A DNA stretch of 64,000 nt from Dysidea avara. Its lineage: Eukaryota; Porifera; Demospongiae; Dictyoceratida; Dysideidae. Shown piece after piece: positions 1 through 64,000 of the stretch. The stretch lies in assembly GCF_963678975.1 (NCBI RefSeq), contig NC_089274.1, forward strand, positions 47,460,075 to 47,524,074, in the 5' to 3' direction. Below the pieces are notes generated by a model. It was not told the DNA's origin and made no database searches. It saw only the letters and a program-made list of their open reading frames with translations. The translations under genes and the position numbers were made by a program. Numbering within the stretch: the first letter of the stretch is position 1; each line of letters opens with the position of its first letter.

Positions 1-1435
1 CTATCGGTCTATTAGATACCTGTAAGTAGCAAGTGAAATTCAAGTATTTCACCTTGCTGTTGTCTAAATATCACAATTACGCTGGTTCAATGAGATATAT
101 GTGTATATCTCGTTAAGGCAGTGAATATATTGCACAATTAGGTGTACATATATCACATTAATTTTATTCATGGATATAATTTATTCACTTAAATCATCAT
201 TACCAAGTCACACTTCGGTGTCCTGTGTCTTGATGTTACATATAGCATGTTAAAAGATTGAGCTATTGGCAGGGGGGGGGGGGAGGGATACGACACCTCT
301 ACATATCACGCAACCCTTCAGCTACCAAATCACAAAACAAATCTTGAGCAAGTTTGCCCATGCAAATAATTAAGATTGCTTGAAAACTAGTCCTGAAAAC
401 ATATTTCTAAACAATACAAGCTCTCAGTGATATGATACTAGTATTGTCCTTCAGAACCCAACAATAACCTCACAAATCATACTACGGCTATCACATGTGA
501 AGTTTCAAATCAAGCTTCATATCACAAATCCAATTTCAAATCACAAATCAACTTTAAAATCACATACAGATTGCAAAGGTGTTGCACCCCTCAGCCATTG
601 GTGGTGAAGTGGTTCACACGAGTGACTGTAATATCAAACGGTATGGTCATACCGTTTAAGTAGGAATCCATGTGAAATTTTTGCGCACTGCCCAAAATCG
701 CGCCTTTAAAAATCATCCTAGAGATATCTTACGAGACGAAAATCACCTTTTAAAAATCGCCAAAACTTTGAATTTTAGACTGCCTGCCTGACTGTCTGAT
801 TACAGTCGCAAGCCTAGAGGCCAAATGAAGCAGTGCACGGCCACCATTTTGCGCAACAATAACAAACTCACCAGTGGGATGTGCCTTTTGGGGTTCCGAC
901 GAGTGTGTGCCCTCTGCGCCTTGTCTTTCTTTTATCTTCAATCAGGCTGCTTGTCTTCTTCATCCAACCAAACCAAATCGAGGCATAAATTTTCCGTATC
1001 AACACTTTCTTAAGCAGCATAATAGATGCCACAAGATTATTTAAGACGCATAGACTATGGTACTGTACAGAGGAATAGATTATATTCCTTACTGATATAA
1101 TCTATGACGGAGGGTACTATATGGAGGTACTGGTACTAGCTAGATAGCTTCACGATAGGTCACAAGATCACGCCCATTCTTCATTGTACGCATTATAATC
1201 TATCGGTTGAAACCACGATGACACACCCCTTTTGTACTAGTTGCATTTCAGTGACCACATACCTTCAATTTGGAAGGCTGATTCGACATACTCTATAATC
1301 GATCGAAACCACGCCCCTTTTAGGAAAGCGCACATCTTGCAGGCTGCCTCGAGATACTCTAACACAGCAGTCACCCTAATAGAACAGTCGCATGTTTATA
1401 GCTAGCTGTATGCCTTAACAAAAAAACTAAACAAA
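1..1435. other. Non-coding, diverged repeats
   Basis: No gene is visible. There is a G run near 271-283, a cluster of short 'tcacaaatc' repeats around 460-560, and a 20-bp inverted repeat at about 637-656 (AACGGTAT, GGTC, ATACCGTT). A stretch near 165-240 is a diverged relative of 1712-1800, sharing 'tattcatgg' and 'gatgtcctgtgtct'. The two segments ending in 'gaaaccacg' (around 1208 and 1303) suggest an old local duplication. A copy of the 'gatactctaa' motif found in the composite bodies lies near 1344. Confidence 0.5.
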
Positions 1436-1711
1436 CTAGTATATTAAAAATTATAAATTTAAAAATAAAGTAGGAATCCAAGCGATAAAAAGTAGTGAAA
1501 CAAGAGAAGAATGATGGTAGCTATTACAGCATAGCTGGGTGGGAAATTCCTACTTTGGCATTGAACACAAAATAATGGCTATACCATGCCAAAGTAGGGA
1601 TTTCCCACTGAGCTATGCTGTAATAGCTACCATCATTCTTCTCTTGTTTCACTACTTTTTATCGCTTGGATTCCTACTTTATTTTTAAATTTATAATTTT
1701 TAATATACTAG
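1436..1711. mobile_element. 276-bp foldback element
   Basis: Two arms of about 126 bp (1436-1561 and 1586-1711) are almost perfect reverse complements around a 24-base loop. The outer ends read CTAGTATATTAAAAA and its complement. The innermost arm bases are CCTACTTTGGCAT and ATGCCAAAGTAGG. No coding capacity is visible. No clear TSD was found, so the mechanism of mobility is unassigned. The arms could form a long hairpin. Confidence 0.8.
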
Positions 1712-1957
1712 GTATTCATGGCTATAACTTACTTGTATAGTGAATACCTGGCAGTATAACATCATCATTATCAAGTCACGTTTTGATGTCCTGTGTCTCC
1801 TTGCGGCTCACTGTATAAACTCACAATTGAACTTTTTGTATGGTTGTGTCATTGTGTGTACGTTTGAACTCTTAACACAGCAACACTTTGTCATTATTCT
1901 TACGTTGTTTCCAGTGCCCACTATCGAAATCACATAGCCCAATATAAATACATTTGG

Positions 1958-1997
1958 CTTCTTGGCTGCACGACACACTACTGTGAGTCTTGATACC
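1958..1997 (-). repeat. Inverted copy of composite-body 5' terminus
   Basis: This 40-bp segment is the reverse complement, with a few mismatches, of the first 40-odd bases of the composite bodies at 41,353 and 60,504. Those begin ATCAAGACACACGGTAGTGT and contain the small hairpin ACACAC-GGTA-GTGTGT. It lies about 100 bp upstream of the first body copy, whose own 5' terminus is missing. This suggests a rearranged end or a terminal-inverted-repeat relationship. Confidence 0.6.
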
Positions 1998-2101
1998 ATG
2001 GTACTAGTGTGTATAAACCAGGCAAAGCACAGTGCTCATGGTATGACTAATATGTGCCACGTGGGATAATCACTTAAACATGTGGTAAAATGCTTGCATG
2101 T

Positions 2102-2886
2102 GGTGCGCAACACTGTGAGTATATTGACAGGAAAAAAAGAAAGCACGATTTTCGTACCTCCGTAGCTCTGTGCTGCCTTTACGAAACAAGACGATTTTGG
2201 CTGTGGACACGTCTGCCAACATCAGTACTACACATACCAAATTTGAGCAAAATTGCTTCAAGTGTTCCCAAGATATGCGACTTCAAAAGTTGGCTTAGTT
2301 TCTTTGTTTTAGTATTTTTCTTCTAATTTTTCTTCCTTTTTGCATACTTACAAAAACTGCCATAAAATGCAAACACCATATCTGATTGTCTTGAAATTTG
2401 ATATACAGAAGGTGGGTATAAAGGCGCATCTTGGTATCAAGTTTGGTTGAAATACAAAGCTCAGTGAAGGAGTTATTAGCGATTATTCACGAAAAATAAC
2501 ACCAATATGTTGTCATGCCTACAGGGTAAACTGCTTATGGGAAGAAGCTGAAAATCATTGGGTGAATAGGTTATAACTATTGAACCTCAAACCTTTTGTG
2601 GTTTGAAAGAAATCAAGCTAAACACCACGAAGATACAACAAAAAAAAACTAACAGTGTGTAACAATTATGCAATCGACTAAATGTAATGCCTACCAGATA
2701 AACAGCTTGGAGTAATGCTTTGAAAATCGCTGTACAGATGGAGAAATCATCTTAGAAAGGCTCTTCAATGGTGTAGAAGAATCAGACTTAAAGTCACAGA
2801 GTTATAACATAAAATCCAACTTGGAGTAGCAAGTGAGAGATCGAGATACTCTAATAGAGGAGTCATCCTAATAGAGCAGTCACCCT
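2102..2886 (+). repeat. Composite unit 1: body (diverged copy)
   Basis: Homologous over its whole length to the bodies at 41,353, 44,428, 50,959 and 60,504. Shared landmarks in order are 'gtgagtatattgacagg', a T-rich tract, 'cttacaaaaactgc', 'cttgaaatttg', 'ggtataaaggcgcatct', 'tgtcatgcctacagggtaaa' and a final 'gagatcgagatactctaat'. It has many substitutions and reading frames are broken, so it is an older copy. It is followed directly by the satellite. No protein family is recognised. Confidence 0.85.
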
Positions 2887-3790
2887 GAAGAGAGATCAGC
2901 TAAATACAAGTTACCCTATAGAGATCAGCTTCACCCAGTATATGTGCTGGAAACAAATTACCATGTAGAGAGATAGTTAGGAACAAGTCACCCAGTAGAG
3001 AGTTCAGCTAGAAACAAGTCACCCTGTAGAGAGATTAGCTACAAATAAATCACCCTGTAGAGAGATCAGCTAGAAACAAGTCACCCAGTAGATGGTTCAG
3101 CTAGAAACAAGTTACACTGTAGAGAGATCAAATCACTCTGTAGAAAGATCAGCTGGAAACAAGTCACCCTGTAGAGATATCAGCTAGAAACAAGTTACCC
3201 TATGGAGAATCAGCTACAAACAAATCACCCTGTAGAAATATGTGCTGGAAACAAATCACCATGTAGAGAGATCAGTTAGGAACAAGTCAACCTGTAGAGA
3301 GATCAGCTACAAACAAATCACCATGTAGTGAGATTAGCTAGAAACAAGTCACCCAGTAGAGATATCAGCTAGAAACAAGTTACCCTATAGAGAATCAGCT
3401 ACAAACAAATCACCCTGTAGAAATATGTGCTGGAAACAAATCACCATGTAGAGAGTTCAGCTAGAAACAAGTCAACCTGTAGAGAGATCAGCTACAAACA
3501 AATCACCATGTAGAGAGTTAAGCTAGAAACAAGTCACCTTGTAGAGAGAGATCAGCTATAAACAAATCATTGTGTAGAGAGATCAGCTAGAAACAAGTCA
3601 CCCGCTAGAGATATCAGCTAGATACAAGTTACCCTATAGAGATCAGCTACAAACAAATCACCCAGTAGAAATATGTACAGGAAACAAATCACCATGTGGA
3701 GAGTGCAGCTAGCACTCTGTAAAGAGTTCAGCTACAAACAATGATAGTTTCAGCTACAGTTCAGTTATGTAAGAAGTCACCTTATTAACT
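2887..3790 (+). repeat. Satellite array 1 (30/31-bp monomer)
   Basis: About 30 tandem monomers of the form GTAGAGAG-(A/T)TCAGCTA-(C/G)AAACAA-(A/G)TCACCCT. Monomers are more diverged than in the later arrays, consistent with the older body upstream. The array degrades at its right edge near 3790. Confidence 0.9.
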
Positions 3791-3818
3791 ACAGTATGTG
3801 ATAATCATTCAGTGTTAA

Positions 3819-4310
3819 CCATTTGGCCCCTAAAGCCAATATTTTGGCTTTGGTTCTTAAAAACGAAAGTAATTTTACGAAAAATACGCGTTTTGACATA
3901 AATTTGGGCTCCGGTTACTCCATGTAGGAACAACCTATTCCTCTGTGGTTTGTGTTAAACTACTCACGAAGTATAGATTTACAACATTATATAACTTTTA
4001 CTAACCTTCTTTATTCCATCTCTCCTTTATGACATTATGACAGGTAGTATCGTAGCAATTATCATCTTAAAAACGGCCGAAAATTCTTTCAAACGCATAT
4101 CGGCCTTACTTCACACTCAATCGTGCTACAATGTTTGGATAAAGCTTAGGGTATCACCCATTAACTGCAGAGTAGCATGGTCCAAACTGTATTCATAGGA
4201 TATTTCGTTTACGAGATATGTGCATTTGAACGCATGCGTGTAACAAAGCCAATATATTGGCTTTTGCATTTAACGGAACACTTTTCTTTATTAACATAGG
4301 GGCTAAAGGG
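3819..4310. mobile_element. piggyBac-like MITE with TTAA target sites
   Basis: A 492-bp segment is flanked by TTAA on both sides (3815-3818 and 4311-4314). Its ends are inverted: CCATTTGGCCCCTA at the left and TAGGGGCTAAAGGG at the right. TTAA duplication with CCC-type termini is the known signature of the piggyBac superfamily. Each end also carries a subterminal palindrome (AGCCAATATTTTGGCTT on the left, AAGCCAATATATTGGCTTT on the right). It has no transposase, so it would be non-autonomous. It sits between satellite array 1 and its tail. Confidence 0.75.
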
Positions 4311-4329
4311 TTAATTAATTAATTAAATA

Positions 4330-4475
4330 TACAAATGTTTAATCAGACAAAAAGCTATACACAAGTTACTTCTTTTGTTCCACAATTCCTGCAGTGAAGA
4401 AAAAAAACAAGTTAAAGGGAAGCACCAAAACCAGTTTATGGTTGGCTTTGTGGCTTGAAATACAGAAAGAAGTGA
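4330..4475 (+). repeat. Composite unit 1: tail segment
   Basis: Diverged homologue of the segments just before the palindromes at 50,642 and 55,307. It shares 'gtgaagaaaaaaaacaagtt' (compare 'gtaaagaaaaaaaacatagg') and the 'ggctttg...atacagaaagaa' stretch. This segment separates the satellite from the palindrome in three of the composite copies. Confidence 0.6.
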
Positions 4476-4805
4476 TATCTAAACCAAAACAGCCAAGCTG
4501 TAAAAAAAGAGTGCGACCCCCAAAAAGGCCAGGATGAAGATGTGAAATCCAAGGTGGCAGCCAAGAAATGGCTGTGATGGTAGGTTAATGGCAAACATTT
4601 TAATCACAACAATTCAGGTGAATTTACGCTGCCTCCTCCACTACGATTCGGCACCAAATTCACCTGAATTGTTGTAATTAAAATTTTTGCCATTAACCTA
4701 CTGTCACAGCCATTTCTTGGCTGCCACCTTGGATTTCACATCTTCACCCTGGCCTTTTAGGGGGTTGTACTCTTTTTTCACAGCTTCGCTGTTTTGGTTT
4801 AGATA
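4476..4805. repeat. Palindrome, composite unit 1
   Basis: A 330-bp inverted repeat with arms of about 150 bp (4476-4625 and 4656-4805) and a 30-base loop. The arms run from TATCTAAACCAAAACAGCC inward to AATTCAGGTGAATTT. It is homologous to the palindromes at 50,642-50,958 and 55,307-55,629, but its two arms have diverged more. No coding function. Confidence 0.85.
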
Positions 4806-5269
4806 GCTATAACATAGCCAAATCTTTTCATATATTATAATTGGAGGTTATAGTCATATAGGTCTTCATAATAGTATAATAATTGAATGAGTCTTGTTGC
4901 TCTTCTAGGAAATATTATGTCCAATACTACATGGTGGCCAAGTATATCTGAGCTGCTCTAGCTACAGTAGCTATCTGGCATGCGGGAGTAAGTCCTCCTT
5001 TCCTTTCTCCACTACCAACCACACAAGTGTTGATTGGGGGCAACGAGTTGTGGCTTCAGTGCTTTATTTTCTGTAGTGACTGGAATGATTGCACAGACAT
5101 TTCACGTACTGTTCTCCATTTTTAATGAAGCTGTATAATGGTGGAACATAGGTGAATATGAAACAGATTGACCACTTCGTGCTTTGGTAATTGTTAGTTG
5201 GGGTGCATGTTCAGTCACAATTAATTTCATATAATGTGTCTAGTGCCATTCTTTCCTTTGATACATTGT
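4806..5269. other. Non-coding, nothing recognised
   Basis: AT-rich sequence between the palindrome and the LINE fragment. No ORF, RNA gene or clear repeat boundary was seen. Confidence 0.5.
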
Positions 5270-5650
5270 TTACCAGTATTGCATCATGTTATTGCAAATA
5301 AAAGTACAGCCATGACTAAAGTAGGAATAAATGTCAACTAGTATACTCATATGCTTACACTTAGGGAAGCTTAGAAATGACAACCAAGTACCACACCACT
5401 CAAGCACAAAGTTTAAATCCCGTTGCAACAAGTCAGTATCAACAGGTGAGGTGATAGGATGATATAATTTGGTATCATCAGCAAACAGACCTGAGAAACT
5501 TAGTAAAGCATCTGGCAAGTCATTAATGTATATGATGAAAAGGGTAGGTCCTAAAACACTTCCTTGTGGAACTCCACTAATTACTTTAGTCCAGTCAGAA
5601 TAAGACCCACGAACTGAGAATCTCTGTTTTCTGTTTGACAAACATAATCC
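5270..5650 (-). pseudogene. Non-LTR retrotransposon reverse-transcriptase fragment
   Basis: The minus strand encodes a short piece of a LINE-type reverse transcriptase. Motif B is visible as SGVPQGSVLGPTLFIIYIND, followed by the catalytic FADD motif in GLFADDTKLY. Then comes the usual 'LQRDLN...W...W...KC' region, after which homology fades. The order is that of the CR1/Jockey type of non-LTR elements. It is a 5'-truncated relic: an in-frame stop lies just upstream of the first conserved residues, and no endonuclease or remaining RT domain is present. It lies immediately next to a host-like exon on the same strand and may sit in an intron. Confidence 0.8.
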
Positions 5651-5697
5651 TTACTCAAATGTAAAATTTCTAATTTTTACTTGCATTTGTAATTATA

Positions 5698-6224
5698 TTA
5701 CCAATTAAACACATATACAGAGATGGAAACACCACCTAACTTACCAAGGTGTGCTCTAATAGCAATGTTGTAGTTGGCATCAATGGAACTTCTGCCAACA
5801 ACACTGCTTTGATTACCAGTAACTCGATAGGTTGTTATTTCACTGTCATTAGTAGTACGTAACAACAGTACTTTAAGATTAGAATACAATCCCACAACTG
5901 ATCCTGATGGTGCAGTGAACTGTTCTGTTACTGGGAGGGTGTAGTTCTGACATGAAAATGTACTACCAACACTAGGAGTGAACATGACTGTGTTTGATTG
6001 GATGAGTGAATAAGTAGTACCTCCAGTCCTCTCCCAAATACCAGGATTAAATGTCACTGATACATCTAGTACCTGATAACAGAACTCCCAGGTAGTCACA
6101 ATTCCTTCACACTGAACTGTATATCCAGTTAGTATGTATGTTGCATCTTGATCAATAGCAGCTGCCCCAGTCTGAAACACTGATCCAACAGTCTCAGGAG
6201 ATGTACACACTTGACCACTATCTG
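5698..6224 (-). CDS. Probable exon of a secreted or extracellular protein
   Basis: The minus strand is open for about 175 codons, unusually long for this AT-rich background. An acceptor-like 'ttacttatctgtgtag' lies just upstream (AG at 6226-6225). The encoded segment has several cysteines in short contexts (QVCTSPETVG, VQCEGIVTTWEFCYQV, FSCQNYTLPV) and many Ser/Thr and N-glycosylation-like sites. No cytoplasmic motif is seen, so an extracellular beta-rich domain is plausible. It ends either at a TAA (5698-5700) or at an overlapping donor-like GTAATA, so it may be a last or an internal exon. I do not recognise the family. Upstream exons were not located. The neighbouring LINE fragment could lie in its next intron. 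Confidence 0.55.
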
Positions 6225-6249
6225 CTACACAGATAAGTAATATATGCAA

Positions 6250-7170
6250 TGTTCAGTAATATGGCTTCACTAACCACATATTGAAAGTTGGATGGTAACT
6301 GCATAAACAATTAAATTTCTCAGTGCTACATAATACATATTGCATACATATAAATTAATACACATAATATACCAGCAGTACTAGCTACCATACATAAATG
6401 GCTACAGCTGCTTACTGTTGCCTAAAAATGTTGTATTTTGCCAGAAATTATGTGTATTGCAAATAAAAAAGTGCTAATCCACTATTTATAGGTGCACCAT
6501 ATTTATTTTGAAGCTGCGGTATTGAAATTTGAATACACAGTATTAAGTTATCATTATAGCTAGCTTGCTACAGTGACTATTACATCATTTTTTGGGCCAA
6601 TGAAGTGGTATGCATCCCAAAAATCAGAATGTGGTAGCAGGTGCTTGTAATGTGGCAACCTCAGGGTGTGGCTTGCTAAACCATGAGAAATCAAACACCA
6701 AAAGCTGGGTTAAAAACAATCCCACACTGGTATTTTGATATACTGGTTATCTAAGACTGTTACAGTATGATACCAGTTATGTTAATTTATCATGATAAAC
6801 AGTTATTACCAGTATATCACTGAGGACTATTTGAAGCATATTTATGCACAATTGTTTCAAAGAAATTTTTATGAATTTAGTAAAAACTGTAAAACAAATA
6901 AGTGTTTGTTTGTGAGTAAAGTTTTGTTGCATGGTACATTGTATGGACCACAAATAATTACAAGCACATGATCATTCAAGTTACCTTATAAGAACTTCTT
7001 GAACACTGTGTGTTGTGGTATTAGCCACTTCCTGACCAGTTCCTCATACATTACTGGTTCATATATATATATATATTACATTATGTGGTGTGTGGGTACT
7101 ATACTATGAATATAATAGTCAGCTAAAAGGTATATTACATTTGTTGATGCATTTCAAGATGTATTGCATG
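6250..7170. other. Non-coding, AT-rich
   Basis: Includes a loose inverted repeat using 'gatatactggt' and 'accagtatatc' around 6733-6821, and a short AT dinucleotide run near 7060-7077. It could contain intron or upstream sequence of the 5.7-6.2 kb exon, but no second exon could be defined. Confidence 0.45.
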
Positions 7171-7178
7171 TTCTGTAT

Positions 7179-7680
7179 CAACGTTGAAACCGGGTCACTA
7201 CTGCTGACCCGGATGACCCACTGACCCGGATGTGACCCGGATTGATTAAAGCCGAGACGTGTTTCGGCTAGTCTCGAGCGAGCAAACGAGTCTACATTTT
7301 CAGCGTTCGATTCGTGTTGAGTAAATATTGCAACTTCAGCCTAGCTATAGGTTGAAGACCAAAAAAAAAAAAAAAAAAAAAAAAAGGTCTTCACCTACTG
7401 ACAATAGCTACCCCTCACCATAGATACCCTCAATTTCGTGCTACATACTACACTTACTAACAAATGAGCGTGGCTGAGCGTATGTTGGTAATGCGATAAG
7501 TGGGCGTGGCTCACGAAAGAGCTACGCAATAGCGTTTATAAGTTTCCACGTCGTCAAACGAACAATTTCGTTTCTCACGTGATCCAATCCGGGTCAGACC
7601 CGGATAAATTGTAAACCGGGTCAGACCCGGATGACCCGGAGAAAATGTGACCCGGATGACCCGACCCGGTTTCAACGCTG
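7179..7680. mobile_element. hAT-type MITE with GACCCGG repeats
   Basis: A 502-bp element. An 8-bp TSD TTCTGTAT occurs at 7171-7178 and 7681-7688. The TIRs are CAACGTTGAAACCGGGTC on the left and the complement of CAGCGTTGAAACCGGGTC on the right. An 8-bp TSD with CA-starting TIRs fits the hAT superfamily. Many copies of GACCCGG or its complement CCGGGTC lie just inside both ends, plausibly as transposase-binding repeats. A poly-A tract at about 7360-7385 is flanked by 'gaagacc' and 'ggtcttc'. No transposase is encoded. Confidence 0.85.
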
Positions 7681-7688
7681 TTCTGTAT

Positions 7689-8464
7689 ACATGTATAGTA
7701 TCCATGTGCTCATCACATAAGAGTTTGAGTGGGACATTTCCTATTTTGGGAGAACTTATCCTATAGCCCATGCCTGTTCATCTATGTCTGACTATACCAT
7801 ATACATCCATGTTAAAGCCAGACTGCTCAATTACACACTGGGTACTATCCCAAACTATAGGGATTGTATAAATGATGGGGTGCTGCAAACTAGGTTATAA
7901 TTCTTCAGATAACCAAAGCCCTTTCATTTATATACAGACCCCCGTTCAAATACTCTAATAAAACATACATATCTTAAACAAAATACTCTGATAGAGCAGT
8001 CATTTATACTGTTTGGATAACTAAGTGTTTGGATAATAGAGGTTTAGATAATTAAGGGAGTACTGTAATGCAACTATTCAGATTTTAGTGCTCAGATAGT
8101 AAAATTGGTATTCTAGTACTTGTTAAGATTATCAACTCACCTGATGCAACTCATCAACTCATCATAAGTATGATTTAAAATATTTCACCTACCCTTGAAT
8201 AATGCAGTGTATGTATCATCACTGCTACTTGGAAAGGTTATAAACTATTTATGGTTTGTTGTAAAACATGTCACAAGGATGGCTAAAAGTATCTATTATT
8301 CATGAGTACTTGACCGTTAATATTACAGAGTTTTCTAAAGCTATCAAAACTCCTTTATAATTATTAATCTCCATGCCTTAGTGTCACCTGTGTGTCAATA
8401 AAGTATTAAACACTTATAGATAAATATAGGGCAAGAGGTTAGCTTTATTTGCCGTTAGTTTGAG
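7689..8464. other. Non-coding with a Tigger/pogo-like end
   Basis: At about 8017-8071 the sequence 'gtttggataactaagtg', a second 'tttggataat' and 'agggagtactgt' resemble the inverted end of a pogo/Tigger-like DNA transposon. A partner end was not found. No gene is visible. Confidence 0.35.
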
Positions 8465-9003
8465 TACCGTATAACGGGTTAAATTTGTAGGGGAAATTTT
8501 CAAAGAACAGCTGATAAAATAAATTTCGAAAGTTCAATTTTTATTGCTCTATCATCATGCTTAGTGCCACTAAAATTATTTTTGTAAGTGCACATTAAAT
8601 TAAGTGACGACAGTGACCACGTGTAGCGATACAATCAAAATTGAGACATTCATTAGGTGTTATTGTACTGGGACTGCTCCACTATAGGAAAGGTGGTTTA
8701 GCCAATGGGAAACAAGTAATTTTCACTGTCGATTTGCTGTGGGCGTGGCTGTTGCAGCACTGATCATAGCATCAACAAAAGCAAAGGTGTTGGCCTACTA
8801 AGTACGGAAAGAGATATCATGTATTCATTCTGTATTTCTTCTACCCAGGATGATAAGGTGTGGAGTTCTGTTTAATAGTGGACAGAATTTGGCCGACCTG
8901 GCACAAGGCAGCTTTATATTTGAAGAGTTAAATTTTCATAAAAGCCATGTTCTTCAAATAATTCGAAAATTAAACTCATTCAAAAATAACCTGCTATACG
9001 ATA
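8465..9003. mobile_element. TIR element, TA target sites
   Basis: The ends are TACCGTATAACGGGTTA on the left and TAACCTGCTATACGATA on the right, diverged inverted repeats of about 17 bp with further weak similarity inside. A TA at each edge would fit a TA duplication of the Tc1/mariner type, but the ends are too short for a firm superfamily call. No transposase ORF. Confidence 0.5.
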
Positions 9004-9040
9004 TCAGCAAGAGTTAATAATATTATTAACTCTTGATATC
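9000..9040. repeat. Perfect short palindrome
   Basis: The core, 9009-9034, is a perfect 26-bp palindrome of the form AAGAGTTAATAAT and its complement. GATATCA/TGATATC extends it on each side with a two-base offset. It sits at the right edge of the preceding TIR element. Confidence 0.7.
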
Positions 9041-10030
9041 AGTTATGCACAATCAACAGTTAAGGCTAGGGATACACTGTAGTTAGGAGAGAGCAACAGA
9101 GTAATAGTAATGGTGGTGAGGCCGCTAATGAACAGGCTATGGAGATTAACTATGCATTCATTTTTTTCTCTTTCAAACAGTAAAACATTCACATAGACTA
9201 TCCTTGATGATCATGGCACACAGCAATTCTATGTAACAGTATTTGTATATAGAATTATCATTATTAATGAGCACTATTTGTCGTGTTAACTATAATGACC
9301 ATTTTCATGTTTTTTTGTTGTGTTACCTGACTACCTTACACACTGAGAGGATACACCATACAGAAGCCGCCCAACAAACAATTAGCTAATTAACTAATTA
9401 GCTTACATATTTTGCAATTCACTAATTACTTTGTACATTGCTATGCACACCATAATGCAAACAAACCACTATGAAGTATGACCACTATAAAGTATGCACA
9501 GAAATATTGTTTTGTTTTTCTTTCATTCATGTGTGAAGGGGACACGTACCCTTTTAGATCAAAGGGATGCACTAATCCTGGTAGCTTACACAACTTGCTA
9601 CATAGTGCTGCTACTGTAGTTTTCTAGGCATTACTGCCATGCACCTCAGAGCCAAAGCTACTCTACCACATGGCAGGAAATTTTGATGAAAGGAAAAGTT
9701 GATGAATCCACATACATTTCATCAGCTAAGTATTCACAAAAATCAAGACATCATTAGATCTAAATATGTACTTTTAGGATCATATAATTTGACAAATTCA
9801 ACAGGTTCATCAAATTGTCAACTTTTTTTGTTAAAAATTCCTGTTGTAATGGTATATGGAAGTTTCATTTAGCATTTTTTTTTCTCACATGCTGAACTGC
9901 CTTTACCATTTAATGGTTTTGCTAATGTGGGTGTGTATGGACAAACAGATTGATAGGTACACACAAATAGTTATTTCAGAAAACCAGGCATACATCCACA
10001 GCCAGCCAGAAGAGGAAGGGTAAGTGATAT
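9041..10030. other. Non-coding, nothing firm
   Basis: AT-rich. The segment near 9975-10010 ('aaaccaggcat...ccacagccagcc') resembles one near 30,690-30,715, probably a shared old repeat. No gene seen. Confidence 0.4.
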
Positions 10031-10036
10031 GAAAGG

Positions 10037-10343
10037 CAGAGATGCCAACTTCTCAACAATTTTAGGAGTAAGACCTCAAACACTACCAGCAATGTGGACT
10101 AGACTCAAGTGCAGCTCCATGATTTTTGGTAGTGAAGACCAAAACAAAACAAAAAAAAAAAGGTCGCTGCATGCTCAAAGTACATAAATAAGCAGAGGGC
10201 TGTCCAATCTTAAGCACAGGGCTAATGATGAAGCAGATTAGGCGTGAGAACTAAGCTGAAAGAGTGAGAAACAGAGGGTTAAGTGTGATATTACTAGCCA
10301 AAGAGTGAGACTCACGCCTAATGCGTGAGAGTTGGCATGCCTG
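10037..10343. mobile_element. 307-bp TIR element with 6-bp TSD
   Basis: Flanked by GAAAGG at 10,031-10,036 and 10,344-10,349. The left end is CAGAGATGCCAACT and the right end is AGTTGGCATGCCTG, an imperfect TIR followed inside by matching 'ctca' and 'gtgag' segments. An internal A-rich tract near 10,140-10,160 is followed by 'ggtc'. No transposase, so non-autonomous and superfamily unassigned. Confidence 0.6.
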
Positions 10344-10423
10344 GAAAGGTAATATCACATGACAAGTCTTGTGTGAAGCACATTACAGAAACTCAATCAA
10401 AATAGCAAACCTTTTCCCCGTGC

Positions 10424-11903
10424 GTAGGGTCCGCAATCCGAAAAATCAACTTTCACAAATCAATCCCCCTACCATTGTGGGATGTTCATTGTAGTATCCC
10501 ATTGCTAGATCCACCATGAAACCGGAGGCACGATTGTTGTCTTCACAGAACTATCGATTTTAGTATTTCGTGAGATGCAAAAATTATTTTTAAAATTTCG
10601 TGCTCCACACAAAGAACAGGATAGAACTTGCTGCTTAGCTAGGTATTATCTAGAGTTAATGTAGTTAAAAAGTACGCACAGTAATAAGCAAATGATTCAC
10701 TGGGTTCCCGGCACAGGGTTGCTTTCTCTCAAAAAGCAGAAAACAAAACATGAATTTTCAAATTCGAACTGCCCTACCAGCCAAGATAAGAAAAGCCAAC
10801 TCTTCCTCATAGTAATGTGATAAGGTTGGATGCATAGTCTGTCTATACTGTTAGTCTGGAAAGGATCTGAGACTTCTCACCATCTGGGTGAAGAACGTCA
10901 AATTTTTCGTGTGTTGTTTCAAGGGATTCTCTCAATGGTACCAAAGTGCTTTCCAGTACTTCTGATGCCACACTGGTCACTTAATTTTGTTTAGAATGAT
11001 GATAAATGATGGATCAAAACGTTTGGTAGTAGTAGCAGTTGGTGTTTCTGTGATTTCATATGATGCAGTATACCAGCAGCTCACCAGGAGCTCCACCCAG
11101 CTCAAATCAAAAATGAAAGATTTTGTGCATTTTTCGGTTTGTTTTGGGGTGTTTTGGTGATGTAGGGTGATCTAGTGAAGATTTGAAGCTGCTGTGGAGC
11201 GTGAGAGGTGAAGTCAAATTTGGACGATTTTGCTGCCTCCCTTGATTCATAGCTTAGAGCGAGGCGTGGAAGCTGTGGATGAAACAATAATTGACAACCA
11301 CTATTACCAAACGTTCAGGGACATCTTTTGCCATAGTTTTAGTCTATAATTGATGATTGTTGTGGCTGCAGAAGCACTGGAAATGATTAGAAAGCGCAAC
11401 ACAATTCTTTGATAGTGCAGAAAATTTTGACACTTGTCACCCAGATGGTGAGAAGTCTCAGATCTTTTCCAAACTAACAGCATAGACAGACTATGCACCC
11501 AACCGTATCGAAACACTATGAGGAATAGTTGGCTTCTCTTGCCCTGGGTGGTAGGGCAGTTTGAATTCGAAACTTCATATTTCTTTGTCTGTTTTTTCAA
11601 AAAAGCAACCCTGTGCCGGACACCCAGCTAATCATTTACTTATTTCTGTACGTAGTTTTCAACTACAACAACTCTGGATACGATTTGGCTAAGTGGCAAG
11701 TTTCATCCAGTCCTTTGTGTGGAGCACGAAATTTTAAAAATAAATCTTGCATCTTGTGAGATACTGAAAATGATATTTCTGTGAAGACAACAATCGTACC
11801 TCCGGTTTCATGGTGGATCAAGCAATGGGATACTACAATGAACATCCCACAATGGTAGGGGGATTGATTTGTAGAAGTTGATTTTTCGGATTGCGGACCC
11901 TAC
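10424..11903. mobile_element. 1.48-kb foldback with ~620-bp arms
   Basis: The left arm (about 10,424-11,042) and right arm (about 11,294-11,903) are inverted copies at roughly 80-85% identity by eye, around a 250-bp spacer. The ends are GTAGGGTCCGC and GCGGACCCTAC. A 5-bp direct repeat CGTGC flanks it (10,419-10,423 and 11,904-11,908), consistent with insertion and a TSD. Arm sequence looks once-coding, but both arms carry stops in all long frames. Either a foldback transposon or two head-to-head copies of one repeat. Confidence 0.7.
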
Positions 11904-11908
11904 CGTGC

Positions 11909-12600
11909 TGTGCATGTTACTGCCAGCACTACAATGATTCTTGCATCCTATGCATGGTGGCCTTACCCAATCAACCGCAATCCCAACCATATAACCACTG
12001 GTCTCTACAACCAACTGCAAACTGCTTTCTTTTGTCATAGGATTGGGCTGCGCCTTTCTCAAAGAAAAGAAAATGGATTACAATAGTTCCCGTCATCGTA
12101 GTGGAGATGAACACAAACCCTTACAATTATTCACACATACCTAAACAACAGCAGCACATCGTTCAGGCAACTAGATTCACACGAGGTCTCTTCCCGTCTG
12201 TATATCTATGGTACATAATACAAAAGGGAAAATGCTCACGTGTGCACTAGTTGAGGTTGATAAATAACGCGCAGGGGCTTATATTTTCCCACATCACCGC
12301 GTTCAACAGCTCAAGACACCAGGCGGTTCACGCGTTATCATCAGGTAATTATCTGGCTTTAAAGGCATGCTATATTCAGGTAATACCTGACAACTGGTAG
12401 CGCGCCCCAGTATAACTTACTCATTGTAGAGGTTATTCGTATACTTAGTATACGTCGGATGCTGAAATGTGCCATATACTAGTAACGGATTGTGGCTGCC
12501 GGCTCTCGGCCCGGGCTACTGATCTTGTAAGGATGTGAGACTGATGTAAACACGAATAACTTAATAAATACGTTCCTGGATGGGTAGCTACCAAGTTTCC
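11909..12600. other. Non-coding flank of the BEL insertion
   Basis: More CpG-rich than the surroundings. A segment near 12,338-12,400 carries CAGGTAATACCTG-type palindromes and is related in inverted orientation to 36,908-36,965. The minus strand around 11,970-12,060 is open and coding-like with splice-like edges, but this is not strong enough to call an exon. Confidence 0.4.
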
Positions 12601-12808
12601 AGACGGGTATAGTGGCGTTACCTGTAAGGAGTGATATCCTGGTTACAGCATCAATCTAGCATTCGAAGCGCAACGGCATGACCTCGCTGTGGACGTACAC
12701 GTGTTCACTGCTATTCTATTTAACTAACAGCACACGTGAGCATACATACAGAACCCACAATACAACATCATACAATACTACATAGTCAGTCAATCACTGT
12801 TCGTGACA
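12601..12808 (-). repeat. 3' LTR of the BEL/Pao element
   Basis: 208 bp, left-hand copy. In the sense direction it starts TGTCACGAAC and ends ...ACTATACCCGTC plus one base. The polyprotein reading frame runs 18 bp into this LTR and stops there, so the last few residues are LTR-encoded. Immediately upstream in the sense direction is a short purine run GGAGGA, a candidate polypurine tract for plus-strand priming. Confidence 0.95.
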
Positions 12809-15800
12809 TCCTCCGGGGGGGCACGTAAGGAATTCACCCACTCTCTTATCCGTTCTTGCCCTCTCCTAGCTGCTTCACGAGTTGGTCTCCTCAATGTTGC
12901 AGGGCGGTTCTCATTCTGGGTATCCGAAGTCTCCACCTTGGGTGGCTTAGCTGTTTCTTCAGTAGCTGTCACTTCAAGAGGATACAAACGTGCAATAGGA
13001 CGATTTGTCCTTCCAGTTGCCGTACGGATGTTTGCGGAACGAATCAAACCATCTTTTCCCTTATTTACAGACTCAATGACCGCTAGTTTCCAATTCACTC
13101 TTGCTGAGTCATCGTGAACCAATACAACGTCACCAACATTGATTTGTTGCTCATTGTTACCAGTGGTCTTATGCGTTTCTCTTAGAGCGGTCAGATATTC
13201 ATGTCTCCATCTACTCCAGAAGTGTTTGATGATGACTGCATGTACTCTCGCTCTGTGTCTGACCTGTGATGCATCTCCAAAATTGGGGTCAGTGATCTCA
13301 TCATCCTCAGTTGTAACGTGCGGCAGAGTAGTGATTCTCCTACCGTGGAGCAGGTGAGATGGTGTAATTGGTTCTGGGTCACCAACATCTGGAGATGAGT
13401 AAGTGAGGGGGCGGTCGTTCAGCAGTGCTTCCACTTCCACAACAATAGTTTGTAGGCTCTCCATGGTGGCATGTGTTCTGCCTAGAGTTTTCCTTAAGGT
13501 GGACTTTGTGAGGCCAATTAGTCGCTCCCAAAAGCCACCGAACCAGGGAGCACGCTTCGGGATAAACTGCCACTGAGTACCTCTGTGGGCAAGTGCTTCT
13601 GTTAGATCAGCAGATAAGAACAGACTCTTAAGTTCCTCCGCCGCAGCTAAGTAGGTAGAGCCATTGTCTGATATGAGAAACTTGGGAACAGATCGGCGGC
13701 CAACAAACCTTCGAAAGGCCAGCAGAAAACTCTCCACGCTGAGATCAGAGACAATCTCTAGATGGATTGCCCGTGACACTGCACAAGTAAAAAGGCAGAG
13801 ATAGACCTTGCATTCACCCTCTGAAGTTCTGACATATAGGGCACCAGTGAAGTCGACTCCAGTTACAGCAAAGGGATCTGTGGGGCTGACTCGTGACTTC
13901 ACTAGTGGGGGAGGATCAGGGATGGTGTATGGTTTTCCAGTCATCTTTCTGCATACAACACATTTTCTAATGATAGATTTGATTCTTTGGCGGCCAGCTG
14001 GAATCCAATAGGTTTGTCTCAAGGCTGTAAGGGTCGAATTAACTCCACTGTGAAATTGAACTGAGTGGGCATTCTTGATGATAAGAACTGTAAGAGGATG
14101 ACGTGATGGTAGAAGATATGGGAATCTAGCCAATTCTGACAGTGGTGCATTGTGAATGCGTCCTCCACAGCGTAGTAGATTGTTACTGTCTAGAAATATT
14201 CTTAGTTGGCGTACAAGTGGTGAGCGATTGCCACGAGATTGCAAGTTCTGTATTTCATCTGAAAACAAGGTATGTTGTACACTGTGTAACCATTTCAGGT
14301 TTGCTGCTTTAAGCTCTAGGGCTGACAGTGGTCCAACTGTTTGTGACGAGATGGGTTGTCTACAATTATGTATAAATCGGAGCACGTAGGCTGTAACAGA
14401 CAGAAGCTTTGAGAGGCTATTAAACCTTGAAATATCAATATGGCCGAGAATACCGACTGGTGCAGTGACTAAGGTGGTGGTTTCTTGCACTACTTCTAGC
14501 TCTTCATCTGTAGTCTGGATGTGTAGAACGTCAGACTGTTGCCATGTTGGCCATTGTGTTGGTGAGGAAAGCCATTTTGGGCCATGCTTCCACTGCATTG
14601 AGGAGTTGAGAACATCATATGTTATGCCTCTTGTGAGTAGATCGGCAGGGTTGTCAGCCGATGGGCAGTATCTCCATGTGGTTGAAATGGAGCGTATCTC
14701 ATTCACACGATGACTGACAAAAGGTTTTAGACTCTTCTTACTATGGATCCACGAGAGGACAATCTGGCTGTCAGACCAAAGGCAGACAGAGAAACTGGTG
14801 TTAAGTGATGTCAAAATGTATGAGCATAGTCGTGCAGCTGTCACAGCTGCCATCAACTCAAGTCTTGGTAATGAATGTGTCTTGATGGGTGCAACTCTGG
14901 CCTTCGACATCACGATGTGTGAACTGGATCCAAATTGGAAGTATGCGGCTGCGCCATATGCTCTTGGGCTGGCATCTGCAAAGACGTGTAGAGTTGCTTC
15001 AGCATCATGTAATGTAGTGATGCACCTTCGAGGGTATGGCAATGTCGTAGCATGGATTATATCACTAGCAATGGCATTCCAAACTGCATAGAGTTCCTCA
15101 TCAAGATCACTGTCCCATTCGTGATGTTGTTGCCACAGTTGTTGTATGAATAACTTGGCAGAGATGGTCACTGGAGTGATGAGTCCCAATGGGTCAAAAA
15201 TGCTAGACGTGCACTTCAGGATAGCACGTTTTGTCTTAGCAGAAGTGAAATTGACAGTTTCTGGCTTGGGTGATGGGTAGATGAGGTCCAACTGTGCATC
15301 CCATACTAAACCAAGGACCTTCACTGGATTGCTGGTTTCCATTACATTGTGTTCCCTTGCTACACTCATCAGATGTCTACTATTGGAAGTCCAAGATCGC
15401 AGGTTGAAGTTGGCATTGTTCAATAGCGTCCTGGACTCCAGGAAATACTTCATAGCACCTTGTTCAGTGTGACAGCCAGATACCACATTATCCACGTACA
15501 AGTTGTGCAAGACGTCATGAGATACTTCTGAGTCCTTCTCTGACAGGTGATAGGTGATTGCGGCATGCAGCATAAATGGAGAGCAGGTGGCTCCAAAAAG
15601 TACAACTCTAAACCTGTACGTGATAAAGGGGCTACTTGCATCAGATGGATCTGATAGCCACAAAAAACGTGTAACATCTCTGTCTGACTGGTCTAGGTGG
15701 ACATGTAAGAAGGCCTTCTCTATGTCAGATGAGAAGGCAAACTCATGTTGACGAAATCTGAGGAGAATAGTACAGAGGTCCATCAGAAAGGGAGGTCCAG

Positions 15801-18309
15801 GATCAAGGCAATCGTTCAAGCTGGGAGAAAGAGATGATTGCTTGCAGCTACAGTCATATACAATCCTGATTGGTGTGGTAGAGGACTCCTTTTTGACAGG
15901 ATGGTGTGGAATGTAATGTGTAGTTGTGGCTGTATGTTCAAGGTTATTGACTACCCTCTCAATGAACCCCCTCCTTTCCTGATCCTCAATGATGGTGTTA
16001 TACATTCTCAGGAGATTGGGTGTCTTCGCTAGTCTGTAAGCCATTGATCTGGTTCGTCTAGCACATATGGCATAATTGGAGGGGAGAGGTGGGTGATCTT
16101 TCTTCCACGGAAACTTAAGAGTGTAGGAGCCGTCCATCTGCTTAGTCACTTTAGTGTTCAGATAATTCCTTAAAAACTCTGCATCTGAATTCTGTGTAGT
16201 AGTAGTTCCCATAGACTCTACTTTCCAGAAAGTATTGTAGTCTGTGTCCTCTGTGATACATGAGAGACTTGAAATTTGGACGCATGATGTACTGACAGAC
16301 TGAGGGAGGGGTAGTGGTCCTGACAGGAGGTAACCCAGTCTGGACTCCACAGCCGTTGGGCCATCACCACGAACCACCGCGTCCTGAATGAAGCGCCAGT
16401 AAAAGTCTGCTCCGATGAGTACAGAGATATCAAAGTTTTCATCATTTGTCACTGGATGAGCTAATGGTAAGTGTTGTAAGTACGAGAGCTGGTTCAAGTG
16501 AGTACGTACAGAGTTTCGTACTGGAGCAGCCAGTTTGGGAATGATTAAGACACTCACTAATATTTTAGTGTCGTTCAGTGTATGGACAAATATGGGTGCT
16601 ACTGCTAGACTCTTAACGGCAGACACTTGAGCACCGAAGGAGGAAACAGATATATTCTCATGACCAGTTGGTTGGAGTTGAAGTTCATCAGCAAGGTCCT
16701 GCGTGATGAAGGAACGCTGAGCACCTTCGTCGAAGAGAATATGACCTTCTACTGTGAGGGATCCACTTGATACATCAGCAATGGCAGTCTTCAGTAAACA
16801 AACACTTGTGTGCAACGCTGATAGTGATGCAGTGGTCACTGCTGTTTGTAGCTGTTCAGTTGTGGTCGTAGCATTAGCTGTCTGACTTTGCTGTGACATA
16901 CTCTTGGGAGTCACATCTTTGTGTGGAATTGAAGGTGGCTTGTCAGCTGTTGTGAAGGCATGGCATAAACTGGTATGATGTTTTCTGTGGCAATCCTTAC
17001 AAGTGAACTTCGAAGTGCACTGGGACACCTTATGACGTGCGAGACAGTTGTAGCAGAGGTTGGCATTTTTGACGATAGCCAGGCGTTCTTTATGACATGT
17101 AATTGTAGTACACGATCCAGGTTTATGTGCACCCTTACAAAAAATACAGCTGGGACTCTTTCTGGGCCTTTCCTGAGATGCTCCTCGGTTGTAATTGGCA
17201 CCAGTGTGAAAGGAGCTTGTAGTTGGCAAGGAGCTAGCATGAGAATTGTGTCTACGACCAGATTGTTGGCCTGCTTCAAAAATCCTTATCTCTTTTAGAA
17301 TACTGGCCAGCAGCTCATCAATAGTCCATTGCGAATCATAATGGTCTCGTGCCATGTGTATCTTCGTTTCAGGTGCTAGTTTATTCAGGATCACAGATGT
17401 TAATAGAGCACCATATGTCTCCGGGGGCTGATCAAGTGCAGATAATGCTCTCATATTGATGTTGATCGTGTTGTAAAATGACTGTAGGCTGGTTAGATTG
17501 TGTGAAGGAGCGGAAATGTTCAGCAGGGCATCCATATGTGCATTAACCAGCTTGAAGTTTTGGCCATATTTCTCCTTTAGAAGTTCAACTGAATGTCCGT
17601 AGTTGATGTCTGATAGTGGGAAGCCATTAATGACGTCAGCTGCATCCCCTTGCAGTTGAGAACGTAAGTAGTTGAGTTTCTGTACACCTGAGAGATGTGG
17701 GTTACAGTCAACCGCAGCAGAGAAACTGTCCCAAAATGTCTGCCAGTCCAAAGAGTTACCGCTGAATGTCGGTAAAGAGAGTTTGGGAAGTCTACTGTGA
17801 CTGTAGTGAGTACTGTCTGTACGTGCAATCTCATCCCTATTGTGTGTAGTGGAAACAGAATGTACTGGCTTCTTAACTACTTCTGGTTCATGTGTAAGGG
17901 TGTTTACAGCGGCACTAATTAATTCACGAGACTCACGTGATTGTGATTCCTCAGCAGTTCCACGTGGGGCTGGTGGAGGCTGACTGGCTCGCTTGACGAA
18001 CTCCTCAAGAAATGTGATGTGCACCTCCAGTGTAGTCAAGTACGTGTCGGCGTCACAAATTTCTGTTTCCAGCTCCGTTTCTTCTTCAATGGTTGCCACG
18101 ATCGTATCATCTAACCTTTCAATCTGGCCTCTCTTCGCCGTTAGTTGTGTGGCAGTTGTGGCGGCTAATAATCTTCGGGATTCTGGGGTTGAGTTGAGGT
18201 TTACGGTCTTAAGCTCAGCGGAAAGAACGTCGTCCACCTTTGTCAGGAGTTTAGTCACACTTCCCTTGAGTCCACGTCGTTTCGCTCGGAGGCGTTGCGC
18301 TTCATCCAT
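12790..18309 (-). CDS. BEL/Pao Gag-Pol polyprotein, 1839 residues
   Basis: A single ORF encodes all retrotransposition proteins. The N-terminal Gag carries a DUF1759-like region from about residue 176 (PTFSGNSLDWQTFWDSF). Cys/His zinc-knuckle clusters lie at about 387-445 (CIFCKGAH, CYNCLARH, CKDCHRKHH). An aspartic-protease (DUF1758-like) motif is at about 525, reading FDEGAQRSF where D-S/T-G is usual. The reverse transcriptase spans about 780-1000, with a catalytic box at 936-940 reading LYVDN instead of YxDD. RNase H follows near 1110-1185 with its acidic residues in FADAS, LELMAAV and WSDSQ. The integrase has an HHCC finger (about 1415-1455) and a DDE core: VDFTG near 1486, SDNGS near 1549, FWERL near 1593. 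A DUF5641-like C-terminal region is near 1720-1785. The start ATG at 18,309 lies 84 bp inside the right LTR. The stop lies in the 3' LTR. Domain order (PR-RT-RH-IN) and sequence are typical of BEL/Pao. Long antisense frames inside it are shadows. Confidence 0.97.
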   Translation of the reverse strand: MDEAQRLRAKRRGLKGSVTKLLTKVDDVLSAELKTVNLNSTPESRRLLAATTATQLTAKRGQIERLDDTIVATIEEETELETEICDADTYLTTLEVHITFLEEFVKRASQPPPAPRGTAEESQSRESRELISAAVNTLTHEPEVVKKPVHSVSTTHNRDEIARTDSTHYSHSRLPKLSLPTFSGNSLDWQTFWDSFSAAVDCNPHLSGVQKLNYLRSQLQGDAADVINGFPLSDINYGHSVELLKEKYGQNFKLVNAHMDALLNISAPSHNLTSLQSFYNTININMRALSALDQPPETYGALLTSVILNKLAPETKIHMARDHYDSQWTIDELLASILKEIRIFEAGQQSGRRHNSHASSLPTTSSFHTGANYNRGASQERPRKSPSCIFCKGAHKPGSCTTITCHKERLAIVKNANLCYNCLARHKVSQCTSKFTCKDCHRKHHTSLCHAFTTADKPPSIPHKDVTPKSMSQQSQTANATTTTEQLQTAVTTASLSALHTSVCLLKTAIADVSSGSLTVEGHILFDEGAQRSFITQDLADELQLQPTGHENISVSSFGAQVSAVKSLAVAPIFVHTLNDTKILVSVLIIPKLAAPVRNSVRTHLNQLSYLQHLPLAHPVTNDENFDISVLIGADFYWRFIQDAVVRGDGPTAVESRLGYLLSGPLPLPQSVSTSCVQISSLSCITEDTDYNTFWKVESMGTTTTQNSDAEFLRNYLNTKVTKQMDGSYTLKFPWKKDHPPLPSNYAICARRTRSMAYRLAKTPNLLRMYNTIIEDQERRGFIERVVNNLEHTATTTHYIPHHPVKKESSTTPIRIVYDCSCKQSSLSPSLNDCLDPGPPFLMDLCTILLRFRQHEFAFSSDIEKAFLHVHLDQSDRDVTRFLWLSDPSDASSPFITYRFRVVLFGATCSPFMLHAAITYHLSEKDSEVSHDVLHNLYVDNVVSGCHTEQGAMKYFLESRTLLNNANFNLRSWTSNSRHLMSVAREHNVMETSNPVKVLGLVWDAQLDLIYPSPKPETVNFTSAKTKRAILKCTSSIFDPLGLITPVTISAKLFIQQLWQQHHEWDSDLDEELYAVWNAIASDIIHATTLPYPRRCITTLHDAEATLHVFADASPRAYGAAAYFQFGSSSHIVMSKARVAPIKTHSLPRLELMAAVTAARLCSYILTSLNTSFSVCLWSDSQIVLSWIHSKKSLKPFVSHRVNEIRSISTTWRYCPSADNPADLLTRGITYDVLNSSMQWKHGPKWLSSPTQWPTWQQSDVLHIQTTDEELEVVQETTTLVTAPVGILGHIDISRFNSLSKLLSVTAYVLRFIHNCRQPISSQTVGPLSALELKAANLKWLHSVQHTLFSDEIQNLQSRGNRSPLVRQLRIFLDSNNLLRCGGRIHNAPLSELARFPYLLPSRHPLTVLIIKNAHSVQFHSGVNSTLTALRQTYWIPAGRQRIKSIIRKCVVCRKMTGKPYTIPDPPPLVKSRVSPTDPFAVTGVDFTGALYVRTSEGECKVYLCLFTCAVSRAIHLEIVSDLSVESFLLAFRRFVGRRSVPKFLISDNGSTYLAAAEELKSLFLSADLTEALAHRGTQWQFIPKRAPWFGGFWERLIGLTKSTLRKTLGRTHATMESLQTIVVEVEALLNDRPLTYSSPDVGDPEPITPSHLLHGRRITTLPHVTTEDDEITDPNFGDASQVRHRARVHAVIIKHFWSRWRHEYLTALRETHKTTGNNEQQINVGDVVLVHDDSARVNWKLAVIESVNKGKDGLIRSANIRTATGRTNRPIARLYPLEVTATEETAKPPKVETSDTQNENRPATLRRPTREAARRGQERIREWVNSLRAPPEDVTNSD

Positions 18310-18392
18310 ACTGACGAATTTCGATCACAGCACCAAATGACGGGTATAGTGGCGTTACCTGTAAGGAGTGATATCCTGGTTACAGCACCAAA
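18310..18392 (-). other. BEL leader with PBS and duplicated LTR end
   Basis: The leader between the 5' LTR and the start codon contains a second copy of the LTR's last 49 bases (18,339-18,387, identical to 18,394-18,442). The sense sequence TTTGGTGCTGTAACC follows the LTR, and a TTTGGTGCTGTGATCG follows the duplicated copy. Each gives a TGG-starting candidate primer-binding site (about 18,373-18,390 and near 18,318-18,335). The tRNA primer was not identified. Confidence 0.75.
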
Positions 18393-18600
18393 TGACGGGT
18401 ATAGTGGCGTTACCTGTAAGGAGTGATATCCTGGTTACAGCATCAATCTAGCATTCGAAGCGCAACGGCATGACCTCGCTGTGGACGTACACGTGTTCAC
18501 TGCTATTCTATTTAACTAACAGCACACGTGAGCATACATACAGAACCCACAATACAACATCATACAATACTACATAGTCAGTCAATCACTGTTCGTGACA
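18393..18600 (-). promoter_or_regulatory. 5' LTR of the BEL/Pao element
   Basis: 208 bp, right-hand copy, identical by eye to the left LTR except the junction base. As the upstream LTR for the minus-strand ORF it should hold the promoter and transcription start. No clear TATA box was singled out. In the sense direction it begins TGTCACGAAC directly after the TTCC target repeat. Confidence 0.9.
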
Positions 18601-18604
18601 TTCC

Positions 18605-21534
18605 TGCTTGAGTCCTGGTGAGTGAAATGATTGCCGGCCCATGTACATGATGTGTCCTATTTTGATGCACTTGACATCCTCATTTTCTGAGGTTTGTGCA
18701 TAACTAAATAGTAGTGAGTCAGGACTTGAATAGGCTTTCATTTTGGAGATAATACACTTATCAATGTTTCCCCACTACTATGAACACGGGCAGAAGTGGG
18801 GATAAGTGGAGATCACATTAAAAGTTCTAATCTCCACTACCTGGTGGTCTTGCTATCCCCTACTATTCCCGTGGTCTTCGGTCTTCATGCTTGGCTTGGA
18901 ACTACATCACTCAACATATCTTTTAACATACATGATCTAGTAGACAGCACGTGAGCCTTGCATGCAAAAGAGATAGAACTTAATGTGAGAATAAATCTCA
19001 GTGTTGAAAGTAAAGACTGAGAGCGATAAAGCTCAACAAGATATCACCTGTGGTTAAATGCCCCACTACCTGGGGCAAGGTTGGCGGCTGATTCCCCCAC
19101 CTCTACTCGTGTTTATAGTAGTGGTACAAAGCATTGATAGGTGCATTATTCCTATGTACTGATTCAATCCTCAGTACACCAATTGCAAGGATTAGTCTGC
19201 ATAAACCTTATCTCCATGACCAGTAAGTTCCCTGCGGTATTACAATGCTGTGATCAGTATGTGGTTGTGTATTTAAGATACTGTGGAATTGCTGACCGTT
19301 AGCTATACAAGGGGGTGGTACTCCAAAGTATTGTGTACTATGACTATGCCTATGATCTTCATTCTTGGTCAAAGTGCAAAATAATAGGCCTTGACATTAA
19401 AAGGACGCTTAACTAGTCAAAATCTCATAATTAGTTAAATTCTCATAAAACTCACATTCACATTGTTTTTCTAACACATATGTGACTTTATAGTTGTCCT
19501 GTGAGCTACTACAAAAATTCCTTTGACATTGATTTCGACCTAGGATGAAGATCACACTACACAATAGATTGTAGTGTCACTCATCTGTGAGTTGCAGCAC
19601 TCTTAAATTTGTACATGAGATTAACTGTACCTTGTGCACAAACAAGTATCTTCAATAGCAGGCCTTCATCTAGTCGGGGGGGGGCAAAGGAAGGTTTTGT
19701 TTTATGAGAGTGGGGGAGGGCAGTAGTGTACAGATCCATGTGCGCATTTAGGTCTGGGGACATGCTCACCAGAAATGTTTGTATTTTAGACTCTTGGAAT
19801 GCTTTTGGTACATCCTCAGGTACCTGAGAATAACATGCCGCTGTGTTTTGTTGCTCCTGGTGCATTCTCAAGTATCTGCGAATAACTTGACAGTTGATTT
19901 TTGCATTTTAGGTTCATTCTCAGGTACATGCTGCTCTAGGAATTTTTTTGTATTTTAGACTTTCTAGGATTACTTTTGATACATTCTAAGGCACTTTGAT
20001 TTAAACTATTGAAGGGGGGGCTGTGGGACAGTTTGTCAAGGTGGGGGGCAGGGGTGGATCCATGAGTGGCAAGGAGAGGGTCACAAACAAGCTAAGTAAG
20101 ATGCTAGGTAACAGTTTTATTTATTTATTGTATATTATCCACCTAATTAAGGACCCACTACTGTAAGTCTGTGTAGCAGCTCATTTGACTTTGATTTAAG
20201 GTGAGTTTGTAATAAATGGTCATGATATGCATACAGTGTACTTCTTGAGTGATCACTTGATTTTGGCCTGAGAAAGTTTAGCAATTCTGAATCAATTAAA
20301 AGATATATGACTCCTCCACAAAGGGAAGGAGAAGGGTGCATTTTGTCCCAAATGCCCCATGCATTGGTTGTGGGGATGAGGGTCTCTCTAGTACTAAACT
20401 TTTGGACCTTACTAGCTTAAAATCCTTCTATTCAGAATTAGGTACAAGCTACCAAAACCTTATTATTTTGTATGAAATTATAAATTTTCGTTTTCAAAAT
20501 TAGTCGTTTACATGTAATTCTGTAGTTACATCAATAAACAATAAAACAACCATAGACAACTATATCTATGATTGCAAAGTTGCATAGACTAAAGTGTGTG
20601 GTCAAAGTGGATATTAATAGTAAATATTATCCCCCATATGTAGCATATACCTTTTGAAGATGGTGATGTATGTGAAAACAGGACATGTGAGCACGTATAT
20701 TGGCCTACATTTTTGTACTTTCATCACTCTTTACATTATACATATTATTCTATTCTAGTAATAAGATATGACCTGTTGTGTGATGGTGTGTAGTTTGTGC
20801 CCATGTGCCTTATTTTTGCATCTGGGGTACAGTCACATATACAAATAAAATTACTTGTACAAAAACATAGTAAGTATATATAGAGGCATGTTATTCAATT
20901 ATGTTATTCAATTTAAGGAGTCTAGGGTGGTGATTTTGAAGTGGTATTGTAGCATGGAAAAGGATTGTTGATAATTTATTATATATTGAAATTTTGTGAG
21001 TATTACAGTCCCAGCGCTACATCTGACATTTTCTACAAGTGGAAATTTCCTTCAAAAGTTTCTATACATGCAATAGACCCTGGTAATGAATAGGAGTCAT
21101 ATTCCTTGCTTGACATAGAGAACTTGTGCCATGTAAATTAATATCCATCACCTTCCAAATTACATGTTAACAGTCCACTGTGCCATGTAATCTGTATAAA
21201 ATTGTACATATTATATTGATGTGACCTACATTTCTAGCATACTATAGATGCACAATGAAATGTCTGCTGATGCTTGAACTTTGAAACATCTTCTTGGAGA
21301 TCCTTACATCTTGTGAGCTATATAATTCTGTAAACTTGATTCCAGTTACGTATAGTTTGGGCCTAAAACTCTGTTTCATTGATCATTGACCCACTATTTT
21401 ATAGCCTTGACCATTGATGCATTCGCAATGCAAGTGGACAACTTAAAAATATATCATCATTGGGCTGCACAGTTTGTTACTAATAATACGTACATGGTAA
21501 AAAAATAGAACTAATAGTTAGGCACTAAGACCAA
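18605..21534. other. Non-coding, old repeats
   Basis: No gene could be supported. Around 19,665-20,050 are G-rich stretches and two to three diverged direct repeats sharing 'tgtattttagact' (near 19,779 and 19,950) and 'cattctcaggta'. The rest is AT-rich single-copy-like sequence. Confidence 0.45.
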
Positions 21535-21543
21535 GGGAGAACA

Positions 21544-21973
21544 TAGTCTGGCAGCGCCCTTCCCTTCACTTTTAGAGTAAGGGTCTGGTAACCGTTGTAT
21601 ACGGTATTTGTGCTACCAGAATTCAAATGTGGTTTCAAATTGCGCGTGACGTAATGATTTACCTGTTTTCAGGCTGTTGTAACTCGGCAAAGAAAGCACA
21701 AAACTTAATACTTCTCAACGTAGGTCTACAGCGTGTATATCTCGGAGTCTCGCTCGGAGAGTATCAGCTGCTTTCCAACTATCCCGAATTCAGTAACTAT
21801 GGTTATTGTGTTATTCATGATGCAAACTACACGTTTTATGTCACAAATACTTATTTAAACTGGATATTGCAATTTGATTGGCTCTACCACTATAGTGGTA
21901 GTAGCACAAGTACCCTATACTACGGTTACTAGACCCTTACTCTAAAAGTGAAGGGGCGGGCGCTGCCAGACTA
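21544..21973. mobile_element. Mutator-like MITE with 9-bp TSD
   Basis: A 430-bp element with TIRs of over 50 bp. The left begins TAGTCTGGCAGCGCCC and the right ends GGGCGCTGCCAGACTA. An exact 9-bp direct repeat GGGAGAACA flanks it (21,535-21,543 and 21,974-21,982). Long TIRs with a 9-bp TSD are characteristic of the Mutator/MULE superfamily. No transposase. A 101-codon frame inside is incidental. Confidence 0.85.
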
Positions 21974-21982
21974 GGGAGAACA

Positions 21983-22462
21983 AAGTAATTCAGTAATATC
22001 ATAGACTAGAGGCAGTAGCATCCCAAGTGCAGTATAACAGTGCTACTGAAGGACTACTAGATTAGCAGTTTGTCTTTGTGTTGTAATAGTTTATCATGTA
22101 CAAAATTGCTTGAGGGCATGCATGTGACTAAGTGGGCATGTGAAAGTGATAAGTGATTTAGTAAACCTCTAAATGAGTATGATGTTGTCTAAAATAATAC
22201 TAAACCAGCTTGGCCAGGCGACCTGAAAGGAGGCCTGCATGTGTAATGGTCAGATGACCTGACCAATTCAAATATAACTGACACAACATTGTAACTTATC
22301 ATAGAAGATGTGCCCAAACACCTTAAAGAGCAGTGATACTGTGTCAAAAATGTGTTGTTGAGTCCTGCTGTGCTAGAAGCAATTTAAAGTTCAGCTCTAT
22401 TATCTATGGCTGTTCAGTCATTTGTTGTATAATCAGTATAAATAACTGTCTACACTATGTTG
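21983..22462. other. Non-coding, nothing recognised
   Basis: Stretch between two MITEs. No coding or repeat structure could be supported. Confidence 0.5.
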
Positions 22463-22470
22463 CTAGTAAG

Positions 22471-22992
22471 CAGTGTTGGGCAAGTTACTTTGTAAAAGTA
22501 ACTAGTTACATATTACATATTACTTGCAACTGAACTATTTAGTTACAGTTACATATTACCCATAAAATAAAGTAACTGTAATAATATTACATATTATATT
22601 ACTTTGTGTCCACAGCCTTAAGCTGTCACGTGTGAAACTACCACCTTATCACGTGACATGATTGCGTTGTTGGACAATATGCAAATTTTGGTTATAAGTA
22701 AGAAGCTGGTGAATAAGCTTCATTCAGTAGACTTCGTTACTTTGTTGTGGCTAGGCGTTACTCAGGGATAACTAACGAGATTAGTAACTTCGTTACTTGT
22801 AGTAATAATATTACGTAATATTAGACTCGTTACAGTAACTATATTACTTAGGTAACGCGTTACATTTGTAAGTAAAGTAGCTTGCGTTATATTACCTGTT
22901 TTTATAGCGTATTTCGTTATATTACTTTGTTACCACAAAAGTAATAATATTACGTAACGCGTTACATAAGTAACGCGTTACTCCCAACACTG
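22471..22992. mobile_element. hAT-type MITE, CAGTGTTGGG ends
   Basis: A 522-bp element with an exact 8-bp TSD CTAGTAAG (22,463-22,470 and 22,993-23,000). The TIRs start CAGTGTTGGG. The interior is dominated by GTTAC/GTAAC motifs, including several AACGCGTT repeats near the right end. The TSD length and CAGTG terminus fit hAT. No transposase ORF. Confidence 0.9.
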
Positions 22993-23000
22993 CTAGTAAG

Positions 23001-25089
23001 GAAGCATTATAGTGAGAACAATAATTGTTACTGAACTTATGACGCCTGTCACACATGGTACTTCTATCAGCCAGTAGCTGATGATGTTAAACACACTACA
23101 GTACGTGCTGTCAATGATTGTGAACAGCACAGAAGTTATTCAATAAGTAGCAACCACGCAATAATGCTTTTAAATACTACCAACAGCAAATATAAAAATA
23201 TACATGATGCCCTGCAGCTGTGGGATGAATCAAAATTGTTAACATAAATAGGTAAACATGGCTATAATTCTGCATGTGTAAAGTAGCGGCTCCTACACTT
23301 TTGTTTTTTTTAGTCAACAAAAATAAGTCTACTTTCAGTTAGTGTGTGCATTCTGCTGAAATCCTTATTGTGGGCCTGATAACACAACATCTGTTGGTGA
23401 TGTGGCTTCCCTATGGTGAATTTGTAGACAAGACAAGGTGAGGGGATTTTCTCACCTTGCTTTTGTTGTAATTAATTGTGGTTCCAACAGCTCCAGGTTT
23501 GCACACCTGACCTAAATGACTAAACAGTTGAAGTTAATTTGGTTGTCATCATTTGTGATCATGTGCCATATGCTATACATTTGGGGTTGCGTATTGGAGG
23601 ATGAATTAGCAGAACTGTACATTCCATGGTTACTGTACACATACAAATTTCAAGGGACATAATTTTCATGGATTTTGCAGTTGCTTTGCTTTCCGCGACA
23701 TTTTCATCCTTGAAAATTAATGATTATCAAGGTTAGTTCTATGCTTTCTAATAGATAACCTTAGTGAGAAATGACTGATCCTCAAAATAAAACCACGAAA
23801 ATCCTGAAATTCATCGATCCCGAAAATTACATACTGTACCTAAAAAATTTGTACATATATGGTGGTATATTCTATGGTCATTCGCTTTAAGAAAAGTGCT
23901 GTATCCAAACAATGAAACATCCAGACTCTTTGCCTTAGAACATTTAGAAACCACCTAAAATCAATATACTGTATTATACACAAACAGGTAGAATGTACCC
24001 ACAAACACGAACCTGTCTTTCATGTCAAATGATACGTACAGTAAATTTAGATCACAGCAGATCATTAGCTAGTTTAAATCAGGTGTTTAAGTAACTTGCC
24101 ATGCACAAATGCTGTATACATCACTGTCAAAGTAGTACCAGTCTTTAATAAATAGCATGATGGTATAAACTCAGGTTACTACAAAATTATGTTGCCTCAT
24201 ATAAGCATAATGAACAGGAGATGTATGCAAATTGTGTGTAAAATCATCAATTCTAAAAACCAATTTCATAAACATGTTATAGAGAAATCTATTAGATAGC
24301 CCCCATGCAGTGCTCATTTATTTATTATGAGCCACTTGATCAGCCCTGCCCCATGGTTTTTCTTGTAAGCTGCTTCTCTCCCCAAGCTCACGAGTGATAT
24401 AGCACAAATATCCTGTTACTTAAACGTACTGATTTTCCAGATCAGTTTATGGGTGAAGTTGGGACCTCCCAACTGTCCACATTAACAGGTTTCCACGTAA
24501 CAAATCATTTTGTTGTTTGATTATCAACTAGCAGTGGAACCTGTTAATAATGTTAATAATAGACACTTAATCATATGTGGACACCTGTAAAATCCAGAGT
24601 CTGGACATTTAGTAATGGTCTCAAAGTATCCCTTAGCATATAAATCGACCATGATAAAGAGGAAGCTTTGAACCATCTTTATTGCAATGTTATACTACAC
24701 CATATTAATTCTAAAAGAAAGCTAAACTAATATAGCACCATTGCTTACTTTTGCTTAGCTTTTTGTTGTGTAAGAAACATATTTATGTTATAAAATATTT
24801 TCCAGTTTTTCTTCCACAACGTACTACAATATTTATACCTTCAATCTTTCTACACAAATTGTAATCATTGATATACCACTAGCCAGTATAATAACACAAT
24901 ATTGTAGTTGTATACAAATGTTGGTATCATGAAAATCATAATAAGTTGTAATTTCAAGCTAAAAAACAAAGAGCATTTTTTAGAAATTTATCAGGTATGG
25001 ATGGTTTACTGGTACATAGGTAGGTGCAGTCAAGCCCAAATATCCCATCAAAAAGTTTTAATGCACTACGTACAAGTATCTCAAAGACT
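23001..25089. other. Non-coding with one possible TIR relic
   Basis: About 23,625-23,850 has diverged inverted ends ('ggttactgtacacat' against 'acatactgtacc', with matching 'attttc' segments), perhaps a decayed MITE of about 220 bp. Nothing else was resolved and no gene is visible. Confidence 0.35.
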
Positions 25090-25382
25090 TTCACAGGACT
25101 AGTAACCTGTAGAAGGTTGTACCATGTCTCGCAGGTGAAGGTATGGGCACCTGAAGTCCCATATGGACCTTCACCCACTATGTGATACATGGACAGTTGG
25201 CATTTACTTCCCCAGTGACACCAGGCTGCAAGGTCCCCATTGAACAGCTGAATAGACTGGAGTAATGTAAGTAAAGTTTCTTGCTCAAGGAAACACCAAA
25301 ATATCAATTGGTGTAACCAGACATCGAACCTATAGAACCTTAATTTTCCATTATCAGGCTGATGCTCTAGCCACTTGGCCTG
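25090..25382 (-). mobile_element. tRNA-derived SINE (type A)
   Basis: Read on the minus strand, the right end starts with a tRNA-like head: GGCCAAGTGGCTAGAGCATC resembles a pol III A box and GGTTCGATGTC (near 25,320-25,330) a B box. The body continues leftwards with 'ggtgtttccttgagcaag' and 'cactggggaagtaaatgcc'. Related but rearranged copies lie at about 34,980-35,215 and 35,345-35,470. The A/B boxes act as an internal pol III promoter in such elements. Confidence 0.65.
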
Positions 25383-25386
25383 GTAT

Positions 25387-25446
25387 TACACACACGCACA
25401 CACACACACACACGCACACGCACATGCACACACACACACACCACAC

Positions 25447-25531
<85 letters not shown>
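25387..25531. repeat. (CA)n microsatellite
   Basis: About 145 bp of CA/GT dinucleotide, imperfect at its left third (with CG and CAT interruptions), then a long uninterrupted run to about 25,531. It abuts the SINE head. Cysteine/valine-rich frames across it are artefacts. Confidence 0.95.
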
Positions 25532-25535
<4 letters not shown>

Positions 25536-26390
25536 TCACTCTATTTAACAGGCATGCAGGTAAGGCTCTACATATTAGTGAAAAACTACGCACATTTGGT
25601 GAGTTTAAACTATTAATTATGCACTCATACTGTTGAATAGACAAGACTACAGTTTGTATGTGCCTCTAATATGCAAGACCGAGAATGTGGTGTACATGTA
25701 TATCGCTAATGATGCTTAATGGTTGAAAAGGTACTTGAGCAAACTTAATGTGAGTCCAGTAGTCCATTCTAGTAATCCAGCCCAGTACTCTAGTGCAGTA
25801 ATCCAAAAGTCCAGTCAAGTGAATGGGTATACATCCATAAACTTTATGTTTGCTTGTTGTAAGATCTACATGACAAGTACTGAGTATCATTACAAATATC
25901 AAAAGCAAATGCTGAGTTGGGAGTTGTAGTTAATTGGTGTGACTACAGTTGCACCATATAGGAATTAGACCACAACTCCACAGTAATTTGTGTACACGTG
26001 GCCACAATAAACTAGTCATCTTGCTATCCCAAACTCTGTGAGAAATGTATATACTCAAGAATTAAAACATACTATCTTTTGGAGTACCTAGTCTGATGTA
26101 TATGATATTATCTGCATGGAGGCACTTCTTATATAAACAGACTTTATTTCCATTTTAGGATGTGTAAGACAGTCATCGGCCAGCATATGCCATTTGTTCA
26201 CCAAGTGAAATTAGCTGGCATACATATAACCTGAAACTTTTGTGAAAATATATTGAAGTAATAGCTTGTGTATAGGGGTAGAAATATTAACTAATCCTTT
26301 ATATCCCATGCAACTTACTTTTTGTAAAATTAGCTAACTATAAATTAGGTTATAACTAGTTAGTTTCATGTCCTTGTTTGTTACCATTTC
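25532..26390. other. Non-coding, nothing recognised
   Basis: No gene or repeat with definable ends was found. Confidence 0.45.
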
Positions 26391-26393
26391 ACC

Positions 26394-27267
26394 CAGGGGA
26401 AGAATATACTGTATGCAATGGAAATGGAAAACGGAAAAAAGTCAAATCTTCATGACATGTATATTAGGGTAAAACTCTTACTTAGTGGCCACCTCCCAAA
26501 AACAGCCTCATTACAAAAACCACTTCTGTACAAGGTCATAAGATGACAAAGGCACACTTATATCCAAGGACATTACAGTGACTACCTCCTTACAATAACC
26601 ACCTCTTTACAAAGACCACTTCTTAAGATTTTATAGCTAAGCTACAAACATGTATTGTATGTATGACTTATTCACTAACTCACCTAGAAAATGATAGGTA
26701 CTTATGGTCATCTTTTGAGACTGCATTTTCTTTGATACAGTTATAGTTTACAACACTTTATGAGAATATCCATTACAAACCAACCAACTGATTTATGGTA
26801 CAGATGGTCTGATCAGACCAAAATATGGAGGATGATATTGACCTTACCATGGGGTCATAAAGAGGAGATACACCATTAATTTTCTGGGGTGTACATATTT
26901 TACACATTATAGTAAAGGTCCTGGAGTATACCTGGCTATAGTATTGGGTTGGGATTATGATGAATATATGTAATTGTATACAAATTCATTATTACGTTCG
27001 GTTTTTGTAAAGAGGTGGTCATTATAGGTCATTAAGTATGCCTTTGGCATCTTCTAGACCTAATTGCAATGTGGTCTTTGTAACAAGGTGGTCTTTGTAA
27101 CGAGGTGGTCTTTGTACAGAGATGGTCTTTGTAATGATGTGGTCTTTGAGAGGTGGCAACTAAGCAAGAGTTTTACCCTAGTGTATACATGTAAATGAAG
27201 ATTTGACCTTTTCCGATTTCTATTTTCTGTTTCCGGTTTCCATTTCCACTGCTTCCAATTCCCCAGG
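26394..27267. mobile_element. 874-bp long inverted-repeat element
   Basis: Left (26,394 to about 26,640) and right (about 26,995-27,267) arms are inverted relatives. Both carry 'ggtcaaatcttcat' or its variant, 'tagggtaaaactctt' and 'gccacctc'. The right arm includes five tandem copies of a roughly 20-bp GGTGGTCTTTGTAA-type repeat, whose complement is sparser on the left. The ends are CCAGGGGAA and TTCCCCAGG. No TSD or transposase seen. Similar 'ccacctcctt' motifs recur near 30,300-30,380. Confidence 0.65.
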
Positions 27268-29189
27268 TAGGTGTTTGGTTTTAATGCATGATTACTAGAT
27301 ACTATGTAACCATTGTTGTAACATAGTTACAGTACAGAGAAAAGTAGCTATATAGTTATCCCAACGGACTGCATATATAGACAACTCATAATTTTAAAAT
27401 CCTGCGTGATGTTTCTATTCTGAAAGTCAAATGTTATACAAAATGTCCTGTACTGTGCATGTACGTCTGTACATGTATTGTGTTCATATGTAGTAACTGC
27501 ATGTCTATATTCAATTTATTCATGGTGGTGGATGTTAGTGACCCACATGATTTTATTTAATAGATTAAAGTGACATGATGGGATTTCAACAGTTTAGTGA
27601 TGCAGGCCATTGATGCTTGTTTTACATAGGTAAGCTATAGTTTATATACAGTGCAGTTGAGTATGCCATTAAGTATAACTAACAGGTCATTCTAAGGAGA
27701 CATGGAAAGGAACTCTTACTGCAGCACTGCATCAAACAGCAATACAGCAGTTACGATGTTGCATATTTAAACATTCTGTGTATACATATTCAGTGTACAT
27801 GTGATAGAAGTGTATTTATATTGATGCAAATTAAACCAATAATGCCGTAGTTGTACTTTTTCAAATATAATAGATCTGTTATGCTGTAATATACTGGCAC
27901 AACAGTGTGGGCAGATAATATTATGTGTGTTTTATACGAGTGATTGCAAGTTCAACAGCATGTACTGTGTACAAGTATATCATGCACTGTAAAACATAAT
28001 ATGCAGAGTACTAGTGTATAGTACATATGGTTATAACCTTAGTGTAATCACTTAAGTGTATATAGTATTATTTTATCATAAGGTATTAAGCATTATAATT
28101 ACTATACATGCATGCGTTCTGCAATTGCATCATTGGCAGATCTTTACTGTATTATATTGTTATCGATCGATGGTGAACTTCATAATATTAATAATACGTA
28201 TCTTAAACACAACATTGTAACACTGATGCATGCACAAGTGTGTAATTGTATATTGTAGTAACCGTGCATGCATGGGTTTATTGCTGCATATGTATGTGCC
28301 TATATAATTATATATATATAGCTTTATAACCTATATAACTCTTTACATGTACTGTTGCAAGCATGGTTACAGTAGTTGCAAACTATAATGCATTGTTATA
28401 CGAACTGTAATATTATAATTATGGTCTACATACAATTATTATTATTATATATCTGTTAAAGAAATCAATGGTTATAATTACAAAAGAGTCCATATGTGTC
28501 TGGGGATCTGTGCCATTATGTATTTTAGCTTAAACTTTCTAATAAAACAATCGTTTTGTTGATTGCTTGTATCACTTCATGTATGATATTGATGGAGTCT
28601 ATCCAGGTATGTAAATCAAAACATGCATATATAGAAAGAGTAAACAAAGTTAAATTAAATATTATACAATTGAAGAAATTTAATGTGCTTGAGTCTATTC
28701 TATCGCAATCAGGTCGGTGACATGCATACTGGTCTATATATTATTATCTAGCTATCATATCAGTTTACAATGAGTCATCCATCTCTTCAGCCTAAGTATG
28801 CAAAGAGTATGCTGCTAGGGGGAGGTGGTTAATTGTATACTTTTAATGAAATAAAAGTAATAACCAAAAATGTAAGATTAAAAAAATGCTTTGGACCAGT
28901 TGGTTAATAATCCATACATGCTCCTATATAAACTACTGGCCTTATACTGAAACTGAAAGGCCAGGATACAGATAGTACGTGTATACGTAATTATTTGTAT
29001 TATAATTGTATATGCATTTAAATGATGATACTTCCCTTGAGATTATCCATACCTAGATCTGTTATAGTTAGCTATAATGTATTTAATTTTAAGAATAGCG
29101 TAATTTTCAAGAGTAGTTGTGTGCATAATTGTGCACATCTTCAACATTATTTCAGCAATCTTTGTGAAAGAGTTACAAAGAACACTATT
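27268..29189. other. Non-coding, very AT-rich
   Basis: Rich in TATA/ATAT and TGTA motifs, with no gene, RNA or repeat boundary that I can support. Confidence 0.45.
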
Positions 29190-29440
29190 TGTGACTGGAT
29201 TTATGAAAAAGGGTCTTCCACACATCCAATTCCATAAACTTGGGAGACCATTCCTTAGTGTTCAAGTAACATAATTATTATCCTGAAACTTTCACCATAT
29301 ATTCAGCTATGTTGGTGCTCATTTCTGACCAAATTTCAAGTCAATAGCTCTTTCCATTCTAAAGATATGAATTGCCAAAAATGGCAAACTGGATGTGTGT
29401 GGAAGAGTAGGAAGACCCCCCTTTTGTAAATCCGGTCACA
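29190..29440. mobile_element. TGTGACCGG MITE, copy 1
   Basis: A 251-bp element with ends TGTGACTGG and CCGGTCACA and TIRs of about 35-45 bp (including GGGTCTTCCACAC and its complement, the right one interrupted). It is homologous throughout to 54,899-55,137 and partly to 50,373-50,497. More diverged than those copies. No ORF of its own. Confidence 0.75.
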
Positions 29441-31071
29441 TTTGTACATTTGGTATGTGGTTAGTAGATTGCTTGCAACAATCACATCATTCCACCTTTC
29501 CATAGTCACAACAATGCCACATACTACCACTGACTACACATGCATGGCACTTTTATGCTGACACAAGTAGAAAGGTCATCAGTGATATCAGTTGAAATTC
29601 ATCATACCAGGTCTCCAAACAAGCCTTAGGCCTGGATCTCCAGTAAGCACATACACTGCCTTTGAATCCTTACTGTGTACACATAAACATAATGTACTGA
29701 CTTATGACTAATGTGAGGAATAAAACAATCACAATGGAAAATTTAATGTATACATGATGTGTAAACAGTTTACAATAACACAATACAGACACAACATTCA
29801 CACTGTAAATGTCAAAGTAGCACTATAATTGTTCTCAGATGTATACAGCAACGTTGAATCACCATTTTCTGTTTCTCCTATAAGTAGAAATATACGTATA
29901 TCTGTAACCACTGCATGTATGTAGCTTACCTAGCTCAATACGTATAAGCATCTTGTCTTTGCAGTCCCATCAGAATAATTTTACGTCTAATGTAGAAACA
30001 AACAGATCTTATACACTGTACATGCAAAGTGAAATATGCATGTAGCAAAATACACAGTACCGTTACAGTAAACTTTAAATGTTGAAAATATTAAGTCATC
30101 TAAACCTTCAATGAAAAATCCCTTTACTGTTAAATTAGTTTGACAAGCAGAGTACTGTAGTAGTAAAAAAAACAATTTCAACGAAAAGTGAACCCATGTT
30201 TGCATAGAAGAGATGTAGCCACCACACATACACCTACTGCCTAATTTTACTTGGCAGCTGGATCTGAGATGTATTGACAGACATTGACATGAATGACTCA
30301 CTCAGCAGCCACCTCCTTAACCACCTCTCTGTATGTAGTGGCCACCTCCTTAACCACTTCTCTATACTGGCCACCTCAAGTAGTTTCCAAACACAGCAAA
30401 GGTGTACTACATGATATGTTTCTAAAGCAAATTCTTTAGCCAGTAAACGGTTCATTACAAAGCATTTTTGTGATGGGTGTGTCCACCCACCATTCTAGTT
30501 AAAGTGCTTCGCAGCACACAAGGAAAGCCCCATTCATTGCTCTCAGAGATCAGCCATCCTCATTCAAGTTATCACAATGAGAATGAAGGTTGAAACTTTT
30601 CACACTTGTTTACAAGCATGATGTGGACAGGCAAACATACAATCATACTACACAGAAACAAGTGGTTTTCCTATATCCAATTTCAGGAAACCAGGTTCAT
30701 GCCCACAGCTGGCCTACAGCTTAACAGCGCATCGGGTTAGAGTTACTACACAAACTTTAATAAAATATTTTACAGAGGAATTAATTTTATTGCTATGTAT
30801 GATAACTGCTTTGTAGAAATCAATGATCGAATTTCATAGCTTGCAGGCAAATGCCAGATAGTGACAGGGGACTGATACACATTGTTAATTTTATATATGT
30901 CATACCTGATGACTGATACCTTCATTCATTTTCCTTACTCACACTCACTGAAGTACCACAATCCACCTACATAAACCACAGCATGTTATGAGCTGTAACA
31001 CACTGACTAGTGTATATATATATATCTGGCTACACTGCCATTAAATAGATTACTGCATGTCAAACAGCTTA
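29441..31071. other. Non-coding with minor repeats
   Basis: Contains a small cluster of 'gccacctccttaaccac' repeats (30,308-30,380) related to the inverted-repeat element at 26.4 kb. A segment near 30,690 is shared with about 9,975. No gene could be supported. Confidence 0.4.
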
Positions 31072-31955
31072 CCACGCCTTCAGGCACAATATAACATGCT
31101 CAAAATCTAGGTTTATCCAATTGCTATGCATTGTTCACGTGCAGTGATTTAACGAGCACGATTATTTTGTCACATGAGGACACATAGTTGCCATGGCGTC
31201 AGTGTTATCGCAAGAAAACCAGCCGCTTTTGCCAAGCCTACAGCAGTGAACACACTTTCTATTAGACTCTATTTAGGCTGTTTTGGGTGGGTAATAAATC
31301 TCATATACTCCACCTTGTTTAATATACTCCACGCCTTCAGGCACAATATAACATATGCTCAAAATCTAGGTTTATCCAATCGCTATGCATTGTTCATGTG
31401 CATGATTAAGCAAGCACAATTATTTTGTCACGTGATGATGCATAGTAGCCATGGCGCTAGTATTATTGCAAGAAAACCAGCCGCTTTTGCCGAACCTACA
31501 ACAGAAACAGCCGTGAAATGAATAATAGTCTAAATAGAGTTAGAAAAGGCCCTCAGTAGCACCATTGCTTCACTCGTGCGCTACACCCCGGGGCATTCAG
31601 GTTTATAAATTTCATTGACTCCGCATTGTGCCCGTGTAACTGCTTTAGACTCCATTTAACATTACTCAGATTACTTACCTCATCCACAGCTGTTTCTGCT
31701 GTAGGCTTGGCAAAAGTGGCTGGTTTTATTGTGATAATACTAGCACCATGGCAACTATGCGTCCTCATGTGACAAAATAATCTATTTAGAGTGTAACGTG
31801 AAATAGAGCCTAAAGCAGTTATACGGGCACAATATGGAGTCTATGAAATTTATAAACCCTCAGGCCCATAGTAGCACCCTCGCTTTGCTCGTGCACTACA
31901 ACCTGGGACTTCGGGTTTATAAATTTCATAGAATCCACATTGTGCCCGTATAACT
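31072..31955. repeat. Nested direct/inverted repeat cluster
   Basis: A ~175-bp unit beginning CCACGCCTTCAGGC occurs twice in direct orientation (31,072-31,245 and 31,329-31,508, 257 bp apart). Part of it recurs inverted at about 31,690-31,790 (shared 'ttttgccaagcctacagcag'). At the right end, 31,817-31,955 is a hairpin with arms of about 44 bp (AGTTATACGGGCACAAT at the left). A related single arm lies at 31,595-31,650. Probably several insertions of one small TE family. Confidence 0.7.
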
Positions 31956-32882
31956 ATTATTTAGGGCCCAACTTAAACAAGTATGACAAAACACCTACAA
32001 GGACTTGTAAGTGATTACAGTTCAGTATGGATTATAGGGTAATTGCCCGTGAAATCAGCACCATCATAAAGAATTAATGCTAATTGCATTCTTGAATTTT
32101 TAAATTATGGAAAGAATGTTTTAATGGAGTATGAAGGATTATAATTAAGACTCCCTTGGCAGTCCTCACTTTGTTATTAGCAGTGCTGTCTTCTCTGGTG
32201 ACTGCTTATCCTCCATTTCATACTTGAAATTATTTATCACATGACAAAGCTTCCAATAGACCCAGCTTTGACAAAAAGTAAAAACTACACTCACACCTTC
32301 ACAGGGATTCACAGGGAAATATTTTATGGTAATTTTATGCATTGATACTCATATCCTACATGCATTCATGTCAGCAACAATTTATTTGCTGGCAACGAAA
32401 AAAAACAGTTATTGTAATGTACTCAACAAAATAAAGGCTATAGAACTATTATATATTATATATATATACATGCCTGCAAAAGTAGTTTGTTCTTAGCTGT
32501 GCTTGTGCTAACACAAATCACACAGCTGTCCCAATCTTCATCCGATTGAAACTATCATCACCATACATACATATGGTAATGCCTGGCCTTAAATAAAGGC
32601 CAGAGGAAAGCTACAGTCACTCATGAGAATGACAACGAATGAACCGGCTGACCATTAACTTATAAGTGAATGAGCATAATGCATCTCATGGACTAGACCC
32701 ATGGACTCACTGACGGACAGGGCTTGAAACAGGAAATGTTGGAGACTGTTTTCACGAATACTATATACGCACTAATATTTTCAAAAGATGATGCTAGAAA
32801 TCTTAGTTAGGGTACAAAGTTGCCATCGATTTAAACTACAACCATAACAAATGCACTTGTAGCTAAAAGTACCTACTGCCAC
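31956..32882. other. Non-coding, nothing recognised
   Basis: AT-rich interval. A short AT run occurs near 32,448-32,467. No gene visible. Confidence 0.45.
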
Positions 32883-33668
32883 GGGGCGTAGGCAGGGGAG
32901 TTCAGACGAACCCCTCTTTCAGAGGCAGAATTTTTAAAAATCATACCAAGTCTTACAGCCCTGGAGCTCTCTGGTAGCTACTTACCCCACCGGCTCCTCT
33001 GTATTACTCTTGAGGGTCACATCACATTAATGCCGAACCATTGCAAATTTTATCTATTACATCACGTGATCAATTGCGCACGTGATGCATGGTTGAAATG
33101 GTGTGAGTGAAATGGTGAAGGACTGTGTTGAGACATATTACAAGGCAGCTGCTGCTAAACTTGAGTGGTTGTGTTATACATGTGTCAGGTTAGAACAAAC
33201 TGTGAATTGTTGATGCATATTTAACTGAAGAATGGTTTGTTTATTTTGTTACATGTTGTGGGCACGTGATGTCTCGAACATATAGGAGTACAAGCCAAGA
33301 CCATCAACAGGAGGACTGGCAGAGAATAATGTATGCCTGGAAAGAAATATTGCCAACTGCTAAGGGACTTGAGTGTGGAGGGCTTCCATGTGCTATGAAA
33401 TTGAAGTTGGCTGTCAGTATGCTGTCTGGAAGTGAAGATTAGTTAGTTTTACAATTGGTTTATAGTTTCATAAGCTGCATAAACAGCAGTGTGTAGTTTT
33501 TAGTTAGTTAGATGCACAAACCACACCTTTCGATGTTACTGCTTAAGGGCACATTTTATGTATACTTCATTTTCGTTCAAACATAGTCTAGGGGAAGCAC
33601 CCAGGCCTTCCCCTTAAGGCATTCCACTTTAACTCCAAACCCCTTCAAAAAAATCCTGGCTACGCCCC
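32883..33668. mobile_element. Putative TIR element, GGGGCGTAG ends
   Basis: The ends GGGGCGTAGGCAGG and CCTGGCTACGCCCC form a 14-bp near-perfect TIR around 786 bp, with C-rich/G-rich 'acccc' and 'ccttcaaa' segments inside. No clear TSD and no transposase were seen. The pairing of the two ends is inferred from their complementarity only. Confidence 0.5.
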
Positions 33669-34217
33669 TAATTGCTCCATCACCAAAGCTAAAAACTACT
33701 ATTATACCAAGTGCTGTAGTAATGAAGAAACCAGATATACAAATTTATGAATACTACAGCATTACTGTATTGTCTAATCAAATACTCCATGCATGACTTT
33801 TTGAAGATTAAATAGCAAAAATTTAATATGTATTGCAAGAACTATGTAGATACCGTATGGATTATGTGTAAAGCTCAGTCTATGTGTCCTGTCATCCAGT
33901 TTGTAAGCAAAATACACCACACCAAGTGAATGAGTGAGTAGGGTGACAACAGCTGATGCATGAGGATTGGGGTCACCAGTGTACCCCTCAGCTGAGCACC
34001 TTATCGTGGTTTGATTTGAAAATTATATTGGGCTTACTCCATTGCTAGGAATCCTACCCAAACACAAAAGAAAAATATAGCCACTACATACATAAACAAC
34101 CCATAGCAGAAAAATCTCAAAATGTAACGAATAATTATTCTATGGCAGAACTATTGTTATGCATATCAGACAAGCAATGGACTGGACCTAATGGGAATAA
34201 TGTGCACTTTGTGGATA
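33669..34217. other. Non-coding, nothing recognised
   Basis: No supported feature. Confidence 0.45.
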
Positions 34218-34225
34218 GTGAGTAT

Positions 34226-34632
34226 AGGGTTGGGAGGTTTTTAGGTATTAGTAGTTAAAAAGGTATTTTTCAGATACCAAAGTGATTTTCTAAAAATACC
34301 GAATACCGAATTTGATGTAGTAATTAATTTTTGGTGGTTTAGTGATAACCATACGTACATGAAGTCAAGCCTCATACAACCATAATTACGCTGTGGACAA
34401 GCACAGAGCTTTGAGTGCATGTTGAAGTATTCACAATGGTTTTTACTTTTTGGGATACTTCAAAACTTACTTTGTGGCACAATATTATTGTTGTTTCATT
34501 TGTTTCTTTTTAAAAAATGTGGGTATAAGTGCAAATCATAGCTTACCCAAGTTTAAAAGGTATTTAGTGATACCGAAGTATTTCTCCTAATACCGTACCG
34601 TTCTTCAAAAATGCAATACCGCCCATCCCTAG
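34226..34632. mobile_element. hAT-type MITE, GGGATGGG ends
   Basis: A 407-bp element bordered by the exact 8-bp direct repeat GTGAGTAT (34,218-34,225 and 34,633-34,640). Inverted ends are AGGGTTGGG on the left and CCCATCCCT on the right, followed inside by GGTATT/AATACC motifs. One or two terminal bases do not pair, so the exact edge may shift by a base or two. TSD length fits hAT. No ORF. Confidence 0.8.
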
Positions 34633-34685
34633 GTGAGTATATACAATGCACAAATTGATTTGATTATTCTAATTACTTACTTCAA

Positions 34686-34686
<1 letters not shown>

Positions 34687-34745
<59 letters not shown>
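34687..34745. repeat. (CA)n microsatellite
   Basis: About 59 bp of perfect CA dinucleotide, followed by an A-rich stretch and a type-A SINE-related region. Confidence 0.95.
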
Positions 34746-34747
<2 letters not shown>

Positions 34748-34749
34748 CA

Positions 34750-35480
34750 GAAAAAAAAAGAAGGTCACCAGCAGCTAAGCAAAACACAGCAACCAAGTGA
34801 AACACAGCTGTTGCTCCCCAGCGAATTAGCACTGGGAAGCCTCAGTTACTTGAGTTTGGTGCAGGAAAATCCTCTTGGTGCAGCACTCGTAAGCCACACA
34901 AGGATTGCCCAAGTCTCACAGAGAGAAGTCACAGAACCTGAAGTTCCACAATGACCCCTACACCCCTAAGAGAGACAACGACAGTTGGGTATTAGCTTCC
35001 CCAGAAAACACCAGGTACCCATTAATGTTATAGCTGCTTCCCCAGTTGACACAAGGTCACCAGGTCTTCATTTTACAGCCGAGTATTCAGGAGCAATATG
35101 GGTAAAGATTTTTGTTTAAGAAAGCAACAACAACAACAACAACAACACCAACTTAGCATAACCGGGCATGACCCTTTTGATTAACAGGATGATGTTCTAG
35201 CCACTTGGCTATTCTGCCTCTCTCTCTCTCTAATGCACACACATACACGCAGTGAACCAGCACTGGAACACCTGTACATTACCCAGGTGATATGAGTCAA
35301 CACCAGCAAATATCCTGAGACAGGACCAGTTACTCACAGGAGACTGTATCACGTCTCACAGGTGAAGGTATGGACATCCAAAGTCCCATTCACCCACTCT
35401 GCGATACATGGACAGTTGGCATTTACGTATACCTCCCTGGTTTATACCAGGTGGCCATTGATGTAACAGCAGGGTGGACA
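34750..35480 (-). mobile_element. SINE-A related mosaic
   Basis: Shares several blocks with the SINE at 25.1-25.4 kb. They are 'cttccccag' plus 'gacacaaggtcaccaggtc' (35,039-35,075), an 'agaaagcaacaac' repeat, 'ccgggcatgaccc', a tRNA-like head complement 'ctagccacttggc' (35,200-35,212), and, to the right, 'acgtctcacaggtgaaggta' with 'gatacatggacagttggc' (35,352-35,422). The blocks are rearranged, so this is at least two partial, decayed copies. Confidence 0.5.
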
Positions 35481-36857
35481 CTAGACACACAGACACACAC
35501 TACACACCTGTACTATCTGCTTTGTCAGTAGATAAGGTTGGGTTCAAAGGCTAACCTGTGCCAATAGTAGCAAATACAATGAATAACACATTATAATCTC
35601 ACTTGAAATTATATATTATACATGTAAGCATGGACGCAGTTGTACACTCTGTAAGTATGATATTAAAGTTTAAAATTTCTGAAATGAATTTTAATGAATT
35701 GAGGTAATGCCAGGGTCTACTGTTACTCTCCAATACAAGGCAAACTGAGAGGCTACATTTTTTTTGATGTGTGCCAGACACATGACAATAAATGATGCTC
35801 TGCCTAAAATAGTGGTATACCAAGCAGAAAGTTACATAGCTGCATTACACAGCTACGAATATATACTTTCAAAACCGTATGCATGGTGTAGTCCTTGTAA
35901 AAGTGAACTCTAGTGGCTAACACTTTGCATATTGAGTTTGTGTGTGCATGTGTGTGTGTGGTTGGCGCATGCAGTGTGAAAGGTGGTCATTGGGTTGAGT
36001 CAGTTTCGTCTAACACGTACAATATCTCTTTTTTGTGATCAAAAAGTATCTGCTATACACTCTATTGCCTATTGTACCTGTAGTACCATGAAATTGCTCT
36101 GCTAAAAGGATAAATTAATATGCATGAATTTCTTGCCTACGTCATGATATACAGCAATAGAGGAAGCACTAAAATAGTTCTGGAAATGTGGCTTGTGATT
36201 TAACATTGAACGATCAAGGTAATTTAAACATTATTAATGACAAGCAGCCTTCAGACGCTAGCGAACCCAACTCAGTAGTTGAAATAAAAAATGAGTAACA
36301 ATTCAAGAGTCAATAGTTTACTAACAGTATCATGATGGGACAGAACCACGACATTTTCTACAGGCCTGAACATTTACATCAATAATAATGTGGTGTTTCC
36401 ATAATGTTTTAATGAAATCATGACTGCTGCATTGCATGGTGTTGCACAGGCATGGACTGCAGGCGGAGCTGCGACTGTAGTTAACGTCTAGTGCCTTTCC
36501 CATGGTCAGAGTTTAAGTCACTCCTTTCATCTGTGGTATCACAACATGTTTGCTAGTTCATGCAAGTACGGTGGGACAGGAAAATCCAAGGGAACATCAT
36601 GAGACCTAGTCTCGTGCGTGCGACACCTATCTATGATCAGGCATATTGCAGGGTATGGATACAGTCGAGGATACAGCGTAGCTAGAGCATAGATAGTATC
36701 TATGCGTAGAGTAAGACGACACACTGCCTTAGGCCATTTACAACACACAAGCACTTTGAATTCACACTAAACTCACAATAAACTTCCAATCTCACTAAAC
36801 TCCGATACATCCGGAGAGACAGTCAAGGCGCTACTCCTGACACCCGCATCCTTCAAT
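35481..36857. other. Non-coding, nothing firm
   Basis: The part 36,430-36,970 is more CpG-rich than its surroundings and could be regulatory or an old exon, but no splice-supported frame was found. A 48-codon frame starting ATG at 36,858 and ending at 37,004 overlaps the CAGGTA palindromes and is not called as a gene. Confidence 0.35.
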
Positions 36858-37019
36858 ATGGTAATAATAGCAGCGCTACCCAAACGTGCGACTATACACG
36901 GTGATACTATTCAGGTATTACCTGATATAACACGTGACTTTTCCTCAGATAACTACCTGAATATATTACGAGAATCGGGTGAAGACACAGTCTTCAGTTT
37001 TTAGCACAGGCGCTTTTTA

Positions 37020-37580
37020 GATGAATTTCATAATTAAACCGTTGCCCCTAGCAACCTGGATTTTACATTATTTTGTAGGTGCGAATGTCAAAAGTAACAT
37101 CTCCAATTTTTAAATGGATAGCATTTATAGGTCATGAAATATGACATTTTAAAGTTTGCATACATTATCTATGGGAGGGGGTAACAGTTGCCCCTTCTGG
37201 GAAATCACATGGATAATGTATAGGAAAACCACAAATTTCAAAATGTCATATCTCATGATCTATATACTCTATCATTTAAAATTTGGAGAGGTTAATTGTG
37301 AGATTCACACCTACAAATAATGTTCAGTTGAGAAATGACATTAATTGAATTTGCTGTTTTCCCCACAAATGATTTATGTGAATGCCCAGAAGGGGCAACT
37401 GTTGTCCCCTCTCATAAAAAATGTATAGAAACTGAAAACGACAAACTTTAAAATGTTATATCTCATGACCTATATATCCTTTTAAAATTTGAAGATGTTA
37501 CTATAGACATTTACCCCTACAAATGTTGTAAAATTCAGGTTGCTAGGGGTAATGCAACTTTTGTTATTATGAAATTCAAC
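37020..37580. mobile_element. 560-bp inverted-repeat (foldback) element
   Basis: The outer arms share TGAATTTCATAA...CCCCTAGCAACCTG (left, about 37,022-37,060) with the complement on the right (about 37,535-37,577). A second inner inverted pair surrounds 'gttgccccttctggg' (37,189) and 'cccagaaggggcaac' (37,385), together with 'aaaatgt.atatctcatgacctatat' blocks. Most of the element is therefore self-complementary. No transposase or clear TSD. Confidence 0.75.
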
Positions 37581-37636
37581 CATTGGCCAAGGGGTTTGTT
37601 ACCCGGTTGAGCTGACAATACGTAGCTTCATAGATA

Positions 37637-37739
37637 AAGAGTTCCATAACTTGATACTACTTGGAAAAAAAGAATTCCAGCAAGAATTAATGCTTATTCA
37701 AATTCTTTTTTTCCAAGTAGTATCAAGTTATAGAACTCT
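37637..37739. repeat. Hairpin, ~40-bp arms
   Basis: Two nearly perfect complementary arms: AGAGTTCCATAACTTGATAC onwards, and the matching GTATCAAGTTATAGAACTCT. They flank a 24-base loop. It lies just downstream (minus strand) of the exon candidate ending at 37,884, probably in an intron or 3' flank. Confidence 0.8.
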
Positions 37740-37883
37740 CTAACAAATGATGATGTATATAGTTCTGATCTCAGCCAATTTAAGCAAAGGATAACAGGAC
37801 TGCTCTTATAATTTTGTAATGTAACCACTTTGTGCATATATGCTCCTTGTGAGGTCCGCACAATAACAATAATAAATAAATAC

Positions 37884-38145
37884 CTGACATAGCAGCCAAC
37901 AAATCAGTTGTCTGTAATTCCTTACAGTAATTAGCATGACTCACTGCATGTTCAACTATAGTTTTGTTGCAGCAATGAGCCATAGCTACTACATCTTGCA
38001 ATAACCCAAAAGATTCCTCCATGGCCCACCCAATTATTATAATAGTAGTCAAAATTATTACTTACCGTTGATTTTCACCACTTGCCAAAGATGTGCACAT
38101 GTATGCTTCACAATAATTTTGACACAGTAATCTTTAAACAGCTGG
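37884..38145 (-). CDS. Two-exon host gene fragment (unknown protein)
   Basis: On the minus strand, exon 1 spans about 38,145-38,066, after an acceptor-like 'agctacag'. It ends at a consensus donor G|GTAAGTAA. A 71-bp intron (38,065-37,995) ends 'ttattgcaag', and exon 2 (37,994-37,884) ends CAG|GTATTT. The phase is consistent: exon 1 leaves one base that exon 2 completes, and exon 2 again ends in phase 1. The joined frame is open and includes DYCVKIIVKHTCAHLW and then NKTIVEHAVSHANYCKELQ. No domain is recognised. Neither the start nor the end of the gene was found. The tiny intron fits compact invertebrate genes. It could be a decayed exon pair. Confidence 0.45.
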
Positions 38146-38365
38146 CTGTAGCTAGGACCAGATGTCTACAGATCTAGACCATCAGCACTTGTGCTGTAAA
38201 AGCTTACAAATATTAATTCACTCATAGCTATGGACTTGAATTGTAATAATAAAAAGAACACCAATGTTTTGAATTCACACACAATGTTATATGTGCATAC
38301 TTTACAGACATAGTATTCATGCAACTAGCAGCAACACATGGTAGCTGCATGAACAACTTTGATTA

Positions 38366-38432
38366 TGTTGACAAATAGGTATTCTGAAGATGTGACTACT
38401 TGCATCAAGAGATGCTCCTAATTTTGTGGACA
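38366..38432 (-). pseudogene. Partial copy of the 60-kb terminal exon
   Basis: The minus strand matches the exon at 60,051-60,239, sharing EELST.LGASLD.SSHI, but lacks about 10 bp present there and so goes out of frame before the stop. At its right edge the match ends where CAGTGGCAGATTTAGGGG begins, which looks like a transposon terminus. It indicates a duplicated gene, one copy of which was disrupted by an insertion. Confidence 0.6.
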
Positions 38433-39225
38433 ACTCTTCTCAGTGGCAGATTTAGGGGTGGGTCAAGGGGGCTCTTGACCCCTTGACTTATAGCTGCAAA
38501 TAACTACCACCAGTCTCTGACATATAAATGATGTACTCCCAAGACTTCCAATGGGCAGCCTAAATGCAAATTAAAGCCCACAATTAAACATATTTGAGTT
38601 TTGCATAAATGACATAGCCAGCTGTGCATAGCGCTGTATAATATTAAATAAATTTCTTTAACATGAACAGTAGCTTTCGGTTGTATAAACTTGTGCACAC
38701 CAAAATCTGTTATTATAAACCTTTCAATATTCAGAGTGTGTCAGCATTTTCAAGAGAGCTGCATTGAGTGCATTCTAAGATCCTGTCTAGTGACTACACC
38801 AATGTATTTGAGTGCACAAAAGTGTGTACTGTGCAGAGCTGCTGAACAAGCCATAATATAACAATAATAGTTCACCAGGAGGGTAGCTGGAAACCCTGGC
38901 CCATCAACAGTTGCACACTATATAAACATCAAAATCTATATAACCTATATATTTCCCATTATGCTTGCATTATGGTCCTAGGTTAACAACATTTCTTTAC
39001 AATTATCTTGGAATATTTTAATCACTGAATGCTCTATTAGAGTATTTCATTACACGGTGACTGTTCTATTAGAGAGTATTGGTCTAAGGAGCTATATACA
39101 ATGCCTTTGCTCTTTTGCAGTTTACAGTTTTTGCTGACTGTTCTAGAGAGTATCATTTTCATGGAAATAAGCTTCATAGTTTGAAATATCCACCTAATAT
39201 GCTAGCACCATGCTGGCATCACTAT
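38433..39225. other. Non-coding; TE terminus and boundary motif
   Basis: Begins with a CAGTGGCAGATTTAGGGG end followed by 'gggctcttgacccc', a typical short TE terminus with no partner found. Around 39,033-39,092 are two minus-strand copies of the 'ctctaatagagcag' motif seen at the ends of the composite bodies. Confidence 0.4.
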
Positions 39226-39400
39226 GCTTTTTTATTAAGACTTTACAGCATGAGTGCTGCAGGTCGGTAGGACACCTGGTCCTACAGCCTGTTTAAAGTT
39301 GTTACAAAACGTGTGTTTGAAAAGGTTGAGAATGGAGAAAAAATCCATGACTGGACCTGGGCAGCCTTGAACCTGCAGCCATCCGATTAATGCTCAAACA
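39226..39400 (-). mobile_element. tRNA-derived SINE (type B) fragment
   Basis: Minus-strand landmarks: CAGGTTCAAGGCTGCCC (B-box-like), 'aggtccagtcatggatttt', and, at the left edge, 'ctgtaaagtctt', comparable to the 'ctgtaaagcgtt' end of the copies at 55.6-56.1 kb. The head up to about 58,200 in the copy at 58.1 kb is closely similar ('ccatgactggacctgggcag'). Confidence 0.55.
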
Positions 39401-40816
39401 TAAAACTTATAAACAATTATAGCTGTTGAGTAAACTCAAAATATATATCACTGTCATGTGTACAGCAACTTAGCTTCTCCATTATACTGTAGGGATGTCA
39501 ACGGATTTTAAAAATTTAATGCATGTTCCAGTGAATCTAGCCACAGAATTCTGTAGAGCTAAAAAAGTGTTGCAGATTGATATAATTATAAGGTTTGCCA
39601 CATTTGGTTTTGTGATAGCCAGTAATTGGCAAATAAACAAATAGGCAGTTCTCCAGATTTTTCCATTGAGCACCATTAGTAGCCATATGCACGGCACACA
39701 ACAACACAGGTGACGTATGGGTGATTATATGATGCATTCTCAATTGTGCAGCATTGTCAGGAAACTAACACAGGCATTTAAATTACATCTTACACTGACT
39801 GAAAATCACCCTATCAATAAACTGGAACAGTAATATTAACACTACTCAATGTGGTAATCGACAAAACTAGCCTGCTGTCATCTTCCACACAATTTCTAGG
39901 GAGGAATCTAACATATATTGGAGTTCACACATACACCTAGCTACTCTGAAACTCACCAAAAGAACACTTCCTTAATTGACAAGGTCATCAGTATGAAATT
40001 AAAGTGAAAAATCTAGTTCCTAAACTGTCTGTAAAACACACAATATATTGTACCACTTTTTAATGAATTTATGGGAGAAGAAATTCAGTAATTTTTGTGG
40101 GGCTTTGACATCCCTATAATTATAGGAACATATAAATATACTATTACATAAAACAATTCATGTCACTTTGAACACACTCGCTTTAACACGTACAGTCCAT
40201 ACTACTGGTATCTTCCCTCCTGTGGACACATAATAGGTGTCATCTGATACACCACGAGCCATCCAAAAATCAGCAATCTGTCAAGATCATTTATCTTTAT
40301 CCTTATCCTCATGAAAAAACGTTAACAACAAAAATCCACCAATTATGAGCATAATTTCAGGAATATAGGTAGTTAAAAATTTATATTACAATTCATGAAT
40401 TTCTTACTTGCAGTGTAATGGGGGAATAGATACTCTTAACCAACAGTGTTAGAGTCACCACTTAGCAATTAAAATAAACATGGCAGAATTTGTCCTACAG
40501 ATCAGATTGATCAGACATTTTCATCTCTTAGTTTATCATAACGGCTACATACAATAAAATCCATGCTTATTATACCTGATAGGACGTATTCATGCAAGGT
40601 TAAGTGTATCTACTGTAACTTTAATTTCAAACTCCCAACACTTCAAATATACAACATCATTAAATAATTCATTATACTATAACACTGACAGTATAATTAT
40701 CATATTAACACTCAAGGTTATTGATCTTAATATTATTATTATCTGCAAAAGATACCCTAACCTTTTCCAAGCTAAGCAAGACAATTTTTGACTATCATAC
40801 ATAAAAAGATTCAATA
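39401..40816. other. Non-coding, nothing recognised
   Basis: No coding frame with splice support and no definable repeat. Confidence 0.45.
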
Positions 40817-41286
40817 TTTGTGACCAGGCCTGTGACAATAGGGCATGTGGGCACAAACTACACCCCATCACTCTACAAGTCATATCTCGGTACTAGAAAA
40901 GTATATTTCCATTCTGTAACTTGCATCATGATGCCACTTAAATGCTTACCAAGAAATGAAAATTGCAATACCATAGCATAATGGTACAAAATGTTATGAG
41001 TGATGAAAGTATGACAAAGTAGGCAAAAATTTGTGACCAGGCCTGTGACAATAGGGCATGTGGGCACAAACTACACCCCATCACTCTACAAGTCATATCT
41101 CGGTACTAGAAAAGTATATTTCCATTCTGTAACTTGCATCATGATGCCACTTAAATGCTTACCAAGAAATGAAAATTGCAATACCATAGCATAATGGTAC
41201 AAAATGTTATGAGTGATGAAAGTATGACAAAGTAGGCAAAAATCATGTGCCCACATGCCCTATTATCGCAGGCCCAGTCACATTTG
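40817..41286. mobile_element. TIR element with exact internal 213-bp duplication
   Basis: Two apparently identical 213-bp copies (40,817-41,029 and 41,030-41,242) are followed by one inverted terminal segment (41,243-41,286). The repeat begins TTTGTGACCAGGCCTGTGAC. The right end holds TGTGCCCACATGCCC...CAGGCCCAGTCACA, its imperfect complement. So an element of about 257 bp with TIRs has had its left TIR plus body duplicated in tandem. No ORF of note. Confidence 0.8.
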
Positions 41287-41352
41287 TTGCCAATATTTTG
41301 TTTTGCTGAAATTCAACAACAAAGGTTCTACACTGCACAAAAATACACTTAA

Positions 41353-41607
41353 ATCAAGACACACGGTAGTGTGTCGTGCGGCCCAAGAAGCCGGCGCGTA
41401 ACACCCGTGAGTATATTGACAGGAAGAAAGAAAACGCAATTTTCGCACCTCCGTAGCTCTGTGCTTCCTTGATGAAACAAGACGATTTTTGCTGTGGACA
41501 TGCCCCCCAACTGCAGCACTCCACATTCCAAATTTGAGCGAAATCGCTTCGCGCGTTCCCGAGATATGCGACTTCAAAAATTGGCTCAGTTTCTTCGTTT
41601 TTTTTTT

Positions 41608-41638
<31 letters not shown>

Positions 41639-42237
41639 TTTTTCTTTTTCTTGTCGCACACTTACAAAAACTGCTATAAAACTCGCACGCCATATCCGAT
41701 TGCCTTGAAATTTGGCACACAGAAGGGGGATATAAAGGCGCATCTCGGTACCAACTTTGGCTGGAATACGATAAACAGGCAAAGAGTTATGAGCGATTAT
41801 TCACGAAAATTAACACCAATATGTTGTCACGCCTACAGGGTAAACCGCGTATGGGAAGAAGCTGAAAATCGGTGGGTGAATAGGTTAACTATTGAACCTC
41901 AAACCTTTTGTGGTTTGAAAGAAATCGAGCTAAAAACCAGGAAGATACAACGAAAAAACCAACAGTGTGTAACAATTACGCAATCGAGATTAGCTAATAA
42001 AAAACGACTGCTTGCCACGCCTACCAGGTAAACCGCTTGGGGTAATGCTTTGAAAATCGCTGTACAGATGGAGTTATCATCTTAGAAAGGCTCTTCAATG
42101 GTGTAGAAGAATCAGACTTAAAACCACGGAGTTATAACACGAAATCCAACTTAGTGTAGCAAGTGTGAGATCGAGATACTCTAATAGAGCAGTCATCCTA
42201 ATAGAGCAGTCATCCTAATAGAGCAGTCACCCGAAGA
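41353..42237 (+). repeat. Composite unit 2: body
   Basis: The most complete 5' end, ATCAAGACACACGGTAGTGT, contains the hairpin ACACAC-GGTA-GTGTGT and then 'ggcccaagaagccgg'. A TTC-rich tract at 41,600-41,640 and internal motifs match the other bodies. Positions 41,362-44,427 (body plus satellite) are the first half of a 3066-bp tandem duplication. A 180-codon frame (41,489-42,031) crosses the pyrimidine tract. It is open in this copy and its duplicate only, so I do not call a gene. The right end is 'gagatactctaatagagcag' repeated three times. Confidence 0.9.
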
Positions 42238-44427
42238 GAATTCAAGAGATCAGCTAGAAACAAGTAACCTGTATAGAGATCAGCTACAAACAAGCCACCC
42301 TGTAGAGAGATCAGCCACAAACAATTCACCCTGTAGAGAGATCAGCTAGAAGAAGTTACCTTGTAGGGAATTCATGCAACTATAGAAAGAGATAATTCAG
42401 CTAGAAGAAATCACCTTGTAGAGTTCAGCTACAAAGAAACCACAATGTAGAGAGTTCAGATACAAAGAAACCACCATGTAGAGAATTCGTTTACAAACAA
42501 GTCACCCTATAGAAAGATCAGCTAGAAGAAGTTACCTCGTAGAGAGTTCAGTTACAAAGAAACCACCATGTAGAGAATTCATTTACAAACTAGTGACCCT
42601 GTAGAGACATCAGCTAGAAGAAGTTACCTTGTAAAGAGTTCAGCTACATAGAAACCATTCTGTAAAGAGCTCAGCTACAAACAAATCACCCTGTAGAGAG
42701 ATCAGCTAGAAGAAGTTACCTTGTTGATAGTTCAGCTACAAAGAAACCATCATGTAGAGAGTTCAGCTACAAACAAATCTACCTGTAGAGAGATCAGCTA
42801 GAAGAAGTTACCTTGTAGAGAGTTCAGCTTCAAACAAATCACCCTGTAGAAAGATCAGCTAGAAGAGGTCACCTTGTAGAGAGTTCAGTTACAAAAAAAC
42901 CACCATGTAGAGAGCTCAACTACAAACTAGTGACATTGTAGAGACATCAGCTAGAAGAAGTTACCTTGTAGAGAGTTCAGCTACAAAGAAACCATTCTTT
43001 AAAGAGCTCAGCTGCAAACAAACCACCTGTACAGAATTCAGCTACAAATAAATCACCCTGTAGAAAGATGAGCTAGAAAAAGTTACCTTGTAGAGAGTTC
43101 AGTTACAAAGAAACCACCATGTAGAGAATTCAGCTACAAACTAGTGACCCTGTAAAGACATCAGCTAGAAGAAGTTACCTTGAGAGAGTTCAACTACAAA
43201 GAAACCATCATGTAGAGAGTTCAGCTACAAACAAATCTACCTGTAGAGAGATCAGCTAGAAGAAGTTACCTTGTAGAGAGTTCAGCTTCAAACAAATCAC
43301 CCTGTAGAAAGATCAGCTAGAAGAGGTCACCTTGTAGAGAGTTCAGTTACAAAAAAACCACCATGTAGAGAGCTCAACTACAAACTAGTGACATTGTAGA
43401 GACATCAGCTAGAAGAAGTTACCTTGTAGAGAGTTCAGCTACAAAGAAACCATTCTTTAAAGAGCTCAGCTGCAAACAAACCACCTGTACAGAATTCAGC
43501 TACAAATAAATCACCCTGTAGAAAGATGAGCTAGAAAAAGTTACCTTGTAGAGAGTTTAGTTACAAAGAAACCACCATGTAGAGAATTCAGCTACAAACT
43601 AGTGACCCTGTAAAGACATCAGCTAGAAGAAGTTACCTTGAGAGAGTTCAGCTACAAAGAAACCATTATTTAAAGAGCTCAGCTGCAAACAAATCACCTA
43701 TACAGAATTCAGCTACAAACAAATCACCATGTAGAGAGATCAGCTAGAAGAAGTTAACTTGTAGAGAGTTCAGCTACAAAGAAACCATCATTTAGAGAGT
43801 TCAGCTTCAAACAAATCACCTGTAGAGAGTTCAGCTACAAAAAAATCTCCCTGTAGAGAGATCAGCTAGAAGAAGTTACCTTGTAGATCGTTCAGCTACA
43901 AACAAATCACCCTGTAGAGAGATCAGCTAGAAGAAGTTACCTTGTAGAGAGTTCAGCAACAAAGAAACCACTATGTAGAGAGTTCAGCTGCAAAGAAATC
44001 ACCCTGTATAAAATTCTGCCACGAACAAATTGCCCTGTAGAAAGATCAGTGAGAAGAAGTTACCTTGTAGATAGTTCAGCTACCAACAAATCACCATGTA
44101 GAGAGATCAGCTAGAAGAAGTTAACTTGTAGAGAGTTCAGCTACAAAGAAACCATCATTTAGAGAGTTCAGTTTCAAACAAATCACCTGTAGAGAGTTCA
44201 GCTACAAACAAATCTCCCTGTAGAGAGATCAGCTAGAAGAAGTTACCTTGTAGATCGTTCAGCTACGAACAAGTCACCCTGTAGAGAGATCAGCTAGAAG
44301 AAGTTACCTTGTAGAGAGTTCAGCTACAAAGAAAACACCATGTAGAGAGTTCAGCTGCAAAGAAATCACCCTGTAGAAAATTGTAGAGAGTTCAACTAGA
44401 GTTCAATTGTATCAATTGTAGAGAGTT
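42238..44427 (+). repeat. Satellite array 2
   Basis: About 70 monomers of 30/31 bp. Two alternating types are visible: GTAGAGAGTTCAGCTACAAA (31 bp with CAAATCACCCT) and GTAGAGAGATCAGCTAGAAG (30 bp with AAGTTACCTT). A 458-bp higher-order unit occurs twice (for example, matching positions 42,781 and 43,239). From about 42,740 the array matches 62,745-64,000 at a constant offset of 20,008 bp. Confidence 0.95.
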
Positions 44428-44673
44428 CACGGTAGTGTGTCGTGCGGCCCAAGAAGCCGGCGCGTAACACCCGTGAGTATATTGACAGGAAGAAAGAAAA
44501 CGCAATTTTCGCACCTCCGTAGCTCTGTGCTTCCTTGATGAAACAAGACGATTTTTGCTGTGGACATGCCCCCCAACTGCAGCACTCCACATTCCAAATT
44601 TGAGCGAAATCGCTTCGCGCGTTCCCGAGATATGCGACTTCAAAAATTGGCTCAGTTTCTTCGTTTTTTTTTT

Positions 44674-44704
<31 letters not shown>

Positions 44705-45303
44705 TTTTTCTTTTTCTTGTCGCACACTTACAAAAACTGCTATAAAACTCGCACGCCATATCCGATTGCCTTGAAATTTGGCACACAGAAGGGGGATATA
44801 AAGGCGCATCTCGGTACCAACTTTGGCTGGAATACGATAAACAGGCAAAGAGTTATGAGCGATTATTCACGAAAATTAACACCAATATGTTGTCACGCCT
44901 ACAGGGTAAACCGCGTATGGGAAGAAGCTGAAAATCGGTGGGTGAATAGGTTAACTATTGAACCTCAAACCTTTTGTGGTTTGAAAGAAATCGAGCTAAA
45001 AACCAGGAAGATACAACGAAAAAACCAACAGTGTGTAACAATTACGCAATCGAGATTAGCTAATAAAAAACGACTGCTTGCCACGCCTACCAGGTAAACC
45101 GCTTGGGGTAATGCTTTGAAAATCGCTGTACAGATGGAGTTATCATCTTAGAAAGGCTCTTCAATGGTGTAGAAGAATCAGACTTAAAACCACGGAGTTA
45201 TAACACGAAATCCAACTTAGTGTAGCAAGTGTGAGATCGAGATACTCTAATAGAGCAGTCATCCTAATAGAGCAGTCATCCTAATAGAGCAGTCACCCGA
45301 AGA
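44428..45303 (+). repeat. Composite unit 3: body
   Basis: Apparently base-for-base identical to 41,362-42,237. It starts abruptly in mid-hairpin (CACGGTAGTG) directly after a satellite monomer, which marks the 3066-bp tandem duplication breakpoint. Includes the same TTC tract and final 'taatagagcagtcaccc'. Confidence 0.95.
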
Positions 45304-48300
45304 GAATTCAAGAGATCAGCTAGAAACAAGTAACCTGTATAGAGATCAGCTACAAACAAGCCACCCTGTAGAGAGATCAGCCACAAACAATTCACCCTGT
45401 AGAGAGATCAGCTAGAAGAAGTTACCTTGTAGGGAATTCATGCAACTATAGAAAGAGATAATTCAGCTAGAAGAAATCACCTTGTAGAGTTCAGCTACAA
45501 AGAAACCACAATGTAGAGAGTTCAGATACAAAGAAACCACCATGTAGAGAATTCGTTTACAAACAAGTCACCCTATAGAAAGATCAGCTAGAAGAAGTTA
45601 CCTCGTAGAGAGTTCAGTTACAAAGAAACCACCATGTAGAGAATTCATTTACAAACTAGTGACCCTGTAGAGACATCAGCTAGAAGAAGTTACCTTGTAA
45701 AGAGTTCAGCTACATAGAAACCATTCTGTAAAGAGCTCAGCTACAAACAAATCACCCTGTAGAGAGATCAGCTAGAAGAAGTTACCTTGTTGATAGTTCA
45801 GCTACAAAGAAACCATCATGTAGAGAGTTCAGCTACAAACAAATCTCCCTGTAGAGAGATCAGCTAGAAGAAGTTACCTTGTAGAGAGTTCAGCTTCAAA
45901 CAAATCACCCTGTAGAAAGATCAGCTACAAACAAATCTCCCTGTAGAGAGATTAGCTAGAAGTTATCTTGTAGAGAGTTCAGCTACAAAGAAACCATCAT
46001 GTAGAGAGTTCAGCTACAAACAAATCTCCCTGTAGAGAGATCAGCTAGAAGAAGTTACCTTGTAGAGAGTTCAGCTTCAAACAAATCACCCTGTAGAAAG
46101 ATCAGCTAGAAGAGGTCACCTTGTAGAGAGTTCAGTTACAAAAAAACCACCATGTAGAGAGCTCAGCTACAAACCAGTGACCTTGTAGAGACTTCAGCTA
46201 GAAGAAGTTACCTTGTAGATAGTTCAGCTACAAAGAAACCATTCTTTAAAGAGCTCAGCTGCAAACAAATCACCTGTAAAGAATTCAGCTACAAATAAAT
46301 CACCCTGTAGAAAGATGAGCTAGAAAAAGTTACCTTGTAGAGAGTTCAGTTACAAAGAAACCACCATGTAGAGAATTCAGCTACAAACTAGTGACCCTGT
46401 AAAGACATCAGCTAGAAGAAGTTACCTTGAGAGAGTTCAGCTACAAAGAAACCATTATTTAAAGAGCTCAGCTGCAAACAAATCACCTATATAGAATTCA
46501 GCTACAAACAAATCACCATGTAGAGAGATCAGCTAGAAGAAGTTAACTTGTAGAGAGTTCAGCTACAAACAAATCACCCTGTATAGAGATCAGCTAGAAG
46601 AAGTTACCTTGTAGAGAGTTCAGCTACAAAGAAACCACCATGTAGAGAGTTCAGCTGCAAAGAAATCACCCTGTATAAAATTCTGCCACGAACAAATTGC
46701 CCTGTAGAAAGATCAGTTAGAAGAAGTTACCTTGTAGAGAGTTCAGCTACAAAGAAACCATTCTGTAAACAGCTCAGCTGCAAACAAATCACCTGTACAG
46801 AATTCAGCTACAAACAAATCACCCTGTAGAGAGATCAACTAGAAGAAATTACTTTGTAGAGAGTTCAGCTACAAAGAAACCACCATGTAGAGAGTTCAGC
46901 TGCAAACAAATCACCCTGTAGAAAATACAGCCACAAACAAATTGCCCTGTAGAAAGATCAGTTAGATGAAGTTACCTTTTAGAGAGTTCAGCTACAAAGA
47001 AACCACCCTGTAGAGAGATCAGCTAGAAGAAGTTACCTTGTAGAGAGTTCAGCTTCAAACAAATCACCCTGTAGAAAGATCAGCTACAAACAAATCTCCC
47101 TGTAGAGAGATTAGCTAGAAGTTATCTTGTAGAGAGTTCAGCTACAAAGAAACCATCATGTAGAGAGTTCAGCTACAAACAAATCTCCCTGTAGAGAGAT
47201 CAGCTAGAAGAAGTTACCTTGTAGAGAGTTCAGCTTCAAACAAATCACCCTGTAGAAAGATCAGCTAGAAGAGGTCACCTTGTAGAGAGTTCAGTTACAA
47301 AAAAACCACCATGTAGAGAGCTCAGCTACAAACCAGTGACCTTGTAGAGACTTCAGCTAGAAGAAGTTACCTTGTAGATAGTTCAGCTACAAAGAAACCA
47401 TTCTTTAAAGAGCTCAGCTGCAAACAAATCACCTGTAAAGAATTCAGCTACAAATAAATCACCCTGTAGAAAGATGAGCTAGAAAAAGTTACCTTGTAGA
47501 GAGTTCAGTTACAAAGAAACCACCATGTAGAGAATTCAGCTACAAACTAGTGACCCTGTAAAGACATCAGCTAGAAGAAGTTACCTTGAGAGAGTTCAGC
47601 TACAAAGAAACCATTATTTAAAGAGCTCAGCTGCAAACAAATCACCTATATAGAATTCAGCTACAAACAAATCACCATGTAGAGAGATCAGCTAGAAGAA
47701 GTTAACTTGTAGAGAGTTCAGCTACAAACAAATCACCCTGTATAGAGATCAGCTAGAAGAAGTTACCTTGTAGAGAGTTCAGCTACAAAGAAACCACCAT
47801 GTAGAGAGTTCAGCTGCAAAGAAATCACCCTGTATAAAATTCTGCCACGAACAAATTGCCCTGTAGAAAGATCAGTTAGAAGAAGTTACCTTGTAGAGAG
47901 TTCAGCTACAAAGAAACCATTCTGTAAACAGCTCAGCTGCAAACAAATCACCTGTACAGAATTCAGCTACAAACAAATCACCCTGTAGAGAGATCAACTA
48001 GAAGAAATTACTTTGTAGAGAGTTCAGCTACAAAGAAACCACCATGTAGAGAGTTCAGCTGCAAACAAATCACCCTGTAGAAAATACAGCCACAAACAAA
48101 TTGCCCTGTAGAAAGATCAGTTAGATGAAGTTACCTTTTAGAGAGTTCAGCTACAAAGAAACCACCCTGTAGAGAGATCAGCTAGAAGAAGTTACCTTGT
48201 AGATCGTTCAGCTACAAACAAATCACCCTGTAGAGAGATCAGCTAGAAGAAGTTACCTTGTAGAGAGTTCAGCTACAAAGAAACCACCATGTAGAGAGTT

Positions 48301-50372
48301 CAGCTGCAAAGAAATCACCCTGTAGAAAATTCTGCCACAAACAAATTGCCCTGTATAGAGAGATCAGTTAGAAGAAGTTACCTTTTAGAGAGTTCAGCTA
48401 CAAAGAAACCATTCTGTAAAGAGCTCAGCTGCAAACAAATCACCTGTACAGAATTCAGCTACAAACAAATCACCCTGTAGAGAGATCAGCTAGAAGAAAT
48501 TACCTTGTAGAGAGTGAAGCTACAAACAAATCACCCTATTGAAAAATCAGCTTGTAGAAGTCACCTTGTAGAAAGTTCAGTTACAAAGAAACCATTCTGT
48601 AAAGAGCTCAGCTGCAAACAAATCACCCTGTATGAGAGATCAGCTAGAAGAAGTTAACTTGTAGAGAGTTCAGCTACAAAGAAACTATCATTTAGAAAGT
48701 TCAGCTTCAAACAAATCACCTGTAGAGAGTTCAGCTACAAACAAATCTCCCTGTAGAGAGATCAGCTAGAAGAAGTTACCTTGTAGAGAGTGAAGCTACA
48801 AACAAATCACCCTATTGAAAAATCAGCTAGAAGAAGTCACCTTGTAGAAAGTTCAGTTACAAAGAAACCACCATGTAGAGAGTTCAGCTACAAACTAGCC
48901 ACCTTGTAGAGACATCAGCTAGAAAAGTTACCTTGTAGAGAGTTCAGCTACAAAGAAACCATTCTGTAAAGAGCTCAGCTGCAAACAAATCACCTGTACA
49001 GAATTCAGCTACAAACAAATCACCCTGTAGAGAGATCAGCTAGAAGAAGTTAACTTGTAGAGAGTTCAGCTACAAAGAAACCATCATTTAGAAAGTTCAG
49101 CTTCAAACAAATCACCTGTAGAGAGTTCAGCTACAAACAAATCTCCCTGTAGAGAGATCAGCTAGAAGAAGTTACCTTGTAGAGAGTGAAGCTACAAACA
49201 AATCACCCTATTGAAAAATCAGCTAGAAGAAGTCACCTTGTAGAAAGTTCAGTTACAAAGAAACCACCATGTAGAGAGTTCAGCTACAAACTAGCCACCT
49301 TGTAGAGACATCAGCTAGAAAAGTTACCTTGTAGAGAGTTCAGCTACAAAGAAACCACCCTGTAGAGAGATCAGCTAGAAGAAGTTACCTTGTAGATCGT
49401 TCAGCTACAAACAAATCACCCTGTAGAGAGATCAGCTAGAAGAAGTTACCTTGTAGAGAGTTCAGCTACAAAGAAACCACCATGTAGAGAGTTCAGCTGC
49501 AAAGAAATCACCCTGTAGAAAATTCTGCCACAAACAAATTGCCCTGTATAGAGAGATCAGTTAGAAGAAGTTACCTTTTAGAGAGTTCAGCTACAAAGAA
49601 ACCATTCTGTAAAGAGCTCAGCTGCAAACAAATCACCTGTACAGAATTCAGCTACAAACAAATCACCCTGTAGAGAGATCAGCTAGAAGAAATTACCTTG
49701 TAGATAGTTCAGCTACAAACAAATCACGCTGTAGAAAGATCAGTTAGAAGAAGTTACTTTGTAGAGAGTTCAGCTACAAAGAAACCATTCTGTAAAGAGC
49801 TCAGCTGCAAACAAATCACCTGTACAGAATTCAGCTACAAACAAATCACCCTGTAGAGAGATCAGCTAGAAGAAATTACATTGTAGATAGTTCAGCTACA
49901 AACAAATCACGCTGTAGAAAGATCAGTTAGAAGAAGTTACTTTGTAGAGAGTTCAGCTACAAAGAAACCATTCTGTAAAGAGCTCAGCTGCAAACAAATC
50001 ACCTGTACAGAATTCAGCTACAAACAAATCACCCTGTAGAGAGATCAGCTAGAAGAAATTACATTGTAGATAGTTCAGCTACAAACAAATCACGCTGTAG
50101 AAAGATCAGTTAGAAGAAGTTACTTTGTAGAGAGTTCAGCTACAAAGAAACCATTTTGTAAAGAGCTCAGCTGCAAACAAATCACCTGTACAGAATTCAG
50201 CTACGAACAAATCACCCTGTAGAGAGATCAGCTAGAAGAAGTTACCTTGTAGATAGTTCAGCTACAAACAAATCTCCCTGTAGAGAGATCAGCTAGAAGA
50301 AATTATCTTGTAGAGAGTTCAGCTACAAAGAAATCATCATGTGGAGAGTTCAGCTGCAAAGAAATCACCACT
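45304..50372 (+). repeat. Satellite array 3 (largest)
   Basis: About 5.07 kb, roughly 165 monomers of the same 30/31-bp family. A 1159-bp higher-order repeat occurs twice (for example, 45,951 and 47,110; 46,961 and 48,120). Near the right end a 183-bp (six-monomer) unit is repeated three times (49,725, 49,908, 50,091). The first 540 bp match array 2 exactly by eye. It ends where the TGTGACCGG-type MITE remnant begins. Confidence 0.95.
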
Positions 50373-50497
50373 GCCCAAATTTCAAGGCAATAGCTCTTTC
50401 CATTCTGAAGTTATCAATTGTCAAAGTTGGCAAATTGGATGTGTATGGAAGGCCCCTTTTCGCAAATCCGGTCCCATATGTATTATATATATAATTT
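50373..50497. mobile_element. TGTGACCGG MITE, truncated copy
   Basis: Only the right half of the element is present, joined directly to satellite on its left. It matches 55,018-55,141, ending CAAATCCGGTC followed by 'ccatatgta'. Its position between array and tail is the same as in unit 4. Confidence 0.75.
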
Positions 50498-50641
50498 GTA
50501 CATTTACTGATAAAATATTTAAAGTACATCTACTTCATCTTTTCTTCTTCCTGTAGTAAAGAAAAAAAACATAGGTTAAAAAAGTCCCAAAGCTGGCCAT
50601 AGGCCGGCTTTGGGGTATACAAATACAAAAAGAAATGAAAT
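50498..50641 (+). repeat. Composite unit 3: tail segment
   Basis: Nearly identical to 55,142-55,309: 'ttactgataaaatatttaaa', 'ttcttcttcctgtagtaaag' and 'ctggccataggccggctttg' in the same order. A diverged counterpart lies at 4330-4475. Confidence 0.75.
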
Positions 50642-50958
50642 CTAATCCAAAACAGCCAAGCTGTAAAAACAGTGTGCGGCCCTCAGAAAGGCTATGGTGA
50701 AAAAAGATGTGAAATCCAAGGTGGCGGCCAAGAAATGGCTGTGATGGTAGGTTAATGGTAAAAATTTTAATAACGACAATTCAGGTGAATTTTTGTGCCG
50801 CTTCACAAAATTTACCTGAATTGTCATTATTAAAATTTTTACCATTAACCTACCATCACAGCCATTTCTTGGCCGCCACCTTGGATTTCACATCTTTTTT
50901 CACCATAGCCTTTCTGAGGGCCGCACACTGTTTTTACAGCTTGGCTGTTTTGGATTAG
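50642..50958. repeat. Palindrome, composite unit 3
   Basis: A 317-bp inverted repeat with CTAATCCAAAACAGCC at the left and its complement at the right, arms of about 150 bp and a small loop of around 15 bases near 50,795. The arms are so alike that near-identical 67-residue frames appear on both strands. These are a product of symmetry, not genes. The right edge abuts the next body. Confidence 0.9.
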
Positions 50959-51777
50959 GCGCGCAACCCCGTGAGTATATTGACAGGAAGAAAGAAAACG
51001 CAATTTTCGCACCTCCGTAGCTCTGTGCTGCCTTGATGAAACAAGACAAATTTTGCTGTGTACATTCCCTCCAACTTCAGTACTCCACATTCCAAATTTG
51101 AGCGAAATCGCTTCAGGCATTCCTGAGATATGCGACTTCAAAAATTGGCTTAGTTTCTTCGTTTTTTTTTCTTCTTATTTTTCTTCCTCTTTTCGCACAC
51201 TTACAAAAACTGCTATAAAACGCGAACGCGTTATCCGATTGTCTTGAAATTTGGCGCACAGAAGGGGGATATAAAGGCGCATCTCTGTACCAACTTTGGC
51301 TGGAATACCATAAACAGGCAAAGAGTTATGAGCGATTATGCACAAAAAATAACACCAATATGTTGTCACGCCTACAGGGTAAACCGCGTATGGGAAGAAG
51401 CTGAAAATCGGTGGGTGAATAGGTTAACTATTGAACCTCAAACCTTTTGTGGTTTGAAAGACATCGAGCTAAAAACCAGGAAGATACAGCGAAAAAATCA
51501 ACAGTGTGTAACAATTACGCAATCGAGATTAGCTAATTTTTATTATTATTATTATTATTATTATGCTTGCCACGCCTACCAGATAAACCACTTGGGGCAA
51601 TGCTTTGAAAATCGCTGTACAGATGGAGTTATCATCTTAGAAAGGCTCTTCAATGGTGTAGAAGAATCAGACTTAAAGCCACGGAGTTATAACACGAAAT
51701 CCAACTTGGTGTAGCAAGTGCGAGATCGAGATACTCTAATAGAGCAGTCATCCTAATAGAGCAGTCACCCTGAACAG
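50959..51777 (+). repeat. Composite unit 4: body
   Basis: Homologous to units 2/3 but lacks the first 40-50 bp including the hairpin, starting 'gcgcaaccccgtgagtata'. The pyrimidine tract is shorter. Where the others read 'aataaaaaacgactgc' it carries a (TTA)9 microsatellite (51,537-51,563). A 156-codon frame at 51,244-51,714 covers part of the long frame in units 2/3, but the frame is broken at the T tract. Confidence 0.9.
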
Positions 51778-54700
51778 AATTCAAGAGATCAGTTAGAAAT
51801 AAGTAACCTGTATAGAGATCAGCTACAAACAAATCACCCTGTAGAGAGTTCAGCTACAAACAATTCACCCTGTTCAGACATCAGTTAGAAGAAGTTTTCT
51901 TGTAGAGAGTTCAGTTACAAACAAATCACCCTGTTGAAAGATCAGCTAGAAGATGTCACCTTATAGATAGTTCAGTTACAAAGAAACCACCATGTAGAGA
52001 ATTCAGCTACAAACTAGTGACCCTGTAGATACATCAGCTAGAAGAAGTTACCTTGTGGAGAGTTCAGCTACAAAGAAACCATTCTGTAAAGAGCTCAGCT
52101 GCAAACAAATCACCTATACAGAATTCAGCTACAAACAAATCACCCTGTAGAGAGATCAGCTAGAAGAAGTTACCTTGTAGATAGTTCAGCTACAAACAAA
52201 TCATCCTGTAGAGAGATCAGCTAGAAGAAGTTACCTTGTAGATAGTTCGGCTACAAACAATTCACCCTGTACAGAGCTCAGTTAAAAGAGGTTTCCTTGT
52301 ATAGAGTTCAGCTACAGACAAATCACCCTGTAGAGAGATCAGTTAGAAGAAGTTACCTTGTAGATCGTTCAGCTACAAACAATTCACCCTGTAAAGAGAT
52401 CAGCTAGAAGAAGTTACCTTGTAGAGAGTTCAGCTACAAAGAAACCATCATGTAGAGAATTCAGCCGCAAACAAATCATGTATAGAGAGTTCAGCTACAA
52501 ACAAATCTCCCTGTAGAGAGATCAGCTAGAAGAAGTTTCCTTGTAGAGAGTTCTGCTACAAACAAATCACCCTGTAGAAAGATCAGCTAGAAGAAATCAC
52601 CTTGTAGAGAGTTCAGCTTCAAAGAAACAATCATGTGAGAGTTCAGGTACAAACAAATTGTCCTGTAGAGAGATCAGCTAGAAGAAGTTACCTTGTAGAG
52701 AGTTCAGCTACAAAGAAACCATCATGTAGATAGTTCAGGTACAAACAAATCACCCTGTAGAAAGATCAGCTATAGAAGAAATCACCTTGTAGAGAGTTCA
52801 GCTACAAAGAAACTATCATGTAGAGAGTTCAACTACAAACAAATCACCCTGTAGAAAGATCAGCTATAGAAGAAATCACCTTGTAGAGAGTTCAGCTACA
52901 AAGAAACCATCATGTAGAGAGTTCAGCTACAAACAAATCGGCCTGTAGAGAGATCAGCTAGAAGAAATTACCTTGTAGAGAGTTCAGCTACAAAGAAACC
53001 ATCATGTAGAGAGTTCAGCTGCAAACAAATCACCTGTAGAGAGTTAAGCTACAAACAAATCTCCCTGTAGAGAGAGATCAGCTAGAAGAAGTCACCTTGC
53101 AGGGAGTTCAGTTACAAAGAAATAAACCATGTAGAGAGTTCAGCTGCAAACAAATCACCTGTAGAGAGTTCAGCTAGAAACAAGTCACCCTGTAGAGAGA
53201 TCAGCTAGAAACAAGTCACCTTGTAGAGAGTTCAGCTAGAAGAAGTCACATTGTAGAGCTACATAGAAACTACCATGTAGAGTTCAGCTGCAAACAAATC
53301 ACCCTGTAGAGAACTCAGCTACAAACAAATCGCCCTGTAGAAAGATTAGCTAGAAGAAGTTACCTTATAGGGAGTTCAGCTATGAACAGATCACACTGTA
53401 GAAAGTTCAGCTACAAACAAATCACCCTGTAGAGAGTTCAGTTACAAAGAAACCACCATGTAGAGAGTTCCGCTGCAAAAAAAATCAATCACTCTGTTGA
53501 GAGTTCAGCTAGAAGAAGTCACCTTGTAGAGAGTTAAGCTGCAAATAAATCACCCTGTAGAGAATTCAGCTACAAACAAATCACCCTGTAGAAAGATCAG
53601 TTAGAAGAAGTTACCTTGTAGAGAGTTCAGCTACAACGAAACCACCATGTAGAGAGTTCAGCTACAAACAAATCACCTGTAGAGAGTTCAGCTAGAAACA
53701 AGTCACCCTGTAGAGAGATCAGCTAGAAACAAGTCACCTTGTAGAGAGTTCAGCTAGAAGAAGTCACGTTGTAGAGAGTTCAGCTACAAAGAAACCACCA
53801 TTTAGAGAGTTCAGCTGCAAACAAATCACCCAGTAGAAAGTTCAGCTATGAACAGATCACCCTGTTGAGAGTTCAGTTAGAAACAAGGAATCCTGTAGAG
53901 AGATCACCTAGAAGTATCGCCTTGTAGAGAGTTCAGCTACAAACAAATCACCTGTAGAGAGTTCAGCTACAAACAAATCACCCTGTAGAGAGATCAGCTA
54001 GAAGTAGTCACCTTGTAGAGGGTTCAGCTATAAAGAAACCACCATGTAGAGAATTCAGCTGCAAACAAACACCCTGTAGAGAACTCAGCTACAAACAAAT
54101 CGCCCTGTAGAAAGATCAGCTAGAAGAAGTTACCTTGTAGGGATTTCAGCTACAAACAAATCACCCTGTAGAGAGTTCAGTTACAAAGAAACCATTCTGT
54201 AAACAGCTCAGCTGCAAACAAATCACTTGTACAGAATTCAGCTACAAACAAATCACCCTGTAGAGAGATCAGCTAGAAGAAATTACCTTGTAGATAGTTC
54301 AGCTACAAACAAATCACCCTGTAGAAAGATCAGTTAGAAGAAGTTACCTTGGAGAAAGTTCAGCTACAAAGAAACCATTTTGTAAAGAGCTCAGCTGCAA
54401 ACAAATCACCTGTACAGAATTCAACTACGAACAAATCACCCTGTAGAGAGATCAGCTATAAGAAGTTACCTTGTAGATAGTTCAGCTACAAACAAATCTC
54501 CCTGTAGAGAGATCAGCTAGAAGAAATTACCTTGTAGAGAGGTCAGCTACAAAGAAACCACCATGTAGAGAGTTCAGCTGCAAAGAAATCACCCTGTAAA
54601 AAATTCTGCCAGAAACAAATTGCCCTGTAGAAAGATCAGTTAGAAGAAGTTACCTTTTAGAGAGTTCAGCTACAAAGAAACCATTCTGTAAAGAGCTCAG

Positions 54701-54874
54701 CTGCAAACAAATCACCTATACAGAATTCAGCTACAAACACATCACCCTGTAGAGAGATCAGCTAGAAGAAGTTACCTTGTAGATCGTTCAGCTACAAACA
54801 ATTCACCCTGTAGAGAGAGCAATTAGAAGAAGTCACCTTGTAGATTGTTCAGTTACAAAGAAACCACCATGGAG
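51778..54874 (+). repeat. Satellite array 4
   Basis: About 3.1 kb, roughly 100 monomers, more varied than arrays 2 and 3. In its later part, GTAGAGAGTTCAGCTAGAAA hybrid monomers occur. The right part (54,180-54,670) resembles the 183-bp higher-order unit of array 3. It ends at 'caccatggagatttctg', followed by the TGTGACCGG MITE. Confidence 0.95.
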
Positions 54875-54898
54875 ATTTCTGTAATCAATATAATATTA

Positions 54899-55137
54899 TG
54901 TGACCGGATTTGCGAAAAGGGGTCTTCCACACACATCCAATTCTGTAACCGTTGGAGACCATAACTCAGTGTTCAAGTAATATATTAACCTGAAAATTTC
55001 ACCATGTATTCAGCTATAGTGGTGCTCACTACTGTCCAAAATTCAAGGCAATAGCTCTTTCCAATCTGAAGTTATCAATTGTCAAAGTTGGCAAATTGGA
55101 TGTGTGTGGAAGACCCCTTTTTGCAAATCCGGTCACA
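54899..55137. mobile_element. TGTGACCGG MITE, complete copy
   Basis: A 239-bp element with near-perfect TIRs of about 45 bp beginning TGTGACCGGATTTGC and including GGGGTCTTCCACACACATCC. TA lies directly outside both ends (54,897-54,898 and 55,138-55,139), compatible with a TA target duplication as in Tc1/mariner-like MITEs. No ORF. Confidence 0.8.
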
Positions 55138-55141
55138 TATG

Positions 55142-55306
55142 TATTATACAGTATATATAATTTATACATTTACTGATAAAATATTTAAAGTACATCTACT
55201 TCATCTTTTCTTCTTCCTGTAGTAAAGAAAAAAACATAGGTTAAAAAAAAAGTCCCAAAGCTGGCCATAGGCCGGCTTTGGGGTATACAAATACAAAAAG
55301 AAATGA
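55142..55306 (+). repeat. Composite unit 4: tail segment
   Basis: Close match to 50,498-50,641, differing mainly in A-run lengths. Links array 4 and its MITE to the palindrome. Confidence 0.75.
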
Positions 55307-55629
55307 AATCTAATCCAAAACAGCCAAGCTGTAAAAAAAGTGTGTGGCCCTCAGAAAGGCTATGGTGAAAAAAGATGTGAAATCCAAGGTGGCGGCCAAG
55401 AAATGGCTGTGATGGTAGGTTAATGGTAAAAATTTTAATAATGACAATTTAGGTAAATTTTGTGAAGTGGCACAAAAATTCACCTGAATTGTCGTTATTA
55501 AAATTTTTACCATTAACCTACCATCACAGCCATTTCTTGGCCGCCACCTTGGATTTCACATCTTTTTTCACCATAGCCTTTCTGAGGGCCGCACACTTTT
55601 TTTACAGCTTGGCTGTTTTGGATTAGATT
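55307..55629. repeat. Palindrome, composite unit 4
   Basis: A 323-bp inverted repeat with ends AATCTAATCC and GGATTAGATT, highly similar to 50,642-50,958 and less so to 4476-4805. Its right edge meets a TTA-repeat and the type-B SINE pair. Confidence 0.9.
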
Positions 55630-55892
55630 ATTATTATTATTAACGCTTTACAGTGACCAGCACTGAAGGTCTACAGCAACATGTGCTGCAGCCTTAGGAT
55701 TACCTAACCTAACTTCAAGGACTTAGACTTAATGACTTATAGTTGGAAAGGTGTAACAAAAAAGGGGCCAAAGTAAGGAAAAAAAATCCCTCCAACCCCA
55801 GGATTCGAACTGCAGGTCACCCAATGTCTAGTCGGAGCCACACTCAGTCTTCCTCCAGGAGGGATGGATTTTCTTCCTTAAACCTAAAGTAT
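55630..55892 (-). mobile_element. tRNA-derived SINE (type B), copy 1
   Basis: On the minus strand, the B-box-like GCAGTTCGAATCC (about 55,800-55,812) is near-canonical for pol III. It is followed by GGTTGGAGGGATTTTTTTTCC, and the left end is CTGTAAAGCGTTAATAATAA. The head to the right contains 'agtgtggctccgactag'. The next copy follows directly, forming a tandem pair. Confidence 0.65.
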
Positions 55893-56092
55893 TTATTATT
55901 AACACTTTACAGTGACCAGCACTGAAGGTCTACAGCAACATGTGCTGCAGCCTTAGGATTACCTAACCTAACTTCAAGGACTTAGACTTAATGACTTATA
56001 GTTGGAAAGGTGTAACAGAAAAGGGGCCAAAGTAAGGAAAAAAAATCCCTCCAACCCCAGGATTCGAACTGCAGGTCACCCAATGTCTTTAA
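55893..56092 (-). mobile_element. tRNA-derived SINE (type B), copy 2
   Basis: Direct repeat of 55,637-55,828 with only a few differences (for example 'aacactttac' for 'aacgctttac'), but truncated just past the B box so that the tRNA-like 5' head is missing. The near identity to copy 1 suggests local duplication rather than two independent insertions. Confidence 0.65.
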
Positions 56093-56163
56093 ACAGCAGT
56101 CATAATGGTAGAGTGTTCAGACTATCAAATTTCATTGCATGTAAAGTGGAAAGTGACTGTCAT

Positions 56164-56519
56164 CAGGGGCGGAGGAAGTAGTTGATATGAGGGGGTTGGG
56201 CTGACCCACACTTATGGAAATAATCTACATTGTCTCAGGTTTGGTAAGGCGAGACCAAAAAAAAAAAGGTCACAGCCAGCTGAGAATAGCTGCCCTCCTC
56301 ACCAGCTACGCATTTATAGCTGATAAACTACATAAAATCCTTACATAGCTCACTACACACTGCTCTAATACTGTGACTGCTTTATTAGAGTGACTGCTCT
56401 ATTAGAGTATCTCGATCTTTATCGCGGTTTTTGACAGCCCCACGATTATTCAGTTCGGCGTGATATCATTCTGAAGAGGGGAGCCCCCCCCCCCCCCCCC
56501 CCCCCCTTTCTGCCGCCTA
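56164..56519. mobile_element. Putative TIR element with poly-C tract
   Basis: The imperfect 10-bp direct repeats TGACTGTCAT (56,154-56,163) and TGACTGCCAT (56,520-56,529) flank it. The ends CAGGGGCGGAGGAAG and CTTTCTGCCGCCTAT are loosely inverted. Inside are an A run followed by 'ggtcacagccagctgag', two minus-strand 'ctattagagtatctcgatc' motifs, and a run of about 23 C at 56,484-56,506. Confidence 0.5.
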
Positions 56520-56529
56520 TGACTGCCAT

Positions 56530-57200
56530 TAAATGTTAAACAGACTTTGGAATGGAAGTGTTGGATAAAACAAGTGCTTGGAGTTAAGACTAAGTTACAT
56601 ACAGCAGTGTACATATCTCCTCAGCAAACAAACAAAATTGGCCTGACACACCATAGAGGAGGTTTTGTTATTATTGTTCACATGGTAAACAATGAGCAGT
56701 TAGGCACTTACTTTATACATGTATGATTGAACGCCTGAAGAGAGAGAAGTTAATAGGAGGAACTTGCTATGCGAAAAAAAGAAGGGGAGCAGAACTGCAG
56801 AACCTAGTTATTACGAAAGGAAAAATTGTTTCAAAACGAGTATGATGACCTGAATGTCAGAAGTAGTAAAAAAAAAATAACAAAATAAAAAAAAATAAAA
56901 AATAATAAAAAAATAAATAAAAAAGAAATAAAAATAAAAAAAGAAAAAAAAAGAAAAAAGAAAAAAAATGTCAGAAGTAGTATGCTTCACACTCAAGTTG
57001 AGCCTGTTTTTTTATTGTAATTAATTAAGGCTGGCAGAAGTACTTTCTGCCAGACCCTCAGCACATTTGTGTTGGGGGTCTCAAATTTTTATGGAATCAT
57101 TTTCTAGCTAACTTTGACAATTCACCCTGTTGTTTCCATTACCTCTGTCCCTGTTCCCATTGTTCCAAGAATCCTGTATCTAACAATTTTAACCACTTGT
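56530..57200. other. Non-coding with A-rich low complexity
   Basis: About 56,865-56,970 is nearly all A with scattered T and G. Otherwise no gene or repeat was resolved. Confidence 0.5.
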
Positions 57201-57208
57201 AACTAAGT

Positions 57209-57646
57209 TAGGCCTGAGCCTATTATGCTTTTGAAATTGCCTATTATGCTTTTGAGCATTGCTCCAGAATTTCCCCTATTATGCTCCAATTATGCCCAGT
57301 TGTGTTCCATTATGCTCCAAATAAAATTGTGTCTTGACTGCTCTATTAGATCTAGAGTACCAAATGCATCTGTGAACGTTCTATTAGAATAATTTTATTT
57401 CATTATGCGGTGACTGTTCTATTAGAGTATATCGATCTTTAACTAATCTTTTTCACAACGTAGCTGTAAATCTGATTTTTACCATGTTTGCACACTATCC
57501 CATCCTGCATCATGCAAGTTTCAGCTTCTCTAGATAACCAATGCACAAAAATTTTGCCTATATAATATGCTGGCATTATGCTGATGCTTTTAAATTTGGT
57601 TACCTATTATGCCCCAAATTATGCTGGCATAATCGGCGCAGGCCTA
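57209..57646. mobile_element. hAT-type MITE, TAGGCCTG ends
   Basis: A 438-bp element with exact 8-bp TSD AACTAAGT (57,201-57,208 and 57,647-57,654). The ends are TAGGCCTGAGCC and GGCGCAGGCCTA, followed by repeated TATTATGC-type motifs on both sides. The centre contains minus-strand 'ctattagagtatatcgatc' sequence shared with the composite bodies. No transposase. Confidence 0.85.
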
Positions 57647-58094
57647 AACTAAGTATGTAGATGTTAGTGTATAGTTATTTTTTAATGTATGTTAGGCTAT
57701 CAGTGTAGGTCACTGGCAGACCCCCAGAATTATTATTCTGTAAAGCATTATTATTATTATTATTTTTGTACCTATTTTTGTATGTCGATTTAGTCTCGTG
57801 TGTTGTGCTGTAAAGTCTACCATAAATAAATAATAAAGTATCTTACTGGTGGATAACACCTCAGAAGGAGAGTGACACTACTACTCTATACTTAAATCTT
57901 TTTCCTTGGCCAAAGTGGTAAAGTCAATAAGTCTTGACCCTGACTTTCTATCAGGCTTGTTGTAATTACCAACCAAAAATAATCAGTACAATTACAATTA
58001 CTTTTAAAAGCCAATCTAATGATCACAATTACAAATACTTCAGTATGTAAAATAATGATTAACAATTACTTTTTAATTACTACTGTATTAACTT

Positions 58095-58215
58095 CACTTC
58101 ACTAAGTATGTTTGAAAAGTAGGAGAAAGAAGAAAAAATCCATGACTGGACCTGGGCAGCCTTGAACCTGCAGCCATCTGATTAACGCTCGAACGCTTAC
58201 AGGAGTCTGCCAGGT
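58095..58215 (-). mobile_element. tRNA-derived SINE (type B) fragment in the hAT relic
   Basis: Minus strand: 'cctggcagactcctgtaagcg' then CTGCAGGTTCAAGGCTGCCC (B-box-like) and 'aggtccagtcatggatttt'. Close to 39,330-39,390. Nested in the hAT relic, so inserted after it. Confidence 0.55.
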
Positions 58216-58489
58216 GGTCAGGATATTTTCTTCTTACTATTTTCATGTATTTGCAGTGTGTATCCATAGGAACCGACTTATTATCTCTAAGTACCCCAAG
58301 TGGGACCAAATAGACATTGTTTTATTATGATTAAAGTACTTGGTAAAGGCAGAACCTGTATACCAGAAGGCCTTACAAAGGCCTAAGATGTTTATATTAA
58401 CTTCACTGTACATTGGGGTACAACAATAACATATAATTCTCCAGCATTAATCTTTAGGTAGCTATATTAACTGTTCAATTTTTTTGGTA

Positions 58490-58849
58490 ATAGTCTACAT
58501 CTATTTGGCCTGAGAATATTGCCACTATGGCTGAATGCACACTCAATTGGTGCAGATGTTGCTGAAACTCCCAGCATATTCTTTGCTATTGTACTTAAAA
58601 TGGGGGTATTCATTTGCTTTTATTTTCCAAAAATTTTAAAGGGTTTTCATCCTTTGTAAAATCTGTGTTATCTAGGTACGTTTTAAATTCTTTCTCTACT
58701 ATTGAACCTTCTAAAAACCATCCACTGCATGTGTTTGAGGTATCAGCCAAACAATTTTCTTTTCTTAGTTGGGGGGGCTCTACTGATTCTACTTCTTTTC
58801 CACTTGTTTCTTCTACTGTAGATGTATGATAAGCATTGTCAGAAATCAT
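58490..58849 (-). pseudogene. hAT transposase C-terminal remnant
   Basis: From 58,849 the minus strand encodes a 79-residue frame ending DENPLKFLENKSK. After a stop and a one-base shift, it continues (about 58,600-58,490) as AKNMLGVSATSAPIECAFSH and SGNILRPNRCRLLPKK. The pattern 'P(x)ATSAP.E..FS..G.IL...R..L' is the hAT-family dimerisation domain at the transposase C-terminus. The frame break sits in a C run. The catalytic region is absent, so it is non-functional. Confidence 0.8.
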
Positions 58850-59115
58850 TGTCTACATATATAGTCACTAGTCAAGTTATGGGGTAGTACTGTTATAATT
58901 AGCATAACTTTGATTACTTGCATTGAATTACATAATGATTATTGACTGAACAGCTAATTACAATTACCATTACTTTTATGATCAGCGAGCAATTACAATT
59001 ACAATTACTTGAAAATTGCTATTGATTAGTAATTAATTACAATTACAACAAGCCTGCTTTCTACTATATTGTTGACTGAATTCTAATGTATTTACATTAA
59101 TCAATCATGGAATAC

Positions 59116-59435
59116 TAGAGGTGCACTGATATTCTGATAATAAATATTATCAAGCCGATAAACAAACCCAATCTGATATGGTAGCATGGACATTTTCTCT
59201 AACAATTTGCTCTCTAAATTTAGTTAATAAGTGAGTACAGTGATAGAGTGGGATTGAAAATCAACAGCTGACACTACATAAATATGTGCTACTAGGATAT
59301 TACTAGAGCATGAGTGCTAATAAATAGATGTTTATGTATATCTGTATCTGCTGCTTTTTATTTACCGATCGATACTGATATGCATAAACAAGGCTGGTAT
59401 GGCCCATAACCAATCTGATTATCTGTGCACCTCTA
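59116..59435. mobile_element. hAT-type MITE, TAGAGGTGCAC ends
   Basis: A 320-bp element with exact 8-bp TSD TGGAATAC (59,108-59,115 and 59,436-59,443) and TIRs TAGAGGTGCAC / GTGCACCTCTA, with more GAT-rich similarity inside. No ORF. Confidence 0.88.
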
Positions 59436-59443
59436 TGGAATAC

Positions 59444-60050
59444 ACTTAATACTTCTCTGACCTATTGTTTACAGCATGCACTTTGTGTTTCTTACTTACT
59501 ATCATTAAGTCTTGATTTAAAATACAAATTCTGTAAAACACATATTTTTGAGGCTTAAATGGCATGGCTGAGGCAGCTCCTATCAGAAATTTGGTATTGA
59601 ATTAGCTTTAAAAATAAAACTATTTTGACAGTTGTGTACACATTAAGTGACTAAATACTGTAAAGTTGAATTATACTTGCAAATATCATAATGGGCATTA
59701 CTAAATGTCATCATCTTTCATGCATCTATGATTAATATGACAGATCTGCACTCAGTACATGTCACAAGATGTTCTAGTTACCTTCTATGTTTTCCTATAC
59801 CTCCTATCCTTCTCACAGTTACCTCCTATGTTTTCTCTTCCTGACCTCCTTCAAAAAGTGAGGAAGAGAACACACCATGCACACTTGTGAGAAGTTTCTC
59901 AAGCAACAACTGACAATACTACATAAACGTACCCCGATATATAGCCACACTCATTTACATGTATTTAAAATACAAATCCACAAGGATGCATACAATACTT
60001 TACTAACATACATACATCTACTGAGTATAGTTCATATGTACGTATTACAA
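59444..60050. other. Non-coding; 3' flank of the exon at 60 kb
   Basis: AT-rich. It lies downstream (minus strand) of the stop codon at 60,051. No canonical AATAAA was seen close to the stop, so the 3' end is unplaced. Confidence 0.4.
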
Positions 60051-60239
60051 TTACTCTGGCAAATAAGCATTCTGAAGGTCAGCATAGATGTGACTACTCG
60101 TGTCAAGAGATGCTCCCAATGTTGTGGACAACTCTTCTGAGTCATTGGGTGCCATTTTACTGGGCAGTAATGTCCTGTCTGATTTCTGTAGTGTCCTTGA
60201 TATTTCAGATGGATCAATGCGTTTATTTGGTATTGGATT
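60051..60239 (-). CDS. Probable terminal exon of a host gene
   Basis: On the minus strand a strong acceptor 'ctgctttgtcttattttag' precedes an open frame of 62 codons (partial first codon) ending in TAA. It reads NPIPNKRIDPSEISRTLQ, then polar, Ser/Thr-rich sequence (SEELSTTLGASLDTSSH), and ends IYADLQNAYLPE. The composition suggests a disordered or cytoplasmic C-terminal tail. YADLQ resembles a Tyr-based signalling motif, but that is speculative. A truncated homologue at 38,366-38,432 supports this being real duplicated gene sequence. Upstream exons (to the right) were not found before the composite unit at 60,504. No family recognised. Confidence 0.5.
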   Translation of the reverse strand, partial: NPIPNKRIDPSEISRTLQKSDRTLLPSKMAPNDSEELSTTLGASLDTSSHIYADLQNAYLPE

Positions 60240-60503
60240 CCTAAAATAAGACAAAGCAGCTGAAAGTTATACAGACATCATCCACTACAATCATCCTAGT
60301 CGGAAGTGTTGTACTTGTGACACATACATGTACTACACATGGTGGAAAATGTTAGCGCTGTAATTATACAATCATCACAAACAGGCCTGATTAATACTGT
60401 ACCTCACATATAAAAATGGTTTATGCCAGTGTCAGCAATAAATACACAAGTATGGTAGTACTTTAAATTGGGATTATAAAAACTATAGCACTTCCAGACA
60501 AAT

Positions 60504-61326
60504 ATCAAGACACACGGTAGTGTGTCGTGCGGCCCAAGAAGCCGGCGCGCCACACCGTGAGTATATTGACAGGAAGAACGAAAACGTCATTTTCACACCT
60601 TTGTATCTCGGTGATCACTTATCTGATTGGAACCAAATTTGCTACACAGTTGCCCGCCAGCCAAGGGAGTCTACATTCCAAATTTGAAGGAAATCGCTCC
60701 AGCAATTTCCGAGATACGAGCTGCCAAAGTTTCGTTTTTTTTTCTTTGTTTTTTTTTTCTTCTTCGTCTTTTCGCACACTTGCAAAAATTGCTATAACAA
60801 GCAAACGCGTACTCCGATCGCCTTGAAATTTGGCACACAGAAAGGGAGTCCAAAGGCGAATCCTAGCATCAACTTTGGTGCAAATCCGATGAATGGTTCA
60901 GGAGTTATGACCGATTATTCGCGTAAAACAAGATCGATTTGTTGTCACGCCTACAGGGTAAACCGCTTCATGGAATGAGTTGAAAATTGCTATGTAGATG
61001 GAGTAACCATCGTAGGAGTGCCTTTTGGTGGTTTGAAAGGAATCGAGATAAAGACCACGGAGATATGACACAAAACCCAACCTGTGTCACAATTACGCGA
61101 TCGATTTTTATGAATAAAAAAGTATTAGTTTTCACGCCTACTAGGCAAACCGCTTAGAGCAATGAGCTGAAAATCGGTGTATAGCTGGAATAATCTTCAT
61201 AGAAAGTCCTTGCAGTAGTACAGAAGAATCGGATTACAAACCACTGAGTTATGATTCGAAAGCCAACTCCGTGTAGCAAATGCGAGATCGAGATACTCTA
61301 ATAGAACAGTCACCCTAATAGAACAT
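60504..61326 (+). repeat. Composite unit 5: body (distinct subfamily)
   Basis: Has the full 5' hairpin end (ATCAAGACACACGGTAGTGT) and all landmarks but differs from units 2-4 by many substitutions. Its internal structure is clearest here. Two modules, 60,942-61,080 and 61,131-61,277, are homologous to each other, sharing 'cacgcctac.aggcaaaccgctt', 'gaatcg' and 'accac.gag.tatga'. Two earlier modules (60,597-60,725 and 60,805-60,925) share 'ttgg', 'ccaaattt' and a closing 'gagatac/gagttatga'. No long conserved ORF. Confidence 0.85.
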
Positions 61327-61365
61327 TCGGTTAATTTATTTACTCCATTATAGAATTTTATTACA

Positions 61366-64000
61366 TCACAAGTTATTCTGTAGGGAGTTCAGCTGCAAAC
61401 AGTTAATCTTATAGACAGTTCAGCAAGAAGACAGTCACCATGTGGAGAGTTAAGCAAATATACCACTATAGAGATTCAGAACATTACAAGTCACACTGAA
61501 GAAAGTTCAGTTATAAACAAGTCATGCACTGTGTAGAGAATTCAGCTACAATTAAGTCATTCTCTAGAGAATTCAGTTACACAGAATTCTGCTACACACA
61601 AGTCACTGTGGAGAGAGTTCAGCTACAAACAAATTACCCTTTAGAGTGATCAGCTACAAACAAAAACACTTTGCAGGGTGTTCAACTGCAACAAATCAAT
61701 TACCTTTAGAGCGATCAGCAATGAACAAATCAACACAAATCTACCTGTAGAGAGATCAGCTAGAAACAAATCACCCTGAAGAGAGTTCAGCTACAAAAAA
61801 TCACCCTGTAGAGACATCAGCTAGAAACTAGACACAATGTAAGGAATTCAGCTACAAGCAATCACCCTGTAGAGAGTTCAGCTAAAACAAATCAACCTGC
61901 AGAGAGATCAGCTACAAACAAATCACCTTATAGAGAGTTCAGCTACAAACAGATTACCTGTAGAGAGATCGGCTACAAACAAATCAACCTGCAGAGAGGT
62001 CATCTATATACACACAAATCAACTTGTAGAGAGATCAGCTACAAACAAATCACCCTGTAGAGAGATCAGCTAGAAACAAATCACCCTGAAGAGAGGTCAG
62101 CTACAAAAAATCACCCTGTAGAGAGATCAGCTACAAACAAATTGCCCTGTAGAGAGATCGGCTACAAACAAATCAACCTGCAGAGAGATCAGCTACACAC
62201 AAATCAACTTGTAGAGAGTTCAGCTACAAACAAATTACCCTGTAGAGAGATCGGCTACAAACAAATCAACCTGCAGAGAGATCAACTACAAACAAATCAC
62301 CTTATAGAGAGTTCAGCTACAAACAAATCTCCCTGTAGAGAGATCAGCTAGAAGAAGTTACCTTGTAGAGAGTTCAGCTTCAAACAAATCACCCTGTAGA
62401 AAGATCAGCTAGAAGAGGTCACCTTGTAGAGAGTTCAGTTACAAAAAAACCACCATGTAGAGAGCTCAGCTACAAACTAGTGACCTTGTCGAGACATCAG
62501 CTAGAAGAAGTTACCTTGTAGAGAGTTCAGCTACAAAGAAACCATTCTTTAAAGAGCTCAGCTGCAAACAAACCACCTGTACAGAATTCAGCTACAAATA
62601 AATCACCCTGTAGAAAGATGAGCTAGAAAAAGTTACCTTGTAGAGAGTTCAGTTACAAAGAAACCACCATGTAGAGAATTCAGCTACAAACTAGTGACCC
62701 TGTAAAGACATCAGCTAGAAGAAGTTACCTTGAGAGAGTTCAACTACAAAGAAACCATCATGTAGAGAGTTCAGCTACAAACAAATCTACCTGTAGAGAG
62801 ATCAGCTAGAAGAAGTTACCTTGTAGAGAGTTCAGCTTCAAACAAATCACCCTGTAGAAAGATCAGCTAGAAGAGGTCACCTTGTAGAGAGTTCAGTTAC
62901 AAAAAAACCACCATGTAGAGAGCTCAACTACAAACTAGTGACATTGTAGAGACATCAGCTAGAAGAAGTTACCTTGTAGAGAGTTCAGCTACAAAGAAAC
63001 CATTCTTTAAAGAGCTCAGCTGCAAACAAACCACCTGTACAGAATTCAGCTACAAATAAATCACCCTGTAGAAAGATGAGCTAGAAAAAGTTACCTTGTA
63101 GAGAGTTTAGTTACAAAGAAACCACCATGTAGAGAATTCAGCTACAAACTAGTGACCCTGTAAAGACATCAGCTAGAAGAAGTTACCTTGAGAGAGTTCA
63201 ACTACAAAGAAACCATCATGTAGAGAGTTCAGCTACAAACAAATCTACCTGTAGAGAGATCAGCTAGAAGAAGTTACCTTGTAGAGAGTTCAGCTTCAAA
63301 CAAATCACCCTGTAGAAAGATCAGCTAGAAGAGGTCACCTTGTAGAGAGTTCAGTTACAAAAAAACCACCATGTAGAGAGCTCAACTACAAACTAGTGAC
63401 ATTGTAGAGACATCAGCTAGAAGAAGTTACCTTGTAGAGAGTTCAGCTACAAAGAAACCATTCTTTAAAGAGCTCAGCTGCAAACAAACCACCTGTACAG
63501 AATTCAGCTACAAATAAATCACCCTGTAGAAAGATGAGCTAGAAAAAGTTACCTTGTAGAGAGTTTAGTTACAAAGAAACCACCATGTAGAGAATTCAGC
63601 TACAAACTAGTGACCCTGTAAAGACATCAGCTAGAAGAAGTTACCTTGAGAGAGTTCAGCTACAAAGAAACCATTATTTAAAGAGCTCAGCTGCAAACAA
63701 ATCACCTATACAGAATTCAGCTACAAACAAATCACCATGTAGAGAGATCAGCTAGAAGAAGTTAACTTGTAGAGAGTTCAGCTACAAAGAAACCATCATT
63801 TAGAGAGTTCAGCTTCAAACAAATCACCTGTAGAGAGTTCAGCTACAAAAAAATCTCCCTGTAGAGAGATCAGCTAGAAGAAGTTACCTTGTAGATCGTT
63901 CAGCTACAAACAAATCACCCTGTAGAGAGATCAGCTAGAAGAAGTTACCTTGTAGAGAGTTCAGCAACAAAGAAACCACTATGTAGAGAGTTCAGCTGCA
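61366..64000 (+). repeat. Satellite array 5 (runs off the window)
   Basis: At least 2.6 kb, about 85 monomers. The first kilobase uses CAAATCA(A/C)CCTG monomers with 'gatcggctac' variants. From about 62,330 it switches to the sequence of array 2, with the 458-bp unit in three copies (62,331, 62,789 and 63,247 equivalent points). A 69-codon frame at 62,142-62,351 is only the 31-bp repeat read through. Confidence 0.95.

What the first reader, a model, noticed from the sequence alone, without database searches (positions are those of the whole stretch)
2102..55629. A composite repeat: body + 30/31-bp satellite + tail + palindrome
The same order (body of about 0.8-0.9 kb, satellite array, tail, roughly 320-bp palindrome) occurs at 2.1-4.8, 44.4-50.96 and 50.96-55.63 kb. 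Body plus satellite occurs at 41.35 and 60.5 kb. All five copies have the same orientation. Ages differ: unit 1 is very diverged, while units 2 and 3 are identical. So the arrangement is old and still being copied. The satellite may be carried and expanded inside a mobile or structural unit. Tandem repeats within non-autonomous elements are known for Helitron/Helentron-related INE/DINE elements, and the body's 5' end has a small hairpin. However, I see no terminal CTRR signature and no protein. I do not recognise this unit as any named family.
Basis: partly seen in the sequence, partly recalled or inferred. Interest (0 to 1): 0.85.

Follow-up and report, generated by a model that had tools for sequence, protein, structure and literature searches.

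The report
Jumping DNA element carrying a satellite
The repeated unit is a jumping DNA element without a protein gene of its own, found in thousands of copies in this animal genome, and each jump carries a built-in block of short tandem repeats and a long palindrome to a new place.

Summary
The composite unit is real and mobile. In the window's 550.8-Mb genome, all 20 fetched best body matches outside the window carry body + satellite + tail + palindrome. Ends are fixed, A|TCAAGACACACGG ... GGATTAGA|T: 24 of 24 left flanks end in A, 21 of 21 right flanks start with T. One nested copy has a matching empty site. The terminal hairpin occurs 13,480 times (up to 2 mismatches; reversed control 0); 17 of 20 sampled places run into body, then satellite. 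Nine copies of 5369-5382 bp are at least 99.7% alike, array included. Perfect junctions: 181 head-to-tail, 2 head-to-head, 0 tail-to-tail. Best reading: a non-autonomous Helitron-like (rolling-circle) family with non-canonical ends: 5'-TC, A^T insertion, no terminal inverted repeats, a hairpin 11 nt from the 3' end and AT-rich 3' flanks, but no CTRR. No protein-coding partner with these ends was found (4 of 150 RepHel loci read). Closest known: satellite-carrying Helentron elements (Cg_HINE) of oyster. New variant of a known kind.

The parts
41354..50958 (+).
   Evidence: 5' flank A and TC start as in 24 of 24 unit starts; bodies share a 1419-bp identical run; 3' end GGATTAG, last A missing
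41358..41375 (+). 5' hairpin GACACAC GGTA GTGTGTC, 4 nt from the 5' terminus
   Evidence: 7-bp stem; minus strand of 41355-41405 folds at -11 kcal/mol, z -2.6; 13,480 genome copies of the terminus
41354..42180 (+). body 1 (non-coding, with a TTC run)
   Evidence: no Pfam or Rfam match
42181..42229 (+). 17-bp repeats CTAATAGAGCAGTCATC at the body/array border
42245..44382 (+). 30/31-bp satellite array of body 1
45311..50370 (+). satellite array of unit 2
50371..50641 (+). tail of unit 2
   Evidence: 94.6% to unit 3 over tail + palindrome; found next to the palindrome in the fetched copies
50642..50958 (+). palindrome of unit 2, at the 3' end
   Evidence: 96.9% to its own reverse complement
50959..55627 (+). 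unit 3, head-to-tail with unit 2, about 40 nt of its 5' end missing; 3' flank T at 55628
51784..54875 (+). satellite array of unit 3
54876..55306 (+). tail of unit 3, about 155 bp longer at its start than that of unit 2
55307..55629 (+). palindrome of unit 3 as self-matched; the element ends at 55627 (GGATTAGA, then host T)
   Evidence: 95.1% to its own reverse complement
2102..4803 (+). unit 1, old copy without the first 40 nt or so; 3' end GGTTTAGA, then T at 4804
   Evidence: body 82% to the others by BLAST, 87% without gaps
2946..3712 (+). satellite array of unit 1
4476..4805 (+). palindrome of unit 1 as self-matched (element ends at 4803)
   Evidence: 88.6% to its own reverse complement
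60505..64000 (+). fifth copy, of the second body clade, with array; runs off the window
   Evidence: the far end was not read
1956..1993 (-). relic of the same terminus with a different interior (..CTTGA, then host T)
   Evidence: 90% over 40 bp; weak fold, z -0.8

Best explanation
The unit is a non-autonomous rolling-circle (Helitron-like) transposon family with non-canonical ends. Shown: its ends are fixed, 5'-TCAA[GACACAC GGTA GTGTGTC]... and ...[ACAGC TTG GCTGT]TTTGGATTAGA-3'; it inserts precisely at an AT dinucleotide (read either as between A and T with no duplication, or as a 2-bp AT duplication; the sequence cannot tell these apart); array and palindrome are copied with it as one block; abutting copies sit head-to-tail far more often than otherwise. 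Inferred: a RepHel (HUH endonuclease plus helicase) protein supplied by another element cuts at the 5' TC, peels off one strand and stops at the hairpin near the 3' terminus inside the palindrome, and the strand or circle is joined into an A|T site with AT-rich DNA on its 3' side. Also inferred: the 31-bp satellite grew inside the element from the 17-bp repeat at the end of the body, so each transposition seeds a ready-made satellite array, which then changes length by slippage or unequal exchange.
For: Dispersed near-identical copies; 20 of 20 fetched best matches outside the window with the full order; fixed ends with A on the left in 24 of 24 and T on the right in 21 of 21 (two of the left flanks are the end of another unit); empty site for a nested copy; nine units of 5369-5382 bp at least 99.7% identical over full length; 13,480 termini, reversed control 0, 17 of 20 sampled followed by body and satellite; no terminal inverted repeats; hairpin 11 nt from the 3' end, the spacing seen in a canonical Helitron of this genome, L035; right flank 84% A+T against 68% on the left, as Helraiser's bias is strongest at the 3' flank (PMC4778049 passages); 181 head-to-tail against 2 head-to-head and 0 tail-to-tail junctions; 150 scored RepHel N-terminal matches in the genome, many with long open frames, three translated loci having Rep, Pif1 and OTU domains.
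Against: The 3' end is TTAGA, not CTRR. No autonomous element with these ends was found: 4 of 150 scored RepHel loci were read, 9-10 kb each, and none has them, so the partner is simply unknown. The termini do not fit Helentron TT targets either. In both fetched head-to-tail junctions (L016, L020) the upstream unit is the older one, so oriented re-use of a target explains those and concatemers are not shown. Head-to-head and tail-to-tail junctions would be long inverted repeats, which may be unstable or badly assembled, so the asymmetry may be overstated. A 2-bp AT duplication made by another enzyme is not excluded. Satellite origin from the 17-mer rests on comparison of the two sequences only.
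Confidence: 0.78

Rival explanations
1. A non-autonomous element moved by a site-specific recombinase (Crypton-like tyrosine or serine recombinase) through a circle, with AT as the 2-bp crossover core.
For: No terminal inverted repeats, AT on both sides of the units, head-to-tail excess; an AT duplication and an A^T insertion give the same sequence.
Against: It has Helitron-like 5'-TC, hairpin spacing and AT-rich 3' flank. Recombinase genes were not searched for here, so this rests on prior plausibility. RepHel genes are abundant.
Confidence: 0.08
2. A terminal-inverted-repeat (DDE) transposon or MITE relative with a 2-bp AT duplication, the palindrome being the actual mobile hairpin and the body and satellite passengers.
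For: The palindrome itself reads TCTAATCC...GGATTAGA and has AT at both borders in unit 3; many other palindromic repeats lie in this window.
Against: The whole unit has no terminal inverted repeats. Body and palindrome travel together in 20 of 20 fetched matches. No lone palindrome with its own A|T site was seen in the fetched loci, but none was searched for systematically; two partial palindromes without body next to them are in L016 and L034.
Confidence: 0.08
3. A Helentron/HINE-branch element in the strict sense.
For: Hairpin 4 nt from the 5' end, central tandem repeats, 3' palindrome, a 9-bp subterminal inverted repeat 23 nt from the 5' and 34 nt from the 3' end, reached in 17 of 2000 shuffles; features as in PMC4067079 and PMC7492417 (passages and sections).
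Against: Target is A|T in all ends read, not TT; the palindrome is more than ten times longer; no endonuclease-bearing partner found.
Confidence: 0.04
4. Segmental or tandem duplication of a heterochromatic block without transposition.
For: Local duplication did happen at 41.35/44.4 kb.
Against: The 20 fetched copies lie on 11 contigs with exact ends, unlike flanks and an empty site for one; 13,480 termini on both strands.
Confidence: 0.02

Closest known systems
Cg_HINE non-autonomous Helentrons of Pacific oyster (PMC7492417; abstract and two results sections read)
   Same: Satellite-like tandem repeats as a central module of a non-coding element, with flanking modules, a microsatellite on the left, a palindrome on the right, no target duplication, dispersed genome-wide
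   Different: T-rich/TT target there, A|T here; 60-bp right flank there, 271-bp tail plus 323-bp palindrome here; 800-bp body here; arrays of 2-6 kb with 30/31-bp units here
DINE-1/INE-1 and HINE elements of Drosophila and mite (PMC4067079; passages)
   Same: Non-coding, very high copy number, subterminal palindromic repeat 2-4 nt from the 5' end, stem-loop near the 3' end, microsatellites or tandem repeats in some copies
   Different: TT or T-rich target and a 5-10 bp 3' palindrome there
Canonical Helitrons, such as bat Helraiser (PMC4778049; passages) and L035 in this genome
   Same: 5'-TC, insertion between A and T, no terminal inverted repeats, hairpin about 11 nt from the 3' end, AT-rich 3' flank
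   Different: CTRR (CTAG) end there, TTAGA here; short hairpin there, 5-bp-stem hairpin inside a 323-bp palindrome here
FoHeli non-canonical Helitrons of Fusarium (PMC5148889; passages)
   Same: TC-type start, hairpins near both ends, asymmetric inverted repeats, no CTRR
   Different: Other end sequences, TNAT|T target, protein-coding, no satellite mentioned in the passages read

Membership tests
Helitron (canonical, Helitron1) | 5' terminus TC | tested here: met
   24 of 24 unit starts read A|TC
Helitron (canonical, Helitron1) | Insertion between A and T without target duplication | tested here: met
   A in 24 of 24, T in 21 of 21; empty site at one locus, L014/L020. A 2-bp AT duplication would look the same
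Helitron (canonical, Helitron1) | 3' terminus CTRR | tested here: not met
   TTAGA in the 21 complete 3' ends
Helitron (canonical, Helitron1) | 16-20 nt palindrome about 11 nt from the 3' end | tested here: inconclusive
   ACAGCTTGGCTGT (13 nt, 5-bp stem) lies 11 nt from the end, but is part of a 323-bp palindrome (sequence)
Helitron (canonical, Helitron1) | Autonomous RepHel partner sharing the termini | tested here: inconclusive
   Not found; 4 of 150 scored loci read
Helentron/HINE (Helitron2 branch) | TT or T-rich target | tested here: not met
   A|T in all ends read
Helentron/HINE (Helitron2 branch) | Asymmetric subterminal inverted repeats | tested here: inconclusive
   GTGCGGCCC at 23 nt from the 5' and 34 nt from the 3' end in L015; 17 of 2000 shuffles reach 9 bp; not tested across clades
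Helentron/HINE (Helitron2 branch) | Palindrome near the 3' end and central tandem repeats | tested here: met
   20 of 20 fetched best matches
Helentron/HINE (Helitron2 branch) | Partner with RepHel plus endonuclease | not tested
   No endonuclease search made
TIR transposon / MITE | Terminal inverted repeats | tested here: not met
   Longest inverted match between the terminal 70 nt of L015's unit is 9 bp and not terminal
Classical satellite DNA | Arrays independent of a mobile element | tested here: inconclusive
   Arrays lie in the element in 20 of 20 fetched matches and 17 of 20 sampled termini, but both sets were chosen through the element; arrays outside it were not searched for

The most novel reading that the evidence does not exclude
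A distinct lineage of rolling-circle elements, probably in an early-branching animal, whose 3' terminator is a 323-bp near-perfect palindrome kept homogeneous because both arms change together, and which works as a satellite factory: a 17-bp repeat at the end of its body was stretched to 31 bp, expanded to kilobase arrays, and is now exported by transposition to more than ten thousand loci.
Probability: 0.28. Interest if true: 0.68.

Novelty: new variant of a known kind. Interest (0 to 1): 0.55.

Why it matters
It catches the spread, and perhaps the birth, of a satellite in one system. The 17-mer, the 31-mer, young near-identical arrays and old diverged arrays all sit inside one mobile element with precise ends, so array age, length change and export can be measured copy by copy. 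It adds a case beyond the oyster, fly and mite examples read here for Helitron-type elements as carriers of tandem repeats. It also raises a testable question: whether a 323-bp palindrome can stand in for the short terminator hairpin and CTRR. With thousands of copies and arrays of kilobases it should be masked before gene annotation in this genome.

Tried and rejected
Local accident or segmental duplication: rejected by dispersed copies with exact ends and an empty site. Coding body: the 203-aa frame has no Pfam match at E 0.01, and copies differ by 1-2 bp indels. RNA gene: no Rfam match in the window at gathering scores or in the body at E 1. Mirror orientation (5' hairpin side as 3' end): considered first, set aside because the AT-rich flank and the 11-nt hairpin spacing lie on the palindrome side, not excluded. 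Head-to-tail pairs as proof of concatemers: withdrawn, since in L016 and L020 the upstream unit is older. Two empty sites: withdrawn to one, because L014 and L020 are fetched stretches of the same locus. Autonomous partner: L035, L036, L057 and L058 do not show the ends in the 9-10 kb read. Of the 352 termini with another interior only 100 were listed; by eye against one, C1:51674124(+), lies 5.4 kb upstream of a RepHel match at C1:51679543(+); at one terminus per 41 kb some such neighbours are expected by chance, and it was not read. Other collections: no viral-contig hit to a 22-mer of the body/17-mer border; one viral-contig and five bacterial hits to a 19-mer of the body; BLAST of the window against the locus file then held gave no match at E 1e-3, so I take these as chance 19-mers. 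Literature: the listings of searches show no paper on this unit; that is open PMC text only, listings cut at 8 to 15. Not obtained: genome-wide counts of the satellite monomer and of the body motif. Searches were waiting only.
Full report
What was checked. The window is G000:C3:47460075-47524074 of a 550.8-Mb, 108-contig genome. Its repeats and gene style recall a sponge to me (memory only). The published Dysidea avara assembly (575 Mb, 162 scaffolds, 15 chromosomes; PMC12909245, passages) is of similar but not equal size; identity was not tested.

The observation. Tandem-repeat and self-BLAST results confirm the order body, 30/31-bp array, tail, palindrome in three places and body + array in two more, all on the + strand. 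Units run 2102-4803, 41354-50958 (with the body twice), 50959-55627 and from 60505. The identical pair is the bodies at 41.35 and 44.4 kb (1419-bp run). Units 2 and 3 differ by 6-10% in the body. Unit 1's tail is mostly a 500-bp TTAA-bounded insert.

It is a mobile element. A body query gives 43 scored matches out of 3305 candidates, of which 40 are scored; the 40 full-length ones are 96-100% identical and lie on many contigs. I took the 20 best outside the window, about 10 kb each, on 11 contigs. All 20 carry body, satellite, tail and palindrome. The 5' side reads A|TCAAGA in all 24 unit starts in these loci and the 3' side GGATTAGA|T in the 21 complete 3' ends; two units run off the stretch, and I dropped one row (L022+2313) whose apparent end is the inner arm of a nested unit. 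Two of the 24 left flanks are the end of another unit. In L022 one unit lies inside the tail of another. Its joined host flanks match, across the join and without a gap, the uninterrupted tail of the unit upstream of L020 (162 bp, 98.8%; 198 bp, 98.5% in L014, a second stretch of the same locus). Window unit 3 matches at 94.6% with 6 extra bases near the join. Complete units are 2.5-7.4 kb (21 units). Nine of 5369-5382 bp are 99.7-100% identical to L015 throughout (L015 counted as itself), array included: the array moves with the element. These are the best matches, so they show a young set, not the average copy.

How many. The terminal hairpin pattern occurs 13,480 times at up to 2 mismatches (6742 + 6738), reversed control 0. 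The palindrome end occurs 22,691 times (11,351 + 11,340), control 0; a full palindrome gives two hits. As a sample not chosen by the body I took every fifth of the 100 listed termini (all exact matches on the first 8 Mb of contig 1, so biased to young copies). 17 of 20 run into body and then satellite within 1.4 kb. Of the rest, L042 has the body split by another insert, L051 has 250 bp of body then other sequence, and L037 has only the terminus. About 11,000 units is the rough inference. Of 73 listed termini in the stretch covered by both lists, 30 have a listed palindrome end 0.6-8 kb away on the interior side and 6 on the exterior side; random positions give 6.2 on average and at most 18 in 2000 draws. 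Only exact palindrome hits were listed, so 30 of 73 is a lower bound; for the other 43 a partner was not shown.

Clades. A tree of bodies shows two main groups, that of u1, u3 and b41/u2 and that of b60 with a sister set, plus two long branches (S039, S047) outside them (six near-identical units and three sampled loci left out). Members of both groups have the same terminus and a satellite. In L030 a unit with a body only 66.5% alike still has a palindrome 92.7% alike; this is one case. Palindrome arms agree within a copy (92.9-99.3%, nine copies) better than unit 1 agrees with three others (85-90%). Between unit 1 and L015, 11 columns differ in both arms at once, while in 11 others one arm is off. 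So arms tend to change together, by selection or by a copying mechanism.

What kind. Shared with Helitrons: 5'-TC, A^T target, no terminal inverted repeats, a hairpin 11 nt from the 3' end, and an AT-rich 3' flank (84% A+T against 68% on the other side; Helraiser's bias is also strongest at the 3' flank, PMC4778049 passages). A canonical Helitron of the same genome, L035, has CGCGCATTTTGCGCG, then 11 nt ending CTAG, then T (the same test found no such end in L036, L057 or L058). The genome has 150 scored RepHel N-terminal matches of 230 candidates; three translated loci have Rep, Pif1 and OTU domains. Against: no CTRR, and no partner with these ends (4 of 150 loci read). The 5' hairpin folds with z -2.6 and -2.0 in two copies and -0.8 in the relic at 1956. 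The hairpin 4 nt from the 5' end, central tandem repeats, 3' palindrome and a candidate 9-bp asymmetric inverted repeat resemble Helitron2/HINE elements (PMC5148889 and PMC4067079, passages; PMC7492417, sections), but the target is not TT. I therefore call it Helitron-like and file it under neither branch.

Junctions. Perfect head-to-tail junctions number 181 at up to 2 mismatches (64 exact), head-to-head 2 sites, tail-to-tail 0. In the two fetched cases (L016, L020) the upstream unit is older, so oriented re-use of one A|T target explains these; concatemers are not shown. Inverted junctions may also be under-assembled.

Origin of the satellite. The body ends in 17-bp repeats CTAATAGAGCAGTCAYC. 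The 31-mer, written from its CT as CTGTAGAGAGTTCAGCTACAAACAAATCACC, has the same two ends with a longer middle and follows almost without a break. That it came from the 17-mer is inference. The 17-mer motif also lies without this body at 1349 and 56418 and in the host flank of L031, so it belongs to a wider set of repeats.

Not shown: the transposase, the mechanism, transcription, chromatin, how much satellite lies outside the element, and what the 60.5-kb copy looks like beyond the window.

Noticed in passing
12602-18601: BEL/Pao LTR retrotransposon on the minus strand with identical 208-bp LTR stretches and an 1844-aa open frame with peptidase A17, RT and integrase matches: a young insertion.
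   Followed up: partly
18327-18446: 55-bp tandem duplication (98%) of sequence inside the terminal repeat region of that retrotransposon.
   Followed up: no
3815-4314: 500-bp insert bounded by TTAACC..GGTTAA-type inverted ends inside unit 1's tail, like a piggyBac-type MITE (label recalled, not tested).
   Followed up: partly
29186-29446 and 54889-55148: The upstream part of unit 3's tail has a lone copy elsewhere in the window (81%) and is partly inverted on itself: the tail may have been captured from a separate repeat.
   Followed up: no
1349-1390 and 56359-56418: 17-mer motif (GATACTCTAATAGAGCAGTCA type) without this body, once on each strand; the one at 1349 is followed by an unrelated 276-bp palindrome at 1436-1711.
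   Followed up: no
10424-11903, 31419-31955, 37022-37742: Further long inverted repeats or palindromes: this genome seems rich in foldback elements.
   Followed up: no
40816-41243 and 55634-56088: Exact 213-bp tandem duplication just upstream of the first body, and a 196-bp duplication (99%) just downstream of unit 3.
   Followed up: no
L057:1787-8020: A RepHel-OTU Helitron with a 2078-aa open frame whose upstream flank is the body and satellite of a unit, so it appears inserted in one; its downstream flank has its own tandem repeats.
   Followed up: partly
L035:543-5558: A Helitron with a 1613-aa open frame and a canonical 3' end: hairpin, 11 nt, CTAG|T.
   Followed up: partly
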